DNA from: Levilactobacillus cerevisiae
Lineage (GTDB): Bacteria; Bacillota; Bacilli; Lactobacillales; Lactobacillaceae
Length of the DNA stretch: 64,000 nucleotides
Assembly: GCF_003946245.1 (NCBI RefSeq)
Contig: NZ_RHNN01000021.1
Span: forward strand, 1 to 64,000
Direction: 5' to 3'
Part shown: positions 1-64,000 of the stretch, piece after piece
Numbering within the stretch: position 1 is the stretch's first letter
Layout: every line of letters begins with the position of its first letter
Made by a program: the position numbers and the translations under genes
Notes under the pieces: generated by a model
What the model saw: the letters and a program-made list of their open reading frames with translations, nothing else
Database searches by the model: none
Told to the model about the DNA's origin: nothing

Positions 1-1
1 C

Positions 2-40
2 TCAAAAAAAATTGCCTAATCTCAAAGGATTAGACAATTT
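2..40 (-). terminator. Intrinsic terminator after the broken proX-like gene
   Basis: Read on the minus strand, a 12-bp stem (AATTGTCTAATC with GATTAGGCAATT) is followed by eight U residues. The stop codon of the truncated proX-like frame lies inside the stem, so the reading frame runs directly into the terminator. This fits loss of the 3' part of the gene rather than a naturally short gene. Confidence 0.85.
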
Positions 41-236
41 TATAAATGGAATTACCAACAACAGTTGACATAGAACCCTTCTTGTTCGTTAGGAACATCG
101 TCTTGGTGCGCACGCCTTCGATGCCTTCAATGTAGTGATCGGCTTCCGCTGTGGTTTCCGCAACTGGGTGGTGTACCAGTTGGTAGGGGATTGCCATATT
201 ATCCAGTGCTTGGGTGACCTGTTCTGTTGGATTCAT
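30..236 (-). pseudogene. Truncated YbaK/ProX-type aminoacyl-tRNA deacylase fragment
   Basis: The reading frame matches the N-terminal third of the ProX/YbaK editing family, which hydrolyses mischarged Ala- or Cys-tRNA(Pro). The recognisable block is the EGVRTKTMFLTNKK region, which in full-length proteins of about 160 residues leads into the rest of the editing domain. After that block the sequence diverges and stops about 15 codons later, inside a terminator. The start is the ATG at 234-236, which has AAGGAG eight bases upstream; an earlier in-frame ATG has no ribosome-binding site. The fragment lacks most of the catalytic fold and is very probably non-functional. It sits just downstream of the MmeI-like gene, so the truncation may date from that insertion (inference). 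Confidence 0.7.
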
Positions 237-287
237 TGTCCGGGCTCCTTCCATATCTTCTTAAAAGTATGCTCTGTTTTTAACCTT

Positions 288-3092
288 CTACCTTTCTAAC
301 CTTGTATGATACATCTCTATCAGCTTCAGAGTTCGTTCCTTCTCTGTCGGTTGCTTTAGTCCATACAAAGTATCGACAAATCTATCATTTTTCATATGTG
401 CATCCCGCAAATCAGTTGCCATGATAAGCGAGCCATATAAATCTGCAAGTGACTCCGAGGAATGCCTCAAACGGGCAGAAACGATGCGTTCCGCACACTC
501 TTCAAGACAACTCAAATCTTTTTTACTGAGGTTAGGAATACAAAAGGTATTATACACTAAAGTATTAGAGTAACGATAATCTCCCTTCATTCCCCCACCA
601 ACTGTATCCATCCATGCTGTGTGCATTTTAGACTCAAGTAATGCAAATAGTGATAATGTTGCATTACCTACCTGGAACACCTGATCACTGCCGATTGTTG
701 GATATACACCAAATGTCATTGGAATATACTCACGGCCTCCAGAAGAGACACGCGGTACCAATAATACATCTGAATCCACAGCTTGATCTTGCACAAGTTC
801 CGTTGGGCGATTAGCCCATTTCTTTGTGGAGGGTGACGGGCTGGCTAAACGAGTATCATGAACCGCCTGCAATCGTTTGCTGATAGGCAATAGCTTCAAA
901 ATATTCATAGGAGCATTTTTTAAATATAAAATATACCTCATTTCATTATGAAGGAGTTCACGTGACCCAATAAACGGACGGATGTACTCTGCAATCTGAG
1001 GATACTTGTTCACAAGATCTTTTCGTTCTTCCACAGACACGATAAGGTTTTTTCCATCTCGAGGCATTGTACCATATGCCATTTTAGGTAGATTTTCAAT
1101 ACTTTTATTAGTGGGATGTAATAAAACTCTAGGCATATCTAGTAAATATTCATTAATTTCATCAGCATATTTTGCAACTGGATCATCTGAAATATTAGCA
1201 TAACTAAATATAGTTGCTGCCGACTTATTTAATGAGAACCCAATTATAACTGCAAATACTTTTGCCCCATTATTATCCCACTTGAAAGTTTGATGAACAA
1301 AATTATAATAAAATCCTCGCCTAAAAAGCTCCTGACCAACAATTACTGCCTGTTCACCCTGTGCAATCGAATTAGTCGAAACAAGAGCTGTCCTCACATT
1401 AGGATTTTTTGACATTATATCAGCAGACTTTAGATACCATCCTGCAACATAATCAACCTTCCCCATCTTCTTTACATTAGCGTCCACTGCCTTCAACTCT
1501 TCTTTTTGATATGAAGTCATCACAGTTTGACCAATAAAGGGAGGATTACCAAAAATGTAATTTATATCATCTACCTTCAAGTTCGATAAATTAGGCGATT
1601 CTGTAAAAACCCTAGTCCAGCTTACCTTTAATGCATCAGCCTGAATAATATTCGCCCCCGCATGCAATGGAATTCGTCGGATAAGCTCGCCAAACAAATT
1701 ACTAGCTTCAATATTCATTAAATGATCCATCAACCACATTCCTACCCGAGCAATGGATACTGCATATGGTAAGATTTCAATTCCATAAAATTGGCTCACC
1801 TCTACACGAATACTCTTTGAAGCAAAATCAAACGGCAGCTGAACTCCACCTCCATTCATTCTAGCAACCTTAGCATTATCTTCTATAAAGGTATCAATTA
1901 TGTCATGTTCTAGTCGTCGAAGTTCTCTATAAGCGATAATCAAAAAGTTCCCAGAACCACAAGCTGGATCCATAAATTTAAGATGTGTAATCTTCTCATG
2001 GAGATCATTCAGAGCCTTGGTTCGAGCACCACCAGCATTGGACTTATGACGAGCATCATCAAATTCCTTGTGCAAGTCATCCATAAACAGGGAATCAACT
2101 ACCTTTAGTATATTCTTTTCCGAAGTAAAATGTGCTCCAAGTTGATGACGTTTTTGGGGGTCAAGAGCTCCCTCAAACATAGAACCAAAAATCACTGGAC
2201 TAATGCCAGACCAATCTAGCATTGATGCCTCAATTAAAGATTTACGAATTTCAGCATTGAATTCTAATCCCAGATTTATCGTGTATTTCGCAATGTCGAG
2301 AGCGAATAACCCGCCATTAATATAGCCAAACCGACGATCCTTACCAATCCAATCTTTAGGGCTGGTATTCAGTTGTCTAAACAGAAGAGAAAGTTTACTT
2401 AAAAGATCAGTCCCATCTTCAGAAGTTTCCTCTAAAAACTTTTGAAACACCCCGTTATATTCAAATATATGTGTATCATCAGCAAATAAACAAAAAACTA
2501 TCCGCGTCATTAGTAAACTAGCAGCATTGGGTTGAACACCAGCCTCTAAAACACTACGATATATTTTTGAAATAGACTCTGCAGCCCTCTTATCCACTTT
2601 AGCCTGCCGTTCCTGTTCTAACTGCTCGTATCCTGAAAGAAAATTAAAGATATCAATATCTTTAACAAAATCAGTAATTGTCGTATTCCAAATTTCACCT
2701 GTTGATGGTTTTTTTAAATAAAAGTTCTCAAAATTACAGGCAAGAATGTATTCAGGTGAACTTCCATCTTCTATTTCATTTAAAGTATAGGCATACTTTA
2801 ACGCTTGTTCATACCCCGCTTTAGGATTATCTACAATTTCTACATTCTGTGATTCCATTTCTATTATTAACGTATGCTGAAGAAGAGAATCAATACGCTT
2901 ATTATGGCCCTCCATTTTAACCTTATACTCAAATCCAGAACGATATACAGACTTAGAAATACCAAAAACGTCATAAAAGTCTGCCATAAATTCCCGGGCA
3001 TGTTGCTGCTCACCCAATGATCCTTTTTTCACTTGATGGGCCCACTCTTCTACAAAATTCAGGGCTCGTTGTACGATCAATTTATCTGCCAT
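288..3092 (-). CDS. MmeI-like (type IIL) single-chain DNA methyltransferase, possible restriction enzyme
   Basis: At 934 residues the protein matches the length of MmeI-family enzymes, which join an N-terminal PD-(D/E)XK nuclease, a helical spacer, an N6-adenine methyltransferase and a target-recognition domain in one chain. Visible motifs are the SAM-binding DPACGSGNF (residues about 375-383) and the catalytic NPPF (515-518), followed by a TRD-like region from about 650. In the nuclease region, Asp68 and Glu78 have the same spacing as the MmeI active site, but the expected Lys two residues later is Glu80 (IEMES instead of the usual EXK). BamHI also uses EXE, so loss of cleavage is not certain. 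The gene has a good RBS (AGGAGG), is clearly AT-richer than its neighbours and stands alone with no separate S or R gene, so it is probably acquired. Its target sequence cannot be predicted here. Confidence 0.85.
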   Translation of the reverse strand: MADKLIVQRALNFVEEWAHQVKKGSLGEQQHAREFMADFYDVFGISKSVYRSGFEYKVKMEGHNKRIDSLLQHTLIIEMESQNVEIVDNPKAGYEQALKYAYTLNEIEDGSSPEYILACNFENFYLKKPSTGEIWNTTITDFVKDIDIFNFLSGYEQLEQERQAKVDKRAAESISKIYRSVLEAGVQPNAASLLMTRIVFCLFADDTHIFEYNGVFQKFLEETSEDGTDLLSKLSLLFRQLNTSPKDWIGKDRRFGYINGGLFALDIAKYTINLGLEFNAEIRKSLIEASMLDWSGISPVIFGSMFEGALDPQKRHQLGAHFTSEKNILKVVDSLFMDDLHKEFDDARHKSNAGGARTKALNDLHEKITHLKFMDPACGSGNFLIIAYRELRRLEHDIIDTFIEDNAKVARMNGGGVQLPFDFASKSIRVEVSQFYGIEILPYAVSIARVGMWLMDHLMNIEASNLFGELIRRIPLHAGANIIQADALKVSWTRVFTESPNLSNLKVDDINYIFGNPPFIGQTVMTSYQKEELKAVDANVKKMGKVDYVAGWYLKSADIMSKNPNVRTALVSTNSIAQGEQAVIVGQELFRRGFYYNFVHQTFKWDNNGAKVFAVIIGFSLNKSAATIFSYANISDDPVAKYADEINEYLLDMPRVLLHPTNKSIENLPKMAYGTMPRDGKNLIVSVEERKDLVNKYPQIAEYIRPFIGSRELLHNEMRYILYLKNAPMNILKLLPISKRLQAVHDTRLASPSPSTKKWANRPTELVQDQAVDSDVLLVPRVSSGGREYIPMTFGVYPTIGSDQVFQVGNATLSLFALLESKMHTAWMDTVGGGMKGDYRYSNTLVYNTFCIPNLSKKDLSCLEECAERIVSARLRHSSESLADLYGSLIMATDLRDAHMKNDRFVDTLYGLKQPTEKERTLKLIEMYHTRLER

Positions 3093-3557
3093 TCTAATCC
3101 TCCTAAAATAGCGTACAAATACACTAAGTATTTCTATCTGCCTAATTTTTTCAATTTATTATACTGCTATTAAGTAAAACTCAACAAATATGTCCTGTCA
3201 ATACCAGCCACATCAAGCCGGCTGACCCAAGCTTATGATACTCCGCCTGATTTGCTACCTTCTTTCAATTTACACACAGCTACATACACATATTCACAGC
3301 TCGTAATTTTATTACAGAAAGATCGACACATTTTATTCCTGGGTTGCGTCCGAATTGCATCTGATCACATAAGAATCAAGCATTTTAAACACCTACCACA
3401 CCCCTCGCTACCGAATACCTTTATATGTTGCACTAACAGATACACCAAAGGTCTCAACTTTTGGGTTCAATCAACTTCAGTCCACTAAAAATCTTACTAC
3501 GTAATCGATAGCCATTCGCGTTTTTTTGCTTCCTTGTCCTTTATCCCAAATTCGCTA
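3093..3557. other. Intergenic region with a scar of the rlmH 3' end
   Basis: I see no convincing gene here; a 78-codon frame on the plus strand has no RBS or family resemblance. On the minus strand, 3192-3220 reads like a diverged copy of the rlmH codons for LMRLVLTEQ. The ten bases CTTATGATAC at 3232-3241 repeat the sequence that spans the rlmH stop codon at 3561-3570. The region therefore looks like an integration or recombination scar at the end of rlmH. Confidence 0.5.
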
Positions 3558-3570
3558 TCACTTATGATAC
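3232..3570. repeat. Direct repeat of the rlmH terminal sequence (possible attachment sites)
   Basis: The sequence CTTATGATAC occurs at 3232-3241 and again at 3561-3570, where it covers the last codons and stop of rlmH (minus strand TATCATAAG). The two copies bracket about 320 bp without a gene. Staphylococcal SCC elements integrate at this same position of rlmH, and their core also contains a TATCA(T/C)AA motif. No ccr recombinase gene is present in the window, so the role as an att pair is an inference. Confidence 0.4.
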
Positions 3571-4037
3571 GGCGACCCCTCATTAATCATAAACGCCCGG
3601 TAAACCTGCTCCGTCAACACCAGCCGCATCAACTGATGGGGCAACGTGAAGCGCCCAAACGAAATCTGGGTGTCCGCCCGCTTCAAAACCGCCGGCGTGA
3701 GTCCCAGTGAACCTCCAATGACGAATGTGATGTCTGAGTGGCCGTAGGTGGTCAAGTCCTTCAGTTCCTTGGCAAACTCCTCAGACGAGCGTTCCTTGCC
3801 TAAGATGGCCAATGCGTAGACGTATTCGCGGTCCTTGATTTTACTCAAGATGCGTTCGCCTTCCGCTTCCATCACCTGGTCCATTTCCGCCTGTGACAGA
3901 TTCTCTGGTGCCTTTTCATCGGGCACCTCGACGATTGAAAATTTACAGAAGCGCGACAACCGCTTCGCGTATTCCGCAATGCCTTGCTTGAAGTATTTTT
4001 CCTTCAGTTTGCCCACAACGACAAATTTGATGTTCAT
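3558..4037 (-). CDS. rlmH: 23S rRNA (pseudouridine1915-N3)-methyltransferase RlmH
   Basis: The 159-residue protein is the SPOUT-class enzyme that methylates pseudouridine 1915 of 23S rRNA in the assembled ribosome. The C-terminal block with FVIGGSLGL, then [17 protein letters not shown] and the terminal SPYHK is diagnostic. The ATG at 4035-4037 has AGGAG seven bases upstream; an in-frame ATG six codons earlier does not and would make the protein longer than the family. The gene is the last of the wal-side cluster, and its 3' end borders the acquired segment to the left. The upstream intergenic region carries several DnaA boxes. Confidence 0.97.
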
Positions 4038-4058
4038 AATTACGCTCCTATACACAGG

Positions 4059-4396
4059 TTGTCCACAAAGTTATCCACAGGTGCACAAGCTGTTTTCCTA
4101 GATATTGGGGTGGCCATGACCCAGACCCCCTATATTTATTTTTTGCTAAAATGTCAATATAAAAATAGTTATCCACCGGTTTTACCCAAAACGTCCGTTC
4201 GGGCTATCCGCTTACAAACCTTACTGTTTCAGGGATTGTCGACCATAAAAGAACTAAAAAGTTTTTCTATCCACAGCTTTCAACTCAACCTGTGGATAAC
4301 TTTTGCACCGGTTCCATCCCCCGTCTAGCCTTGTTCATAACTTTTCCACTGTTCCATTATGCCATTTATCCCCCAAGTTATCCACAGTTATCCACA
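4059..4396. promoter_or_regulatory. DnaA-box cluster between rlmH and htrA
   Basis: Exact TTATCCACA boxes lie at 4071-4079, 4378-4386 and 4388-4396, and an inverted copy lies at 4291-4299. One-mismatch versions lie at 4059 (TTGTCCACA), 4169 (TTATCCACC) and 4267 (CTATCCACA). The last two exact boxes are spaced one helical turn apart. The cluster is about 51 kb from dnaA, outside the usual oriC, and no gene occupies the interval. B. subtilis has DnaA-box clusters outside oriC that modulate initiation, one of them, from memory, beside the rlmH orthologue yydA. Confidence 0.75.
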
Positions 4397-4533
4397 AGCG
4401 AAATTTCGCCCCTGAATTACTTCCTGGCGTTGCCCCGATTTCGTTCGGTCCCAACACCACCGGTCGCGTTTTCATTTACCTTAAGCCGACCTTAAACTTC
4501 GGTTTTTCATTAATTTGGTTATCATCGCAAAAA

Positions 4534-4564
4534 AACGGCCGCTGGAAAATTCCAACGGTCGCTT
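4534..4564 (-). terminator. Intrinsic terminator of htrA
   Basis: On the minus strand a GC-rich stem (AGCGACCGTTGGAA with TTCCAGCGGCCGTT, one G-U and few mismatches) is followed by seven U residues, starting 17 bases after the htrA stop codon. Confidence 0.88.
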
Positions 4565-4580
4565 TCATTTCAACTTCTAT

Positions 4581-5933
4581 TTAACTTTCTGAGCTTGCTG
4601 AGGTGGATGACGAACTGCTACTCAACTGGGAAGACGTTTCGGTCAATTTAACCTTAGTGGTCTTCTTCTTACCGTTGTGGTAGTAAGTCATCGACACGGT
4701 ATCATTCAGCTTATATTTGTACAGAATGTCCCGCAGCGTGGATTGATCGGAAATGTCGTGACCACCCATCGAGGTGATGACGTCGTACTTGGTCAAACCG
4801 GCCTTCTTCGCTGGCGAACCGGCGCTGGCACTCATGACCACGACCCCACTCTGCACACTCGTTGGCAGCTTCAGAATCGACTTTTGTTGCGAGCTGGAAA
4901 CGTTGGCAAGGTCCACGTAGGTAATCCCTAACGCTGGTCGCACAACTTTCCCCTTCTTAACCAATTGATTAATGATGTTGACAACTTCGTTCGACGGAAT
5001 GGCAAATCCCATCCCCTCAACGCTCGTCCCTTCAGCATCACTGGCAATCTTGGAAGAGGTAATCCCGACGACTTGACCGCCGACATTAATCAGCGCCCCA
5101 CCGGAGTTCCCGGGGTTAATCGCGGCATCCGTTTGAATAACCGTGGCGTTCCCGGTCTGGGTCCCAGAAGAATTTGTCGTTTCAATCGTCCGTTTTTTGG
5201 CGGAAATGATTCCTTCCGTCAGCGACGTCGCGTACTGGCTACCCAGCGGCGACCCAATTGCCAAGGCGGTTTCACCGACCTTGATCTTATCGGAATCCCC
5301 AAATGAAGCGACGGTCTTCAAATCAGCGCCGTTCACCTTCAGGACAGCTAAGTCGGTCACGGAATCTTTCCCAACTAATTTAGCCTGCAGCTGCTTACCC
5401 GAGCTGGTCACCACGCGCAAGGCGGATGAGCCGGACACCACGTGATTGTTGGTCACAATGTAGGCCGAGTTGCCGCTCTTCTTGTAGACGACCCCCGACC
5501 CTTCGGAAGCCTCTTGTAACGCCGAGTTGGATTTCGAACTCGAACTGGAAGACTCGCCGAATAACTGGCCAAGTGTACTGCTACTGCTGCTTTCCTTTTG
5601 CAAATTAATCACGGAGACCATCGCCCCCTTGACCTTGTTGAAGGCCTTGGTGGACTGGCTGGAAACGTTGACCGTCACGTTGGACGTCGATGCGTTGCCG
5701 CTCTTATTGCTCCCAGCAGGCACCGCCGTATCGTTAACCCCACTGTTATTCATGTAAGTAATGCCACCATAAGCGGCACCCCCACCTAACAGCCCGGCTA
5801 CCAGGGCCGTTATGGCAACCTTGGTCAAGGTCAGGCCGCCCCGTTGCCGCTTTTGCGGTTCCGGAGTGGGCGTTGGAGTTGCTTGGTTTTGATCAGTATT
5901 ATCATTATTTTGATTATTGTTGTTATCCATCAC
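4581..5933 (-). CDS. htrA: HtrA/DegP-type membrane-anchored serine protease
   Basis: This surface quality-control protease degrades misfolded exported proteins. The order is an Asn/Gln-rich cytoplasmic N-terminus (1-35), one membrane anchor (about 36-60), a Ser-rich linker, a trypsin-like domain with His164 (NNHVV), Asp194 (DLAVL) and Ser277 (GNSGG), one PDZ domain (about 335-430) and a Ser-rich tail. The length of 450 is close to other lactobacilli. Translation probably starts at GTG 5931-5933 or the adjacent ATG 5928-5930. The only clear Shine-Dalgarno (GGAGGG) is about 19 bases upstream, with a small GCGC-loop-GCGC hairpin between, which is an unusual arrangement. It lies downstream of walJ, as in other lactobacilli, but is separated from it by a structured repeat. 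Confidence 0.96.
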   Translation of the reverse strand: MMDNNNNQNNDNTDQNQATPTPTPEPQKRQRGGLTLTKVAITALVAGLLGGGAAYGGITYMNNSGVNDTAVPAGSNKSGNASTSNVTVNVSSQSTKAFNKVKGAMVSVINLQKESSSSSTLGQLFGESSSSSSKSNSALQEASEGSGVVYKKSGNSAYIVTNNHVVSGSSALRVVTSSGKQLQAKLVGKDSVTDLAVLKVNGADLKTVASFGDSDKIKVGETALAIGSPLGSQYATSLTEGIISAKKRTIETTNSSGTQTGNATVIQTDAAINPGNSGGALINVGGQVVGITSSKIASDAEGTSVEGMGFAIPSNEVVNIINQLVKKGKVVRPALGITYVDLANVSSSQQKSILKLPTSVQSGVVVMSASAGSPAKKAGLTKYDVITSMGGHDISDQSTLRDILYKYKLNDTVSMTYYHNGKKKTTKVKLTETSSQLSSSSSSTSASSES

Positions 5934-6078
5934 ATTGCGCTAACGCGCGAACCCTCCTCATTTATTGGTCAGCAGTCTTAGCCGCTGGCCATCGTTTTTA
6001 ATAGTTATAGTTTAACGATTGAGTATGAATTTTTTTTGATGATTCGGTGCCGAAGTCCTAAAGTTTACCAAAACTTAC

Positions 6079-6316
6079 GCTGAACGGGTCAACCGGATGG
6101 TTACAGCGCCTTGCCGGGCAGTCAAAATGGACCGGAACGCTGTGGGCGGACGCCGGAAGCCAAAGGACGGTCTTCCGCCTTACTTTGAACCGCTACGGAC
6201 CGCGTTTCAAAGATACCAATCCTCTAAATGGCCCAAAATCAGCCATTAAGAGGATTCCCACGGCTAAGTCCATTTTTGACTGCCCTATCGGCTAACACAC
6301 GTTCAACCAATTCAGC
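6079..6316 (+). repeat. Cloverleaf-fold dispersed repeat, copy A
   Basis: About 238 bp between walJ and htrA. The ends are complementary (GCTGAA and TTCAGC), and the inner closing stem pairs GGGCAGTCAAAATGGAC with GTCCATTTTTGACTGCCC apart from one bulged base. Inside are three hairpins: CCGGAAG with CTTCCG, TTTGAAcCGC with GCGtTTCAAA, and AATCCTCT with AGAGGATT. The remaining intergenic sequence on either side (5934-6078 and 6317-6462) shows no gene. Confidence 0.85.
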
Positions 6317-6462
6317 ATAATTTCGTCAACTGACTTAGCCTATTCCAGAACGGATCATCCAAATTGTGTACGAACAGCCGATACGCTAACCACTCACAGC
6401 GCACCAACTGACAATCAGCCACAAGCTTGTATCGACATCACCCACAGCACCAAATTCACCCG

Positions 6463-7290
6463 CTACAAAGCCACGAGCGGCGTTGCTTCTTCTGGATTGG
6501 TATCGATCAGCTGGAAGTCGTTGCCGACCCCGAAATCACGATTTTCCATCATTGAGGCCACGGTGAGGTGACACAGCGACTGCATGTTGTTGTGCAGACT
6601 CCGGTGACCAAGGTAAATCTTCTTGGTCCGGTTGCCCAGCACGTCCATCAAGGCGTCGGCGCCCTCTTCATTTGACAGATGGCCCTTATCGCCCAGGATC
6701 CGCTGTTTCAGTGGCCACGAGTACTCGCCCATCCGCAGCATTTCCACATCATGGTTACACTCCAACAGGTAGGCATCGGCGTCCGCAATCACGCCTTCCA
6801 CGTGCTCGGAAACGTAGCCGGTATCCGTCAAAATAACAAACGTCTTCCCGTGATAGTGAATCGCATAAAATTGGGGTTCAGCGGCATCGTGTGACACGGA
6901 AAAACTCTCCACGTCAATGTCACCAAATGTTTGAACCGTATCCGGCGCAAACAGGTGCTTTTGGGCCAAATCGACCTTACCAATTTTGCTATCCATCGCG
7001 TCCCAAGTGCCCTTGTTCGCATACACGTTTAGCTGCTCGTACCGCCGCGCCAGAATGCCGACTGCCTGCCGGTGGTCCGAGTGCTCGTGCGTGACCAACA
7101 AGGCGTTGACGTCCGTCATGTCGCGGTTGATGTCGCCCATTAATTTTTCAATTTTCTTGCCGCTCAACCCGGCATCAATCATGATGCGTTCGTTGGGGCT
7201 CTCCACGTAGGCCACGTTACCCGTGCTGCCACTAGATAAAATGCTGATGCGCAGGTCATCTGCTACTGCTGTATCCGTTCGCAAATTCAA
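6463..7290 (-). CDS. walJ: WalJ (YycJ), metallo-beta-lactamase-fold nuclease-like protein
   Basis: The 275-residue protein carries the HxHxDH metal site (His68, His70, Asp72, His73) and further ligands in SHDAAEP and TDTGY, typical of the WalJ/YycJ branch of the beta-lactamase fold. WalJ proteins are linked to coordination of wall metabolism and DNA replication or repair; the exact substrate is unsettled. The start is a TTG at 7288-7290, supported by AAGGAGAGG about seven bases upstream. The N-terminus is a few residues longer than in relatives that start near ISILSSGS. It is downstream of walI, but a terminator and two structured repeats lie between, so it is probably transcribed partly separately. 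Confidence 0.93.
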   Translation of the reverse strand: MNLRTDTAVADDLRISILSSGSTGNVAYVESPNERIMIDAGLSGKKIEKLMGDINRDMTDVNALLVTHEHSDHRQAVGILARRYEQLNVYANKGTWDAMDSKIGKVDLAQKHLFAPDTVQTFGDIDVESFSVSHDAAEPQFYAIHYHGKTFVILTDTGYVSEHVEGVIADADAYLLECNHDVEMLRMGEYSWPLKQRILGDKGHLSNEEGADALMDVLGNRTKKIYLGHRSLHNNMQSLCHLTVASMMENRDFGVGNDFQLIDTNPEEATPLVAL

Positions 7291-7352
7291 TTCGACCTCT
7301 CCTTAAATTTCAATACCGTAATCATACCGCATTTCAGCCCCCTTGTAACTAA

Positions 7353-7579
7353 TATTAATTGGGTTATAACGGATTGCCATCGCCTTACCGGGCGGAAAAA
7401 ATAGGCTGGAACGCTGGGGGAAGGACGGCCGAAGCCTAAGGATCGGTCTTCAGCCTTGCTTTGAACCGCTCAACCCGCGTTTCAAAGTCACCATTCTCTA
7501 AGAAAATCACTTAGAGAATCCCCCGGCTGAGCCTATTTTTTCCGCCCTCACGGCTGACATGCCGTTAATCCAATTAATG
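7353..7579 (+). repeat. Cloverleaf-fold dispersed repeat, copy B
   Basis: About 227 bp upstream of walJ. The outer arms pair ATTAATTGG with CCAATTAAT, and the inner closing stem pairs GGGCGGAAAAAATAGGCT with its perfect complement 18 bases long. The three inner hairpins are GGCcGAAG with CTTCaGCC, TTTGAAcCGC with GCGtTTCAAA, and ATTCTCTAA with TTAGAGAAT. The stem sequences differ from copy A, but the pairing is kept. Confidence 0.85.
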
Positions 7580-7647
7580 GTCCGGCTCTATTCATTTCCT
7601 ATACTATACAAATGATTGTCTCTCCCAATTCATGGATAAATGATACC

Positions 7648-7790
7648 AAAAAACGGTCTCTAGACTTATTTTGAGCCGCCAAGTTCGCGTCTCAAAAGTA
7701 TCAATTGCCTAAGCGGCTATCGCCACTAAGGCAATTCCCACGGCTTGGTTCATTTGCACCCGCCCTCCGGCTTACGTTTACGAATCCCGC
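7648..7790 (+). repeat. 5'-truncated copy C of the cloverleaf repeat, plus a remnant
   Basis: Only the right part of the element remains: from the loop of the first hairpin (ACGGTCTC), through TTTGAGcCGC/GCGtCTCAAA and ATTGCCTAAGCGGC/GCCACTAAGGCAAT, to the closing-stem side ending near CCGCCC. The left closing arm is missing. A further fragment resembling the second hairpin (CCTTGCTTTGAACC) lies at about 7882-7895. Confidence 0.7.
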
Positions 7791-7913
7791 AAATAATTTC
7801 TTCCTGCCACGGACTTAGTTCACCAATCTATCACAAGAGTAATAATTTCCAGTAGAGTACAAGCTCAGCAAAGGAATTTCACCTTGCTTTGAACCACCCA
7901 ACGTCCACCCCAC

Positions 7914-7937
7914 AAAAAAAGACGGCTCGCGGCCGCC
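7914..7937 (-). terminator. Intrinsic terminator between walI and walJ
   Basis: On the minus strand a compact stem (GGCGGC, loop CGCGA, GCCGTC with one G-U pair) is followed by seven U residues, about 40 bases after the walI stop. It should end much of the walRKHI transcript before walJ. Confidence 0.75.
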
Positions 7938-7978
7938 TTCCTCACTATCTTCACTCACAGGTATTCCGTGATATTGCG

Positions 7979-8836
7979 TTAATTACTAGTCGTCGACGTC
8001 CCGCTGACCGTCTTCACGTTGCTGTCGTTGGTCAGGATGGCCCCGGTGAACGCGTTGACGTGCTTCAGCTGGAGGACGCCCGCGTTGTTGCCACTATTGG
8101 CCTTAACCGCGATGACCCAGGTTGGAATATACACGCTGCTATTCTTCAACGTGAAGTAGCGCGTGTAAGCCAACTTGGTCCAGATAATTTTGGTGTTGTT
8201 GGCGATCTGGTTATATTGGTACAGCCAAATCAACGCCTTACGCTCCGAAATGGTCTCGGTTTTTTCCCGCAACGTCGCGACGCTTGCCAGGTACCCCTGG
8301 GTATAGCCGGTGACCTGGCCGTCATTGGTCAGGCTGAACCGAATTTCGCCATACCGGGAGTAAATCTGGCCGTCCGTGACGTGTTGGGTATACACGACGG
8401 TATTGCGGCTCGACAATTGACTGTTATAAAAGTAGTTGGTCCCATTTAAAATCAGGGCACCGTTATTAACGACGGTATCCAGCGTCTTATCCGGATGCTT
8501 GGTATCGACGCCAGTGATGGCCGTTTTAAACGTGGACGCAATCGTCCCATCCGTTTGGTAGCGCACGGTCTGATCACTCAGGCTCGTCAAGCTACTCTTG
8601 ATGCTAGCGTCGTTGGTCGTGGAAATGTAGTAGCCTTCGCCGCTCTTCTTGGACGGCGCGCTAAAGGTAATCTCGTCCGCCCGCATTTCCTTGATAATCG
8701 TGGTGTCACTGTCCGCAGAACGACTCGATGTGGTGTCGGTCTCACCGGACGTGTCCCGTTGAAAGGCGGCGAACAAGAAGATATCAATGACAATGAACGC
8801 GACTAAGAATAACCACTCGATGCGGCGAAAGTCCAT
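7979..8836 (-). CDS. walI: WalI (YycI), membrane regulator of the WalK kinase
   Basis: The 285-residue protein begins MDFRRIEWLFLVAFIVIDIF, the characteristic start and single membrane anchor of YycI, followed by an extracellular beta-rich domain. In B. subtilis, WalI and WalH form a membrane complex with WalK and restrain or adjust its activity. The ATG has a strong AGGAGG, and the gene follows walH by 28 bases. An intrinsic terminator follows. Confidence 0.94.
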   Translation of the reverse strand: MDFRRIEWLFLVAFIVIDIFLFAAFQRDTSGETDTTSSRSADSDTTIIKEMRADEITFSAPSKKSGEGYYISTTNDASIKSSLTSLSDQTVRYQTDGTIASTFKTAITGVDTKHPDKTLDTVVNNGALILNGTNYFYNSQLSSRNTVVYTQHVTDGQIYSRYGEIRFSLTNDGQVTGYTQGYLASVATLREKTETISERKALIWLYQYNQIANNTKIIWTKLAYTRYFTLKNSSVYIPTWVIAVKANSGNNAGVLQLKHVNAFTGAILTNDSNVKTVSGTSTTSN

Positions 8837-8864
8837 GCCGAACCGCCCTCCTTTTTTGACCGGC

Positions 8865-10163
8865 TTACTGCTGCTTCAACATCTGGTTGTAGGTTTTCCA
8901 GCTACCGTTGTAGTACACGTACCAGGTAGGCGTCAGGTTGACGACCTTATCCGATGAGGACGAGGCCAGCCACTGATACCCCAGCTGCAGGGTGCCGATT
9001 TTCTTCTTACTATACCCGGCAGCCGTCAACTGGTCAATGACGCTCTGCGTGCTAGGTAGCGATTCGGCTTTTTTATCCGTGGGTACGGGGACCTGGAGGC
9101 TGTACAGCGAGAAATTATACCGCCGCACACCCTGGGCCAACATTTGAATCCGCGCCGCACCATAGTTACTCTGATTGAAAATGGGGAACCCTTCCACGAA
9201 ACTACGGTAAGTCACGGTCGACTTGCCTTTACTGTAGCCGTAATAGCGCAGGTTTTCCATCGGGATCCCAATGGACTTGACCGCGGTATAACTGGCACTG
9301 AGCGCTTGGCTGAAGGTAAATGACGATTGCAAGGCGCTGTAGTCCTCATACAACGCGGTTCCCCGCTTATTATAAACGGTTAACTGCCGCGAAGCCCCAT
9401 CACTGTAAATCGTGTTGTCCTTGTTCTTCTTGGCCGAAACGTTGGTCGATTCCCCCTTGTTCAGCAAGCGGGTGGTGAAATAATCCGTCGACTGTTGGTT
9501 GACCAAGTAACTGTAGGATTGCACGGTCACACTACTATTGACGTAAGGGATGGCCGATTGGTTCAGCCACTTCATCTGGACGTTGATCCGGAACAGGTTT
9601 TCCTTAAGGATTTTCTGCAAGGCCGCCAAGTCACTCTTCCGCACACTGATTCGGTAGACTTCTTGATTCTGATCGTCCAACAAATACAGGTGTTTGGCGT
9701 CGTTCAACGGGATCATAATCCGGGAAAATTCCGCGGAGTGCCGCGCCAATTGACTGCCAAAGACGGTATTAAACATTTTAATATTCACGGGTGCCGAATA
9801 CGAGAGCAGCAAACTACTCTTCGTCGTTAAATATTTCATGTACTCGGCACGGGACCCCGGTTGAATCCGCCGAATGCCACCCAGTTCCCATTTAGACAGG
9901 GCCTCACGGATTTCCGTGGTCAGGTTAACTTTTCGGTTGTTCAGGAGTTCCTGCTTGCCGGCAGCGTTGCTGTAAACGACTTCCGTGGGCAGGTACACAT
10001 CCTTTTGCGGACGGGTGTTCAGCTCGGTCGTCGGGGTATTGGAACTCCGCTGACGACTGCGCTCATACTGCGCGGGATTCGTCCAAATCATGGCCGATAA
10101 CGTCACACTGACTGCCACGGCTATGGTCAATCCCAGTGGTAGAAGTGCTTTAGTTATCTTCAT
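8865..10163 (-). CDS. walH: WalH (YycH), membrane regulator of the WalK kinase
   Basis: The 432-residue protein has one N-terminal membrane segment (about residues 6-26, MKITKALLPLGLTIAVAVSV onward) and a large extracytoplasmic YycH domain. The start is the ATG at 10161-10163, preceded by GAGGAGG. It overlaps the end of walK by 14 bases, showing translational coupling. A longer in-frame extension upstream has no RBS and lies wholly inside walK. It acts with WalI on WalK. Confidence 0.94.
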   Translation of the reverse strand: MKITKALLPLGLTIAVAVSVTLSAMIWTNPAQYERSRQRSSNTPTTELNTRPQKDVYLPTEVVYSNAAGKQELLNNRKVNLTTEIREALSKWELGGIRRIQPGSRAEYMKYLTTKSSLLLSYSAPVNIKMFNTVFGSQLARHSAEFSRIMIPLNDAKHLYLLDDQNQEVYRISVRKSDLAALQKILKENLFRINVQMKWLNQSAIPYVNSSVTVQSYSYLVNQQSTDYFTTRLLNKGESTNVSAKKNKDNTIYSDGASRQLTVYNKRGTALYEDYSALQSSFTFSQALSASYTAVKSIGIPMENLRYYGYSKGKSTVTYRSFVEGFPIFNQSNYGAARIQMLAQGVRRYNFSLYSLQVPVPTDKKAESLPSTQSVIDQLTAAGYSKKKIGTLQLGYQWLASSSSDKVVNLTPTWYVYYNGSWKTYNQMLKQQ

Positions 10164-12006
10164 CCCAGAGATCCTCCTCATCGTACGGCTTGTAAGGCAG
10201 GGAAATGTAGAACGTGGACCCGCGGCCTTCACGACTGTCGACCCAGATTCGGCCGCCCAGCATTTGCACGACTTCCTTGGAAATCGCTAAGCCCAGACCG
10301 GTACCACCTTGCGCCCGAGAACGGGCCTTATCTACCCGGTAGAAGCGGTCAAAGATGCGGGGAATATCGGCCCGCAGAATCCCCAACCCTTGGTCAGACA
10401 CGCTCAAAATGACGTTATTGTGCGTTTCCAGCAGGCGGGCGGTGACGACCCCACCATCTGGTGAATACTTGATGGCGTTGTTCATCAGGTTGTCGAGCAC
10501 CTGCGTGAACCGGTCCGTGTCGATTTCGACCCAGAGATCCCGCTTGGTGAAGTCCCGCTTGATGGTATACGTCTTCTCCGGCTTGTCGTCTTGCTTCAAC
10601 ATCATGTCAAACCGGTCTAAAACGTAATTGAACAACTCGTTTAGATTGACCATTTCCAGGTCGACCTTCTGCGTCCCGGAATCCATCCGTGACAACGTTA
10701 ACAGGTCATTGATCATCCGAATCATCCGGTCAGTTTCTTCCTGGGTGACCTTCAAGAAACGTGGAGCCACCTCAGGATCCTTCCAAGCCCCTTCGGAGAG
10801 GGACTCGATGTAGGCGCGCACGCTGGTTAACGGCGTCCGCAACTCATGGGACACGTTGGAAACGAACTCTTTCCGGTCTTGATCGATCTTTTGTTGCTCG
10901 GTGACATCATGGAGCACACAGACCAACCCGGAAATAAAGCCAGACTCCCGTTGAATCAAGGAGAAGTAGGCTTGGAGGATTAAGTCATGTTCTTTCGTTG
11001 AAAAATCCAACACTAACTCATCGGGATCTTCCAGCAATTCGCGCAACGTATAGTCGTCACGAATGTCCAGTAAGTCCAAAATGGATTTACCCACGGCGTC
11101 ATCGGGGTCGTGGTCAAGGAAACTGCTGGCAGTCTCGTTAATAATCGTGACGTTCCCGCGCCGATCGGTGGCAATAACGCCGTCGGTCATGTGGGCCATG
11201 ACGGAATCCAGCCGGCGTCGTTCGGACTCGGTCGACTCTTGGGCCTCTTCCACCCGCACGGACAGGTTATTGACGGCACTGGCAAGTTGTCCCAGCTCAT
11301 CATTCCCGTACACGTGCACGTGGCCAGAGTAGTCTCCCCGGGCGATCCGCAACGTCTGCTTCTTCATTTCATCGATTGGTCGGGTTATAGCCCGGGAAAT
11401 AATTATCGCCATGACCAGTCCTAAAATAATCGCCACAAACGTTGCCGATACATAGATCAGCGTGATTTGATTGATATTTTGATAGACCGAGTCCAGGCTC
11501 GACCGCATGTAAATAACCCCGACTAATTCGCTGTTATTTCCCTGAGTACGAATCAGCCGTGTAATGGTGGTGTAGTAGCGACTATTATTCTGAGAATTAT
11601 AAGTCGTCCGCACCACATCGCGGTTATTATAGATGGCGTTCTTAATGTTGTTATCAGTGGTTTTTTGCCCAACGATCCCTTGGTTATCAACTTCATTGGT
11701 CCCCCGAATGGTCCCCTTGTTGTCGATGACCCGAATCTGAGCGTTATTGGTATTGTTGATTTCTGACAGGGTTGACTTGATCTGCTTATCACTTTTGGTG
11801 GTATTAGTCGTGGTCAGCTCATCGGACAGTCGATTGACAATGTACGTTTGAACCACCTGTTGGGCCTTGAATGTATTTAAATTCTGGCGTTCCAACTGGC
11901 GAACGAACACAGCGCCAACAATCTCCAGCGTTAAAAGTAGGAGTAGCGCGAAGACCAGCGCGATCTTAAAATGAATCGACTGGAAAAATTTTATTTTACT
12001 ATTCAC
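10150..12006 (-). CDS. walK: WalK (VicK), essential cell-wall sensor histidine kinase
   Basis: The 618-residue protein has transmembrane segment 1 (about 11-34), an extracellular sensor loop, transmembrane segment 2 (about 181-204), a HAMP domain (205-256), a PAS domain (about 262-372), the dimerisation and phosphoacceptor helix with His387 in SHELRTP, and a catalytic ATPase domain with N box (NLMNNAIKYSP) and G boxes (DQGLGI, GGTGLGLAIS). It phosphorylates WalR to control peptidoglycan hydrolases. The start is GTG 12004-12006 with GAGGAG 11 bases upstream. It lies 44 bases downstream of walR. Confidence 0.97.
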   Translation of the reverse strand: MNSKIKFFQSIHFKIALVFALLLLLTLEIVGAVFVRQLERQNLNTFKAQQVVQTYIVNRLSDELTTTNTTKSDKQIKSTLSEINNTNNAQIRVIDNKGTIRGTNEVDNQGIVGQKTTDNNIKNAIYNNRDVVRTTYNSQNNSRYYTTITRLIRTQGNNSELVGVIYMRSSLDSVYQNINQITLIYVSATFVAIILGLVMAIIISRAITRPIDEMKKQTLRIARGDYSGHVHVYGNDELGQLASAVNNLSVRVEEAQESTESERRRLDSVMAHMTDGVIATDRRGNVTIINETASSFLDHDPDDAVGKSILDLLDIRDDYTLRELLEDPDELVLDFSTKEHDLILQAYFSLIQRESGFISGLVCVLHDVTEQQKIDQDRKEFVSNVSHELRTPLTSVRAYIESLSEGAWKDPEVAPRFLKVTQEETDRMIRMINDLLTLSRMDSGTQKVDLEMVNLNELFNYVLDRFDMMLKQDDKPEKTYTIKRDFTKRDLWVEIDTDRFTQVLDNLMNNAIKYSPDGGVVTARLLETHNNVILSVSDQGLGILRADIPRIFDRFYRVDKARSRAQGGTGLGLAISKEVVQMLGGRIWVDSREGRGSTFYISLPYKPYDEEDLWDEDN

Positions 12007-12050
12007 GAAGTCACATACTCCTCAATGCGAGATTTAGCGTTTCCGCTAGC

Positions 12051-12767
12051 TTAGGCCTGGTCGGAATCTGGGTTGCGCAGGTAGTAGCCAACCCCCCGCC
12101 GCGTCACCAGCCAAGTTGGGTGGCTAGGGGCGTCCTCGATTTTTTCACGCAGGCGCCGAACCGTCACGTCAACCGTCCGGACATCACCGAAGTAGTCGTA
12201 GCCCCAGACCGTTTGCAGTAAATGTTCGCGGGTCATGACTTGGCCAATGTGTTGGGCTAAGTAATGGAGGAGTTCAAACTCACGGTGCGTTAAATCAATG
12301 TTGGCGCCGCGCTTAGAAACGGAATAGGCTTCGGGATGGATGGTTAAATCACCAATCTCGATGTCTTGGTTTTCTGGCTCTTCCGGTTGAGCGTGTGCCG
12401 CGGTATTCTGCCGCCGCAGGTTCGCTTTGACCCGGGCAACCAGTTCCCGGTTAGAGAATGGCTTGGTGACGTAATCATCGGCGCCGACTTCGAGGCCGAC
12501 GACCTTATCCAATTCAGAATCCTTAGCCGTGACCATGATGATTGGCATATCATACTTCTTGCGAATCTCACGGGCAACTTCCAGCCCATCAACCTTAGGC
12601 AACATCAAATCAAGAATAACCAGGTCCGGATGTCCCTCTTCAACCTGTTGAATAGCCGCTTCGCCATCGTAGGCAACATCGACTTCGTATCCTTCTTTTT
12701 CCAAATTAAACTTCATAATATCAGTAATTGGTTTTTCATCATCGACAACGAGAATTTTCTTAGGCAT
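12051..12767 (-). CDS. walR: WalR (VicR), essential OmpR-family response regulator
   Basis: The 238-residue protein has a receiver domain with acidic pocket VVDDE and phosphoacceptor Asp53 (ILDLMLP), the conserved Lys in YVTKPFS, and a C-terminal winged helix with the LTHREFELL block. It is the partner of WalK. The ATG has GGAGG about ten bases upstream. It is the first gene of the operon, and a leader of about 240 nt separates it from the predicted promoter. Confidence 0.97.
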
Positions 12768-13006
12768 AGTAAAAAGTTCCTCCTTAAGGAAGTGCGCGCG
12801 ATCCGGTAATTACAGGATTACCGGCAGACCGGCCGTTGGGTGTCACATTACCACCGACAACGGGGCCACTACAGGTTCTTTTCAGTTTCTTTCATCGTTT
12901 AAAGTCAAGGAATAGTGAGTCATCTTTTGTTGATGACTCGATGTTTTTAAGAGTGCGTTGCGTGACCCGAGAAAGATCCGGTATCAGTGAAAACAACGCT
13001 AACTGA
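12768..13006 (-). other. Long structured 5' leader of walR
   Basis: Between the predicted promoter and walR lie about 240 nt without a gene but with several perfect or near-perfect hairpins: CCGGTAAT/ATTACCGG at 12803-12824, GGCC-GTTG/CAAC-GGCC around 12830-12880, and GAGTCATC/GATGACTC at 12917-12939. The palindrome TCCTTAAGGA at 12781-12790 overlaps the walR Shine-Dalgarno. None is followed by a U run, so they are not simple terminators. A role in translational or stability control is an inference. Confidence 0.45.
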
Positions 13007-13035
13007 ATTATAACACATCATGAAGTTTCTTTCAG
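13007..13035 (-). promoter_or_regulatory. Predicted promoter of the wal operon
   Basis: Minus-strand -35 CTGAAA at 13030-13035, 17-bp spacer and TATAAT at 13007-13012, with TG one base upstream of the -10 hexamer (extended -10). Confidence 0.65.
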
Positions 13036-13074
13036 TCCTAGTCTATCAAGGATTTAAGGTAGTTTTAACCCGTT

Positions 13075-13088
13075 ATTTCCCGGGAAAT
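13075..13088. promoter_or_regulatory. Noc binding site-like palindrome
   Basis: The 14-bp perfect palindrome ATTTCCCGGGAAAT is identical to the B. subtilis Noc-binding consensus. Noc coats the nucleoid and blocks FtsZ assembly over it. The site is in the gene-free interval upstream of walR. The rest of 13089-13551 shows no gene I can support. Confidence 0.6.
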
Positions 13089-13551
13089 AAAATGATTTGA
13101 CGGACAAAATACATTATTATGTCTATTAAGCCATGAAAATTCGGTGAAAATGGCGGCCCACACCGACCAAATAGGAGGTGGCGGCTCTTTTTCCAAAGCA
13201 TTTTTCAATCGGTACTCTTACAATTGGCTAACTCTTAATCGTTTGTTAAGGTCTTCGGCTTTGTCTCTGGGTTCAATCGTCGTGGCTTATTTCCCAAAAG
13301 TGACGCTGAATTCTCTGAAAGAACGGTAATTTTAAGCCAGTTTAAAATAATTTGGGTTTTGACCAGCATGTAAAACGGCTTACCTCCCACCAATTACCTT
13401 GAAAAGCTGGTTCAGATTGCCAAAAAAACAAAAAAATTTTCTAACTGCTGAAATCCGTGTCAATCCGCATGAAACCGGGGATAGTTTTTCCTTCAGTATG
13501 GTAGAATACCCAGTATTTTTGAATAAAAATAAACTTTTTTTTGAAAAAGGG

Positions 13552-13580
13552 TTGCGCCCCCCTCGCCTGCATGATATGAT
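13552..13580 (+). promoter_or_regulatory. Predicted promoter of the tRNA-Lys gene
   Basis: TTGCGC at 13552-13557, 17-bp spacer and TATGAT at 13575-13580, about 42 bases upstream of the tRNA. Confidence 0.6.
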
Positions 13581-13621
13581 AGTTCTCGTTGATATGGAAG
13601 ACATACGACAAGCAATCACAT

Positions 13622-13694
13622 GGGCAGTTAGCTCAGCTGGCAGAGCAACGGACTCTTAATCCGTGGGTCCAGGGTTCGATCCCCTGACTGCCCA
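13622..13694 (+). tRNA. tRNA-Lys(CTT)
   Basis: The 73-nt cloverleaf is complete. The acceptor is GGGCAGT with ACTGCCC and discriminator A. The D arm is GCTC/GAGC. The anticodon stem ACGGA/TCCGT closes the loop CTCTTAA, with anticodon CTT. The T arm is CAGGG/CCCTG around TTCGATC. The 3' CCA is not encoded and must be added enzymatically. It stands alone with its own promoter and terminator. Confidence 0.97.
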
Positions 13695-13702
13695 TCACTT
13701 AC

Positions 13703-13747
13703 TAATCAGCTTTCACGAAGTTCGCTTCGTGGTTGCTGATTTTTTTG
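13703..13747 (+). terminator. Intrinsic terminator of tRNA-Lys
   Basis: Stem AATCAGC...CACGAAG with CTTCGTG...GCTGATT around a TTCG loop, followed by a T run, immediately after the tRNA. Confidence 0.93.
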
Positions 13748-13863
13748 TATCAATAGGTAATAAATATCCGGTACATTTAATATCTATGCATAACGCCCCG
13801 CTCGTTCGCGCCCCGCTATTTATAGGAGAGAACGTCACGGAAATCTAGTCGAGGTGATGCGTT

Positions 13864-14535
13864 TTGCAACAGGAACAGAAGAAGAATCACATGTCTTACC
13901 GGGTCGTCGCCCTAGTCATTGGGTTAATTTTAAACGCTTTTGGAAACGCTTTAAGTGTGGCAGCTAATGCCGGGAGCGGGATTTGGACCGCAGCGGCCGT
14001 CAATATTGCTTACTGGATTCACGGCAATGTCGGGGTCATCCTGTTGATTGTCGGCATTTGCAGCGCCCTATTAAACCAAATCCTCATTCGCCAAGTAGAT
14101 ATTCCCCGTTTTATTGGCGAGGTCGTCTTCATCACCTGTTTCAGTTACTTTATTGATTTATTTGTGGCGATGTTTACCAAATGGGGAATTCCTAATCTCG
14201 GGTTAGGCTGGCGCATGTTACTCAGCGTGTTGGGGGTCACCATCTTTGCTTGCTCAATTTCCATTTACCAGCGAGCCAACCTAATCATGCATCCCAACGA
14301 CGACACGTCTAACATCCTCCGCTTCATGTACCTAGGCGGTCGGGCAACTGCCTCACAATTCGTGGACTTCATCCCCCCAATCATCATGATTGCCGTCTGC
14401 TATGCGTTCACCCGGCAGATTTACTCCGTGAACGTCGGTACGCTCTACTCGATTCTCTTCAATGGCGTGATCATTGCGGCGTCTGACAAGCACATCATGC
14501 CGCATCTCTACCATAATTTCCGCGTCTCCCATTAA
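13864..14535 (+). CDS. YczE/YyaS-like integral membrane protein
   Basis: The 223-residue protein has about five strongly hydrophobic segments. The N-terminal pattern ALVIGLILNAFGNALSVAAN followed by GSGIWTAAAVNIAY is typical of the YczE/YyaS/YitT-related membrane family, whose biochemical role is not firmly known. The start is a TTG at 13864-13866, with GAGGTGA seven bases upstream; the next ATG, nine codons in, has only a weak RBS. It stands alone, followed by its own terminator. Confidence 0.75.
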   Translation: MQQEQKKNHMSYRVVALVIGLILNAFGNALSVAANAGSGIWTAAAVNIAYWIHGNVGVILLIVGICSALLNQILIRQVDIPRFIGEVVFITCFSYFIDLFVAMFTKWGIPNLGLGWRMLLSVLGVTIFACSISIYQRANLIMHPNDDTSNILRFMYLGGRATASQFVDFIPPIIMIAVCYAFTRQIYSVNVGTLYSILFNGVIIAASDKHIMPHLYHNFRVSH

Positions 14536-14552
14536 AATATAAATACTTAACC

Positions 14553-14590
14553 AGCGCCATGACGACACACCAACGTCATGACGCTTTTTT
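14553..14590 (+). terminator. Intrinsic terminator
   Basis: Stem GCGcCATGACG with CGTCATGaCGC followed by six T residues, 18 bases after the YczE-like gene. Confidence 0.9.
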
Positions 14591-14627
14591 GGTCCCCAAC
14601 CTTGACCACTGGCAACCGCCGAAACCC

Positions 14628-14656
14628 TTTACACCCAACGCTTTCACGGTTATAAA
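14628..14656 (+). promoter_or_regulatory. Predicted promoter of the 95-residue-class small gene at 14730
   Basis: TTTACA at 14628-14633, 17-bp spacer and TATAAA at 14651-14656. The spacer contains AACGCTTTCA, half of a CcpA cre site, but the other half does not match, so CcpA control is uncertain. Confidence 0.55.
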
Positions 14657-14729
14657 TTAATTTGTAAGGGATTTCACTAGCTTTCGCTCGCACTTTCCCG
14701 TATTCTAACAGAACAAGGGGGAGTTAAAA

Positions 14730-15041
14730 ATGAATGATGTCTTGTTGACCCGCGACGCACTACTGTTAGAAGCCTTGAATCTGGTTTGCCAAAAGGCGCG
14801 ACTCAAGCCGAGTGCACTCCTGCTCCTAAATTTTCCGTTCACCGATTCCGAACTACAGACACTGGACCACTTCCTCAATCGCTGTATCTTTGATCATCAA
14901 GCCCTTTCCGCCCACGATGTCGCCCAAAAGCTACACGAAATTCGCCCGATCATGGCGGCAGTCGATTACCATTTTTTGGCGGCCGATTTAATCAAGGCCT
15001 GGCAGCGCGAAGACCGCTATCACGGCTTGGTCTTCGAATAG
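14730..15041 (+). CDS. Hypothetical cytoplasmic protein, 103 residues
   Basis: I do not recognise the family. The protein is a small, probably helical soluble protein (Leu-rich, with repeated amphipathic stretches such as ALLLEALNLVCQKARLKPSA) and has no signal peptide or membrane segment. A strong GGGGGAG precedes the ATG by eight bases and a plausible promoter lies upstream, so it is very likely a real gene. It has no close operon partner. Confidence 0.7.
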   Translation: MNDVLLTRDALLLEALNLVCQKARLKPSALLLLNFPFTDSELQTLDHFLNRCIFDHQALSAHDVAQKLHEIRPIMAAVDYHFLAADLIKAWQREDRYHGLVFE

Positions 15042-15158
15042 TCTGGACAACGACTAACCGCAGGCTTAAGCTTAAGTGATACGCGGGTTGGACTATTCAG
15101 TCACACAGTATTTGGATCACCGGTTCATCCCCAGCTTATTTGGAGAGGATTGGTTTCC

Positions 15159-16160
15159 ATGCAAAAATCCGTCATGTTCGTCACCACCTGTCTCGCCCTG
15201 CTTATGGGCGTTTCGGCGCGTGCTGCCACCAAGAACCCCACGCCGGCCAACAAGTACCGCTACGCCGCTAAGAAGGCCGCCTATTACAACAAATCGACCA
15301 GCGCCTACTACCGGTCAATTTGGACCAGTGCCCGCAATGCCTGGAATAAATCCAAGTCTTTCAAATGGTCGCCCACGAAGAATCGGAAGTCGCGGACGTT
15401 TACCACCTCCGTTTCCAGGACGACGGGCATCTGGACCAACGCCACCGGCATGGCATACAACGGGATGTCGTTTGATCAAAATGGTCGTCAGACTGGTGCC
15501 GCCATGTATCTGAATCGCGCCATTCTGAAAAAGTACAAATACAATAAGAAGCAACGCACCAACGTGGCGATTCACGAAATGGGCCACGCCCTCGGTCTCG
15601 GCCATAACAGTGCCGGTTCCGTCAGCGTCATGAACCCGGCTAACCGTGATTACGCGCTACGCAACGTGGACATCAAAGGCGCGCAGAAAATCTACCGGAC
15701 CACGACCAACACCAAGAGCACGCTGGCAGCAGCTGCCCAACCAACCCTGACCGTTGACCACCTGAAGGACTATTCCAATGGAATCTACGGCGTGGAAGCG
15801 CTGCGAAAAGACGCCGGAACCATCGTTGAAGGTACCATTACCAAGAGTGTCGGCCATCACAAGGCACCCAAGAATTACTACACCACGCAAACGTTACGGG
15901 TGATCGAACACTTTAAGGGGCTGTCCGGCAAAACCGTGACCTTCACGCAGGGTGGAACGACCGCAATGGCCGTCACCGACAGCAAAGTCCTGCATCACGG
16001 TGAAGACGTGGTGGTCATGCTAGCCAAGAACGCCCAGGGAAATGATTACATCATCAATGACGGTCAGGGCATGTTCATCGACACGCATACTAGTAACGGA
16101 CACGAACTGTTCGAGCACGTTTCTGATCACAAAATTTATACAGAAGATATGTTGCATTAG
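15159..16160 (+). CDS. Secreted matrixin-type zinc metalloprotease
   Basis: The 333-residue protein starts with a signal peptide (about residues 1-23, cleavage near ARAA). Its catalytic site is HEMGHALGLGH (His139, Glu140, His143, His149), the HExxHxxGxxH zinc signature of M10-type metzincins. SVMNP (Met158) gives the Met-turn. The C-terminal part (about 190-333) is an uncharacterised beta-rich region with a LTVDHLKDYS start. The ATG at 15159 is placed 10 bases after GGAGAGG; an upstream TTG is too close to that site. No wall anchor is visible, so it should be released or loosely bound. The substrate is unknown. Confidence 0.85.
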   Translation: MQKSVMFVTTCLALLMGVSARAATKNPTPANKYRYAAKKAAYYNKSTSAYYRSIWTSARNAWNKSKSFKWSPTKNRKSRTFTTSVSRTTGIWTNATGMAYNGMSFDQNGRQTGAAMYLNRAILKKYKYNKKQRTNVAIHEMGHALGLGHNSAGSVSVMNPANRDYALRNVDIKGAQKIYRTTTNTKSTLAAAAQPTLTVDHLKDYSNGIYGVEALRKDAGTIVEGTITKSVGHHKAPKNYYTTQTLRVIEHFKGLSGKTVTFTQGGTTAMAVTDSKVLHHGEDVVVMLAKNAQGNDYIINDGQGMFIDTHTSNGHELFEHVSDHKIYTEDMLH

Positions 16161-16166
16161 AAAGCA

Positions 16167-16208
16167 AAGCAGCCGCTCCGGAATTTTCTCCGCAACGACT
16201 GCTTTTTT
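16167..16208 (+). terminator. Intrinsic terminator of the matrixin gene
   Basis: Imperfect stem AAGCAGcCG...TCCGGA with TCCG...CGaCTGCTT followed by six T residues. Confidence 0.8.
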
Positions 16209-16241
16209 ACACCAATTTCACCCGGCAATCAGGCCAGGTAC

Positions 16242-16481
16242 TCACTCCCGGTGGAAGTACCGCCGGCCGGCCTCAATCAGATCAATAATGGCAAATAACG
16301 CAATGAATCCCCCGACTGATTCCAAGAAAAAACGCCCGTAGTCGACCCAAAACAGCTCACCCAACGTGAACAGGTCAACGACGCCCTTAACCAGAAAAAC
16401 GGGTACCAGTAAAAAAATAAAAATCTCAAACAAATCGACCGTTTGACCCACTTGATCCATGAATAGCTTGTGAAAATGCAT
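16242..16481 (-). CDS. Small membrane protein of unknown function, 79 residues
   Basis: Two hydrophobic segments (about residues 19-32 and 55-67) separated by an acidic/aromatic stretch, with a basic C-terminus (AGRRYFHRE). The RBS GGAGGAGG eight bases before the ATG is strong. No family is recognised. It is convergent with the matrixin gene, whose terminator lies between them. Confidence 0.65.
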   Translation of the reverse strand: MHFHKLFMDQVGQTVDLFEIFIFLLVPVFLVKGVVDLFTLGELFWVDYGRFFLESVGGFIALFAIIDLIEAGRRYFHRE

Positions 16482-16799
16482 CCCCGTTCCTCCTCCGCTT
16501 GCGTGATCACCACTTCCCCAACTTTAACGCCACTGGCGTCTCCCCAAAGTTAAGTAGCAAAATAGTTCTCATCAGTCATCATACGATAGTTCAAATAGTG
16601 AACGCCACCTTTTTCCAAAAGAAAAACAGTTACCCACATTTCTGCGGCATAACTGCTCTCTTTAGAGGTCAAAATTTGAGGTTGGCGGTGAGTCCTGTCT
16701 CACGGGGCAGGCACTCACTGAATGTCAATTTCAGCTCAGTAACTATCTGGGGTACTGGCGTGGCGGCACGTCATCGCCGTAACCGCCTAATCCATGTTG
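16482..16799. other. Intergenic region upstream of the small membrane protein
   Basis: No gene is supported here. The only structure noticed is a hairpin at about 16688-16718 (GTGAGT.CCTG with CAGG.ACTCAC) without a U run. It lies in the 3' untranslated region of the peptide-binding lipoprotein gene and might end or protect its transcript. Confidence 0.4.
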
Positions 16800-18413
16800 C
16801 TATTTCCAATAAGCATACTTATATTGGGCATCGCTCATCATGCTGTATTTCAAGCCGCCGACGGACTTGGAAACCAGGTGCGCCTTGGCTTGTTGGTACA
16901 GTGGCACTAGGCCGGCTTGCTTGGTGACGTAGGTGTCCGCTTGCTTCAACAGGTTCCACCGTTGTTGCGTGGTGTACTTGGCGGTATTGTCGACCTGGGT
17001 CATCAGCTTGGTGAAGTGCGCGTTGTTCCACTTGGTAAAGTTGACCGAGCTGGTCCCGTCAGCCATTTGTAAGAAGTCAGCTGGGTCCCGCCAATCCGTG
17101 GTCCACCCGTCCAGGTCAATGTCGAAGTTTCCGGCCGCACCCTTGGCAATTTGTTGGGCCAGTGGCATTGATTTGATCGTGATGCTCAGACCTGGCATGT
17201 ACTTCTGGGCCTGTTGTTGCAGGTATTGGGCTACGTGCTTTTGTTCATCCGTATCGGCCGTTAAGAGTTCCAAACTGGCCTTCTTGATACCGAGTTCTTT
17301 CTTGGCTTGATTCCAAAGTTGGGTCGCCTTCTTGGGGTTGTAGCTCAGAAGATTGCCGACGTCTTGGGAGAAGTCCTTGCCGGTAGTGGGGTCATTCCCG
17401 TCACCGTAAGGAATCAAACTCTTGGCAGCGGAAGACCCATCCTGCAACACGCTCTTGGTCAGCGCGGTCCGGTTCACCACGTAGGAGAAGGCTTGACGTA
17501 CCTTGGTGTTATGAGTCACCGTCTTCTTGTCGTTAAATTCCAGGAACCGCATCGAACTGTTCAGCGTCGTCTTCAACTCAGGATTATTAGCATTTTGCTT
17601 GATGTACTGACCGGATAACGTGGTCTCTTGGACCTTGCCGGATTTGAACAAACTAGCTGAGGTCCCGGGATCCTTGACGACTTGTACGTTAACCTTACTG
17701 ATTTTCACGTTCTTGGCGTTCCAGTAGTTGGTGTTCTTGACGTAGGACCAGCTGTCAGCCGCGCCGCTCCACCCGGTTAATTTGTAGGGACCTTCGGACA
17801 TAGTCTTGGCTGCGCTAGTGCCGTACTGACTGCCGCCAACCTTGTTAAAGAGGCTGGTCTTGACTGGATAGGCCGCCGTGGCTAAGATATCTGGCAACCA
17901 GGGTTGGGGCTTAGACAGCGTCAACTGGAGCGTGCTCTTGTTCAGCGCCTTCACACCTAACGCCGAAGCATCCTTCTTACTGGCTTGAATTGCCGCATAA
18001 TTCTTTAAATATTTGAGTTTGTTGGCTACCTGCGACTTCGACTTAGGATTGACCTGCCAATCAAAGGAAGTCACAAAGTCTTGGGCTGTCACCGCATCCC
18101 CGTTAGCCCACTTAGCGTTCTTTTTGATCTTAAACGTATAAACGGTGCCATTTTTCGTGGGCTTAACCACTTTCTCGGCCACCCCAGCAATGACCTTGCC
18201 GTTCTCGTTCAACGTATACAGGCCTTCTTCGGTTTGTGAAATCAAACTCGAACTGTTACTGTCCCCGGAAATCGCCGGATTGGCGGTGGCGGGATTTCCC
18301 ACCATCGTGACGTTTAATTCTTTGTTGGCGCTCGTCTTGGCCTCTGAAGACCCACAACCGGCCAGCGCTGTCACTGCTAATAACCCAATACCTAATCCCA
18401 TTAATTTTTTCAT
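16800..18413 (-). CDS. Peptide ABC transporter substrate-binding lipoprotein (OppA/DppE type), paralogue 1
   Basis: The 537-residue protein is a SBP_bac_5 family lipoprotein that captures oligopeptides for ABC import. The signal peptide ends in the lipobox ALAGC (Cys20). The conserved stretches TVYTFKIKKNAKWANGD and VTAQDFVTSF, with the terminal AYWK, match the two paralogues at 32904 and 36463. The start ATG 18411-18413 has GAGGGG nine bases upstream, placing the longer in-frame extension inside the T-box leader. No permease or ATPase genes are adjacent, so it must use a transporter encoded elsewhere. It is controlled by the upstream T-box. Confidence 0.93.
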   Translation of the reverse strand: MKKLMGLGIGLLAVTALAGCGSSEAKTSANKELNVTMVGNPATANPAISGDSNSSSLISQTEEGLYTLNENGKVIAGVAEKVVKPTKNGTVYTFKIKKNAKWANGDAVTAQDFVTSFDWQVNPKSKSQVANKLKYLKNYAAIQASKKDASALGVKALNKSTLQLTLSKPQPWLPDILATAAYPVKTSLFNKVGGSQYGTSAAKTMSEGPYKLTGWSGAADSWSYVKNTNYWNAKNVKISKVNVQVVKDPGTSASLFKSGKVQETTLSGQYIKQNANNPELKTTLNSSMRFLEFNDKKTVTHNTKVRQAFSYVVNRTALTKSVLQDGSSAAKSLIPYGDGNDPTTGKDFSQDVGNLLSYNPKKATQLWNQAKKELGIKKASLELLTADTDEQKHVAQYLQQQAQKYMPGLSITIKSMPLAQQIAKGAAGNFDIDLDGWTTDWRDPADFLQMADGTSSVNFTKWNNAHFTKLMTQVDNTAKYTTQQRWNLLKQADTYVTKQAGLVPLYQQAKAHLVSKSVGGLKYSMMSDAQYKYAYWK

Positions 18414-18442
18414 ATATAGACCCCTCAATTTTCTGTCCCAAC

Positions 18443-18729
18443 GAAAAAATCGCCCGTCCTCGTCAGCCATTTCTGGCTAACAAGGGCGAACGATTCGCGG
18501 TACCACCTTGTTTTATCTCTCATGGTGCTTTTCACACCCGTGCGTTAATGGGCACGACCCAGGCGCGGCTACTAATTTCACCCCGCCAACTTCCAGATGC
18601 GCTTCACCCTAACCGTTTCATCCGGCTTCCATCGCCCCGGACTCGCTAAACAAACGGTGAAGGGCTACTCTTCTGGGCAACGTCTTCTTGATTGGTATAT
18701 AATCTATCATCATTCATTTTTAATGTCAA
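18443..18729 (-). promoter_or_regulatory. T-box riboswitch and promoter upstream of peptide-binding paralogue 1
   Basis: The minus strand has TTGACA (18724-18729) and TAGATT (18701-18706), then a T-box leader. Stem I carries the AGTA motif opposite GTGAA; the T-box AAGGTGGTACCGCGAAT covers 18493-18509; the terminator (TCGCCC...GGGCGA plus six U) ends at 18443. After GAA the specifier reads GCG (Ala), or one base later CGC (Arg). The TGGT bulge predicts a tRNA with discriminator A. Uncharged tRNA should switch the lipoprotein gene on. Confidence 0.92.
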
Positions 18730-18776
18730 TCGTTTTATAAACATTCACTTTAATGTATATTTTCTGCCGTTTCACG

Positions 18777-18814
18777 AAAAAAAGAGCTAACCCGCGTCGC
18801 CGTAGGTTAACTCT
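18777..18814 (-). terminator. Intrinsic terminator of the small secreted protein gene
   Basis: Minus-strand stem AGAG-TTAACC-CG with CG-GGTTA-CTCT followed by seven U residues, just before the T-box promoter of the next unit. Confidence 0.85.
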
Positions 18815-18860
18815 GCTGTATATTCTTGAATAAAAACCGTTAAAAATTGCTTAAAACTTT

Positions 18861-19130
18861 TTATTTATTCGCGTTTTGTTGTCGTTGCCCTTGCGACACG
18901 GTCGTCGTTTGCCGGCTGACCGTCTTCCCCGCTTGACTAGTCGTCGTCTGCGTCTTCACCGCAACGTGCCCCTTACCCGTTGTGTCGAGCTGCACGGCAG
19001 TCTGGCCAGACGCTGGCTGGACTACTGAATCCGTCACAGTGGATTGATTCTGCGGCACCTGACTGAATAGCAAACCTCCAGCAACTAGGCCCAGCAGAAT
19101 CCCACCGATTCCCCTGAATTTTTTTTTCAT
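18861..19130 (-). CDS. Small exported Gln/Thr-rich protein, 89 residues
   Basis: An N-terminal KKK and hydrophobic segment (about residues 8-23, GIGGILLGLVAGGLLF) serve as signal or membrane anchor. The rest is a low-complexity Thr/Gln/Val-rich extracellular tail. The RBS AGGGGA is six bases upstream of the ATG, and a terminator follows. I recognise no family. Confidence 0.6.
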   Translation of the reverse strand: MKKKFRGIGGILLGLVAGGLLFSQVPQNQSTVTDSVVQPASGQTAVQLDTTGKGHVAVKTQTTTSQAGKTVSRQTTTVSQGQRQQNANK

Positions 19131-19203
19131 GTGCTTTCCCCTGATTTCCCTTTAGTGCGTAATACTTCCTCTTCCTTGATTATACACCAAAAAGTCAAAT
19201 TCC

Positions 19204-20379
19204 CTACTTATAAATTTCCACATTGTGTTGGTTGCTGGAAATCACGACCGCATTCAGGCCTAAAATCAGGAGAATGGCACCGGCTGCGATAATAAATAAC
19301 AACGTATAGGACGCATGATCAATGACCAGGCCACCAAACAGCGGTCCGAACGCCCGCCCGACACTGGTCCAAGCGTTGGCCATCCCCTGGTACTTGCCCT
19401 TCACCACGTGGGGTGTCAGACTGCTGACAATTGCCGGAATGGCGGGGAACGCCGTGGCTTCACCCATCGTCAGGATCACCATGGCAATCACAAAGTGCAG
19501 GTAATCCTTGGCAAAAATCAAGGTGACAAACGACAACGCCACAAAGAAAATCCCGACGTACACCTGCAAGTAGAGATTGCTGAAGAAGTTGGCGAGCCAA
19601 TTTAACAGCGTCTGGAACACCACAATCAGGCCAGCATTAATCGTCCACAACAGGCTGTAATCCCGCATCGGAATGCCCATCCCGGTCATGTACACGGACA
19701 GGTTGGAGGCCCACTGCTCGTACATGATCCAAATGACAATCAGCGACACGAAAAACGTGGCCATGATTCGCCGGTTGGGCAGCGCAATGTGGACGTTTTG
19801 CATCTGCTTGCTCACCACTTGACGTTGCATCACGGCCGGCGCGTGGTAACAGCTGACCGCCACGACGAAGAAGCAGACAAATAGGCTAAACGCAATCACG
19901 AATAGCAGCGTCACACTGGTACTGTAGACGAAGCCCACCATTGCGGTCCCCAGGACAACACCTAAATTTTGCGCAAAGTAGAGCATGTTAAAAACATAAC
20001 GACCGTCGCGGCTGTGAATCGTGGTCCCCAGGGAGTTGACCATCGTCAGGGTCCAGCCAGAGGCCAGGCCCAGGAAGATTAGCGCAATTGGAAACGCTGG
20101 CCAGCCGTGGCTGAAAATCAAGGTACCCAAGGTGAGCAACGAGACGCTAACCCCGCCAATAATTAAAAAATACGGGTTCAACCGGTCAAATAGTCGGCCG
20201 CCAATCACACTCCCGACCACATTTGCCGAAGAATACATCAGCAGAATAATCCCGACCTCAGTCAGTGAGGCCCCCAGCCGGTTGTGCATGTAAATCGTGG
20301 TCAGCGGCCAGATGAAGCTCATGCCGATACTGCTGAACAACGCGCCCAGCAACAACCAGCGCAAACGAATCTCTTGCAT
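19204..20379 (-). CDS. Major facilitator superfamily efflux transporter
   Basis: The 391-residue protein has about 12 hydrophobic segments. The GGRLFDRLNPYF loop after the second segment is the MFS signature between helices 2 and 3. The overall form is that of drug:H+ antiporter (DHA1, YttB-like) proteins. The substrate cannot be told. The ATG has GAGAAGG upstream. The gene precedes the small exported-protein gene on the same strand with a gap of about 70 bases. Confidence 0.88.
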   Translation of the reverse strand: MQEIRLRWLLLGALFSSIGMSFIWPLTTIYMHNRLGASLTEVGIILLMYSSANVVGSVIGGRLFDRLNPYFLIIGGVSVSLLTLGTLIFSHGWPAFPIALIFLGLASGWTLTMVNSLGTTIHSRDGRYVFNMLYFAQNLGVVLGTAMVGFVYSTSVTLLFVIAFSLFVCFFVVAVSCYHAPAVMQRQVVSKQMQNVHIALPNRRIMATFFVSLIVIWIMYEQWASNLSVYMTGMGIPMRDYSLLWTINAGLIVVFQTLLNWLANFFSNLYLQVYVGIFFVALSFVTLIFAKDYLHFVIAMVILTMGEATAFPAIPAIVSSLTPHVVKGKYQGMANAWTSVGRAFGPLFGGLVIDHASYTLLFIIAAGAILLILGLNAVVISSNQHNVEIYK

Positions 20380-20451
20380 AAGACGCCTTCTCTCAAAGAT
20401 TAAAATTCAATTAGATTAATTCTAGCATACGTCCCGCCGAAATTGAAGCTT

Positions 20452-20667
20452 GGTTAAACGGATCGTTGCCAGGGCCTCTGGGCTGGTGAAAATGAGACCG
20501 GACCGCGGTGGGCGCCCGCCCGGAGCTAAAGACCGGTCTCCGAGCTTACTTTGAGCCTCACACCCCGAGTCTCAAAAATAGCAATTGCCTAACCGGCCTT
20601 CGCCGCTAAGGCAATTCCCACGGCTTGGCTCATTTTCACCAGCCCTGCGGCCAACATTAGTTTAACC
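20452..20667 (+). repeat. Cloverleaf-fold dispersed repeat, copy D
   Basis: 216 bp between the divergent MFS and FMN-reductase genes. Ends GGTTAAAC/GTTTAACC; inner closing stem GGGCTGGTGAAAATGAG with CTCATTTTCACCAGCCC, a perfect 17-bp pair; hairpins CCGGAG/CTCCG, TTTGAG.CTC/GAG.CTCAAA and AATTGCCTA.GGC/GCC.TAAGGCAATT. No other gene or element is seen in 20380-20834. Confidence 0.88.
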
Positions 20668-20834
20668 TACAATATCAGGCTTCTATTTCTACGCGCCACG
20701 TCTAACCACATGGTGCTAGACACCTCATGGTCCCTGATTTACAATTCTGATTCATTCGATTTCAGCTAATCAGCACGCGCTCATTGTATTTCCCCGCCAT
20801 CTCCCGTACACTACAAGCAAAGGAGGCATCACTG

Positions 20835-21368
20835 ATGACCGTTTTATTTATCAATGGCAGTCCCCGTCAACACGGGAACACCGCCGCGCTCGGGGAACGC
20901 TTCTTGCATGACATTCCCCATGACACGTTAAATCTAGGCGACTATCATCTCAATTTCGTCCAGGATTTTCGCGATACCGATCACCCGCAAATGGACGCGA
21001 CCGACGATTATGAACAACTCATGAAGACCTTCGCCGCGGCCGATGAGATTATTTTGGGCACCCCCGTCTACTGGTATGCCATGACCGGTCAGCTCAAAGT
21101 GTTCATGGATCGCTGGTTTGACAGCTATACCAACGATTTTGACTTCAGTCACAAGCGCGTGTATCTCTTGGTGGTTGGCGCTGATCAGCCCCAGACCAAG
21201 GCGCTGGGCATCACCCAAGCCGTTCAACATTCGTGTGAGTGGTTGCAAATGCACTTTGAGGGCACGGCCACAGTAACCGCCGACGGTCCGGATGATGTCC
21301 GCAACATGGCTGATTTTCCGAGCAGTTTTTGGCAGTTAGGCAGTCGCCTGCGGACGCGGGTCATCTAA
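20835..21368 (+). CDS. NADPH-dependent FMN reductase / flavodoxin-fold oxidoreductase
   Basis: The 177-residue protein begins VLFINGSPRQHGNTAALGER, a flavodoxin-like phosphate-binding loop, and has TPVYWYAMTGQLKVFMDRW, typical of the NAD(P)H-dependent FMN reductase family (YwqN-like). It should reduce flavin, quinones or other small acceptors in the cytoplasm. The ATG at 20835-20837 follows AAAGGAGG by nine bases; the longer frame start has no RBS. It is a single-gene unit. Confidence 0.88.
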   Translation: MTVLFINGSPRQHGNTAALGERFLHDIPHDTLNLGDYHLNFVQDFRDTDHPQMDATDDYEQLMKTFAAADEIILGTPVYWYAMTGQLKVFMDRWFDSYTNDFDFSHKRVYLLVVGADQPQTKALGITQAVQHSCEWLQMHFEGTATVTADGPDDVRNMADFPSSFWQLGSRLRTRVI

Positions 21369-21451
21369 CCTTGTAGATTGATATCCATAAACGTTGTGAT
21401 ATACCGCTGGATATACGCCAACAGATGCCACAACCAATCAAATCCAAACAA

Positions 21452-21467
21452 TGTTTCATGTGAAACA
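21452..21467. promoter_or_regulatory. parS-like palindrome (one mismatch)
   Basis: TGTTTCATGTGAAACA is a perfect 16-bp palindrome except at the centre, and differs from the parS consensus TGTTNCACGTGAAACA by one base (CATGTG for CACGTG). It is intergenic, and lies in the same arm as two exact parS sites 7-10 kb away. Confidence 0.45.
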
Positions 21468-21488
21468 TTCTAAAACTTAATCAAGTAC

Positions 21489-21536
21489 AAAAAGTCCGGC
21501 ATACCACCATTTCTGTTGGGTATGCCGGACTTTATT
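21489..21536. terminator. Bidirectional terminator between FMN reductase and adh
   Basis: A 15-bp stem AAAGTCCGGCATACC with GGGTATGCCGGACTTT, with A/T runs on both sides, between convergent genes. Confidence 0.9.
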
Positions 21537-21544
21537 TATCTCAT

Positions 21545-22672
21545 TTAGACGGTGTAATCTTCATCCATGATTAGGACGGGCTTGATCACTTCGCCACTGG
21601 TTGACGCCTTATCCGCCTCGTTGATATCGGCGAATTTGAACATTTTTTCTAGTTTATCAAATGGGTAGAGGCCCTTTTGCCACAAAGAAATCAGACGTTT
21701 CAATTCAATCTGCGGCACGGCATTCCCCATGACAACCCCAGTAATAGTCTTTTGTGGGCTAACTAAATCGATGAATGGGACAATTTCTAATTTTGTTTGC
21801 GCAACGGCCAACGGCGCGAAGACCCCGTTGATACCAGTTGCATCCAATGCTTGCCGCATTACACTGTTAATCCCAGTGGTATCAACCGCATAATCAACAC
21901 CCTTACCATTTGTCAACTTATGAATCGCTTCAACGGGGTCAGTTTCAGCCGAATTGACCGTGTCCGTCGCACCAATTTCAATGGCCGTCTCCAACCGATT
22001 CGACTTGATATCCACAGAAATAATCTGGGTACAGCCGGCAACCTTCGCCGCCATTAGCGCACCGTCACCCACCGCACCCGTTCCAAAAATAGCAATGGAT
22101 GAGCCCGGTTCTGGCTTTAACGTGTTGAAAATGGTTCCAGACCCTGTCACGAAACCACATCCCAGCGGACCAACCTTCCGCAAGTCGACGTCTTTGCCCA
22201 CGACTGTCACGTTGTGGTCTTGTACTAACGTTGTTGTACTAAATGACGATTGATTGAAGAAATTGCTGACCTCTTGACCGTCGTTTTTAGTAAAACTGGC
22301 CTGTCCATTCGGCCGCTTTCCACCCATATTCAGTTGTCCCCAATTAACACAGGAAGCCGGTTGCCCAGCCAAACAGTTGTCACAAGTGCCATCATAATCG
22401 TAAGACAAAACGACGTGGTCGCCAACCTTTACACCATCAACGGCGTTACCAACTTTCTCAACAATCCCAGCACCTTCGTGACCCAGTACAACTGGCAGCG
22501 GCAAATCACCAGCATCGCCTACCCGCACAGCCTCATCACTGTGACAGATACCACTCGCCACGATATGTACCAATACCTCTTTGGGTCCTGGATTATCATC
22601 AACCAAGATTTGTTTCATTTCAAAGGGCGCATTCCGCTTCTCAACCACTGCAGCTTGAACTTTCTTCGTCAT
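21545..22672 (-). CDS. Zinc-containing alcohol dehydrogenase (aryl-alcohol dehydrogenase type)
   Basis: The 375-residue medium-chain dehydrogenase has the catalytic zinc ligand in SGICHSDEAV, the GHEGAGIVEKVG block and the Rossmann motif GTGAVGDGAL. It should interconvert alcohols and aldehydes with NAD(P). In the structural-zinc loop the pattern is DGTCDNCLAGQPASC: three of the four usual Cys are present, and the first position is Asp. The ATG at 22670-22672 has AAGGAG ten bases upstream. A predicted promoter with an overlapping cre site suggests CcpA repression. It stands alone between two terminators. Confidence 0.9.
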   Translation of the reverse strand: MTKKVQAAVVEKRNAPFEMKQILVDDNPGPKEVLVHIVASGICHSDEAVRVGDAGDLPLPVVLGHEGAGIVEKVGNAVDGVKVGDHVVLSYDYDGTCDNCLAGQPASCVNWGQLNMGGKRPNGQASFTKNDGQEVSNFFNQSSFSTTTLVQDHNVTVVGKDVDLRKVGPLGCGFVTGSGTIFNTLKPEPGSSIAIFGTGAVGDGALMAAKVAGCTQIISVDIKSNRLETAIEIGATDTVNSAETDPVEAIHKLTNGKGVDYAVDTTGINSVMRQALDATGINGVFAPLAVAQTKLEIVPFIDLVSPQKTITGVVMGNAVPQIELKRLISLWQKGLYPFDKLEKMFKFADINEADKASTSGEVIKPVLIMDEDYTV

Positions 22673-22698
22673 TTGTAGCCACTCCTTTTGTAGATGAA

Positions 22699-22714
22699 TT
22701 GGTAACGCTTTCAT
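22699..22714. promoter_or_regulatory. CcpA cre site upstream of adh
   Basis: TTGGTAACGCTTTCAT matches the degenerate cre consensus WTGNNARCGNWWWCAW at every position and overlaps the -10 hexamer of the predicted adh promoter by two bases, which fits catabolite repression. Confidence 0.75.
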
Positions 22715-22742
22715 CTTACCGGCCGCTGACCTATTACGTCAA
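22713..22742 (-). promoter_or_regulatory. Predicted adh promoter
   Basis: Minus strand TTGACG (22737-22742), 18-bp spacer and TAAGAT (22713-22718). Confidence 0.6.
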
Positions 22743-22828
22743 GTGAACTAACAAACAATTATAAGTTACTTCTCACTACCTCCCAGCAAGGCCTCCATGA
22801 GCCACCCCCCAAAACAATTTCTAGGCAC

Positions 22829-22859
22829 AAAAAAACCACCGCTCGGGGAAAGCGATGGT
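22829..22859 (-). terminator. Intrinsic terminator of an unidentified minus-strand transcript
   Basis: Stem ACCAtCGCT with AGCGgTGGT followed by seven U residues on the minus strand. No protein gene is visible between dnaB and this site on that strand, so it may end a small RNA or the dnaB transcript. Confidence 0.75.
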
Positions 22860-22921
22860 CATCGGAGTAGGGGTAACGTCACTATTATAAGAATGACGTT
22901 AACTATTTTTTCATTATTCCA

Positions 22922-22953
22922 GGGGAGGAGGAGTACATGAAAAAAGATTGTTA
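22922..22953 (+). other. Strong RBS with a five-codon ORF (possible toxin remnant)
   Basis: GGGGAGGAGGAG is followed by an ATG at 22937, which opens MKKDC and then a stop. In the same frame, another 17-20 codons stay open (SLVEATLLVNFYASYNNG) to 23016. This weakly recalls small hydrophobic holin-like type I toxins of lactic acid bacteria, interrupted by a stop. The remaining intergenic sequence (22954-23298) shows no gene. Low confidence. Confidence 0.3.
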
Positions 22954-23298
22954 ATCTTTGGTAGAAGCAACCTTATTGGTTAACTTCTATGCTTCATATA
23001 ATAATGGGAAAATATGATGAAATTGTGAACTTTCTGGCACACTCTTATGAATTTTGCGGATATTTATTACTAATGGGGTGACAACCTTAGGGGCACAAGG
23101 AGTTTGGCCCATAACTATTTTTATTAAGTTCAGGCAACAATCTTTAAAATAACGCTTCCGCACCCCACTTTATGCAGAACAGTCGCGTTTATTCATAAAT
23201 TTATGCATGAGTCCTAAATTCATCCGGTTAAGTCACCACAATCGTCCCCACAAAAAATAAGGCCGCCCGCTGCAAAGCCGCTAGCAACCCTATCCTGT

Positions 23299-24690
23299 CT
23301 ACTGATCCGGCGTGTACGCCACGGACGAAAATTTGTTGAACGACTTCACGAACAACAATTTCACCGTTCCCCGCGGACCCGACCGGTTCTTTTCAATAAT
23401 GACTTCGACTTCCCCGACATCCTGATCGCCGTCATCCCGGGGATCACTGTCGTTACCGCCACCGTCTTCGTCGCCATCCCGTTCGTAGTAATCATCCCGG
23501 TACAGAAACGACACGATATCGGCATCTTGTTCGATTGACCCAGATTCCCGAATATCGGATAGCACGGGCCGCTTGTCTTGCCGCTGCTCCACACCCCGTG
23601 AGAGCTGGGATAGCGCGATGACTGGCACGTGCAATTCCTTGGCCAATTTCTTCAATTGCCGCGAAATATCGGAAACTTCTTGTTGCCGACTTTCGTGATT
23701 GCTGCCTTCAATCAACTGGAGGTAATCAATCACGATTAAGCCGAGGTTGCCCCGTTCTTTGGCCAACCGCCGACACTTCGCCCGGATTTCCGTAATCTTA
23801 TTCCCGGCGGTATCGTCAATGTAAATACTGGCCTTGGCTAGACTCCCCATGGCCACAATCAAATTCTGCCATTCCTCTTCGGACAGTTGTCCCGTTCGCA
23901 AATGATTGGCGTCGATGGAGCCCTCCGCACAAAGCATCCGGTTAACCAACGATTCGGCGCTCATTTCCAAACTGAAAATGGCAACTGTCTTGTCGGTCTT
24001 AGTCCCCACGTTTTGGGCGATGTTCAACGCAAAGGCGGTCTTCCCGACGGCTGGCCGGGCGGCTAAAATCATCAATTCATCATCATGCAACCCGGTCGTC
24101 ATCTTATCCAGCTCGGCGTAGCCCGTCGACAGCCCGGTAATGACGTCCCCTTGTTCGGACAATTTGTTAATCTCTTCAAAGGAACTGTTCAGCACATCAC
24201 GAATTGGCTTGAACCCGGATTGATTCCGCGTCTCAGCGACACTCATGATGTCCTTTTCGGCGTTATCTAACAGGTCGGAAACGTCTTCGTCCTGCTGGTA
24301 CCCCTGGGTCGCAATGTTCGTGGCCGTCTGAATCAGGCGCCGTAAAATGGCTTTTTCCTGAACAATTTTCGCGTAGTAAGTTGCGTTGGCTGCGGTGGGC
24401 ACCGAACTCGCCAGCTCAGCGATGTAGGTGATGCCGCCCACATCGTCCAATTCATTTTTGGACGTCAGCCGGTCGGTAATCGTGACCACATCAATCGCTT
24501 CATCGCGGTCGTTCAAGTCCATCATGGCTTGGAAAATAATCTGGTGTTCCCGGCGGTAAAAGTCCTCTGGGGCCAGGTATTCCAGCGCATCCACCAACGC
24601 GTCGGTACTCAAAAAGATCGCCCCGAGGACGGCCTTTTCGGCTTCGAGGTTCTGTGGTGGTGTGTGATCTGTGAGAACGTTATTATCCAT
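23299..24690 (-). CDS. dnaB: Replicative DNA helicase DnaB (B. subtilis DnaC)
   Basis: The 463-residue RecA-fold hexameric helicase unwinds DNA at the fork. It has the N-terminal primase-interaction domain (about 1-150), Walker A (ARPAVGKTAFALN), Walker B (LIVIDYLQLI) and the C-terminal KNRSGPRGTVKLLF block. An acidic insert (DGDEDGGGNDSDPRDDGD) sits near residue 420. The ATG at 24688-24690 is preferred, with AGAGGG 11 bases upstream. In many relatives it directly follows rplI; here a small membrane-protein gene and two terminators intervene. Confidence 0.97.
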   Translation of the reverse strand: MDNNVLTDHTPPQNLEAEKAVLGAIFLSTDALVDALEYLAPEDFYRREHQIIFQAMMDLNDRDEAIDVVTITDRLTSKNELDDVGGITYIAELASSVPTAANATYYAKIVQEKAILRRLIQTATNIATQGYQQDEDVSDLLDNAEKDIMSVAETRNQSGFKPIRDVLNSSFEEINKLSEQGDVITGLSTGYAELDKMTTGLHDDELMILAARPAVGKTAFALNIAQNVGTKTDKTVAIFSLEMSAESLVNRMLCAEGSIDANHLRTGQLSEEEWQNLIVAMGSLAKASIYIDDTAGNKITEIRAKCRRLAKERGNLGLIVIDYLQLIEGSNHESRQQEVSDISRQLKKLAKELHVPVIALSQLSRGVEQRQDKRPVLSDIRESGSIEQDADIVSFLYRDDYYERDGDEDGGGNDSDPRDDGDQDVGEVEVIIEKNRSGPRGTVKLLFVKSFNKFSSVAYTPDQ

Positions 24691-24841
24691 GCTTAGTTTT
24701 TCCCTCTTTAGCAAACCTTCCGACGTAAACTAGAGTTCCATTTTACCATGGAATGGGGGTCGCTGGTTAATCTAAGCGTGCCTTTTTTCCACGCGCAAAT
24801 GTAAGCCCTGTCTACCGCGGTTGACCGACCTTTGTGAGGAA

Positions 24842-24882
24842 AATAAAAATCCGTCATTCCAAGGTTATCAAGGTGACGGATT
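24842..24882 (-). terminator. Intrinsic terminator of the small membrane-protein gene
   Basis: A 9-bp stem AATCCGTCA with TGACGGATT followed by a U-rich tail on the minus strand. Confidence 0.85.
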
Positions 24883-24900
24883 TAGTAATGTGTTGCATTT

Positions 24901-25116
24901 TCAATTCATTTGATGTGACCCATCAGAATAATTCGAGCCGCCGGAATTGGCTCCTGATCGCCAATCAACAATCGCCGCTGCCGGAAAAATCAGGCCCACA
25001 ATCCCCAGCACCAAGTTCAAGAACCACATAAAGCCAAAGTTTCCGTCCGTAATCAGGCCTGTGAAATTCAAAATAAATAACCAACTAACCCAAAATTTCG
25101 ATGACTGCCATAACAT
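24901..25116 (-). CDS. Small membrane protein of unknown function, 71 residues
   Basis: Two hydrophobic segments (about residues 8-25 and 32-52, the second FGFMWFLNLVLGIVGLIFPA) are followed by a polar Gly/Ser tail. The ATG at 25114-25116 is chosen because AAGGAG lies nine bases upstream. It is a one-gene unit with its own terminator, inserted between rplI and dnaB. I do not recognise the family. Confidence 0.65.
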   Translation of the reverse strand: MLWQSSKFWVSWLFILNFTGLITDGNFGFMWFLNLVLGIVGLIFPAAAIVDWRSGANSGGSNYSDGSHQMN

Positions 25117-25162
25117 GTTGATCATCTCCTTGAGATTAGTGTACACCTGATATATATATAAT

Positions 25163-25196
25163 CAATAACGTTTTATATATAAACATATCGTTATTG
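25163..25196. promoter_or_regulatory. Inverted repeat in the promoter region of the small membrane-protein gene
   Basis: CAATAACG at 25163-25170 and CGTTATTG at 25189-25196 are perfect inverted repeats separated by 18 bp of AT-rich DNA, about 50-80 bases upstream of the gene. The layout suggests an operator or a hairpin. The rest of 25197-25365 shows nothing else. Confidence 0.45.
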
Positions 25197-25365
25197 GCGT
25201 ACTTAGCTTCGTGGTTAAAATCGATGTCTCCACAATACTCTTGTTAACTTTCAGATAAATTGATTTACCCTATCAATCGTCAAATTTTGTCGAAATAGGG
25301 GTTGTCCTGTGGCAGTCGCTCCCAGCCTTCACTGGAGCGCGTCAATCCAACTCAATTTTACCCAT

Positions 25366-25395
25366 AAAAAAAGGCCACCCAATCAGGTGACCTTT
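25366..25395 (-). terminator. Intrinsic terminator of rplI
   Basis: Stem AAAGGtCACC with GGTGgCCTTT followed by a run of U residues, 25 bases after rplI. Confidence 0.9.
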
Positions 25396-25419
25396 CCGAA
25401 TGCGCAATTAGCTAACGCG

Positions 25420-25878
25420 TTATTTCTGTTTCGCAACCACGTGAACCCGAATCTTTGCGGTCACGTCAGTGTGGAGCTTAACGGGCACGTTGGTGAAGCC
25501 CAGCGTCCGAATTGGTTCTGGGAGCTCAACTTTGCGCTTATCAAGCTTCAAATCGAATTGCTTTTGTAAGGCTTGAACGATTTGCTTGCTTGGAATTGAG
25601 CCGAATAACCGGTCATCCTCGCCGGCCTTCGCCACAATTTCAACCACCGTTTTGTCGGCCTCCAACTGCTTTTGCAAGTCCTTGGCCTCAGCTAATTCAT
25701 CAGCTTCACGGCGTTGTTCCGCTTTGCGTTCGGCACTCAACTGACTCATGGCGGATTGGTTGGCTTCCTTAGCCAGCCCCCGTTTGATCAGGAAGTTTTG
25801 GGCGTAACCGTCAGGAACATTCTTGATTTCCCCGCGCTTACCCTTACCGCGAACGTCTTTCACAAAAATAACTTTCAC
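25420..25878 (-). CDS. rplI: 50S ribosomal protein L9
   Basis: The 152-residue protein begins [17 protein letters not shown] and has the NFLIKRGLA block of L9, a long central helix and the C-terminal rRNA-binding domain. The start is GTG 25876-25878 (GAGGAG eight bases upstream). A second GTG three codons earlier lies on top of the RBS. It follows gdpP on the same strand, as in many Firmicutes. Confidence 0.97.
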
Positions 25879-25947
25879 GTCGTTCACTCCTCACTTATTA
25901 CATATCTAATAATTATCCTACGCCACCTCAGCCTGAGAAGCAATTAA

Positions 25948-27963
25948 CTAAGTCGTTGCGGGCTCAGACTCGTCGGCGTGATTCAGAATATCTAACAATT
26001 GTTGCTTGACCTCGGCCACCGTCTTGTCGGCAATCTGGGTCGCCGCGTTCGACAGGTGTCCGCCACCGCCCATAGCTTCCATGGTCAGCTGCACGTTGAT
26101 TTCACCCAACGACCGGGCAGAAATCCCCACCCGACCATCGGCGCGCCGCGTAATCACGAACGAAGCGTCGACGCCGGACATGTTCAGGAGGTCATCAGCC
26201 GCCTGAGCCGCGGTAACGGGATCGTAGGTTTGATCCTCTTCTCCCGTGATCAGCGCCATGTCTTCGTTAACGAACTCGACCATTTCGATCAAATGGTTGC
26301 GTTGCAGGTAACTATCAACGTTTTCCTTCATGTACTGTTGCATTTCAATGGCATCGGCCCCGGCTGACCGCAAATAACTGGCGGCGTCAAACGTCCGGGT
26401 CCCGGTCCGCAGTGAAAAGTGCTTGGTATCCACGAAGATCCCGGTCAACATTGCCGTGGCTTCCAGCTTGTTAATCGGCTCGCCCTCTTGGGATTGATAC
26501 TCGAACATTTCGGTAATCAATTCACAAGTGGAGCTTGCGTACGGTTCAATGTAGACCAGCAGTGGATTCTCAGGGAACTCTTCGCCCCGCCGGTGATGGT
26601 CAATGATCATGACCCGGTTTTCCAGGCGTTGATAGAGCTCAGCGGAAATGGAAATCGACGGTTTGGAGTGGTCCACCATCAAGAGCATGCTCTGATCGGT
26701 GGCCTTAGCCAGTGCTTCTTCCGGCGAAATAATGGCGGCGTCCACGTCCGGATAGGCCTTGAGGTTATCCAGCAGGCGTTGCACGTCGGAATGCACGGTT
26801 TCTTTGTCGAGGACGATCCAACAGGTCTTGTTGTTCATCTTGGCAATCCGCCGAATCCCGAGACAGGCCCCCAGCGAATCCATATCCGGTTGGGTGTGGC
26901 CTTGAACGAAGATTTGGTCGGATTCGTTCATCAGCTCTTGTAGGGCTTGTGAAATCATCCGTGCCCGCACCCGCGTCCGTTTTTCCATCGGGTTGGTCTT
27001 ACCGCCGTAGTACCGGGCCTCTTGATCGGCGGCCTTAACCACGACTTGATCCCCACCCCGCCCGAGTGCCAGGTCCAGGTTACTCTGCGCTTGGTCGGCC
27101 AGCTTGTTCAGGTTTGCATCGCCGTAAGCAATTCCCATACTCAGGGTCAGCGGGAAGTTTTGCTTGGACGTGCTCTCGCGAATGGTATCGAGAATTTTAA
27201 ATTTATCCGCCTCGATGGCCGCTAGCGACTTGGCGTAAGCCAGCACGAAGTAGTGGTCATCGTCCAGTTGCTTGAGGTACATGTCAAACTGCTGCACCCA
27301 GGCCGACAACTCGTTGGTCACGTAGTTTCGCAGGTTGGAAATATCTTGATCGGTCATTGATTGCGTCACTTCATCATAGTTGTCCAAGAACACCTGACCG
27401 ATGGCAATTTTCTCGTCATCGTACTGTTCCTGAATCAGCTGAAAATGGGTGATGTCGTACAGGTAGACGGCGTGAAAATCCGGTTGGACGTACAGCGTAA
27501 AGCGGTAGTCACGCCAACTCACGGTCGTCATGGTTTGCGGTGGCGTGGTGGCCACCAATTTTGCCAGGTCGGCATCGATCTCAGTCAACGGTCGGTTCAA
27601 GACGTCCGTGTCGCCGAAATACTGTTGCAGGTAGGGGTTGACCCACTCAATCTGGTCGGTATCGCCCAGGATCATGACGCCAGGCGGCATTCGAATCAAC
27701 GCCTCCTGCTCACCCTGCTGAATCCGAAATGACAGGTCGGAAATGTACTGCGTGGTGTCCGCGCCAATTTCCGCCATGGTGTTGAACAGGTACAGCGTCG
27801 CAACCCCCACCAACACCAGAATCACGATCCCGAAGATCCAGTTCAACAGAAATGATAGCACAATGCCAAGAATGGCCAGTAACGCCGTCAACACCGCTAT
27901 TCCCCGCAACCGCCGATTCTGGAGAAATTCGGGCACGTTGTCTCGTGAAAATATTTTATTCAT
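25948..27963 (-). CDS. gdpP: GdpP (YybT), membrane cyclic-di-AMP phosphodiesterase
   Basis: The 671-residue protein has two membrane segments (about 20-62), a PAS-like heme-binding domain, a degenerate GGDEF domain (no intact GGDEF, consistent with the family) and DHH/DHHA1 domains with the metal motifs HTQPDMDSLG, DHSKPS and IDHHRRGEEF near residues 355-440. It degrades c-di-AMP, affecting potassium homeostasis and wall stress. The ATG has GAGGAG upstream and a predicted promoter lies nearby. rplI follows 70 bases downstream. Confidence 0.96.
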   Translation of the reverse strand: MNKIFSRDNVPEFLQNRRLRGIAVLTALLAILGIVLSFLLNWIFGIVILVLVGVATLYLFNTMAEIGADTTQYISDLSFRIQQGEQEALIRMPPGVMILGDTDQIEWVNPYLQQYFGDTDVLNRPLTEIDADLAKLVATTPPQTMTTVSWRDYRFTLYVQPDFHAVYLYDITHFQLIQEQYDDEKIAIGQVFLDNYDEVTQSMTDQDISNLRNYVTNELSAWVQQFDMYLKQLDDDHYFVLAYAKSLAAIEADKFKILDTIRESTSKQNFPLTLSMGIAYGDANLNKLADQAQSNLDLALGRGGDQVVVKAADQEARYYGGKTNPMEKRTRVRARMISQALQELMNESDQIFVQGHTQPDMDSLGACLGIRRIAKMNNKTCWIVLDKETVHSDVQRLLDNLKAYPDVDAAIISPEEALAKATDQSMLLMVDHSKPSISISAELYQRLENRVMIIDHHRRGEEFPENPLLVYIEPYASSTCELITEMFEYQSQEGEPINKLEATAMLTGIFVDTKHFSLRTGTRTFDAASYLRSAGADAIEMQQYMKENVDSYLQRNHLIEMVEFVNEDMALITGEEDQTYDPVTAAQAADDLLNMSGVDASFVITRRADGRVGISARSLGEINVQLTMEAMGGGGHLSNAATQIADKTVAEVKQQLLDILNHADESEPATT

Positions 27964-28048
27964 ACTGACTCCTCATCTGTTTCATCTGGAAAAGTTATGG
28001 TTAGCCCAGTAATTTTTACCGGGTCAGAAAGATACAAATAATACCTTT

Positions 28049-28076
28049 ATTTTAGCACACTTCGGGATGAGCACAA
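28049..28076 (-). promoter_or_regulatory. Predicted gdpP promoter
   Basis: Minus-strand TTGTGC (28071-28076), 16-bp spacer and TAAAAT (28049-28054) with an upstream TG (extended -10). Confidence 0.6.
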
Positions 28077-28230
28077 AGTAACGTTCTTGGATGAAACCGC
28101 GGCATGGCGGGCCTGCATTCGGATTCTTAGGGCCTGATGAAAAATTGGCAAGTGGTCTACCCGCCACTCACTTACGGGACGCACGACTACGCGTTCAGGT
28201 CGGTTGGCCACGACATCGAAAAACTTTCGC

Positions 28231-28261
28231 TTGACCTTGACGTAACGACAACCACTATAGT
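28231..28261 (+). promoter_or_regulatory. MerR-type promoter and operator of the TipA-like regulator
   Basis: TTGACC (28231-28236) and TATAGT (28256-28261) are separated by a 19-bp spacer, the overlong spacing typical of MerR-activated promoters. The spacer holds the dyad TTGACGTAACGACAA (28237-28251), so autoregulation is likely. Confidence 0.7.
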
Positions 28262-28292
28262 AGATTTTAAGCAAGAACAGGAGGTGGTTGCC

Positions 28293-29054
28293 ATGACTTA
28301 CAGTGTCCAAACGCTCGCGCAACTCGCTGGCGTCAGTCCCCGAACACTCCGGTACTACGACCAAATTGGCCTACTGCCGGCGCAACGTAATCCAACCAAC
28401 GGCTACCGGGAATATCCCGCAACTGCCGTGGATCAGCTCCAATTGATTCGCTATTTTCAGGTGTTTGGCTTTAGCTTGACCGCCATTCAGGACTTACTGG
28501 CCCGGCCCAGTAACGAGCAGACCGCGGCCTTGGCTGCCCAACGCCAGACCTTGGCAACCGAGCGGGACCACCTCACGGCCTTGCTGAATACGCTGGACCG
28601 CACCCTTGCGGCCAGAAACGGAGGTCCCCAGATGGCCGATACAGAAAAATTTGCTGCCTTTAAGCGCGAACAGCTGGCGCAAAACGACCAACAGTTTGGT
28701 TCTGAGGCTCGCAAACGCTATGGTACCGCAACGTACACCGCCAGCCAACAGAAGTTTGCTGGTCTGAGCGAGACCGACTACCAGCACATGCAGGCCACGG
28801 AGCAGGCGCTATTTACCGCACTGAAAACCGTGACAACGACCGGCGACCTGGACAGTGACGACGCCCGCCGCGTATACAAGTTGCACCGCCAGTGGCTATG
28901 TTTCACGTGGAACAATTACACCGCCGTCGCCCACCGCGGCCTGGCCAAAATGTACGCGGCTGACGAGCGTTTTGCCAGCTACTACAACCAGCACGTCGGC
29001 CTGCCCAATGCCACAGAAACGTTGGTGGCCGTGATTTTACGCTATGCGCAGTAG
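28293..29054 (+). CDS. MerR-family transcriptional regulator with TipAS-like ligand domain
   Basis: The 253-residue protein begins with a MerR DNA-binding domain (TLAQLAGVSPRTLRYYDQIG, residues about 7-27, then NGYREY), followed by a coiled-coil (about 75-110) and a TipAS-type antibiotic-binding domain. TipA-like regulators bind thiopeptides or other hydrophobic ligands and activate resistance or efflux genes. The ATG at 28293-28295 has AGGAGG eight bases upstream. A 19-bp-spaced promoter with a dyad supports autoregulation. An exact parS site lies inside the coding region at 28899-28914, encoding CFTWN. Confidence 0.9.
   Translation: MTYSVQTLAQLAGVSPRTLRYYDQIGLLPAQRNPTNGYREYPATAVDQLQLIRYFQVFGFSLTAIQDLLARPSNEQTAALAAQRQTLATERDHLTALLNTLDRTLAARNGGPQMADTEKFAAFKREQLAQNDQQFGSEARKRYGTATYTASQQKFAGLSETDYQHMQATEQALFTALKTVTTTGDLDSDDARRVYKLHRQWLCFTWNNYTAVAHRGLAKMYAADERFASYYNQHVGLPNATETLVAVILRYAQ
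28899..28914. promoter_or_regulatory. parS centromere site (exact), inside the TipA-like gene
   Basis: TGTTTCACGTGGAACA equals the reverse complement of the B. subtilis consensus TGTTNCACGTGAAACA with no mismatch. ParB (Spo0J) should load here for origin segregation. Confidence 0.88.
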
Positions 29055-29056
29055 GA

Positions 29057-29107
29057 AAACTGCCCATCCCTCGCTAACAATGGCAAGGGGCTTGGGCGGT
29101 TTTTTTA
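29057..29107 (+). terminator. Intrinsic terminator of the TipA-like gene
   Basis: Stem AACTGCCCA with TGGGCGGTT, interrupted centrally, followed by seven T residues. Confidence 0.85.
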
Positions 29108-29147
29108 CGCTGATTTACCCGCTTGGGTGGCATTGAGTCGCCGGACC

Positions 29148-29567
29148 TCAGGCGTGCTTAGTTTGCTTTGCCAAGTAAGCTTCCGCAGCCGCAGAACTCC
29201 CATCCCCCAGCGTCCGGATAAAGTAACTATTGGCCCACAGATGCCCCGTCTCGGCTTGCTGCGCTTTGATCTCAGGATGCGCCTCAAAGAACAGTCGCGC
29301 TGACCCGCCCTTGAAAGCTTTGACCACGTTGGTGGGGGCGTATTTCGGCTTAAAACTAAGCACCAGGTCAACGTCTGCCGGATACACGGCCACTTGGACA
29401 ATGGTCACTTCATTGAGACCGGCGATGCGCTGTAAAATGGCTGTCATGTCTGCCACCAGTTGTGGCGTCGTAAATATGGCTTGCCGTTTCTTAGTCGTCC
29501 AGATCAATTGAAAATGGCACTTGTAGTCGTATCCGCGCTCGTGGATGACCTCGTTTTCGTCACTCAT
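29148..29567 (-). pseudogene. IS200/IS605-like Y1 transposase TnpA with a lost HUH motif
   Basis: The 139-residue frame aligns over its whole length with the small IS200/IS605 TnpA transposases. It has the HFQLIWTTKKR start and KAFKGGSARLFFE, and the putative nucleophile Tyr115 in NSYFIRTLG. The metal-binding HUH (normally PDHVHLL) reads PADVDLV, so both His are Asp (65 and 67). The enzyme should be unable to cut DNA in the usual way. The frame is intact and has an AGGAGG RBS, so it may be expressed, either as a decaying or a domesticated gene. No companion TnpB is adjacent, and clear left/right end hairpins were not found. Confidence 0.75.
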
Positions 29568-29602
29568 ATGTACCTCCTATAAATATATTTATAAGACAAT
29601 TC

Positions 29603-29639
29603 GCTATGCTTTAAGTATACTCATATGCTATGCTGTAAG
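29603..29639. repeat. Direct repeats upstream of the TnpA-like gene
   Basis: GCTATGCTTTAAG (29603-29615) and GCTATGCTGTAAG (29627-29639) differ by one base and are spaced 24 bp start to start, between the divergent TnpA-like and DUF5776 genes. They could be a regulator-binding site. Confidence 0.45.
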
Positions 29640-29718
29640 CAACTTAGAACGCCGCCAAAATTGATGACTTATTGGAAGCCGTAATCTGTTCAGATTGGCA
29701 CGCAAGGGGGGACTTGTC

Positions 29719-31611
29719 GTGGGGGAGCATTTGGAAAATCAGCAACGCCTCTGGCTGTTTATCATCAGCCTCACCATCTTTTGGGGTGTGCTGACCCCCA
29801 TCCCCAGCTCCGCACAGACCACTGGCGCCCAGTCACCCGCGCAGACCGTTCACACGACTCACAGTGACCAAGATCCCGTTGTCTTTGCGGACCCCAATTT
29901 AGCAGCGCTGGTTGCCAAGGGGCTTGACCGTGCTGGCCAGCCGGTCACGTACGGCGCCATCCGCCACTACCACGGCCGCCAGCTCGCCGTTAACGATTCT
30001 GACGGACGCGTCGTTGCCACCTCCCTGGAGGGGCTACAAAGTCTCCGGGAGTTGCCAGCCGGGATTGGTGCGGATATTCAATTCGACCTCGCGCCGCACG
30101 TCTCCTGGACACCATTACGAGGGGTACCCGTATCGGGGAGTCTGACCCTCGCTCAGGATGACATGCATGATGTTAATTTCACGGTCGTCAACCAGATCCG
30201 CGTGCTAGAAGACCCTAGAGTCGTTTCTTACCGCGAATCCGGTTTAAATGGGCAGAACCGTTATCGCAATGCGACTGGCCTGACCAACGCGGATATCCAT
30301 CTGCTTGAACCCGTGCTTAGCCAGTTTGGCCGGCTTAAACACCGGGCTGACGATGGCACGATGAGCTTCGCCTTCAGCAATCAGTGCCTGACCGACTTCT
30401 CCTACTTTAGAAAGTTTGGCAAGGTCAATGTTGTGGGCTACGGCGAGTTTGTCGACTTCAAACATGCATTCACCTACATCGATCCCACCACCTTCACGTC
30501 GGATACCGTCGTTCGCCTACCAGCACGCGTCAAGGGGCTCGACGGCGAGCCGGTACAGACTAGTACTGCCGGCTACTTTGGTCAGAAACTTACACTGGAC
30601 GGTACCGATATGCTGGTGAGCGGCGTTTTCTCCGGGACCCCGTGGCTCATTTTGACCCATCAGCAGGGATCTTCCAATTTTTCCTTCATGGACCCCACCG
30701 TCTATTCCGATGGGAGTCTGCTTACCTCCGATGGCATGCAATATTACCGGCTAAAATGGCAGAAGGCCCCGGTGGCAGCCGCTCCAGCACCGCAACCTAG
30801 CCCGCCAACACGTCCCGACAGCAAGCCCGGCAAACCAGCGACGGTGCCACCGCAATCCCCAACACCTAATCGACCACAACCGTTACTACCACCGAAACCG
30901 ACCACCCACCCGCAGCCAATGGCTCACCCCCGGGTCGTCTACGCAACAGAAACACTCTACCGCTACCAGCAGGCCACCTTTACCCACCAGGCGCGTCAAG
31001 CAAAATACGCCCAGCAACCACGCGCGAATCGCCCCCTGTTTGTGATTCTCAGCGAAGCACGGTCACACGCCGGTCGTCGCCGTTACTTCGTCCGTGATAT
31101 TAACCACGGTAGCGCAACGGACGGGCAAACGGGGTACGTGACGGCCGACCCCCAGTACGTAACTTCGGCCTACTACCAATCGACACCACATCACGTCACC
31201 GTCATCAATCCAGCGGGTATCGTGGCCCATCCGCAACCGAACTTGTCCGCTGGCAACCCCGTCACCCACTATCCGCAAGGCACCGTCTTGTCGGTGGTGG
31301 CTTTCCAGCGACGCCACCTCACGACCCGGTTGCAACTTTCAAATGGCACCTACATAACCGCCAACCGCCGACTAGTTCGTGCAGGCGTCCATCCCCTACC
31401 CAAGGGCCTCCAGACGAAGACGCGGGTCACCCGTTACGGTACGGCCAGCCTGACGAAGCGCCTGCAAACTTACGCCCCGGGCACCCGCTTGAAGGTGCTC
31501 GGTTGGACCAGCGCTCATCCCGATGACCTAAGCACAGCCAGCCCACGTCGTTACCGAATCCCGGGTGGCTACGTGACGGCGAACACGCAAAAGGTGCGGT
31601 TGATCTGGTGA
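29719..31611 (+). CDS. Secreted surface protein with DUF5776 and SLAP-like C-terminal repeats
   Basis: The 630-residue protein has an N-terminal signal (hydrophobic stretch about 10-32), an N-terminal LRR-like region (about 55-320), a Pro-rich linker (about 345-400), one DUF5776 module (VVYATETLYRYQQATFT to YVTSAYYQ, about 405-480) and two SH3/SLAP-like repeats that bind wall polymers. DUF5776 is common in lactobacillar surface proteins; its ligand is uncertain. The start is GTG 29719-29721, seven bases after GGGGGGA. No LPxTG is present, so attachment is probably non-covalent. An exact parS site follows immediately after the stop. Confidence 0.8.
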   Translation: MGEHLENQQRLWLFIISLTIFWGVLTPIPSSAQTTGAQSPAQTVHTTHSDQDPVVFADPNLAALVAKGLDRAGQPVTYGAIRHYHGRQLAVNDSDGRVVATSLEGLQSLRELPAGIGADIQFDLAPHVSWTPLRGVPVSGSLTLAQDDMHDVNFTVVNQIRVLEDPRVVSYRESGLNGQNRYRNATGLTNADIHLLEPVLSQFGRLKHRADDGTMSFAFSNQCLTDFSYFRKFGKVNVVGYGEFVDFKHAFTYIDPTTFTSDTVVRLPARVKGLDGEPVQTSTAGYFGQKLTLDGTDMLVSGVFSGTPWLILTHQQGSSNFSFMDPTVYSDGSLLTSDGMQYYRLKWQKAPVAAAPAPQPSPPTRPDSKPGKPATVPPQSPTPNRPQPLLPPKPTTHPQPMAHPRVVYATETLYRYQQATFTHQARQAKYAQQPRANRPLFVILSEARSHAGRRRYFVRDINHGSATDGQTGYVTADPQYVTSAYYQSTPHHVTVINPAGIVAHPQPNLSAGNPVTHYPQGTVLSVVAFQRRHLTTRLQLSNGTYITANRRLVRAGVHPLPKGLQTKTRVTRYGTASLTKRLQTYAPGTRLKVLGWTSAHPDDLSTASPRRYRIPGGYVTANTQKVRLIW

Positions 31612-31620
31612 AAATTGCTA

Positions 31621-31636
31621 TGTTTCACGTGGAACA
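31621..31636. promoter_or_regulatory. parS centromere site (exact), intergenic
   Basis: TGTTTCACGTGGAACA again matches the parS consensus exactly. Flanking bases on both sides are shared with the site at 28899, giving about 24 bp of identity. Confidence 0.9.
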
Positions 31637-31704
31637 ATTACTTTGTGGCAGTCCCTATGCTCACTGACGAAGATGTCGTCCAGCGTCGATTGAACACTCG
31701 GCAT

Positions 31705-31748
31705 TCAAAAAGACTGGCTCCACCTTCTGGTTGGTGCCAGTCTTTTTA
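31705..31748. terminator. Bidirectional terminator
   Basis: Perfect 12-bp stem AAAAAGACTGGC with GCCAGTCTTTTT between the convergent DUF5776 and VOC genes. Confidence 0.92.
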
Positions 31749-31791
31749 CGCTTCAACCTTTAAATTAATCTTCGTCTCAATTAAATCGATA

Positions 31792-32256
31792 TTACTTCGT
31801 CGGATCCTTAATCTCGCTCCACTTCATCACGTGCAGCATCCAGGAAATCCCGTACTTGTCGGTGAAATGCCCCATCTTGCCGCCCCAAAACTGTTCAGCG
31901 AATGGCATGTCGATGGTGACTTCGCCGCTGGCCTGCAAGTGTTGGTAAAAGTCCTCAGCCGCCTGAACGCTAGCCGAGTCATCCCCATCAATGTCCAAAA
32001 TCATGTCGACCTGGTTCGATGACTGCACGGGGCCGCGGAAACTATCCGCCACTTGGAAACTCATGCCCAGCACGGTAAAACCACCATGAATGGTCATGCT
32101 GTCCAAATCAGCATCGGCTGGTAACTGGAACTGCTCGATTTGACCGGCCTGTGGGCTCAACCGGTAAACGTCGGTCGCTCCGAAAACATCTTGATAGTAA
32201 GCCAAGGCATCTTTGGCATTTTTAAACGAAAAACTGGGAATTAAACGGGATTGCAT
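31792..32256 (-). CDS. PhnB-like VOC (glyoxalase-fold) protein
   Basis: The 154-residue protein has the PhnB pattern: SFKNAKDALAYYQDVFGA at the N-terminus and a C-terminal block with WGGKMGHFTDKYGISWMLH. The VOC fold binds a metal, and PhnB-like members have no settled reaction. The ATG has GAGGAG ten bases upstream. It is a single-gene unit convergent with the DUF5776 gene. Confidence 0.88.
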   Translation of the reverse strand: MQSRLIPSFSFKNAKDALAYYQDVFGATDVYRLSPQAGQIEQFQLPADADLDSMTIHGGFTVLGMSFQVADSFRGPVQSSNQVDMILDIDGDDSASVQAAEDFYQHLQASGEVTIDMPFAEQFWGGKMGHFTDKYGISWMLHVMKWSEIKDPTK

Positions 32257-32504
32257 GGGTCAACATCTCCTCAATTTAGATGGCTTAAGTGTACCAATCT
32301 TGCGGGCAAATATGTAGTGATTAGGCTTAACGAATCTGTTATTTTAACGATTGATTATTGCCCGGTGTTGCCCGAAAAGAACGCTTCGCCACCTACCCAT
32401 CCTGAAAAATCGGGATTTTCAGTCACAATTTTACGCGCAGTTATTTCTATAGCATTCGCTGAAAATCATGTCGGTCCTGCACCACCCCCATTTCAAATTT
32501 CTCG

Positions 32505-32856
32505 TTGACATTCCCCAAATTCCTGCTAAACTAGCAATCATTAACAATTGATTAGAAAATTAAAAGTGATGACGAAGACCAGTACCGTCGTTGGTCATTG
32601 TTAGCGAGCCCGGTTAAGTGCAAGCGGGTCAAAGCTAACGACGCGAACTCCCTTCTGAACTGTCAGCTGAACTCATAGTAAGCCCGACCGGTGGCAACCG
32701 TTATCCCTGCAGTGAATCGCGACCTGGCTGGCTCATCGGACCTAGCTGATGACAACCCGCCTCTAGGAGTGTCGCCGTTCACGTTCGAGTAAAAATTAAG
32801 GTGGTACCGTGCGACAGCGCCCTTACGGAGAAGTTATTTCCGTAGGGGCGCTTTTT
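32505..32856 (+). promoter_or_regulatory. T-box riboswitch 2 with its promoter
   Basis: Promoter TTGACA (32505-32510), 16-bp spacer, TG-n-TAAACT. Stem I has AGTA (32581) opposite CGAA-CTC-C-CTTC, so the specifier reads CTC (Leu), as in the glyQS layout of GAA, specifier, one base, CTTC. The T-box AAGGTGGTACCGTGCG lies at 32799-32814 (TGGT, discriminator A, fits Leu). The terminator GCGCCCTTACGGA/TCCGTAGGGGCGC plus five T ends at 32856. It controls the adjacent lipoprotein gene. Confidence 0.93.
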
Positions 32857-32903
32857 GTGTCCGCGGCCATTTCTAATCAATTGAAACTAGGAGGTTGTTT
32901 CAC

Positions 32904-34505
32904 ATGAAACATTTTGCAACGATCATTCCCGTCGCCATGCTGATGGCCATTACCCTGAGCGCCTGTGGCAGTGCCGCGGGTCAGACCAAAGATAAAACCT
33001 TGAACGTCACCTTGGCTGATGAACCGGCCACCGTTGACCCCAACAAGGATACCGATACCAATAGCGCCAGCGTCATTTTCCAAACGATGGAAGGACTCTA
33101 CACCTACAGCAAGAACCACAAGGTCATTGCCGGGGTGGCGACCAAAGTTGTCACCCCCACCAACCACGGCAAGACGTACACATTTACCCTGAAGAAAAAC
33201 GCTAAATGGGCCAATGGCCAACGGCTGACCGCCCAGGACTTCGTCACCTCTCTGCAACGGATGGCTGACCCCAAGACCAAGGCTCAGTATGCCAGTATTT
33301 TGTCGGCATTTAAAAACTACAACGCGATTCAACATAGCAAGCTTTCCCCGTCCAAGCTGGGTATCACCGCGCTCAGCCAGACCAAGCTCCGCATTCAGCT
33401 GACCAAGGCCGTGCCGTACTTTAACGACCTGCTTGCCAGCAAGTACTACCCGCTGAACACCGCGGCCGTGAAAAAATATGGCAGTAAGTATGGGACCAGT
33501 GCCGCCACTGCGGTTGCCAACGGGCCATATAAATTGGTCGGCTGGACTGGCAGTAATTCCACTTGGCATTACGTGAAGAACCCTGATTACTGGAATGCCA
33601 AGGCCGTTAAAATCAAGAAGATCAAAGTTGCCGTGACCAAGGACGAATCAACTGCGGCCAACCTGTTCAGGGCCGGTAAGGTTCAAGAAACCACCGTCAG
33701 TGGCGAGTACGTTCGGGCTAACGGCAACGAAAAACAGCTCCACACCCACCTGCTGGGACGGATGAATCTCTTGTATTTTAACCACAAGAAAAAAGTTACC
33801 GACTCAGAAAACTTGCGCCAAGCCGTTTCCTACGTCATCAACCGTAATCAACTGACCAGTCAGGTACTTCAAGACGGTTCCAAGGCCGCTCTCAGTGCCA
33901 TTCCTCGGGGTGACCAAACAAATCCCAAAACCGGCGGCGACATGGCGACCGAGACGGGAAATCTGCTACAACACAACGTGGCTAAGGCCAAGGCCTACTG
34001 GCAGAAATATTTGAAGGAAACCGGTAAACCCAGCGCCACCATCAGTATTTTGACCGATGACAGCGATGACGATAAGAAGATTGGGACTTACCTGCAGTCC
34101 GTCATGGAGAAAAACTTTAAAGGGTTGACCGTCAAGACGACCGCCCTGCCCCACGCCCAACACGTGGCCCGCGACTTCTCCGGTGACTTTGAAATTAACC
34201 TGATTGGCTGGTCGACCAATTGGCTAGACGCTTCCGACTACCTGGATTTGGCAGCCAAGGACAACTCCGTCAACTTCACCCATTGGAACGACACCACCTA
34301 TAACCAAATCCTGACTAGCGCCAAAAATAAGACCGGTCAAGCGCGCTACGACGGCCTGGTCGAGGCTAACAAATACCTGATGAGCGTTAAGGGTTACGTT
34401 CCGCTCTACCAGCCGTCAGAAGCCAAGTTGATCAGCAACCAGGTCGGCGGGCTGACGTACTCCCTGATTAACGATGCCCAGTATCAGTATGCTTATTGGA
34501 AATAG
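32904..34505 (+). CDS. Peptide ABC transporter substrate-binding lipoprotein, paralogue 2
   Basis: The 533-residue SBP_bac_5 lipoprotein has the lipobox LSAC (Cys21), DEPATVDPNKDTDTNSASV, KKNAKWANGQRLTAQDFVTS and the terminal YAYWK. It is highly similar to paralogue 3 along its whole length and more distantly to paralogue 1. The ATG at 32904 follows AGGAGG by nine bases, and the start codon is embedded in the near-parS palindrome TGTTTCACATGAAACA (32896-32911). It is controlled by T-box 2 and followed by an amidohydrolase gene after 183 bases. No permease genes are nearby. Confidence 0.94.
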   Translation: MKHFATIIPVAMLMAITLSACGSAAGQTKDKTLNVTLADEPATVDPNKDTDTNSASVIFQTMEGLYTYSKNHKVIAGVATKVVTPTNHGKTYTFTLKKNAKWANGQRLTAQDFVTSLQRMADPKTKAQYASILSAFKNYNAIQHSKLSPSKLGITALSQTKLRIQLTKAVPYFNDLLASKYYPLNTAAVKKYGSKYGTSAATAVANGPYKLVGWTGSNSTWHYVKNPDYWNAKAVKIKKIKVAVTKDESTAANLFRAGKVQETTVSGEYVRANGNEKQLHTHLLGRMNLLYFNHKKKVTDSENLRQAVSYVINRNQLTSQVLQDGSKAALSAIPRGDQTNPKTGGDMATETGNLLQHNVAKAKAYWQKYLKETGKPSATISILTDDSDDDKKIGTYLQSVMEKNFKGLTVKTTALPHAQHVARDFSGDFEINLIGWSTNWLDASDYLDLAAKDNSVNFTHWNDTTYNQILTSAKNKTGQARYDGLVEANKYLMSVKGYVPLYQPSEAKLISNQVGGLTYSLINDAQYQYAYWK

Positions 34506-34688
34506 ACCGTGGAGAGAGGCAGCTGGACTCTGAGTGTTACCGGAGCTAAGGAGTCTGCCACTCGTAGCGCGTTTTAGAAGCTGCATATTTCCAAACACCC
34601 AGTGGCACAATCAATCAGGCGACCACCGTTCTCTCACTGTATCAAATCAGCTAACGCATCCGTACCCAATTTAAGGAGGAATTTGCTT

Positions 34689-35873
34689 ATGACCAAAACA
34701 TTCTACAACTGCACGCTATTCGATGGCGCCACCGACCATAGCACCCCTGACGCTTGGTTCACCGTAGACACGACGACCGGTAGACTAACTGCACGAGGAA
34801 CCGGTCAACCGGGACCTGCCGACGAACAGGTCGATTTTCACGGCCAATACGTCATGCCGGGCTTTATCAACGTTCACACCCATATCACCAGCAATCCCGA
34901 TTCCTTCAGTGGCAGTTTCGGCGCGTCTGAAACGGAATCCGCCGTCTTTGGCTATGAGAACCTGCAGAAATTATTAAAATCCGGGGTGACCTACATCCGC
35001 CAATGTGGATCGACCTATGACGTGGATATCAAGCTCAAGCGCCTACAACGAGACGGCAAGTTGCCCCGTACGCCCCACATCATGGCGTCTGGACGGGCAT
35101 TCTCTATGACGGGCGGTCACGGGGATGGTCGCAACGCCGCCTACTTGGTCGATTCACCAGACGAGATGCGTAAAGCAGTTCGTCAAGCCTTCAAGGCTGG
35201 TGCTGAATGTATCAAGGTTATGGCAACTGGCGGTGTGATGACCCCCAATGATTTTATGGAGGACCCCCAGTTATCCGTTCCTGAAATGACCGTTGCCGTG
35301 GAAGAAGCGCACCATAAACGTCGCCTCGTTGCTGCCCATGCGGAAGGGAATCCAGGCATCCAAAACGCCCTCGATGCTGGTGTGGACTCCATCGAGCACG
35401 GTTTCTACGTCAACGAAAAAGAAGCCTATCAAATGATTGAACAGGGTACCTACCTGACCCCAACACTGATTGCGGAGTGGGTACTTCCCGAAAAAGGCCG
35501 TGGTATCTTACCCGATTGGGAGGTCAAGAAGGCCGCTGATGCCATCGATGACACCTATCATAATCTGAAACGTGCGTTTGAAATCGGCGTGAAATTCACC
35601 TGTGGTACCGATGCAGGAACGCCATTCAACGGTTTCGACCGCACGCCCGATGAATTTGGCCTACTAACCAAGGTGGGGATGACCCCCGCACAAGCCTACC
35701 AGTGTTCCAGCATCAATTCAGCAATGCTACTAGGTGTATCCGCGGATTACGGCACACTCGAGGTTGGCAAGTACGCAGACTTCCAGGTCTTAACGGGTGA
35801 TCCCCTAGCCGACACGGCAGCTGTTACCCAAGCAGATAAGGCCGTCTACCTAAGCGGTCGGCAACAATTCTAG
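34689..35873 (+). CDS. Imidazolonepropionase-like amidohydrolase, paralogue 1
   Basis: The 394-residue metal-dependent hydrolase has His63 and His65 (VHTHI), a likely carboxylated Lys176 (KVMATGG), His217 (AAHAEG), His237 (IEHGF) and Asp308 (CGTDAGTP), a complete two-metal site. Relatives include Xaa-Pro dipeptidases of the amidohydrolase fold, imidazolonepropionases and Xaa-Arg or Xaa-Lys dipeptidases. With a peptide-binding protein upstream, a dipeptidase role is the best guess. The ATG at 34689 follows AAGGAGG by nine bases. The upstream gap (34506-34688) shows no terminator, so read-through from the T-box unit is expected. Confidence 0.88.
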   Translation: MTKTFYNCTLFDGATDHSTPDAWFTVDTTTGRLTARGTGQPGPADEQVDFHGQYVMPGFINVHTHITSNPDSFSGSFGASETESAVFGYENLQKLLKSGVTYIRQCGSTYDVDIKLKRLQRDGKLPRTPHIMASGRAFSMTGGHGDGRNAAYLVDSPDEMRKAVRQAFKAGAECIKVMATGGVMTPNDFMEDPQLSVPEMTVAVEEAHHKRRLVAAHAEGNPGIQNALDAGVDSIEHGFYVNEKEAYQMIEQGTYLTPTLIAEWVLPEKGRGILPDWEVKKAADAIDDTYHNLKRAFEIGVKFTCGTDAGTPFNGFDRTPDEFGLLTKVGMTPAQAYQCSSINSAMLLGVSADYGTLEVGKYADFQVLTGDPLADTAAVTQADKAVYLSGRQQF

Positions 35874-35879
35874 TTAACT

Positions 35880-35927
35880 TAAGCAGCACGTTCGCGTCAA
35901 TTTAGTGACGGCGAATGTGCTGCTTTT
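35880..35927 (+). terminator. Intrinsic terminator of T-box module 1
   Basis: A long stem AAGCAGCACgTTCGCGTCA with TGACGGCGAAtGTGCTGCTT and four T residues. Confidence 0.88.
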
Positions 35928-36030
35928 ACGTGATAGTCGACCAGAAAATGTCATTAGCAACTCGGCATTTGAAAACGGAACCTGGCCTTATGGTTGACGC
36001 CCTCACAAAAGATAAATTCAAATTTTATCG

Positions 36031-36408
36031 TTGACAATCCATCTTTTGGTGGTAAACTAGCAATCATTAACGATTGATTAGAAAATGAAAATGTGATGAT
36101 GAAGTCCAGTAGCAGTGACTCAGCTTGTCAGCGAACCCGGTAAAGTGAGAGCGGGTCAAGCAAGTCACTGTGAACATCCCTTCGGAGCAGTTAGCTGAAA
36201 ACCAAGTAAGTGCATACCGGGAGCATCCGTTATCAATGCAGTGAATCGCGGGAGTAGTCGCGGCTTTCATCGATCCTAGCCTTGGGGTCGTGACTTCTAG
36301 GAAGCTCGCCGTTCATAAATTAGACGATGCGTTTTCGCGTCGCAAAAATAAGGTGGTACCGTGCGCAAGCACCCTTACAGAGAGTCATTTTCTGTAGGGG
36401 TGCTTTTT
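36031..36408 (+). promoter_or_regulatory. T-box riboswitch 3 with its promoter
   Basis: Promoter TTGACA (36031-36036), 16-bp spacer, TG-n-TAAACT (36053-36058), the same design as T-box 2. Stem I has AGTA (36109) opposite TGAACATCCCTTC. Read directly after GAA the specifier is CAT (His); read to keep one base before CTTC it is ATC (Ile). The T-box AAGGTGGTACCGTGCG (36350-36365) has TGGT, requiring discriminator A, which fits Ile and not bacterial tRNA-His (C73). Terminator GCACCCTTACAGA/TCTGTAGGGGTGC plus T run at 36369-36407. Confidence 0.93.
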
Positions 36409-36462
36409 CGTGTCTACCGTCCGCTAATTCACTAATCAATTGTATTCTAGGAGGTATTTCAC

Positions 36463-38070
36463 ATGAAACATTTTGTTTGGGCAACACCACTATCGTTACT
36501 CGTTCTACTTTCCCTGTGTGGCTGCGGGAGCGCGGCTGGCAATACGACCAATAAGAACCGGACGCTTAACGTGACCCTCGATAGTGAGCCAGCCACCGCC
36601 GACCCTAATAAGGATACCGACACCAACAGTGCCAGCGTTATCTATCAAACCATGGAAGGTCTCTACACCTACAGCAAGCGCAATAAAATCGTCGCGGGGG
36701 TCGCCACAAAAGTTGTGAAGCCGACCAATGGCGGTAAGACCTATACGTTTACCCTCAAGAAAAACGCTCGGTGGGCCAATGGTCAGCGGGTGACGGCTCA
36801 GGACTTTGTCACCTCCCTACAGCGGATGGCCAATCCCAAGACCAAGGCGCAATATGCAAGCGTTCTGTCAGCGTTTAAAAATTACGCCGCTATTCAAAAA
36901 GGCACCCAGCCAGCTTCAAAGCTAGGCGTGACCGCGCTGAGTAAGACTAGGCTCCAATTTCAATTGACCAAGGCCGTGCCCTACTTCAACGACCTGGTCG
37001 CTAGTAAATATTATCCACTAAACACGGCAGCCGTGAAAAAACACGGGCAAAAATACGGGACTAGCGCTGCTAAAACGGTGGCTAATGGTCCATACAAGTT
37101 GGTCGGTTGGACCGGGAGTAACGCCACCTGGCATTACGTGAAGAATACCCACTACTGGAACGCCCAAAATGTTCAGATCAAACGGGTCAAGGTCGCCGTA
37201 ACCAAGGACGTGAACACCGCCACCAACCTGTTCAAGAGCGATAAGGTCCAAGAAACCACCGTGACTGGTGAATACGTCCGAGCCAATAGTAACAGCCAGG
37301 ACCTGCACACCCATGTGACTGGGCGAATGAACTATCTGTACATCAATAGTCAAAAGGCCAGCACCAAATCAATCAATCTACGTCAAGCACTATCCTATGT
37401 CATCAACCGTAAACAGTTGACCAGCCAAGTATTGCAAGATGGTTCCAAACCTGCATTAAGCGCCGTTCCTCAAGGTGACCAATCCAATCCGCAGACTGGC
37501 GAAGACATGGCCAAGCAAGTCGGTAACCTGTTAACGCATAACGTCGCCAAGGCCAAACGCTACTGGGCCAAATACCTGAACGAAACTGGCAAGACCAAGG
37601 TCGCCTTGAACCTTTTGACCGATGACACCGATGATGATAAAAAGGTTGGTGCCTACCTTCAATCCGTAATGGAAAAGAATCTCAAAGGCCTAACCATCAC
37701 GACAACCGCCATCCCGCATGCCCAACACGTTGCCCGCGATTTTGCCGGTACCTTCGAACTGAACCTCACCGGCTGGTCGACCAACTGGTTGGATGCCTCC
37801 GACTACCTCAATTTGGCGGCCAAAGGGAATTCCGTCAACTTCACGAACTGGACCAGCACCACCTACAACCAGTTGCTGGCCAACGCTGACAGTAAGACCG
37901 GCCTAGCACGTTACAACGCCCTGATGAAAGCTGATAAATACCTGATGAGCGTCAAGGGCTACGTCCCGCTTTACCAGCCGTCGGAAGCCAAGTTGATCAG
38001 TAATAAGGTCGGCGGACTCCATTATTCTCTGTTGAACGAGGCACAATATCAGTATGCTTATTGGAAATAG
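36463..38070 (+). CDS. Peptide ABC transporter substrate-binding lipoprotein, paralogue 3
   Basis: The 535-residue SBP_bac_5 lipoprotein has the lipobox LCGC (Cys21) and the same conserved blocks as paralogue 2, including DPNKDTDTNSASVIYQTMEG and WSTNWLDASDYL. It shares the MKHF start and the terminal YAYWK. The ATG is nine bases after AGGAGG. It lies in the second copy of the [T-box, lipoprotein, amidohydrolase] module. Differences from paralogue 2 are spread along the protein and may tune peptide preference. Confidence 0.94.
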   Translation: MKHFVWATPLSLLVLLSLCGCGSAAGNTTNKNRTLNVTLDSEPATADPNKDTDTNSASVIYQTMEGLYTYSKRNKIVAGVATKVVKPTNGGKTYTFTLKKNARWANGQRVTAQDFVTSLQRMANPKTKAQYASVLSAFKNYAAIQKGTQPASKLGVTALSKTRLQFQLTKAVPYFNDLVASKYYPLNTAAVKKHGQKYGTSAAKTVANGPYKLVGWTGSNATWHYVKNTHYWNAQNVQIKRVKVAVTKDVNTATNLFKSDKVQETTVTGEYVRANSNSQDLHTHVTGRMNYLYINSQKASTKSINLRQALSYVINRKQLTSQVLQDGSKPALSAVPQGDQSNPQTGEDMAKQVGNLLTHNVAKAKRYWAKYLNETGKTKVALNLLTDDTDDDKKVGAYLQSVMEKNLKGLTITTTAIPHAQHVARDFAGTFELNLTGWSTNWLDASDYLNLAAKGNSVNFTNWTSTTYNQLLANADSKTGLARYNALMKADKYLMSVKGYVPLYQPSEAKLISNKVGGLHYSLLNEAQYQYAYWK

Positions 38071-38207
38071 ACCAATTACTGGTAGTCAATAGCGGTCACT
38101 GTCCGGCGAGACCATCCCGTCAATCTTCAATCTGATTATGTTCACTCTTGCAATTGCTAAACCATCAATTAAAAATCTTCACTAACTAACTCTAGGAGGA
38201 AACTATT

Positions 38208-39395
38208 ATGACGAAAACAACTTTCTTCAACTTCACTTTATTCGACGGCGCTGGCGATCAGAATAAACCCGACGCCTGGTTCACTGTGGATGGCACTTCC
38301 GGTAAACTCGTCGACCGTGGCCAAGGAACACCGGCGCCTGCCGATCATCAGGTCAATCTTGAGAATCAGTTTGTGATGCCCGGCTTCTTCAACGTTCACA
38401 CCCACGTCACGCTGAGTCCCGACTCCTTCAGCGGCCAGTTCGGCCAATCCGAATCTGAGGTTGCCGTCTTTGCCTACCAGAATTTGCAAACACTCCTGAA
38501 ATCCGGTGTCACTTACATCCGACAGTGTGGCACGACCTATGACGCCGACATCAAGCTCAAGCGCCTGCAACAACAGGGACTCCTGCCCCACACCCCGCAC
38601 ATGCTAGCCTCTGGACGCGCCTTCTCCATGACTGGCGGTCACGGGGATGCCCCGCACGCCGCCTACCTGGTCGATTCCCCCGATGAAATGCGCAAGAGCG
38701 TCCGCCAGGCCTTTAAAGCCGGCGCCGAAACGGTCAAAGTGATGGCAACCGGAGGCGTCATGACGCCCAACGATTTCATGGAGGACCCCCAACTTTCCGT
38801 GGCCGAAATGCGAGCAGCCGTTGAAGAAGCCCATCACAAACGGCGGTTGGTCGCAGCCCACGCGGAAGGGAATCCTGGCATTCAAAATGCGCTGGATGCT
38901 GGTGTTGACTCCATCGAACACGGCTTCTACGTGACCGCGGACGAGGCCCAGCAGATGGTGAAACAGGGCACCTACCTAACACCCACGCTGATTGCCGAGT
39001 GGACGATTCCGGCATTTGGCAAGGACGTACTCCCGGACTGGGAAGTGAAAAAATGTGCGGATGCTTTAGACGATACCTACGTGAATTTGAAACGTGCTTT
39101 CGAGCTCGGCGTCAAATTCACCTGCGGAACCGACGCCGGTACCCCCTTCAACGGCTTTAACCTAACGCCAGACGAATTCGGTCTGTTGACACGGGTGGGC
39201 ATGACGCCAGCCCAGGCCTACCAGTGCTCCAGTTTGAATTCGGCAGCTCTCTTAGGTGTCGACCAGGAATACGGGACGCTAGAGGTGGGCAAGTTCGCTG
39301 ACTTCCAGGTCTTAAAAGCAGATCCACTAGCGGACACGGCCAACGTCAAACAAGCCGATAAGCAAGTCTACATGGGTGGTCAGCGCGAATTTTAG
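38208..39395 (+). CDS. Imidazolonepropionase-like amidohydrolase, paralogue 2
   Basis: The 395-residue protein keeps all metal ligands of the paralogue at 34689 (VHTHV, KVMATGG, AAHAEG, IEHGF, CGTDAGTP), and most of the sequence is identical. AGGAGG precedes the ATG by eight bases. It follows peptide-binding paralogue 3 with a gap of about 137 bases that holds no terminator. Its role is inferred to be hydrolysis of a peptide or amino-acid derivative imported with help of that lipoprotein. Confidence 0.88.
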   Translation: MTKTTFFNFTLFDGAGDQNKPDAWFTVDGTSGKLVDRGQGTPAPADHQVNLENQFVMPGFFNVHTHVTLSPDSFSGQFGQSESEVAVFAYQNLQTLLKSGVTYIRQCGTTYDADIKLKRLQQQGLLPHTPHMLASGRAFSMTGGHGDAPHAAYLVDSPDEMRKSVRQAFKAGAETVKVMATGGVMTPNDFMEDPQLSVAEMRAAVEEAHHKRRLVAAHAEGNPGIQNALDAGVDSIEHGFYVTADEAQQMVKQGTYLTPTLIAEWTIPAFGKDVLPDWEVKKCADALDDTYVNLKRAFELGVKFTCGTDAGTPFNGFNLTPDEFGLLTRVGMTPAQAYQCSSLNSAALLGVDQEYGTLEVGKFADFQVLKADPLADTANVKQADKQVYMGGQREF

Positions 39396-39405
39396 AAAAT
39401 TGAAG

Positions 39406-39462
39406 AGCCATGCGCCAGCGGAGGATCCGGGTCCTCGTGTTGGTGCATGACTTTTTTAATAA
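39406..39462 (+). terminator. Intrinsic terminator of T-box module 2
   Basis: Stem AG.CATGCgCCAgCG.GAGGA with TCCTCG.TGTTGGtGCATGaCT followed by six T residues. Confidence 0.85.
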
Positions 39463-39501
39463 AAGGGCCAACCACATCTCTGCCGTTGATCTCCAGTGAT
39501 T

Positions 39502-39537
39502 AAAAAAAAGACCAACCACATTTCTGTAGTTGGTCTC
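39502..39537 (-). terminator. Intrinsic terminator of the rpsF-ssb-rpsR operon
   Basis: Minus-strand stem AGACCAACTACA with TGTGGTTGGTCT followed by eight U residues. Confidence 0.93.
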
Positions 39538-39550
39538 ATTTCGGTTTTAA

Positions 39551-39790
39551 TTAACCTTCTTCACTGACGAAAGGCATTAAGCCCATAATCCGTGAACGCT
39601 TGATAGCGATGGTTAACTTACGTTGGTTTTTAGCACTGGTGCCAGTAACCCGGCGAGGTAAAATCTTGCCTCGTTCTGAGATAAACCGACGTAATAAGTC
39701 AGTGTCTTTGTAATCAATGTATTCGATGTGGTTGGCTGCAATAAAATCAACCTTCCGACGGCGACGGCCGCCACGACGTTGTCCTGCCAT
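39551..39790 (-). CDS. rpsR: 30S ribosomal protein S18
   Basis: The 79-residue protein has the S18 signature: [19 protein letters not shown], then [25 protein letters not shown]. It binds the S6 protein in the 30S platform. The ATG follows GAGG by about ten bases. It is the last gene of the rpsF-ssb-rpsR operon. Confidence 0.98.
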
Positions 39791-39818
39791 GAGATATTCC
39801 CTCCTCGATATTTAGTGT

Positions 39819-40388
39819 TTAGAACGGTAAATCATCATCGGAAATGTCAATTGAATCACCGGAATTGGCAAACGGATCGGCTGAGTTATTGTTCCCAGTG
39901 TTCCCCTGATTGTTATTCACCGGATTCGGTATCGTAGGTTGAGTTGGATTCGACGTTGGCGCCGAATTCCCACTCGTGTACGGGTTGGCATTTTGATTCT
40001 GATTTTGCTGAGGAGCATTATTCGCGGAACCACCATTGTAGTTACCACCTTCGTTGTTGGCGTTGCGAGAACGCGGTTCAAGGAACGAAAAGTCCTCGAC
40101 AACAACTTCGGTCACGTAAACACGTTGGCCTTGTTGATTTTCGTAATTCCGGGTCTGGATGCGTCCTTCAATTCCAACAAGGGAACCCTTGTGGAAGAAG
40201 TTAGCAAAGTTTTCCGCGGACTTGCGCCAGATGACGCAACTTACGAAATCAGCTTCCCGTTCACCCGTTTTGTTGGTGAACCGCCGATCAACAGCCAGCG
40301 TAAAGGTGGCAACAGCAGCACCGCCTTGGGTATAACGTAAGTCAACATCCCGTGTCAGTCGGCCAGTAAGCACTACTCGGTTGATCAT
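39819..40388 (-). CDS. ssb: Single-stranded DNA-binding protein
   Basis: The 189-residue protein has the OB-fold (residues 1-105, [20 protein letters not shown], then [11 protein letters not shown]), a long Asn/Gln/Gly-rich linker and the acidic C-terminal tip SDDDLPF that recruits replication and repair partners. It lies between rpsF and rpsR, the normal arrangement in Firmicutes, with short gaps. Confidence 0.98.
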
Positions 40389-40421
40389 TGCTGAATAACT
40401 CCTCTCAAGTTAAAGTTTAAA

Positions 40422-40718
40422 TTAGTCTTCGCGTTTGACGATCATATGACGTAAGATACTGTCATTGATCTTGGCTAAACGGTCGAATTCGTTTAAAGCT
40501 GCATCATCAGTTGCGTTTAACGTGATAACATGGTAGATACCTTCGTTAAAGCCACCGATTTCGTAGGCGAATCGACGCTTTGACCAGTCTTTCGAGTTGA
40601 TCAATTCTGCACCATTTTCGGTCAGTAAGTTGTCGAAGCGTTCAACCAAAGCGGTCTTAGCGGCATCGTCAAGGTCTGGACGAATGATGTAGGTGATTTC
40701 GTATTTAGTAGATTCCAT
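40422..40718 (-). CDS. rpsF: 30S ribosomal protein S6
   Basis: The 98-residue protein begins [13 protein letters not shown] and has the [20 protein letters not shown] core of S6. AGGAGG precedes the ATG. It is the first gene of the operon and has its own promoter and leader upstream. Confidence 0.98.
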
Positions 40719-40838
40719 GAATGTTACACCTCCTTATGGACTTCAGGCCCCCGCTGCAATGCGGAAGCAAGGAGAGACACTAGCGTAAGCCAGATACTCA
40801 CAAGCTAGTAGTATAGCATAAAAAACAATCTTAAGCAA
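40719..40838 (-). promoter_or_regulatory. rpsF promoter and leader with possible S6:S18 binding hairpin
   Basis: Minus-strand TTGCTT (40833-40838), 17-bp spacer, TG-n-TATACT (40810-40815). The leader of about 80 nt contains a hairpin CCGC/GCGG nested in CTTC...GAAG, close to the RBS (40743-40770). Firmicute rpsF leaders are known to bind S6:S18 for autoregulation; whether this hairpin is that motif is not proven. The remainder to 41022 shows nothing else. Confidence 0.5.
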
Positions 40839-41022
40839 ATCGGGGCCGACCGATGGGTTGCTGCTTACGTTACATAGGTTAACTCCGTAAAAAAGCCGCG
40901 TTTGTTTTTTTATTTTGAAAAAAATTCGAAAAACTTTTTCGAAGTTCCACAAACGCCATCAAACCGGGAACGTTTCTCGAAAAATCAACTGTCACTCAGC
41001 CCTGAGTCAGCCCCAGAAACCT

Positions 41023-42312
41023 TTACCAGTTAAATTCCTCCGTGTAAATTTGCCCCGGCCACACGCCTTGGTGCCGAAGTTCTCGTCGCCAGTAGCGCAT
41101 CATCTTAGCCGGGCCCGCAATCAGGATCACGCTCGTGCGCGACCAATCAGCCGGTAATGTTGGCCAAACCGCCGTAGCCTTTAGGCGGCCGACCTGCTGC
41201 GTCATCGTAAAGGTTGGCCGTTGCTGATACGCCCTCAACAATTCGGGATACAGCAAATCACTTTCCCGGTGCGCCGTGTAGAAAAAGTGAATCGTACGCT
41301 CCGGATGATCCGCCACGACGCTTAAGAGGGGCGTCACGCCAATGCCACCCGCTAAAATGATGATGGGGGCATCCGCCGGTTGATCGGCTAAGAATGCCGC
41401 ATACCGGCCATAGCCGCCGTCGATCTTAACCGCCGTCTTCAACGGCACTTGGGAGAGCTTTTGGGTGAAATCACCATCCCCCCGAATCGCCAAACGCAAC
41501 TGTTGCTGGTCGTCTGGCACGTTGACCAACGAGAACGGATGCATCTCGTGTAGCCCAGCAATACTGGGGACCGCCATAAAGACGTAATCACCCGCCCGCA
41601 GATTCATTGGCCGGCGCTGAGGTAACTGGACCACTAGCTCCTGAACGTTGTCAGCCACCGTCTGATTGACAATTAGGGTGCCCGTTCGCCAGGTTTGTGG
41701 TGCGCCAAATTTCGCCCACAAATAGGTCACTAACACAAACGCCGTGGCCCCATCGAACCACCACATGAATGGCGTGATGGCTGTGATGTAGCTGATTAAT
41801 TGCACGTGAATAAAGACCAAGCCGACTGCAACCAAATTCAAGCGGTGCAGCCAGACCGAAATCTCGTGGCGAAAGACCCGCTCTAGCCACTTCTTCGCGC
41901 GGGCAATGGGCGGAATTCGGCTGGTCAGCCACCCTGCCATGAAGAGGCAGGAGTAGAGCATCAGCCCTAAAAAGAGATCAAATGCCCAGTCACCGGTCGT
42001 TTTAATCCAGCCGGTCGACTGCGTGCCACTCTTGTGTAGGTAAGCCAACCCGATGGCCGCAATACTTAAAATGCCGTGCAGGAGATACATGCTGGGCAAG
42101 CCCACCAGGCGATCGAGCCACTTTGGCCGGGTTCCCAGATAAATGGCCAACAGGAACCACACGTAAGCGATGACGCCCCAATCAATCGCTAGGAGTTCGC
42201 TTCGATACAATGCCGGTAAGCCCTGCGTCACCGTTTGCAGGAATGGCAGGGGGAGCACAAAGATGGCAATCAGCCAGAATAATCCCAGACTATAGCGATG
42301 CTTCTTGAGCAT
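41023..42312 (-). CDS. Ferric reductase-like transmembrane flavoprotein (NADH:acceptor type)
   Basis: The 429-residue protein has about six membrane helices in residues 1-205 with paired His (LLHGILS, IAYLHKS, WLHRLNLV, FIHVQL) that could ligate two hemes. A FAD-binding FNR-type domain follows (MHPFSLVNVP) with the NAD(P)-binding motif ILAGGIGVTPLL and a terminal YTEEFNW. It is related to FRE/NOX-like and extracellular-electron-transfer reductases. The start ATG 42310-42312 overlaps the end of the ApbE gene by 23 bases, indicating coupling. It is the last gene of a three-gene flavin operon. Confidence 0.82.
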   Translation of the reverse strand: MLKKHRYSLGLFWLIAIFVLPLPFLQTVTQGLPALYRSELLAIDWGVIAYVWFLLAIYLGTRPKWLDRLVGLPSMYLLHGILSIAAIGLAYLHKSGTQSTGWIKTTGDWAFDLFLGLMLYSCLFMAGWLTSRIPPIARAKKWLERVFRHEISVWLHRLNLVAVGLVFIHVQLISYITAITPFMWWFDGATAFVLVTYLWAKFGAPQTWRTGTLIVNQTVADNVQELVVQLPQRRPMNLRAGDYVFMAVPSIAGLHEMHPFSLVNVPDDQQQLRLAIRGDGDFTQKLSQVPLKTAVKIDGGYGRYAAFLADQPADAPIIILAGGIGVTPLLSVVADHPERTIHFFYTAHRESDLLYPELLRAYQQRPTFTMTQQVGRLKATAVWPTLPADWSRTSVILIAGPAKMMRYWRRELRHQGVWPGQIYTEEFNW

Positions 42313-43090
42313 GAGCCCACCGCCCTTCCGCAAAACCAACCAACTCCTGGTCAGTAACCAATAGGCCGCTTAGTTGTTGCGCCGCAATCAGGGGCTTGAA
42401 CGCCGTTTCGCCGGCAGCCATCCCCGCCGTTGCCCAGACATCGGCATCGACGAGGTGGTCGGCCACAACCGTGACCTGTTGGAGTGGCATCACCGCGGCT
42501 GGTTTGATGTGGGTGCCCCGTTTCGCATAGCCGGAAGTCGCCACTGCAGCATTTTTTAATTGGTAACTGGCAATGACTTCCTGAAGATTCTGGGGATTTT
42601 CAATGCCTACGCCCCAGCTGAAATCCTGATAAGGTTGTACGCCCAACTGCATATCCCCGCCACCGTTGAGGGCCACCCCAATTATCGCGGGCTCTGCCAG
42701 AAGTGGGGCCAAGTGTCGGTTATAGGCCCGCTCAATGGCCCACCCTTTCACCAATCCCGTGGGATCATAGGTGCCCGCAAAGAGGGGGTCAAAGAATCCC
42801 TGGGTCGCCTTTTCAGCCGCGGCACAGCGGCCGTAAACCTCACTGAAATCGGCGTTCTCCGTCAACAGGCGCCAATCGCCAGCTTGAAACCGGCGAACCA
42901 GCGAATCCGCACGAAACGGGGAAAAGGTCGCATCCACCGTCTGTAATTCATGGTAAATTTCTTCCGTCACCAGATTCAACTGAATTTCAACGGCCGGTGA
43001 CACTTCGCGAACCGCAAACGTGATTGTAAACGGGATATTTATCAAGTTAATGACTGTATTGGGAAAATGATACGTCGTTTTTTTACTCAT
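42290..43090 (-). CDS. apbE: ApbE-type FAD:protein FMN transferase
   Basis: The 266-residue protein has the ApbE blocks FDPTGLVKGWAIERA, LNGGGDMQLG, AVATSGYAKRGTHI and DADVWATAGMAAG. It attaches FMN covalently to Thr in a D/SGATx[ST] motif of partner proteins. The likely substrate, the FMN-binding protein at 43103, is directly upstream. No signal peptide is visible, so it would act in the cytoplasm or at the membrane before export of the partner. Confidence 0.9.
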   Translation of the reverse strand: MSKKTTYHFPNTVINLINIPFTITFAVREVSPAVEIQLNLVTEEIYHELQTVDATFSPFRADSLVRRFQAGDWRLLTENADFSEVYGRCAAAEKATQGFFDPLFAGTYDPTGLVKGWAIERAYNRHLAPLLAEPAIIGVALNGGGDMQLGVQPYQDFSWGVGIENPQNLQEVIASYQLKNAAVATSGYAKRGTHIKPAAVMPLQQVTVVADHLVDADVWATAGMAAGETAFKPLIAAQQLSGLLVTDQELVGFAEGRWAHAQEASL

Positions 43091-43102
43091 AAGCTCGCCC
43101 TC

Positions 43103-43576
43103 CTAAGCCTCTGCTTGGTTCAAAGCGTTCTGGAGCGAGCCAGTGAAACCTTTATATGTTTCCGTCGCACCGGAAACCTGTTGAATCTTGGTACTCTGCG
43201 CTTTCAGCGCTTCTTTCTTGTACGTCGGTAAGACTTGTTGATTAATGCCGATTGATTTTTGATTCGTATTCGGTGACTGCAGGACCGTAATTTTGGCCAA
43301 ATCACCACCACTCACGGTTACCTTGACCTGAACGTCGCCCCACTGCGTACTGGTGGCTTTACCAGTGTAGGTGCCATTCTTAAATTTACCCTGACTGCTC
43401 ACGCTACTGCTGGCGGTCGTACTGGAACTGGATTTAGACTGCGCCTGCTGGCTGGTCTGACTAGTCGTTTGTGCTTGGCTGGTTTCGTGGGGCTTCCAAA
43501 AGACTAAGTAACCGTCGATAGCCATCGCCACGGCCACCACAAAGGACAAGCTGGTACCAATAATTTTTTTAAGCAT
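43103..43576 (-). CDS. Membrane-anchored FMN-binding protein
   Basis: The 157-residue protein has an N-terminal anchor (about residues 4-26), a Ser/Thr/Gln-rich linker and one FMN_bind domain whose SGATETYKGF motif supplies the Thr for covalent FMN. Relatives work in flavin-based electron transfer at the cell surface. The ATG at 43574-43576 is used because GAGGT lies just upstream. An upstream ATG (12 codons earlier) has no RBS. It is the first gene of the operon with apbE and the ferric-reductase-like gene. Confidence 0.86.
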   Translation of the reverse strand: MLKKIIGTSLSFVVAVAMAIDGYLVFWKPHETSQAQTTSQTSQQAQSKSSSSTTASSSVSSQGKFKNGTYTGKATSTQWGDVQVKVTVSGGDLAKITVLQSPNTNQKSIGINQQVLPTYKKEALKAQSTKIQQVSGATETYKGFTGSLQNALNQAEA

Positions 43577-43791
43577 TGACCTCACGCCCGCTTTCTTAAT
43601 GATTATCGTCATTATAGAAAGATGGGTTCGTCAAAATCATGAGATTTTCTTAGAGGAAAATAATTATTCTATCAGTTAACTAGCTAGTCTAGTGTTTATA
43701 CGGGTTCTAGCCCTTCAGCGATTGGCGGGTTTAGGCTAATTTTAAGGTTCGGTATCGACTGATTTGGCTATTCGTTGGGTCACCTAATCAA

Positions 43792-44571
43792 CTACTCAGT
43801 CGCCGTTACGCCAGTACTTTGGCTCATTTGACGAGCTAATGCTAGCAACAGGTAGCTGTCTGGCAACAAGTAGGTGACTTGGTGGGCCACCGCCCAAGCA
43901 AGCCCCTCTTGTAGCACCTGCACGGCTGCGGCAGGTCGGCCCAACTGGAGTAAGCTTTGCGCGTACTGATAATACACGAACGGCAGGTTAATGGGTTCAT
44001 CCACCACCCGTTCGGCGCGGATAATGGTCACGGCGCGTTCAAATCCCCGGACGTTAGGTTCGCGGCTAAGCTGAACGTCCACGGCATTTTCCGCCGCCAT
44101 TAATAACAGATCCAATGAATGATACGTCTGCGGCTGCTGGGGCGTCATGAACATCAAGCCGGCACGCAAATGGAGCTGCGCGGCGTCGACATCCCCGATT
44201 GCTGCCAACGATTGGCCATAATAAAACAACACGGCTTGCCGGTCACTGTCGGTCGTCAATTGATGCAGGGCCTCCCCAGCGGCAATATTTGCCACTAGTT
44301 CGCCGTAGTTCTGTGTTTGCCACCAATTCTGCAGCTTTTGGTTAAATATTGGCAGACGGTGAATCGGATAGGCCTGTGGCAATGGCTGATTGCGCGGAAT
44401 ACCTAATTGATGGTAGAGCTGGGTCAATTGCGCCACACTAGGAGCCTGTTGCCCCTGTTCGATGGCGGCGAGCACATTTAACGGACAGAGCCGCGTAGCC
44501 AAGGCCGTGAGAGCCAGTCCCTGCTGGTGTCGCCGCGTTTGTAAGTAAGTACCAACGGCTTCAGGCTTCAT
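43792..44571 (-). CDS. XRE-family regulator with TPR-like C-terminal domain
   Basis: The 259-residue protein has a helix-turn-helix (about residues 8-58, with TYLQTRRHQQGLALTALATR) and a helical TPR-like domain (about 70-250), the layout of Rgg/PlcR/PrgX (RRNPP) peptide-responsive regulators. Whether it senses a peptide is an inference; no matching small peptide gene was found. It overlaps the upstream gene by 11 bases, so the two are translated together. Confidence 0.7.
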   Translation of the reverse strand: MKPEAVGTYLQTRRHQQGLALTALATRLCPLNVLAAIEQGQQAPSVAQLTQLYHQLGIPRNQPLPQAYPIHRLPIFNQKLQNWWQTQNYGELVANIAAGEALHQLTTDSDRQAVLFYYGQSLAAIGDVDAAQLHLRAGLMFMTPQQPQTYHSLDLLLMAAENAVDVQLSREPNVRGFERAVTIIRAERVVDEPINLPFVYYQYAQSLLQLGRPAAAVQVLQEGLAWAVAHQVTYLLPDSYLLLALARQMSQSTGVTATE

Positions 44572-44848
44572 GGTCAGCCTCCAACCAAGCGCTTAGCTCG
44601 GGACTTTCTAGTAGGAAGACGTGTAGTTGAATATGGTCCAGATCGCCATTTGCATAGAGCACAGGTACCGTCTCAAACTTGGTGCGTCGGTGGCCTAACT
44701 TAGCCACTAATAGGCACAAATCGATCATGTTGGCCGGCTGTAACCGGACCCAGCACCAACTCGCGTTCTCCTGCACGACCTGTTTCACGGCCTGTGCGCC
44801 CATCACGGCACAACAAAATTGTTCAAGCCGACTTTCTACTCGCGTCAT
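44561..44848 (-). CDS. Hypothetical protein, 95 residues, coupled to the XRE regulator
   Basis: I do not recognise a family. The protein is soluble, moderately acidic with several Cys/Trp (FCCAV, WCWVRL), and has no signal peptide. The ATG 44846-44848 lies eight bases after GAGGAGG. It overlaps the regulator gene by 11 bases. It could be a co-regulator or sensor partner. Confidence 0.55.
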   Translation of the reverse strand: MTRVESRLEQFCCAVMGAQAVKQVVQENASWCWVRLQPANMIDLCLLVAKLGHRRTKFETVPVLYANGDLDHIQLHVFLLESPELSAWLEADHEA

Positions 44849-45108
44849 TACCCCATCCTCCTCGTCCATTGCCCCGAAACGTTATCGTTAATGCAAAGAT
44901 ACCAGAGCTGACAGATAAAGTAAATACGTTGAACCATATACAATTATTTAAATATTTAATATTGAAATACTGATATAACACGTTTCTAGCAACCGAAAAA
45001 ATTAAGAATATTATATAGATTTTTGCAGACTATTACTGCTAACCATGAGTTGTTTTTTCAAAAAATGAGACGCCGTCCAGTGACAGCGTCCCACGATGAA
45101 CACTTACG

Positions 45109-47538
45109 TTACTCCTGATGTCGCCACCAATGCAGTCCCAACAGGATGATTAAACCGCTCCCCACAAATTCTAACAGATTCTGCCGGGACTCACTGGTTG
45201 CGGGTAGTATTGTCTCTTTCTTCGTGACGCCTATTTGACCATGAGTCACCACTGATTTCCGCGGACTAGCTTGCTGTTGTGCCGATTTCACCGGACGTTT
45301 CGCTGCGCTGGCCACCGGCTTATCGTCCGCATCCCCTTGACTTGGCTCTTGTCTGTTTCCTGTTTGAACCGGCAAACTTGGCTGCGGTTCGGGCGTCATC
45401 GTTGCGGCTTGACCCCCTGGTTGTGGCTCAGGTTGCGGTGTCGAAATGACAGGTGTTGGTGTTGGTGTTGGTGTTGGTGTTGGTGTTGGTGTTGGTGTTG
45501 GTGTTGGTGTTGGTGTTGGTGTTGGTGTTGGGTTCGGCGTCACCTTTTGAAAATACAAGCGAACCGCCTGGGGAGCAGTCCGATACAGGCCACCCGTCCC
45601 CGTTATATTGCCGTGACGATACACATAGCCAGTCAGAAAACTCGTTTCAGCTGGCGTAATCAGCTGATCCAGCGTAAATGGCGTGTTAATTTTTCCACTA
45701 AACGACCGGGTCCCCAGCATGTGCTTATCGTTATCAGCATCAAGGTAAGTCACATTGACGACCCCTTCAGCCGGTCGCTTTTGGTAATATAACGTGATCA
45801 GTTGTCCAGCCGTGTCAAAAGTTCCAGCTGGCGGCCGCGAACTCGACTGGTACTGATAGCCAGCAATCACGGGGGGTGTGACCACAAAAGCTGCCCCGTA
45901 TTTGCCCGTTAACGACTTGCCGCCCAAATAGGTCTCCGTCTCTGCCTCACGATACTCTACCCGGATTGCCCCAGAGCGGGGAACCCGCACGTAGGTCCCA
46001 GCCATTTCGGAGGTAAACTGCGTCTCCAACTGCTTAACCGGTAAACTCGGGCCAGCTGGATTAGCGGCCGTTCCTGACCCAATCGCTTGCCACTGGTCGG
46101 TATCATGCCAATTTATCCGGATGGTGTCATCATACTCTGACTTAAAATTGCTCAAGCCAACCGTGAACCCATTTTGATCACGTAAGTAATTTTGCTTACC
46201 AAATTTTAGGACCTTTAGATTCGGCATATTCGCTAACATCAGCTCTACGCGGCCCTCATCCCAGTACGGCCCCATGGGATTGTCACGGTAGTCCAAATGG
46301 CGCATGTCAAAACCAGACAAATCCAGGCTCGTCGCTGCTGCGCCCATAAATAATTTCTGCATACTGCCCGCATGACTCGTCTGCCACCCACTCACATTCA
46401 CCGTCGTAGCCGTAGAATTGGTCAACATTTGTTCAAAATTCACCACGTTCCGTACGTCCCACTTATGTAGATCCAGCGTTGTTGCCCCCGTCTGGGCGAG
46501 CATTTGGTTCATGTCCGTGACCTGGCTCACATCCCAGTCCCCAATCGCCAATTCCCGAGCCGGTACCCACTGAAACATCATGGCCATGTTGGTAACCCGC
46601 CCCGTTTGCCAGCCCCGCACGTTCAATCTGGTTAACTGATTGCAACGCCAAAAGACCTTGTCCATGTTCCGCACTTGCCGCACATCCCAACGGTGCAAAT
46701 CCAGCGATTCGATTGACGTCCCCATAAACATGCCATCCAGTGACGTGACCTGGCTGGTGTCCCACTGCGCCAACCCGTGTAGCTCGGTCAGCTGATGGTC
46801 CTCGGCAAACATGCCGCTCATATCCTGCACGTTTGTCGTTTGCCACTGGCCTAAATCTAAGTCCGTGAGATTGCTCATGCCATTGAACATAAACTCCATG
46901 TGTTCCACGTGACGCACGTCCCACTTGCTGACATCCAATGTCGATAGGCCGCTACCTAAAAATAATCCGTCCACCCAAACCAACGCGTGCGTTTGCCAAT
47001 CCGCCACGTGTAACTCCTGTAAGGCTCCATCACGTTCAAACATCTCCGTCATCGACTCAACCTGGCGGACATCCCAGCCCCGTAAGTCCAATGCTTTGAG
47101 TTCGGAATCGTACTGGAACATGAAAGACATATCGACCACCTGACTGGTATCAATGTTCTGGGCGCCGGTGAATCGCTGTAAATGTGCCAGCGAGCTAAAT
47201 AGCCTAAGCGCATCTTCCGGTAGCACCACCCGCCCCGTAATCTGAATCTCCCGAATCTGATCCGCATACTTATACCAATTCCCGCCTTCCACCAATTTAC
47301 CCGCACCGATCCTGAGGACACCAGAGCGCAATGACCACGGACATGTCCCCACCTTCCCAGTAATTTCATCAGACTCTTCTTTTACCGCATTAGAAGTTTC
47401 ACCGTTTAACATTTTCGTATCTGCTTGCGTTGGCAATTGCCAGGTCATCACACCCAGGGCTGCGAACCCAAGAATAAGACTTCCCTTCACCATATTGGCC
47501 ATCTGCCGCTGCGTCTGTTGCATCCCCTGAATTTTCAA
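45109..47538 (-). CDS. BspA-like (DUF285) leucine-rich surface protein with MucBP domains and LPxTxE anchor
   Basis: The 809-residue protein has a signal peptide (about residues 1-40), a DUF285/BspA repeat region (about 90-480, repeated MFxxxxxLxxLDLxxWD units), two MucBP domains (about 530-680), a (Pro-Thr) tract, a Pro/Gln-rich spacer and the C-terminal sorting signal LPATSES, a hydrophobic helix and WWRHQE. LPATSE fits the LPxTxE form used in lactobacilli. The start is a TTG at 47536-47538 with AGGAGG five bases upstream; the longer ORF start has no RBS. It should bind mucus or host matrix. Confidence 0.85.
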   Translation of the reverse strand: MKIQGMQQTQRQMANMVKGSLILGFAALGVMTWQLPTQADTKMLNGETSNAVKEESDEITGKVGTCPWSLRSGVLRIGAGKLVEGGNWYKYADQIREIQITGRVVLPEDALRLFSSLAHLQRFTGAQNIDTSQVVDMSFMFQYDSELKALDLRGWDVRQVESMTEMFERDGALQELHVADWQTHALVWVDGLFLGSGLSTLDVSKWDVRHVEHMEFMFNGMSNLTDLDLGQWQTTNVQDMSGMFAEDHQLTELHGLAQWDTSQVTSLDGMFMGTSIESLDLHRWDVRQVRNMDKVFWRCNQLTRLNVRGWQTGRVTNMAMMFQWVPARELAIGDWDVSQVTDMNQMLAQTGATTLDLHKWDVRNVVNFEQMLTNSTATTVNVSGWQTSHAGSMQKLFMGAAATSLDLSGFDMRHLDYRDNPMGPYWDEGRVELMLANMPNLKVLKFGKQNYLRDQNGFTVGLSNFKSEYDDTIRINWHDTDQWQAIGSGTAANPAGPSLPVKQLETQFTSEMAGTYVRVPRSGAIRVEYREAETETYLGGKSLTGKYGAAFVVTPPVIAGYQYQSSSRPPAGTFDTAGQLITLYYQKRPAEGVVNVTYLDADNDKHMLGTRSFSGKINTPFTLDQLITPAETSFLTGYVYRHGNITGTGGLYRTAPQAVRLYFQKVTPNPTPTPTPTPTPTPTPTPTPTPTPTPTPVISTPQPEPQPGGQAATMTPEPQPSLPVQTGNRQEPSQGDADDKPVASAAKRPVKSAQQQASPRKSVVTHGQIGVTKKETILPATSESRQNLLEFVGSGLIILLGLHWWRHQE
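45452..45529 (-). repeat. Hexanucleotide tandem repeat encoding a (Pro-Thr) tract
   Basis: GGTGTT is repeated exactly 13 times on the plus strand (78 bp), encoding (Pro-Thr)n on the minus strand. Length changes keep the frame, so it can vary stalk length without inactivating the gene. Confidence 0.95.
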
Positions 47539-47673
47539 AATATCCTCCTCTACGTCGAATTCTGTCGAAAGTTCCGGTCTAGAGCGAGTATACCTGCTTA
47601 CACGATGAAAAGCCACTACAATCATTCACAATTTAAATCATATTCAGCGATGACTGTTTGCATGGCAGTGAGC

Positions 47674-47711
47674 AAAAGAAAAAGGGTTCCCGCCACTTGG
47701 CAGGAACCCTT
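47674..47711 (-). terminator. Intrinsic terminator of gyrA
   Basis: Stem AAGGGTTCC.GCC with GGC.GGAACCCTT followed by a U-rich tail. Confidence 0.92.
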
Positions 47712-47727
47712 CAAAATCAGATTAAAT

Positions 47728-50313
47728 TTAAGCTTCTGGCGCATCAGAATCCGGCGTCTCAGTGTCACCATCGTTGGCTACTGGGGTCGTCGTTGCGGCA
47801 TCACTGGCAGGTTCGTCAGCGTTTGCAGCAGGCGTCTCCGCAGTTGCGGCGGTAGCGTCATCTGGCGTGTCGTCTTCCTTGTCGACCTTCGCCATGGTGG
47901 CCACGGCGGCGTCGTCGGCCAACCGAATCAGGTGAACCCCTAAGGTTGCCCGACCGGTTTCAGAAACATCGGCCCCACTAAAGCGGATCATCACACCCTT
48001 GTTGGTCACCAACATCAGGTCTTCTTCACCGTCTAACGTAGTCAAACCAGCTAACGGCCCGTTCTTCGCGGTCACGTTCACGGTCTTGATTCCTTTACCG
48101 CCCCGGCCCTTGATTGGGTACTCGCTGGCAGCCGTTTGCTTCCCATAACCCTTTTCGGAAATGACAAACACGTGGCTATCCGGCTTCAGGACGCTGGCAC
48201 CAATCACGTAATCGCTGTCGCGCAGGCGAATTCCCCGCACACCGGAGGCTGAACGACCCATAGAACGGACGTCCGCAGCCGCAAAGCTGACCGCATAGCC
48301 CAGATGGGTCCCGATGATCATGTTGGCTTCGGCGTTGATAATGTCGACGTCAATCAGTTCATCGTCTTCCCTCAGGTTAATGGCCTTCAGACCATTACTC
48401 CGGATATTGGCAAATTCATCAACCGGCGTCCGCTTAACGGTTCCTTGCACGGTGGTAAAGAACAAGTCGCGTTGGCCGTTGTTACCGGGGTTCGCCACGT
48501 TGATTACAGCTTGAACGTGCTCGTCGGTATTGATGCCGAGCAGGTTGATGACTGGGATCCCCTTGGCTGTCCGTCCGTATTCAGGGATTTCGTACCCCTT
48601 CATCCGGTAGACTTTTCCGGTATTGGTAAAGAACAGCAGCATGTCATGGGTCGAAGTGGCCACGAGGTGTTCGATGAAATCATCATCGTGCACGCCCATG
48701 CCTTGAACCCCTTTACCACCACGGTTCTGCGCCTTAAATTCAGACGTTGGCAAGCGCTTGATGTAGCCGTTATGGGTCAAAGAAACCACGACGTCTTCTT
48801 CAGCGATCAAGTCTTCGTCTTCCAAGCTGAGCACTTCACCGACCATTAATTCAGTCCGACGAGCGTCCCCAAACTTGTTTTGAATGTCTAACAATTCTTG
48901 ATAGATGATGGCCTGTTGCCGTTCCTTGGATGCCAAGATTTCCTTGTAATCCTTGATGTTCGCCATCACATCGTTGTATTCCTTTTCGACCTTTTCGCGT
49001 TCCAAACCGGTCAGACGTACCAACCGCATGTCCAAAATGGCTTGTGATTGCTTGTCTGACAGGCTGTAACGCGTCATCAATTCATTCTTCGCGATTTCTG
49101 CGGTCTGTGACTGCCGAATAATCGTGATAATGGCATCGATGTGGTCCAGCGCAATCCGCAACCCTTCCAGGATGTGGGCCCGGGCTTCAGCCTTTTTCAG
49201 TTCAAACTCGGTCCGCCGGCGGATAACTTCCATTTGGAATTCCAAGTAGTATTCCAAAATGGCTTTGAGGCCCAACACCTTAGGCGCACCGTTAACGATG
49301 GCCAACATGTTGATTCCAAAGGACGTCTGCATCAAGGTCATTTTGTACAGGTTATTCAAAATGACTTCGGCGCTGGCATCCCGCCGAACGTCGATCACGA
49401 TTCGCATCCCTGTCCGGTCGGTTTCATCGTTGACATCCGTGATGCCTTCGATCCGCTTGTCCCGAGCAAGTTCAGCGATTCGTTCGATTAGCTTGGCCTT
49501 GTTGACCATGTACGGAATTTCCGTGGCTACAATGCGTTGCTTGCCGTTCTTTTCTTCTTCGATGTCGACTTTGGCCCGTAAGGTAATGGTACCCTTCCCG
49601 GTCTCGTAAGCCCGGCGAATGGCCGCTTTCCCCATGACGATCCCGCCGGTTGGGAAATCGGGACCTGGTAAGGCCTCCATCAAATCGGCCAGGGTGGCAT
49701 CTGGGTTGTCCATCAAAATGTGCAGGGCACTAATGACTTCCGTCAAGTTGTGCGGTGGAATGTTGGTGGCCATCCCCACGGCAATCCCGGAAGCCCCGTT
49801 AACTAGCAGGTTCGGGAACCGTGATGGCAGGACAACGGGTTCTCTTTCGGACCCATCGTAGTTATCTTGGAAATCGATCGTATCCTTGTTGATGTCACGC
49901 AGCATTTCCATCGCGATTTTACTCAACCGCGCTTCGGTATACCGCATGGCAGCGGCCCCGTCACCATCGACGGACCCAAAGTTCCCGTGACCGTCGACTA
50001 ACATGTAACGGTACGAGAAGTCTTGCGCCATCCGCACCATGGATTCGTATACGGCGGAATCTCCATGTGGATGGTATTTCCCGAGGACATCCCCGACCAT
50101 CCGGGCAGATTTCCGGAATGGTTTGTCGGGCGTGATCCCCAATTCTTGCATATCATATAAAATCCGACGGTGAACTGGCTTCAAGCCATCCCGCACGTCT
50201 GGTAACGCCCGTTGAACAATCACACTCATTGCGTAATCCAGGAAGGATGTTCGCATGGTTTGTGACAGGTCAACGTCGGTAATCCGACCTAAATATTCGT
50301 GATCATCAGCCAA
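47728..50313 (-). CDS. gyrA: DNA gyrase subunit A
   Basis: The 861-residue breakage-rejoining subunit has the catalytic Tyr125 (RYTEARL), the quinolone region [11 protein letters not shown] with Ser86 and Glu90 (no resistance change visible), the GyrA box QNRGGKG, and six-bladed C-terminal wrapping repeats. It ends in an unusually long acidic Ala/Thr/Asp tail (about 55 residues). It follows gyrB with a gap of about 31 bases. Confidence 0.98.
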
Positions 50314-50344
50314 ATTTTTACCCTCCGTTCTTCCCTAACACACG

Positions 50345-52294
<1,950 letters not shown>

Positions 52295-53446
52295 CTAATC
52301 CTCCTTTGTTGCTGCGTCGTTGTCTGGCGCCGCGTCAGCCACCACGGTGCCATCAGCCACGTGAAAAATGGTCGGGTCCTTAATCAGTTGGCGGGTGATC
52401 CCGCTCAAACTGGTGGTGGTAATAAACGTTTGGACTTTATCCTGAATTGCCGTCAGCAGGTGAGTCTGCCGGGCATCGTCTAGTTCTGAAAGCACGTCGT
52501 CTAACAGGAGCACGGGGTATTCGCCCGTCTCTTCTTTCATCAAATCAATCTCAGCTAACTTCACGCTCAACGCCGTGGTCCGTTGCTGGCCCTGCGACCC
52601 AAACGTTTGCACATTCTTGTCGTTGACCTGAAAATGCAAGTCGTCGCGGTGGGGGCCCACCAACGTTGTCCCCTGGTAGAGCTCCTTGTCGCGCTGTTTC
52701 TCGTAGAGCGCCGTCAATGCGGCACAGATGGTCTTGGCGTCCGTTAACTGGTCGTCAGGCACCTGTGTGGCGTAATGAAACGTCAAGACTTCCCGCTGTT
52801 GTGAAATCTCAGCGTGAATCGCCTGCGCCCAGTGTTCCAACTTCCGCAACATCGTCAACCGTTGGGCAATAATTTCTGCCCCGTAGGCCGCCAACTGATC
52901 AGACAATACCGACAAAAAAAGGAGGTCCTTTTTTTGCTTGTGCTGGAGATCCTTTAAGTAGCGGTTTCGTTGTTTTAAGAGCGTCCGGTACTGACTCAGG
53001 TTGTAGAGGTAACGCGGGTTCATTTGCCCGAACTCCATGTCCATGAAGCGTCGGCGCACGGCTGGCGCACCCTTGACGATGGCTAAATCTTCCGGTGCAA
53101 ATAGAATCACGTTCAATTGGCCCACGTACTGAGAAAGCCGGGCCTGTTCCAGGTGATTGACCTTTGCCCGTTTTCCTTGACGTGAAAAAGTCAGCTCCAA
53201 CGGGACCGTCCCGGCGGCTTTAACCACCCGGCCACTGACTTTCGCCGATTTGGCTTGCCAGTTGACCAGATCATGGTCGTTTGCCGTCCGGTGACTGCGC
53301 GTTAGCGCCAACACATAAATGGCCTCTAATAAATTGGTCTTGCCTTGTGCATTTTCACCCAACAAGACGTTGATACCCTTACCTAGCCGCAGATCAGCGG
53401 TTGGGTAGTTGCGAAAATGCTGCAACTGCAACTCTTGCAAATACAT
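52295..53446 (-). CDS. recF: DNA replication and repair protein RecF
   Basis: The 383-residue SMC-like ATPase has Walker [15 protein letters not shown] (about 31-44), a signature [17 protein letters not shown] and Walker [15 protein letters not shown]. It loads RecA at gapped DNA. Its ATG overlaps the yaaA stop by one base (TAATG). Confidence 0.97.
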
Positions 53447-53673
53447 TATTCACCCTGCTTTGAGCGTATAACAAATGATCCTGTCTCAGGAACGTCGACG
53501 GTATCGTTAGGATACAGCTTGCGGCCGCGCCGGTTATCTGGTTCGTCGTTGACGTTTACGGTGTTTTCCCGCAAGTACCATTTGGCTTGTCCGCCCGTAC
53601 TGATAACGGATTCTTCCTTGAGCATTTGGCCCAAAGTGATGTAGGGCGTGTCAATGAAAACTTCTTTTTTCAC
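53446..53673 (-). CDS. yaaA: S4-domain RNA-binding protein YaaA
   Basis: The 75-residue protein is the S4-domain protein found between dnaN and recF in Firmicutes, with [21 protein letters not shown] and [13 protein letters not shown]-like residues. It probably binds RNA or ribosome-associated structures; the exact role is open. It is translationally coupled to recF. Confidence 0.95.
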
Positions 53674-54402
53674 AATTTCACCCCTTAATTTTCTTCTCTT
53701 ATATTATACCGCTTTTTAAACAAAAGGTACAGGTTAACTACCTTATTTTTGGCGTCTGAGCCGATTTATGCCATTCTTGATATTTTTTCCAAAATACCGG
53801 TAACTTTGCTCAGAATCAAAAATAGCCCCGTTATGGCGGAAATCCCTAATTTTTGACCTCAAATTCAATAAAAAATGTTATGTTTCGTAATTTTGCCGTC
53901 AGGTGCGCGCGCAATGACCCCAAAACGGCCGAAAACTAGGGCCTTTTCACTAAGCCGGTTGGCTGAGGTTAGGATCCGAAAAATCTGGCAAGTTGCGACC
54001 AGTCCATTGCCACCTCACTTGCGTCTAGCCAAACCCACGCTCATCGCTGGCAACCAACCGCGACCACAGCAACTGCCTTCGCCGCTCGTCGTCAGCCAGA
54101 CACCTAGTGCTCGCGAGTCGGCTATGACCAGTCTGTCTCAAAACAAAATCGACTGGCACTAACTAGCAACCGGCTCCTCCCAAAAAAATCCGACAACCGC
54201 CAACGACCCCCATCACGGACAAACACCCGTGCACACCAAACCGCAGACAACAGTCAGTGGTGTTCGTTTCAAACGCCAACGCCACAACTTGCGAACCATC
54301 GCCCCCATCCCCTATTTGCTCAACTCCAAACAACGAAAAAACGCCGTCCCCGCAACCGGAAACGACGCTTGTGAATTCTCTTGTGAAACGGCTTGTGAAA
54401 TT
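53674..54402. other. Gene-free interval between dnaN and yaaA
   Basis: About 730 bases without a convincing gene. Plus-strand frames of 95 and 85 codons have no RBS, have odd composition and overlap the dnaN end. The only element I can name is the dnaN terminator at 54336-54368. The break means that yaaA-recF-gyrB-gyrA is transcribed from its own promoter. Confidence 0.6.
54336..54368 (-). terminator. Intrinsic terminator of dnaN
   Basis: Stem GCGtCGTttCCG with CGGggACGgCGT followed by six U residues. Confidence 0.8.
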
Positions 54403-55542
54403 TTAGAACGTCCGTACTGGCGTAATCAACTGGATAAAGTTGCTGGTATCTTCAGTTGGCACCAGGGTGAACGGCCGCAACGCTGACGTGAACGCGACGC
54501 GAATCGTGCTTTGGCCAAACGAATGCAGCGCATCCTTCATGTAATCAGGGTTGAACGAAATCTCGAGGTCATCCCCGTCCAGCGCCTTGGGCACCAGCTC
54601 TTCTTCAACGTTTCCGACATCGGGTGAGTTACTGAAAATGGTCACCTGGTTGTCGGCCGGCGTCAACGTGAGCTTAACCACGTTGTTCCGGGATTCGTGA
54701 GACAACAGTGAGGCCCGTTCGACGGCAGCCAATAATTCTGGTGCTTCGAATTCAACGGTCGTGGACGCATCTTTTGGAATCAACCGCGACGTATCGGGGT
54801 AGTTACCTTCCAACAGACGGGAGTAGAACGAGGTGTCGCCCAGCAAGAACAACACTTGGTTCTCAGAAAATTGCATCTTCACGTCCGCGTCGTCGTCACC
54901 GATCATCCGGGATAATTCGGTCAAACTCTTCCCAGGGATGATCACGTCAAACGTGGCATCGCTTGGCGTTGGCAAAGCAATTTGCCGTTGGCTCAAGCGG
55001 TGACTGTCCGTGGCGACCGCCAAGAACTGGTTGTCGGCCAAGACGAAATGAACCCCCGTCAAGATTGGTCGGCTTTCCTGATTAGACACGGCGATAACCG
55101 TTTGCCCAATCAATTCTCTAAAGACCGCGCCGGACAGCACAACGGAGTCAGCGGCATCAATTTCTGGTAAATGGGGATAGTTGTTGGCGTCTTGCCCGTT
55201 GATGTTGAAGGCCGCCGCACCAGAGGTGATCTCCGTTTGGAAACCATCTTTGACTGTGACCGTCATTTCCTTTTCAGGCAACCGTTTAACGATTTCGCTA
55301 AAGAAGCGAGCCGTCAATACGATAGCACCGGGTTCGTCAATGTTCAAGCCAATGTCTGGATCGTCAGCCCGGATCAAGGTTTCAATTGAGATATCGGCAT
55401 TGGAACCAGTCAAAAGTAACCCAGCGTCACTAGCCACGATTTTTAATCCCGATAAGATGGGAATCGTCGTCTTCGATGAGATGGCACGGGAGACGTTGTT
55501 CAGTTCCTTGATGAACGCGGCCCGGTTGATGGTGAATTTCAT
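54403..55542 (-). CDS. dnaN: DNA polymerase III beta subunit (sliding clamp)
   Basis: The 379-residue protein begins MKFTINRAAFIKELN and has three repeated clamp domains, ending LITPVRTF. The ring tethers the replicase and partner proteins to DNA. AAGGAG precedes the ATG by nine bases. It follows dnaA, with an origin-like spacer between. Confidence 0.98.
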   Translation of the reverse strand: MKFTINRAAFIKELNNVSRAISSKTTIPILSGLKIVASDAGLLLTGSNADISIETLIRADDPDIGLNIDEPGAIVLTARFFSEIVKRLPEKEMTVTVKDGFQTEITSGAAAFNINGQDANNYPHLPEIDAADSVVLSGAVFRELIGQTVIAVSNQESRPILTGVHFVLADNQFLAVATDSHRLSQRQIALPTPSDATFDVIIPGKSLTELSRMIGDDDADVKMQFSENQVLFLLGDTSFYSRLLEGNYPDTSRLIPKDASTTVEFEAPELLAAVERASLLSHESRNNVVKLTLTPADNQVTIFSNSPDVGNVEEELVPKALDGDDLEISFNPDYMKDALHSFGQSTIRVAFTSALRPFTLVPTEDTSNFIQLITPVRTF

Positions 55543-55576
55543 AAACTGACACTCCTTTTCGTGGTGCGTGTTGTTT

Positions 55577-55717
55577 AACTTAATTAAAAGAAAAAAATAG
55601 TAGCCGTAGTAGAGCGGTGTATTCTGTGGATAACTTTACGTAACAGCCTGTGTTACTAGTCTTTCCACCTGTGGATAACTTGTGGATAACTTTGACGCTT
55701 TTGAAATCTTATCCACA
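55577..55717. other. oriC: oriC part 2 (dnaA-dnaN spacer): DnaA boxes, DnaA-trio and AT-rich unwinding element
   Basis: DnaA boxes TGTGGATAA at 55625, 55670 and 55681 and TTATCCACA at 55709. Directly before the first box lie AGCGG, then TAGTAG-CCG-TAGTAG (55598-55612), a DnaA-trio-like run (5'-TAG triplets). Next to it is an AT-rich stretch (TTAATTAAAAGAAAAAAA). This order (boxes, GC spacer, trios, AT-rich DNA) is that of the B. subtilis unwinding element. Confidence 0.85.
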
Positions 55718-55814
55718 CGCACCGTTAGCTCACTGGCTTAATCATACCGCAGTTGGTCGCAAAAAGACCGTCGCGAGTCTGCTAAATGTTCGGTTGACCC
55801 GGGACGATCTGACG

Positions 55815-57173
55815 CTAGCGCCGTAATTCGTCTTTTAAACTTTCGATGTCCTTTTGCAACTCGGTATCAGTTTTCAAGGATTCGGTAATCTTGTCGTAGG
55901 CGTGAATCACGGTCGTGTGATCCTTGCCGCCAAATTCATTGCCAATCCGGGGTAGTGAAGCCTCAGTCAATTCGCGTGACAGGTACATGGCGATTTGCCG
56001 CGGCATGACGATGGCTTTCTTACGTTTCTTCCCCTTTAAGTCCTTGAGTGAGACGTTGAAGTAGTTCGCGACGCGGTCTTGAATCACAGGAATCGTGATG
56101 GCATCACTAGCATTGGCCAAGTTCAAGCTCTTCAAGGCTTCCGCGGCCAAATCAGTGGTGATTGGCTGGTGCATCAGCTGAGAGTAGGCTTGAACCCGGG
56201 CCAAGGCGCCCTCCAGTTCCCGGACGTTGGAATCAATCTGACCCGCGATGTAGCTGAGCGTATCGTCGGGGATGTCGATCTGGTCGGCGTCGGCCTTATT
56301 CCGTAAAATGGCGATCCGTGTCTCCAAGTCTGGTGGTGTGATATCAACGGAAAGACCCCAAGCAAACCGCGAAACGAGGCGGTCTTGGAGCTTGGGAATT
56401 TCGTTAGGTAGCCGGTCGGACGTCAGCACGATTTGCTTGCCGTCGTCGTAAAGGGCGTTGAATGTATGGAAGAACTCTTCTTGTGTTCCTTCCTTATTAG
56501 CGAAGAACTGAATATCATCAACCAGTAGCAGATCAACGTTACGGTACTCCTGACGGAACTGCTCCTGCGTCCGTGTTTGAATCGCATTAATAAAGTCGTT
56601 CGTGAAGGCCTCGCTAGTCACGTATTTGACCTTGGTGTCCGGGCGATCTTCCAGCATTTTATTGCCAATCGCGTGCATCAAGTGGGTCTTGCCTAAACCA
56701 ACGCCACCGTAGAAGAACAGCGGATTGTACATCACGCCGGGTTCTTCGGAGACCACCAGGGCCGCAGCGTGGGCCATCTGGTTGCCTTTTCCGATAACGA
56801 AAGTGTCAAATGTGTAGCGGGAATTCAGCGCCGTTTCCTTCATAAAGGTAGGCGTCGGCTCTGTCGAGACAGCTTCCCCAGGGGTCGCGGTCTTGGCCTT
56901 GAGCGTGGCTTGTTGCTGGCGCTCGCCCTCCAAAATGAGGATGGGCTGAATATCTTCGTGAACGGCTTGGTATGCGTATTCTACCAATTGCTGGTCCAGG
57001 TGTTGATGGGTCCAGTAATCACGATGCAGGGGTGATGGGAGTTCCAACGTTAATTTGTTGCCGTTTAAGGCAATCGGCTTGGCGGTTTCGATCCAGGTCG
57101 AGTAGGCTGTCTTGGAATTGTTTTTCTCAAACAAGGCCTTGATGTCAGTCCACAAAGTTAACATATCTGGCAC
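55815..57173 (-). CDS. dnaA: Chromosomal replication initiator DnaA
   Basis: The 452-residue protein has domain I (about 1-80, DnaB/SirA-type interaction), a short linker, the AAA+ domain with Walker A GGVGLGKT (156-163) and Walker [11 protein letters not shown], and domain IV with the [18 protein letters not shown]-binding signature. It melts oriC and regulates its own gene. The start is GTG 57171-57173 with AGGGGGA eight bases upstream. Confidence 0.99.
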
Positions 57174-57272
57174 TGATGTTTCCCCCTAATTTTCAATTAA
57201 AATCTCATCTAGCGTTTGGACGGATTCCACCCAAACGAAAACGTAAGTCCAGTGTAGCATGAAGAAAAAAAG

Positions 57273-57542
57273 TTTTCCACAGGGTATTCCGAGGTGTGCA
57301 TAATTGTTTCACAGGAAGTGGATTGAGTTATCCACAGGGTCGGAAAAATCTGTGGATAAATTTAAGCGACTAAAGTTATGCACAGGTTCAAGCTAACTAA
57401 GAATAGCACAACGGTAAGTGTTTCACAAGTTATCCACAGAAATCACAATTCCTGTTTTTTTAGAATTCACAGTCTGTGGAACGGTGGATAACTCGGTTGG
57501 CAAGTCCGGAATAACTTTTCCTTAAAACTAGAGTTATCCACA
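57273..57542. other. oriC: oriC part 1 (upstream of dnaA): cluster of DnaA boxes
   Basis: Boxes at 57273 (TTTTCCACA), 57295 (TGTGCATAA), 57328 (TTATCCACA), 57351 (TGTGGATAA), 57376 (TTATGCACA), 57430 (TTATCCACA), 57484 (GGTGGATAA) and 57534 (TTATCCACA), in both orientations. With the dnaA-dnaN boxes they form a bipartite origin, and replication genes and ribosomal genes point away from it on both sides. Confidence 0.92.
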
Positions 57543-57627
57543 GGCAAAGTGCATGAAACAAATTTTACTGGGCACAACTTTTTTAATGAAATTCAAAGTT
57601 GCTGTTTCATTTCTCTCTTTTTTATGC

Positions 57628-57633
57628 TAATAT
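57628..57633 (+). promoter_or_regulatory. Predicted rpmH promoter (-10)
   Basis: Extended -10 TG-n-TAATAT about 77 bases upstream of rpmH, with no strong -35. Confidence 0.45.
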
Positions 57634-57709
57634 GTTCAGGAAATGCATTTAGTATTTGTCTGGCAACACCAGATAAAAAATAGTCATAGATCAGAGAGGA
57701 GATTTTACG

Positions 57710-57844
57710 ATGAAGCGCACTTTCCAACCAAAGAAACGTCACCGTTCCCGTGTCCACGGCTTCCGCAAGCGCATGAGCACTAGTAATGGCCGTCAAGTAT
57801 TAGCACGTCGCCGTCAAAAGGGACGTAAAGTATTGTCTGCATAG
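57710..57844 (+). CDS. rpmH: 50S ribosomal protein L34
   Basis: The 44-residue, very basic protein reads [20 protein letters not shown] and ends KGRKVLSA, identical in form to L34 of other Firmicutes. GAGGAG lies eight bases upstream of the ATG. It is the first gene right of oriC, followed by rnpA. Confidence 0.98.
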
Positions 57845-57939
57845 GCCGCTGATGGTTCAGTGGTCTTTTTATTTTATCTGCGGGGAGACTGGAACACCAA
57901 TCCCGCGCGGACTGTAAATCGAGAATTTTGGAGATGCAC

Positions 57940-58296
57940 ATGCGAAAATCTTACCGCATTAAGAAAGAAGCGGAATTTCAGCAGGTCTTTGAAACCAGGA
58001 ATTCAGTCGCAAACCGGCAATTCGTGGTCTACTCAATGGAAAAACCTAACCAAAAGCACTTTCGGGTCGGCATTTCCGTCGGGAAAAAGATTGGTAACGC
58101 CGTTCACCGTAATTGGGTGAAGCGCCGGATCCGGCAGAGCCTTCTCGAGCTGAAGCCATATTTGAAACAAGATGTGGATTTTCTCGTGATTGCGCGGCCC
58201 CGGGCGGACGGTATCAGTATGCCCGACGCGAAGAGCAGCATGATTCACGTGTTGAAGTTAGCGAAACTACTGGATTCCAACTATAGCGAGGAATAA
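57940..58296 (+). CDS. rnpA: Ribonuclease P protein component
   Basis: The 118-residue basic protein has [19 protein letters not shown] and the RNR-type motif [12 protein letters not shown]. It assists the RNase P RNA in tRNA 5' maturation. The ATG at 57940-57942 lies six bases after GGAG; earlier in-frame starts overlap that site. It overlaps no neighbour but leads directly into yidC. Confidence 0.96.
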
Positions 58297-58298
58297 AC

Positions 58299-59141
58299 GT
58301 GAAAAACGTGAAAAAGTACAAACGTACCCTACTTATGCTGGGCATTGTGAGTCTGGTCTTTATCCTTTCTGCTTGTAGCAATAAGCCAATCACCAATCAA
58401 AGTACCGGGATCTGGGACGGATTAATCGTCTTAAACTTCTCGCGGGCGATTATCTGGTTGGCCAACTTGTTCGGCGGCAGTTACGGTGTCGGGATCATTG
58501 TCTTCACCATTATCATTCGGGTGATCTTGTTGCCACTGATGATCTTCCAAACGCGCAGCATGCGGAAGACCCAAGAGGTGCAACCACAATTAAAGGCCCT
58601 CCAAAAGAAATATTCGTCTAAAGACCGTGAAACCATGGCCAAGCTACAATCCGAACAGCAAAAGCTGTATTCGGAAGCCGGCATCAATCCGTTGATGGGG
58701 TGCTTGCCAGCCTTGGTTCAACTGCCAATTATCTGGGCTTTGTACCAGGCCATTTGGCGGACGGCCGTTCTGCGGTCCGGGACTTTCCTGTGGTTACAAT
58801 TGGGCCACAAGGACCCGTACTTCATTTTGCCAATCTTGGCCGCGTTAGCGACGTTCGCAAGTTCGTGGTTAACCACCAAGTCGGCACCGGAAACCAACTC
58901 CATGAACATGATGATGGTTGTGGGGATGCCGGTGGTGGTCTTCTTCACCGCCTTGAACGTTGCATCGTCCCTGTCACTGTACTGGACGGTTTCCTACATT
59001 TTCCAAGTGGGTCAAACCTTACTCATTCAAAATCCGTGGAAGATTCAAGCGGAACGCGATGAGAAACAAAGGGAAAAGAACCAGCATGACCGCGCCGTGA
59101 AGAAAGCTGTTCGGCGGGCCAAGCAAAGCAAACGTAAGTAA
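58299..59141 (+). CDS. yidC: Membrane protein insertase YidC (SpoIIIJ/OxaA1 type, lipoprotein)
   Basis: The 280-residue lipoprotein has the lipobox LSAC (Cys26), a large extracellular gap, five membrane segments and the conserved Arg in IIRVILLPLM that forms the hydrophilic groove. It ends in a basic tail (KKAVRRAKQSKRK) that docks ribosomes. The start is GTG 58299-58301, two bases after rnpA stops. It inserts membrane proteins with or without SecYEG. Confidence 0.96.
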   Translation: MKNVKKYKRTLLMLGIVSLVFILSACSNKPITNQSTGIWDGLIVLNFSRAIIWLANLFGGSYGVGIIVFTIIIRVILLPLMIFQTRSMRKTQEVQPQLKALQKKYSSKDRETMAKLQSEQQKLYSEAGINPLMGCLPALVQLPIIWALYQAIWRTAVLRSGTFLWLQLGHKDPYFILPILAALATFASSWLTTKSAPETNSMNMMMVVGMPVVVFFTALNVASSLSLYWTVSYIFQVGQTLLIQNPWKIQAERDEKQREKNQHDRAVKKAVRRAKQSKRK

Positions 59142-59163
59142 CACCAACTGAAATGCATTTCTG

Positions 59164-59197
59164 AGTCGCCCTGACGAAAGTGGGGCGGCTTTTTTTT
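59164..59197 (+). terminator. Intrinsic terminator of yidC
   Basis: Stem GTCGCCC with GGGGCGGC followed by eight T residues. Confidence 0.92.
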
Positions 59198-59328
59198 GTG
59201 AAAAGAGTGCGACCAAAGGCGCTTAGCTGGCGAGCATTAAGGCTGATAGCCGGATAATCCCGGGCTTGGATTATTCGGCTATCAGTTTTAAGCGGAGTCG
59301 GCTGCCTTGGGTCGCACTCTTTTCACAA
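59196..59328. repeat. 133-bp near-perfect inverted-repeat hairpin downstream of yidC
   Basis: The outer arms TTGTGAAAAGAGTGCGACC and GGTCGCACTCTTTTCACAA are perfect 19-bp complements. The apical stem CTGATAGCCGGATAATCC with GGATTATTCGGCTATCAG is almost perfect (one G-T), and the middle pairs partly. It is unrelated in sequence to the cloverleaf repeats. It could be a MITE remnant or a structured RNA. The interval 59329-59746 beyond it shows no gene or clear element. Confidence 0.85.
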
Positions 59329-59746
59329 GGTAGCGGTGGTGCGTGCCCTAAAACAACTGATCCTGAACTAATTAGCTCTAAACCAACCGGTCCCAAATCC
59401 AGTGAGCTCAAATCGGGGACCAAAAATCAAGTCCGCCAAAAAGCCAATCATCCCCAACAATGCTCACATAGAGTACTAACGAAACTCATCCAACATTTGT
59501 GACCCCAATTCGCTAGGCTTAAGGGTTTCTTACGGTTTGAACACGCAAATAAGGTCACGGCCAACCTCAAATTCAGGTTAAACCTGGCCCTAAATTGTGA
59601 ATCCTAGCAAGAATTTAATTTCGTTAGGGAATACTTAGGGAACCGTTACGCTTTCACCACGCCCCAGTCACGTTTTCTTCGCAAAACACCGGCACCATTG
59701 AGGCTAATGATGCGGCATAAGTTTTGAGAGAAAAGAAGGGATTTTT

Positions 59747-60943
59747 GTGGAAGCAATAACGAAAACGGCGGTGAAGAAAAAACGGCCGTATCTATACGAA
59801 GTGGACTTCATGCGGCTATTTTTCATCTGCGGGGTGCTGTTTAACCACAGCATCAACGTGGTGCTTGACGCCATGAGTACCACCGGGTGGGCCAGCACGA
59901 GCTTGAGCGACGTCCGGTTAATGTTTCACTACAGCCGTAACGGGTTTCTGTTCATGAGTGGTCTGGTCCTGGCGATGAATTATTACAAACGCCACGAGTG
60001 GGGGCGCTTTTATAAAAAACGTTTTGGCGGCAGTCTGGGGCCGTACCTCGCTTGGAACCTGATTTTCTTGATCCTCTATACCAGTTTGGGTGGCGGCAGT
60101 ACCGGGCAGTCATTTGGGCTGACCTACCTTGACGACATAGTTCACGGCGGGCACTACTACATGTATTACATGTTGCTGGTGATGCAGTTATACCTCGTCT
60201 TCCCGGGAATCGTCTGGCTGTTCCAGCACAGTCAGCATCACTTGCGGTTGCTAGGCGTCAGCTTTGTGGTCCAACTGGCCATCGATGCCTGGATCAAATT
60301 TCAACTGGAATACCTGAACTTGGCGGGATGGCCGTACTGGTTCCGCCACTTTAACATTAATATTTTTGTATATGAATTTTACATTATCTTTGGCGTCTAC
60401 ACGGCCCTGCACTACCGCGAGGTCTCGACGTTTATCGACCGGCACATCAAGGTGATTGCGGCCAGCGCGTTGGCGTTGTGCCTGGGCACCGTGGCCTACC
60501 TGCGTTGGTGGAACATGGGTGTCTTGCATATGAGCTACGACTTTGCCACCTCGCCGCACCAGCCGTACATGCAGGTCTTTGACGCCGTAATGATTGTCAC
60601 GGTGTTCTGGCTGGGACAGCGTTATGCCAAATGGCGGGCCGGCAGTCTGCCCCCCGAACTGGCGCAGAACGTCAAGACGGGTGCGAAGATCAGCTTCGGT
60701 ATGTATTTGAACCAATCATTTTGCTTGTATTTGCTCGGACGCTTTCTGGGCACGCTAACCGTGAACGATGGCACGCTTCTGGCCATCTTGCCGGTCGGCT
60801 ACGGCGTCGTGCTCACGCTGTCGGTGGCGGTGGCGTACTTCTGTTACCGGGTGGCGCCGTTTGGCTGGCTGATTGGGCGGCCGCAGTGGCATCCGTGGCA
60901 GTGGCTCGCCACCCTACGCCAACCCATCCACGCCGAAAAGTAG
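59747..60943 (+). CDS. Acyltransferase-3-like membrane protein
   Basis: The 398-residue protein has about ten membrane helices and begins YLYEVDFMRLFFICGVLFNH, the start of the acyltransferase-3 family (OafA/IcaC-like), with the catalytic His expected in the first helix (NH). Such enzymes acetylate or otherwise modify cell-surface polysaccharides or wall polymers. The start is GTG 59747-59749 after GAAGGGA. It is an insertion relative to the usual yidC-jag order. Confidence 0.8.
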   Translation: MEAITKTAVKKKRPYLYEVDFMRLFFICGVLFNHSINVVLDAMSTTGWASTSLSDVRLMFHYSRNGFLFMSGLVLAMNYYKRHEWGRFYKKRFGGSLGPYLAWNLIFLILYTSLGGGSTGQSFGLTYLDDIVHGGHYYMYYMLLVMQLYLVFPGIVWLFQHSQHHLRLLGVSFVVQLAIDAWIKFQLEYLNLAGWPYWFRHFNINIFVYEFYIIFGVYTALHYREVSTFIDRHIKVIAASALALCLGTVAYLRWWNMGVLHMSYDFATSPHQPYMQVFDAVMIVTVFWLGQRYAKWRAGSLPPELAQNVKTGAKISFGMYLNQSFCLYLLGRFLGTLTVNDGTLLAILPVGYGVVLTLSVAVAYFCYRVAPFGWLIGRPQWHPWQWLATLRQPIHAEK

Positions 60944-60950
60944 CGTCGCA

Positions 60951-61188
60951 CCGGATCTGGTTTACTAGGATGTTGGCAGTGCCTCCGGGCTGGTGAAAAT
61001 GAGACCGGATTGCTGTGGGCGCCCGTCTGGAGCCAAAAGGCGGTCTCCAGACTTACTTTGAGCCGCTGAGAAACGCGTCTCAAAGATAGCAATTGCCTAA
61101 CCGGCAAGAACCGCCGCTAAGGCAATTCCCACGGCTTGGCTCATTTTCACCAGCCCTGCGGCGAACATTGTGGTAACCCGTGATCCGG
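60951..61188 (+). repeat. Cloverleaf-fold dispersed repeat, copy E
   Basis: 238 bp. Ends CCGGATC/GATCCGG, then ATGTT/AACAT, then the closing stem CGGGCTGGTGAAAATGAG with CTCATTTTCACCAGCCC. Hairpins GTCTGGAG/CTCCAGAC, TTTGAGcCGC/GCGtCTCAAA and AATTGCCTA.CGGC/GCCG.TAAGGCAATT. Best preserved copy in the window. Confidence 0.9.
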
Positions 61189-61270
61189 GCGTGCGCAATT
61201 TCTCTGTGACTGGGTAGCGTCGTCCGGGTCCAAAAAGGTTAACAGTAGCGACACTGCTGATGGACTAGCC

Positions 61271-61490
61271 GGGTTACACGGATGTGAGCCGAGAGGGCGG
61301 CGAAAATAAACTCAGCCGGAGGAACGCCCTTAACGGCGGGTTAGGCCGTTTAGGGCGTTGGCGTCTTTGAGACTTGGTTTTTAAGGCTCAAAGCGAGCCC
61401 GAAGACCGCCTTTTGGCTTCGGGTGTCCGCCCCCAGCGTTCCGGTTTATTTTCGCCGCCCGGTAAGGCGCCAGTGATATCCGTGTAACCC
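61271..61490 (-). repeat. Cloverleaf-fold dispersed repeat, copy F (inverted)
   Basis: 220 bp in the opposite orientation to copy E. Ends GGGTTACACGGAT and ATCCGTGTAACCC are perfect 13-bp complements; inner stem GGGCGGCGAAAATAAAC with GTTTATTTTCGCCGCCC. Hairpins CCCGAAG/CTTCGGG, TTTGAGcCTT/AAGtCTCAAA and AACGCCC/GGGCGTT: all different from copy E but all paired. The short gaps around it, up to jag, show no gene. Confidence 0.9.
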
Positions 61491-61548
61491 AGACCAGACG
61501 CGTTATGGTATACTAATGCTTAGCGAAAACAACATGGAGGAATGGATG

Positions 61549-62349
61549 ATGACGATCTACACGGGGAAAACGGAAGAGGCAGCGATTGCGGCGGGACTGG
61601 CTGCGCTGAATACGAGTCGCGACCAAGTTGTCACCAAGGTGGTCACCGCTCCACGCAAGGGTTGGCTGGGTATTGGTCATCGCGATGCTATGGTTGATGT
61701 GACATTGAAGCCCGTTGCTGTGGCACAAGAACAGGCGAGCCAGGCAGTCACCCAACCGGTTAAAGCAGTTGCGACGCCAGCGCCGGTTGACCAGCCAACG
61801 ACACCGGCGTCTGTAGCGCCCCAAGCGGCGGCTAAGCCAGTTCAACCGGTTGTCCCAGACTCACCAGCCATTGACCCCGCAAAACGCCGTGAGCAACGAC
61901 AGGCGGCCATTGACGGCGTGCAGGACTATTTAGCCACCATCGTCGATCAACTGGGCATCGATGCCAGTTTGGACGTTGAAAACGTGGCTCACCGGCAAGT
62001 TCACCTGTCTTTTACCACCGACAAGGAAGGCTTATTAATCGGGAAGCACGGCCGAACGATTAACGCGCTTCAGAGTTTAGCCCAACTCTATTTAAACCAT
62101 CACGGTGCCGCTCACGTGGACGTGGTGCTGGACGTGGCGGGCTACCGGGAACGGCGGACGGCGACGTTGACTCGGCTGGCTGAATCAACGGCCCGCGAAG
62201 TTGTGGCGACCGGCAAGCCGATTTATTTGGACCCGATGCCATCGTTTGAACGGAAACAGATTCACGCTGTTTTGGCTAGAAATCGCTACGTCACAACTTA
62301 TTCGGCTGGCAAAGAGCCACACCGCGCCGTTGTGATTGAGCCGGATTAG
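61549..62349 (+). CDS. jag: RNA-binding protein Jag/KhpB
   Basis: The 266-residue protein has an N-terminal Jag_N domain (YTGKTEEAAIAAGL to PRKGWLGIG), a Pro/Ala/Val-rich linker (about 55-115), a KH domain with GKHGRTINALQSLAQLY, and an R3H domain (ATLTRLAESTAREV to HAVLARN). KhpA/KhpB bind RNA and affect cell division and elongation. The ATG at 61549-61551 is eight bases after GGAGG; an adjacent upstream ATG is also possible. Confidence 0.94.
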   Translation: MTIYTGKTEEAAIAAGLAALNTSRDQVVTKVVTAPRKGWLGIGHRDAMVDVTLKPVAVAQEQASQAVTQPVKAVATPAPVDQPTTPASVAPQAAAKPVQPVVPDSPAIDPAKRREQRQAAIDGVQDYLATIVDQLGIDASLDVENVAHRQVHLSFTTDKEGLLIGKHGRTINALQSLAQLYLNHHGAAHVDVVLDVAGYRERRTATLTRLAESTAREVVATGKPIYLDPMPSFERKQIHAVLARNRYVTTYSAGKEPHRAVVIEPD

Positions 62350-62411
62350 TTTAGGTTTGACAAATGAGCCGTTAGCCCTTATAGTGAAGACAATCATTCT
62401 TATCAAGTTTA

Positions 62412-62476
62412 CGATAAAGTAGTGAAAGTACTTTATCCACGTACAGTTAGGTGGCGTGGAGTAGGTGCTTTTTTTT
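62412..62476 (+). terminator. Probable terminator of jag
   Basis: Imperfect stem with CCACG/CGTGG at its top, followed by eight T residues, about 60 bases after jag. Confidence 0.55.
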
Positions 62477-62498
62477 ATGGCGTTAAATGATACGCCCG

Positions 62499-62720
62499 GC
62501 GGGTTGAACCGGTGTGGCGGCCTCCGGGCTGGTGAAAATGGGACCGGAACGCTGTGGGCGCCCGTCTGGAGCCAAAGAGCGGTCTCCAAACTTACTTTGA
62601 GCCGCTGAGAGTCGCGTCTCAAAGATAGCAGTTCCCTAAGCGACCAAGACCGTCACTAAGGCAATTCCCACGGCGAGGCCCATTTTCACCAGCCCTGCGG
62701 CGGACACGGGTTTAGCCCGC
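62499..62720 (+). repeat. Cloverleaf-fold dispersed repeat, copy G
   Basis: 222 bp between jag and mnmE. Ends GCGGG/CCCGC and closing stem CGGGCTGGTGAAAATGGG with CCCATTTTCACCAGCCC. The first two hairpins are kept; the third is partly broken (AGTTCCCTAAG opposite TAAGGCAATT), so this copy is decaying. Confidence 0.85.
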
Positions 62721-63015
62721 GACGTCGCCATTTTCCTGAGGGTGGTTGATACCCGGGCCACCTTGATCCGCCGCTGGTCGCTGACAAGGCGTTAACCCCT
62801 GGCAACGGCTGCGACCAGTCATGGCCACTGCTGGGGTTACAGGGGTGACGAATGAACTACGGAAAGTAGACGAGATAGGATTACAAGTAAACTGATAAAT
62901 TGGTAGCAAGACCAATAAAAAACGCAGGCAAGTACAAAGACATCCGGGCTAAACTCGTGTTCGCCCGGTAAGGCGCTAACAACGGCAACGCCACGGATGA
63001 AGAGGAGGATGACTG
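62721..63015. other. Intergenic region upstream of mnmE
   Basis: No gene. It holds an inverted repeat GCTGGTCGC/GCGACCAGT (about 62771-62820) and, at about 62951-62970, a short fragment CGCCCGGTAAGGCGC-like, similar to the end of repeat copy F. mnmE must have its own promoter here, which I could not place with confidence. Confidence 0.4.
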
Positions 63016-64000
63016 ATGGCAGTTACGACAACAGAATTTGATACCATTGCGGCAATTTCTACCCCGCCTGGTGAAGGTGGGATTTCTATTATTCGGTTGA
63101 GCGGCGAGGAAGTCTTTGCCGTTGCCGGAAAACTCTTTAAGGGCACCGATTTGACTAAAGTGGCTAGCCACACGATTCACTATGGCCACATCATGGATCC
63201 GGAAACTAATGACGAGGTCGACGAAGTCATGGTCACCGTTATGCGGGCGCCGAAGACCTATACCAAAGAAGATATTATTGAAATCAACTGTCACGGTGGT
63301 ATCGTGGCCACCAACCGAATTTTACAGCTATGCTTGAGCTACGGTGCACGGTTGGCAGAACCCGGTGAGTACACCAAGCGAGCCTTTCTCAACGGTCGAA
63401 TTGATTTGACGCAGGCCGAGTCCGTCATGGACCTGATTCGGGCCAAAACGGACAAGTCAATGAAGGTTGCATTAGACCAACTAGACGGTGATTTGTCTAA
63501 ATTGATTCGAAATTTGCGGCAAGACATCCTCGATGCCCTGGCTCAAGTTGAGGTCAACATTGACTACCCCGAATACGATGACGTGGAAACCATGACCACC
63601 AAAATGCTGCTGGAGAAGGCCCAAGAGGTCCAAAAGCAGATCAAGGTGCTCCTGTCAACGGCCAAGCAAGGGAAGGTCTTGCGTGAAGGACTGGCCACAG
63701 CTATTGTGGGCCGGCCCAACGTGGGGAAGAGCAGCCTGCTCAACCACCTGTTGCACGAAGACAAGGCCATCGTGACCGACGTGGCCGGAACCACGCGTGA
63801 CGTGATTGAAGAGTACGTCAACGTCAAGGGCGTTCCTTTGAAATTGATCGACACGGCGGGGATTCGGGATACCCAAGATAAGGTTGAAAAAATTGGGGTT
63901 GAACGCTCGCGTAAAGCCATTAACACTGCTGATTTGGTGATGTTGGTCTTAAACGCCAGTGAACCGTTGACCTATGAAGACCGCGAGCTGTTACAGGCGA
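63016..64000 (+). CDS. mnmE: tRNA uridine-5-carboxymethylaminomethyl modification GTPase MnmE (partial)
   Basis: The first 328 residues are present; the gene runs off the right edge (family length about 460). Visible are the N-terminal folate-binding domain ([51 protein letters not shown]), the first helical part, and the G domain with [10 protein letters not shown] (P loop), GTTRD and DTAGIRD. With MnmG it modifies U34 of several tRNAs. AGGAGG precedes the ATG by about nine bases. Confidence 0.97.

Follow-up and report, generated by a model that had tools for sequence, protein, structure and literature searches.

Bacterial repeats of the MITE, REP, ERIC and BOX type have a sequence that is nearly fixed within each family, and REP/REPIN are tied to a Y1 (RAYT) gene. 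The units of mitochondrial hairpin elements are smaller than those of the family described here, and template switching at quasipalindromes has no intrinsic polarity beyond the direction of replication. MITEs, REP/REPIN, ERIC, BOX and the Rickettsia palindromic elements are high-copy, non-coding, intergenic and palindromic (cf. PMC10969869, PMC3733652 and PMC2229807), REP/REPIN being short palindromes of 20–40 bp (abstract of PMC3733652). Mitochondrial hairpin and double-hairpin elements are also dispersed, hairpin-forming intergenic repeats, but of organelle genomes; in Allomyces, the lack of flanking duplications led to the proposal that they move by a mechanism different from DNA transposition, and these passages of PMC2800124 describe no inverted copy of the flank. 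Finally, template switching is documented to extend or homogenise the arms of inverted repeats, one arm being copied from the other and concerted changes extending or perfecting the palindrome, as a local mutation with arms of about 4–16 bp (passages of PMC3820800 and PMC8604942).

The window, i.e. the whole stretch of 64,000 nucleotides of Levilactobacillus cerevisiae that was analysed, carries a repeat which shares with the bacterial families its high copy number and its non-coding, intergenic and palindromic nature, and with the mitochondrial elements the formation of dispersed hairpins. However, its stems differ from copy to copy and from genus to genus yet remain complementary, and its outermost arms match the flank. 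In addition, and unlike REP/REPIN, its units measure about 200 and 260–300 bp, and the copy-rich genome G029 (where 23 of 242 first-look candidates were scored and yielded 25 matches) gave no Y1 match. In contrast to quasipalindromes, copying would reach tens of nucleotides into the flank, with a fixed polarity and at dispersed repeats.

Copies in the window and spread of the family

Seven dispersed elements had been described in the window by an earlier note. All are real, each lying a few tens of bases from the start it had been given: a profile search detected them, and a covariance model found the same seven places with E-values of 1e-15 to 5e-30, the next-best matches in the window having 0.37 and 0.44 (Table 1). 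As copies a, b, d, e and f (the last being L001) were among the 60 sequences from which the model was built, they match it by construction; copies c and g were outside this set. Copy c had been called truncated, and its profile match indeed lacks the left trunk arm, beginning at profile position 64, but its head is still recognisable (model positions 1–134). Seven is nevertheless an undercount of the family, since the genome to which the window belongs holds at least 150 copies, all 150 scored candidates (of 1,555) matching the covariance model.

Each unit is a long near-perfect hairpin, the trunk, capped by a head of three hairpins. Terminal inverted repeats are present, with the consensus TGACACTGGTTTAACCCG at the right end and a looser left end. 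A longer subtype was also distinguished, as 64 of 279 full-length copies measured at least 235 nt and 63 of these fell in bins 260 to 300.

The model search across Lactobacillaceae that the earlier note had proposed gave matches in 82 of 301 genomes and 12 of 40 genera. Two relatives contained 83 matches each per 320 kb, and in three species of food lactobacilli the family fills 4.3–4.7% of the stretches measured. Plasmids and phages yielded no match to copy e at an E-value of 1e-5. The statement that no named family fits was borne out by Rfam: the whole window gave no match at the gathering score except a tRNA elsewhere, and positions 60900–62800, searched with E-values up to 1, gave RybB at 0.99 only. 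Nor was a description of the family found in titles or abstract starts among the matches listed, so that this family of dispersed DNA hairpins has apparently not been described so far.

Table 1. Positions of the repeat copies in the window and of the parts of copy e
Feature	Positions	Strand	Remarks
Copy a	6100–6307	+	Full length; profile match, outer arms extend beyond; model 134.2 bits at 6130–6269
Copy b	7374–7570	+	Full length; profile match; model 112.2 bits at 7404–7532
Copy c	7621–7780	+	Head present; profile match 7646–7780; model 74.8 bits at 7621–7749
Copy d	20465–20667	+	Full length; profile match; model 127.6 bits at 20496–20629
Copy e	60972–61179	+	Full length; profile match; model 136.4 bits at 61003–61140; lies downstream of acyltransferase gene 59747–60943
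Copy e, trunk (closing stem), left arm	60987–61003	+	Partner 61140–61156; read in sequence, folds
Copy e, trunk, right arm	61140–61156	+	Read in sequence, folds
Copy e, inner junction stem	61012–61019 (left arm), 61128–61135 (right arm)	+	
Copy e, hairpin 1	61025–61052	+	
Copy e, hairpin 2	61056–61085	+	5 of 11 modelled pairs invariant across 60 copies
Copy e, hairpin 3	61091–61127	+	11 of 12 modelled pairs vary on both sides across 60 copies
Copy e, tested as outer left arm	60936–60980	+	Contains stop codon of upstream gene (60941–60943); duplex −42.3 kcal/mol
Copy e, tested as outer right arm	61163–61207	+	
Copy f	61271–61473	−	Full length, inverted; profile match; model 136.1 bits at 61310–61446; left end faces jag/khpB-like gene 61516–62349
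Copy g	62519–62718	+	Full length; profile match; model 130.6 bits at 62542–62679

Covariation and wobble pairs

Covariation is widely read as a hallmark of functional RNA, and in this family it is as strong as the earlier note had claimed. In 60 copies, 98.4% of 2,200 stem cells were paired and 21 of 37 modelled pairs varied on both sides. The covariation score was 0.366, compared with 0.121 (sd 0.006) in shuffles, none of 500 of which reached it, and 0.037–0.070 in slid controls. At orthologous copies, 143 of 172 pair-keeping double changes fell in the head, and those inspected were largely swaps of hairpin 3, so that blocks which were inherited or exchanged contribute to the counts for the family.

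A fold with strong covariation is what the family has in common with the structured RNAs of Rfam; it differs from them in being almost devoid of wobble pairs. Among 10,306 stem cells of 186 copies there were 9,895 Watson-Crick pairs, 100 G-U and 187 A-C, and the 2,200 cells of the 60 copies held 12 G-U and 19 A-C. Control counts were 25 G-U and 3 A-C in 640 cells for 32 tRNAs of the same genome, and 11 and 1 in 130 cells for a smaller set of 6 tRNAs. Single changes at orthologous copies led to G-U and to A-C in 340 and 359 cases, respectively, which represents a symmetric decay. Since the stems switch between Watson-Crick pairs and orthologous decay is symmetric, pairing appears to act at the level of DNA, and the covariation seems to result from the copying of DNA and not from a functioning RNA. 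The outer arms decay almost neutrally, with 17 double changes where 13.1 were expected and thus no clear compensatory excess. Two observations count against this explanation: double changes are in small excess in the trunk (28 vs 5.9 expected), and the outer arms show a tendency towards G-U (131 vs 103, p 0.08).

A 3'-UTR or intergenic element selected for its RNA fold would account for the strong covariation, and many copies are probably transcribed, since they often sit between a stop codon and a terminator-like site. However, wobble is tolerated on neither strand, the direction of the left gene is mixed (73 co-oriented vs 59 opposed), the outer arms decay without clear compensation and an Rfam match is absent. 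We consider such an element quite improbable, and reject it as the main reading on the wobble counts, G-U not being commoner than A-C. Therefore, of the two options left by the earlier note, a new structured RNA found no support, whereas a structure-constrained mobile repeat did, its mobility being suggested by dispersal.

Outer arms and neighbouring genes

As had been noticed, the outer arms are specific to each copy yet complementary. They were paired in six of the seven window copies, with duplexes of −17 to −42 kcal/mol, that of copy c having −11 kcal/mol. Across 165 copies (273 minus the rows with shared arm words), pairing exceeded that of mismatched-partner controls out to about 40–50 nt and was near the control from 60 nt. 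The match with the own partner lay above the 99th percentile of mismatched pairs at 32 of 83 sites with coding sequence to the left and at 15 of 82 others (0.8 expected in each group), and beyond 22 nt at 8 of 83 and 10 of 82, respectively.

When coding ends only were compared, inverted, with the right flank past the conserved 18 nt, 12 of 83 exceeded the 99th percentile, with 0.8 expected; the best score was 24 and the 2,490 controls reached 16. In direct orientation only 1 of 83 did so. An excess of inverted coding ends is thus present, and for the outer arms, which had been recognised as unlike fixed insertion-sequence ends, the best explanation is that they repeat the left flank, and hence the end of the neighbouring gene, in inverted form. 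As in quasipalindromes, one arm seems to be rewritten as the complement of the other. Against this explanation, the remaining 71 of the 83 coding-left sites stayed below the 99th percentile. In a test for direct target-site duplications longer than 9 nt, direct similarity of near flanks exceeded this percentile in 1 of 91 cases (1–4 of 91 in other distance classes).

Among the isolated copies, 42 of 56 had their left edge 0–60 nt from a gene, compared with 1 of 56 for the right edge, a polarity at variance with that of quasipalindrome switching. Such strict polarity is not predicted by generic template switching, and counts against the explanation we favour. Full copies showed a mild preference for the main gene direction (27 vs 11 in mul). 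With a home-made finder, 25 of 46 elements had a terminator-like site within 200 nt on their right side, and 2 of 46 had one separating them from the stop codon; at gene ends without element the proportion was 85 of 301 within 100 nt, a different distance which makes the rates not comparable. Replacement of the terminator by the element, suggested by sites L018 and L126, is unsupported, since those 25 of 46 keep a terminator-like site to the right.

Occupied and unoccupied sites were also compared. The right arm aligns inverted to 48 nt of the coding end at L018 and to 60 nt at L006. In the six relatives without the unit that were scored (three per site) the inverted copy was absent within 300 nt, the scores of 7–11 being under the random 95% level of 12–14, whereas at L006 the occupied relatives L. 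lanxiensis, L. mulengensis and L. wangkuiensis have it too (scores 21–23). The probabilities (0.0015 at L018, none of 4,000 at L006) are uncorrected for site choice, because both sites were picked for high-ranking arms. L126 was weak, with scores of 12 in L. lanxiensis (p 0.017), 12 in L. wangkuiensis and 16 in L. mulengensis, and its coding end also scores 12 against the flank of its own genome, where there is no unit. L032 was ambiguous, as the sequence to the left of the element also differs from the relatives. A search for empty sites with masked flanks revealed no fresh insertion among 277 cluster comparisons in three species; of the 11 targets without element, the six inspected were old, decayed copies.

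These sites bear on another possible origin, in which units inserted where a palindrome or terminator already existed and the outer arms would be the halves of this target hairpin. Terminator-like hairpins were seen by eye after the stop codon in the L018 relatives without the unit. However, coding sequence accounts for as much as 60 nt of the arms, the six unoccupied relatives scored lack the inverted copy, and terminator-like sites lie to the right of the element far more often than between it and the stop codon, which leaves this origin very improbable indeed.

Possible origin and significance

We regard it as moderately probable that the family is a high-copy, non-coding, dispersed DNA hairpin repeat whose arms were written by fold-back copying. 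A unit would settle with fixed polarity just outside a gene boundary, where its hairpin would permit fold-back (snap-back, template-switch) DNA synthesis. The 3' end, with the right trunk arm copied, would fold onto the left arm and copy into the left flank, so that the gene end would be repeated in inverted form on the right side of the element (over about 35–75 nt at the sites aligned). This synthesis would make the arms at the time of arrival or soon after. Arm-to-arm copying and exchange between dispersed copies plausibly keep the stems perfect in Watson-Crick terms while the sequence drifts. The family would be mobile, and pairing would be needed for its spreading.

Alternatively, the family may be a non-autonomous transposon (MITE) that is mobilised in trans by a transposase, either ordinary or of the single-strand type (HUH/Y1, REP-type), which reads the folded DNA head; template switching at the base of the hairpin would then form the outer arms in a separate, later step. 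This would fit the inverted-repeat ends, the dispersal, the fixed polarity and the asymmetric head, and IS200-like Y1 genes were found in 23 of 35 genomes of the genus, one of them within this window. Nevertheless we judge it rather unlikely, as copy-rich G029 has no Y1 match, which also discards Y1 as the driver, and no gene flanked by element halves was found in the loci and stretches searched. Within the same scope, an autonomous parent between split halves also appears unlikely: the arrangement was seen at one place only, in two overlapping sources, with the halves 306 bp apart. Retro-type movement, in which target-primed copying would begin from the left flank, and the strand thus made would fold back so that second-strand synthesis copies that flank, would explain polarity and inverted flank copy in one step. 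We give it little credence, since PF00078 was unmatched in copy-rich G000 and G016, where reverse transcriptase can thus be discarded as the driver, and the wobble signature is absent on both strands. No mobilising protein was found in these searches (Y1 in G029, reverse transcriptase in G000 and G016). An integron attC-like site was considered because GTTAAAC and GTTTAAC lie near the element ends, and was set aside because their order is opposite to that of the attC consensus.

The fold-back reading can be carried further, although only tentatively: this may be mobile DNA of a novel kind, in which a hairpin unit spreads by self-primed fold-back copying, duplicates one flank in inverted instead of direct orientation, keeps a fixed orientation to the gene boundary and, as arm-to-arm DNA copying maintains its structure, acquires very strong RNA-like covariation without an RNA function. 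If this were true, inverted flank duplication combined with a fixed polarity would be uncommon as a signature of insertion. The family is a very abundant repeat with relatives in 12 of the 40 Lactobacillaceae genera searched, and because its strong covariation goes together with a wobble signature that opposes the usual reading, it offers a natural test case for RNA selection versus DNA arm copying. Counting G-U against A-C would be a cheap filter for RNA-discovery pipelines.

Structure and distribution of the element

All seven elements that the earlier note had placed in the window were recovered there, and each unit contained, in agreement with the shared closing stem and three hairpins proposed, a 17-bp trunk, an inner junction stem and a three-hairpin head. 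The typical unit was about 200 nt long; in a longer subtype of about 260–300 nt the trunk was extended, and 64 of the 279 full-length copies measured at least 235 nt. By blastn, one of the window copies (copy e) matched at least 45 places in its own genome (40 of 136 candidates scored) and 21 of the 35 genomes of the genus. The covariance model matched all 150 candidates scored in this genome (E <= 1e-4; 1,555 candidates in all). Among Lactobacillaceae, matches appeared in at least 82 of 301 genomes and at least 12 of 40 genera, these counts being floors and the E-values rough because 11 candidates were scored per genome.

In stretches picked by gene order, L. mulengensis (genome G016) and L. 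lanxiensis (G014) had 83 matches apiece per 320 kb and L. wangkuiensis (G029) had 61 per 254 kb, fragments included, so that 4.3–4.7% of the sequence consisted of elements. Of 277 cluster comparisons among these three close species, 266 had an element in the target, so nearly all sites were shared. Units also occurred in arrays of two to four; in those displayed, right-flank sequence recurred after the units and the rightward units often had no left half. At loci L160, L153, L083 and L118, each unit was followed by a similar locus-specific right-flank sequence and the left half was absent from the rightward units, as if the gene-adjacent unit were always the newest.

The elements had no match in Rfam at the gathering score, and copies e to g gave nothing below E 0.9, so the claim that no named family fits was upheld as regards Rfam. 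Plasmid and phage records gave no match at E 1e-5, and the repeat was not described in the titles and abstract openings of the matches listed from open-licence literature. Elsewhere in the window, the T-box region was tandemly repeated at a spacing of about 3.5 kb, with stretches 71–82% identical, which accounts for the second leader preceding a similar block.

Features located in the window
Feature	Position	Strand	Details
Copy e trunk arms	60987-61003 paired with 61140-61156		17 bp
T-box leader	32560-32827		86.7 bits (Rfam gathering 93); before solute-binding protein gene and amidohydrolase gene
T-box leader	36087-36379		88.8 bits (Rfam gathering 93); before similar gene block
IS200-like Y1 transposase gene	29151-29567	minus	139 codons; Pfam Y1_Tnp 4.8e-23

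Covariation and decay of the stems

The stems covaried as claimed: in 60 copies (copy e and 59 of the 94 remaining after an 88% head identity cut), 98.4% of cells were paired and both sides had changed in 21 of 37 pairs, shuffles and slid partners falling far below this. Changes replaced one Watson-Crick pair by another, with 12 G-U and 19 A-C among 2,200 cells. In 186 copies there were 100 G-U and 187 A-C among 10,306 cells, of which three adjacent columns, apparently shifted by one base, accounted for 38 and 78, respectively. The tRNAs of the same genome, treated identically (n=32), gave 25 G-U and 3 A-C of 640. Equality of G-U and A-C is expected of strand-symmetric mutation and should not result from selection on an RNA strand. 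The earlier note had considered the pattern to be that of selection on an RNA or a cruciform; the RNA reading was not borne out, as wobble tolerance was absent and G-U did not exceed A-C, unlike in the tRNA control.

Orthologs among the three species formed 88 pairs, that is 176 directed comparisons, of which 42 below 80% identity were removed and 134 retained. In these, single changes broke Watson-Crick pairs to G-U 340 times, to A-C 359 times and otherwise 465 times; each pair was counted up to twice, making p-values rough. Double changes numbered 173 in the head against 31.4 expected (Watson-Crick pairing kept in 143), 28 against 5.9 in the trunk and 17 against 13.1 in the outer arms. Since the last value is near expectation, the outer arms, once formed, are largely left to decay. 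In the four cases displayed, most of the head double changes lay in hairpin 3, as expected of exchange among dispersed copies. In some orthologous copies of the three species hairpin 3 had changed as a block, much of the unit being still similar.

Position of the units and origin of the outer arms

Of 56 isolated full copies, 42 had the left core edge 0–60 nt from a gene and one had the right edge at this distance; three additional values were overlaps. These copies, from the three species and the window, are not independent, as orthologs were counted separately, and genes were predicted open frames rather than annotation. Orientation relative to the left gene was mixed (73 co-oriented, 59 opposed). 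Full copies leaned mildly towards the main gene direction; in L. mulengensis 27 ran along it and 11 against it. The middle fell inside a predicted frame in 12 of 144 longer matches. A home-made finder, applied to 46 cases, placed a terminator-like site up to 200 nt rightward of the element in 25 of them and between stop codon and element in 2.

Left and right arms paired above mismatched partners out to 40–50 nt in 165 copies, the remainder of 273 after removal of rows sharing arm words. Arm identity from the core edge exceeded the 99th percentile of mismatched pairs at 32 of 83 open-frame left flanks and 15 of 82 others (0.8 expected in each), and beyond 22 nt at 8 and 10, respectively. In a comparison restricted to coding sequence, the 60 nt immediately 5' of the stop codon were set against the right flank past its conserved 18 nt; this percentile was then exceeded at 12 of 83 sites inverted (best score 24; 2,490 controls up to 16) and at 1 of 83 in direct orientation, although these 83 may include orthologs, or array mates whose arms have diverged. 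Among 91 isolated copies, local similarity of the near flanks exceeded the 99th percentile in 7 when inverted and in 1 when direct.

Four loci picked for high arm rank were compared with relatives without a unit, their single p-values being uncorrected for this choice. At L018 the unit lies directly 3' of the stop codon in L. cerevisiae and its right arm matches the coding end in inverted orientation over 48 nt (score 15, p 0.0015); L. wangkuiensis, L. mulengensis and relatives G002, G008 and G013 have the corresponding gene end and no unit in the stretch displayed, and the three of them that were scored reach 8–10. At L006 the inverted alignment spans 60 nt (score 22, equalled by 0 of 4,000 random stretches), and G003, G025 and G009, without a unit, score 7–11; G002 and G013, outside the scored set, carry another element-like sequence. 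L. lanxiensis, L. mulengensis and L. wangkuiensis also carry a unit at this site, with the same inverted copy (scores 21–23), which suggests that the event predates their split from L. cerevisiae. L126, occupied in the same three species, scores 12 (p 0.017), 16 and 12, respectively, and is not discriminating, because the L. lanxiensis coding end also scores 12 against the empty L. cerevisiae flank. At the promoter-side site L032 the right arm resembles the inverted left flank, and the resemblance takes in a motif that relatives lacking the unit also conserve; the copying direction is uncertain because the unit-adjacent left sequence differs from relatives as well.

Fold-back synthesis as a possible mechanism

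Fold-back DNA synthesis at the hairpin could be the source of the Watson-Crick-only covariation, the inverted copies of one flank and the near-neutral decay, and is the simplest process that would give all three together. Template switching is known to lengthen the arms of inverted repeats or to make them perfect (PMC3820800, PMC8604942). Fold-back synthesis of this kind does not give the polarity, so the start of synthesis would be directed either by the head or by some enzyme. Y1 transposase gave no match in one copy-rich genome, L. wangkuiensis, and reverse transcriptase gave none in the copy-rich L. cerevisiae and L. mulengensis.

Because its copies are dispersed, we infer that the family is mobile and, in the boldest case, fold-back copying would itself be its mode of spread. 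Bacterial MITEs and palindromic repeats are the nearest kinds, together with hairpin elements of mitochondrial DNA (PMC2800124); we file the family as a new form among mobile palindromic repeats. The ten loci folded (eight of other genera, two of its own) had recurrent junction motifs and different yet complementary stem sequences. Distant relatives (L234, L237 and L241 of genus g4, L239 of g12 and L232 of g38) have the head and junction motifs in common with different but complementary trunks, and their comparison genus by genus could date the family.
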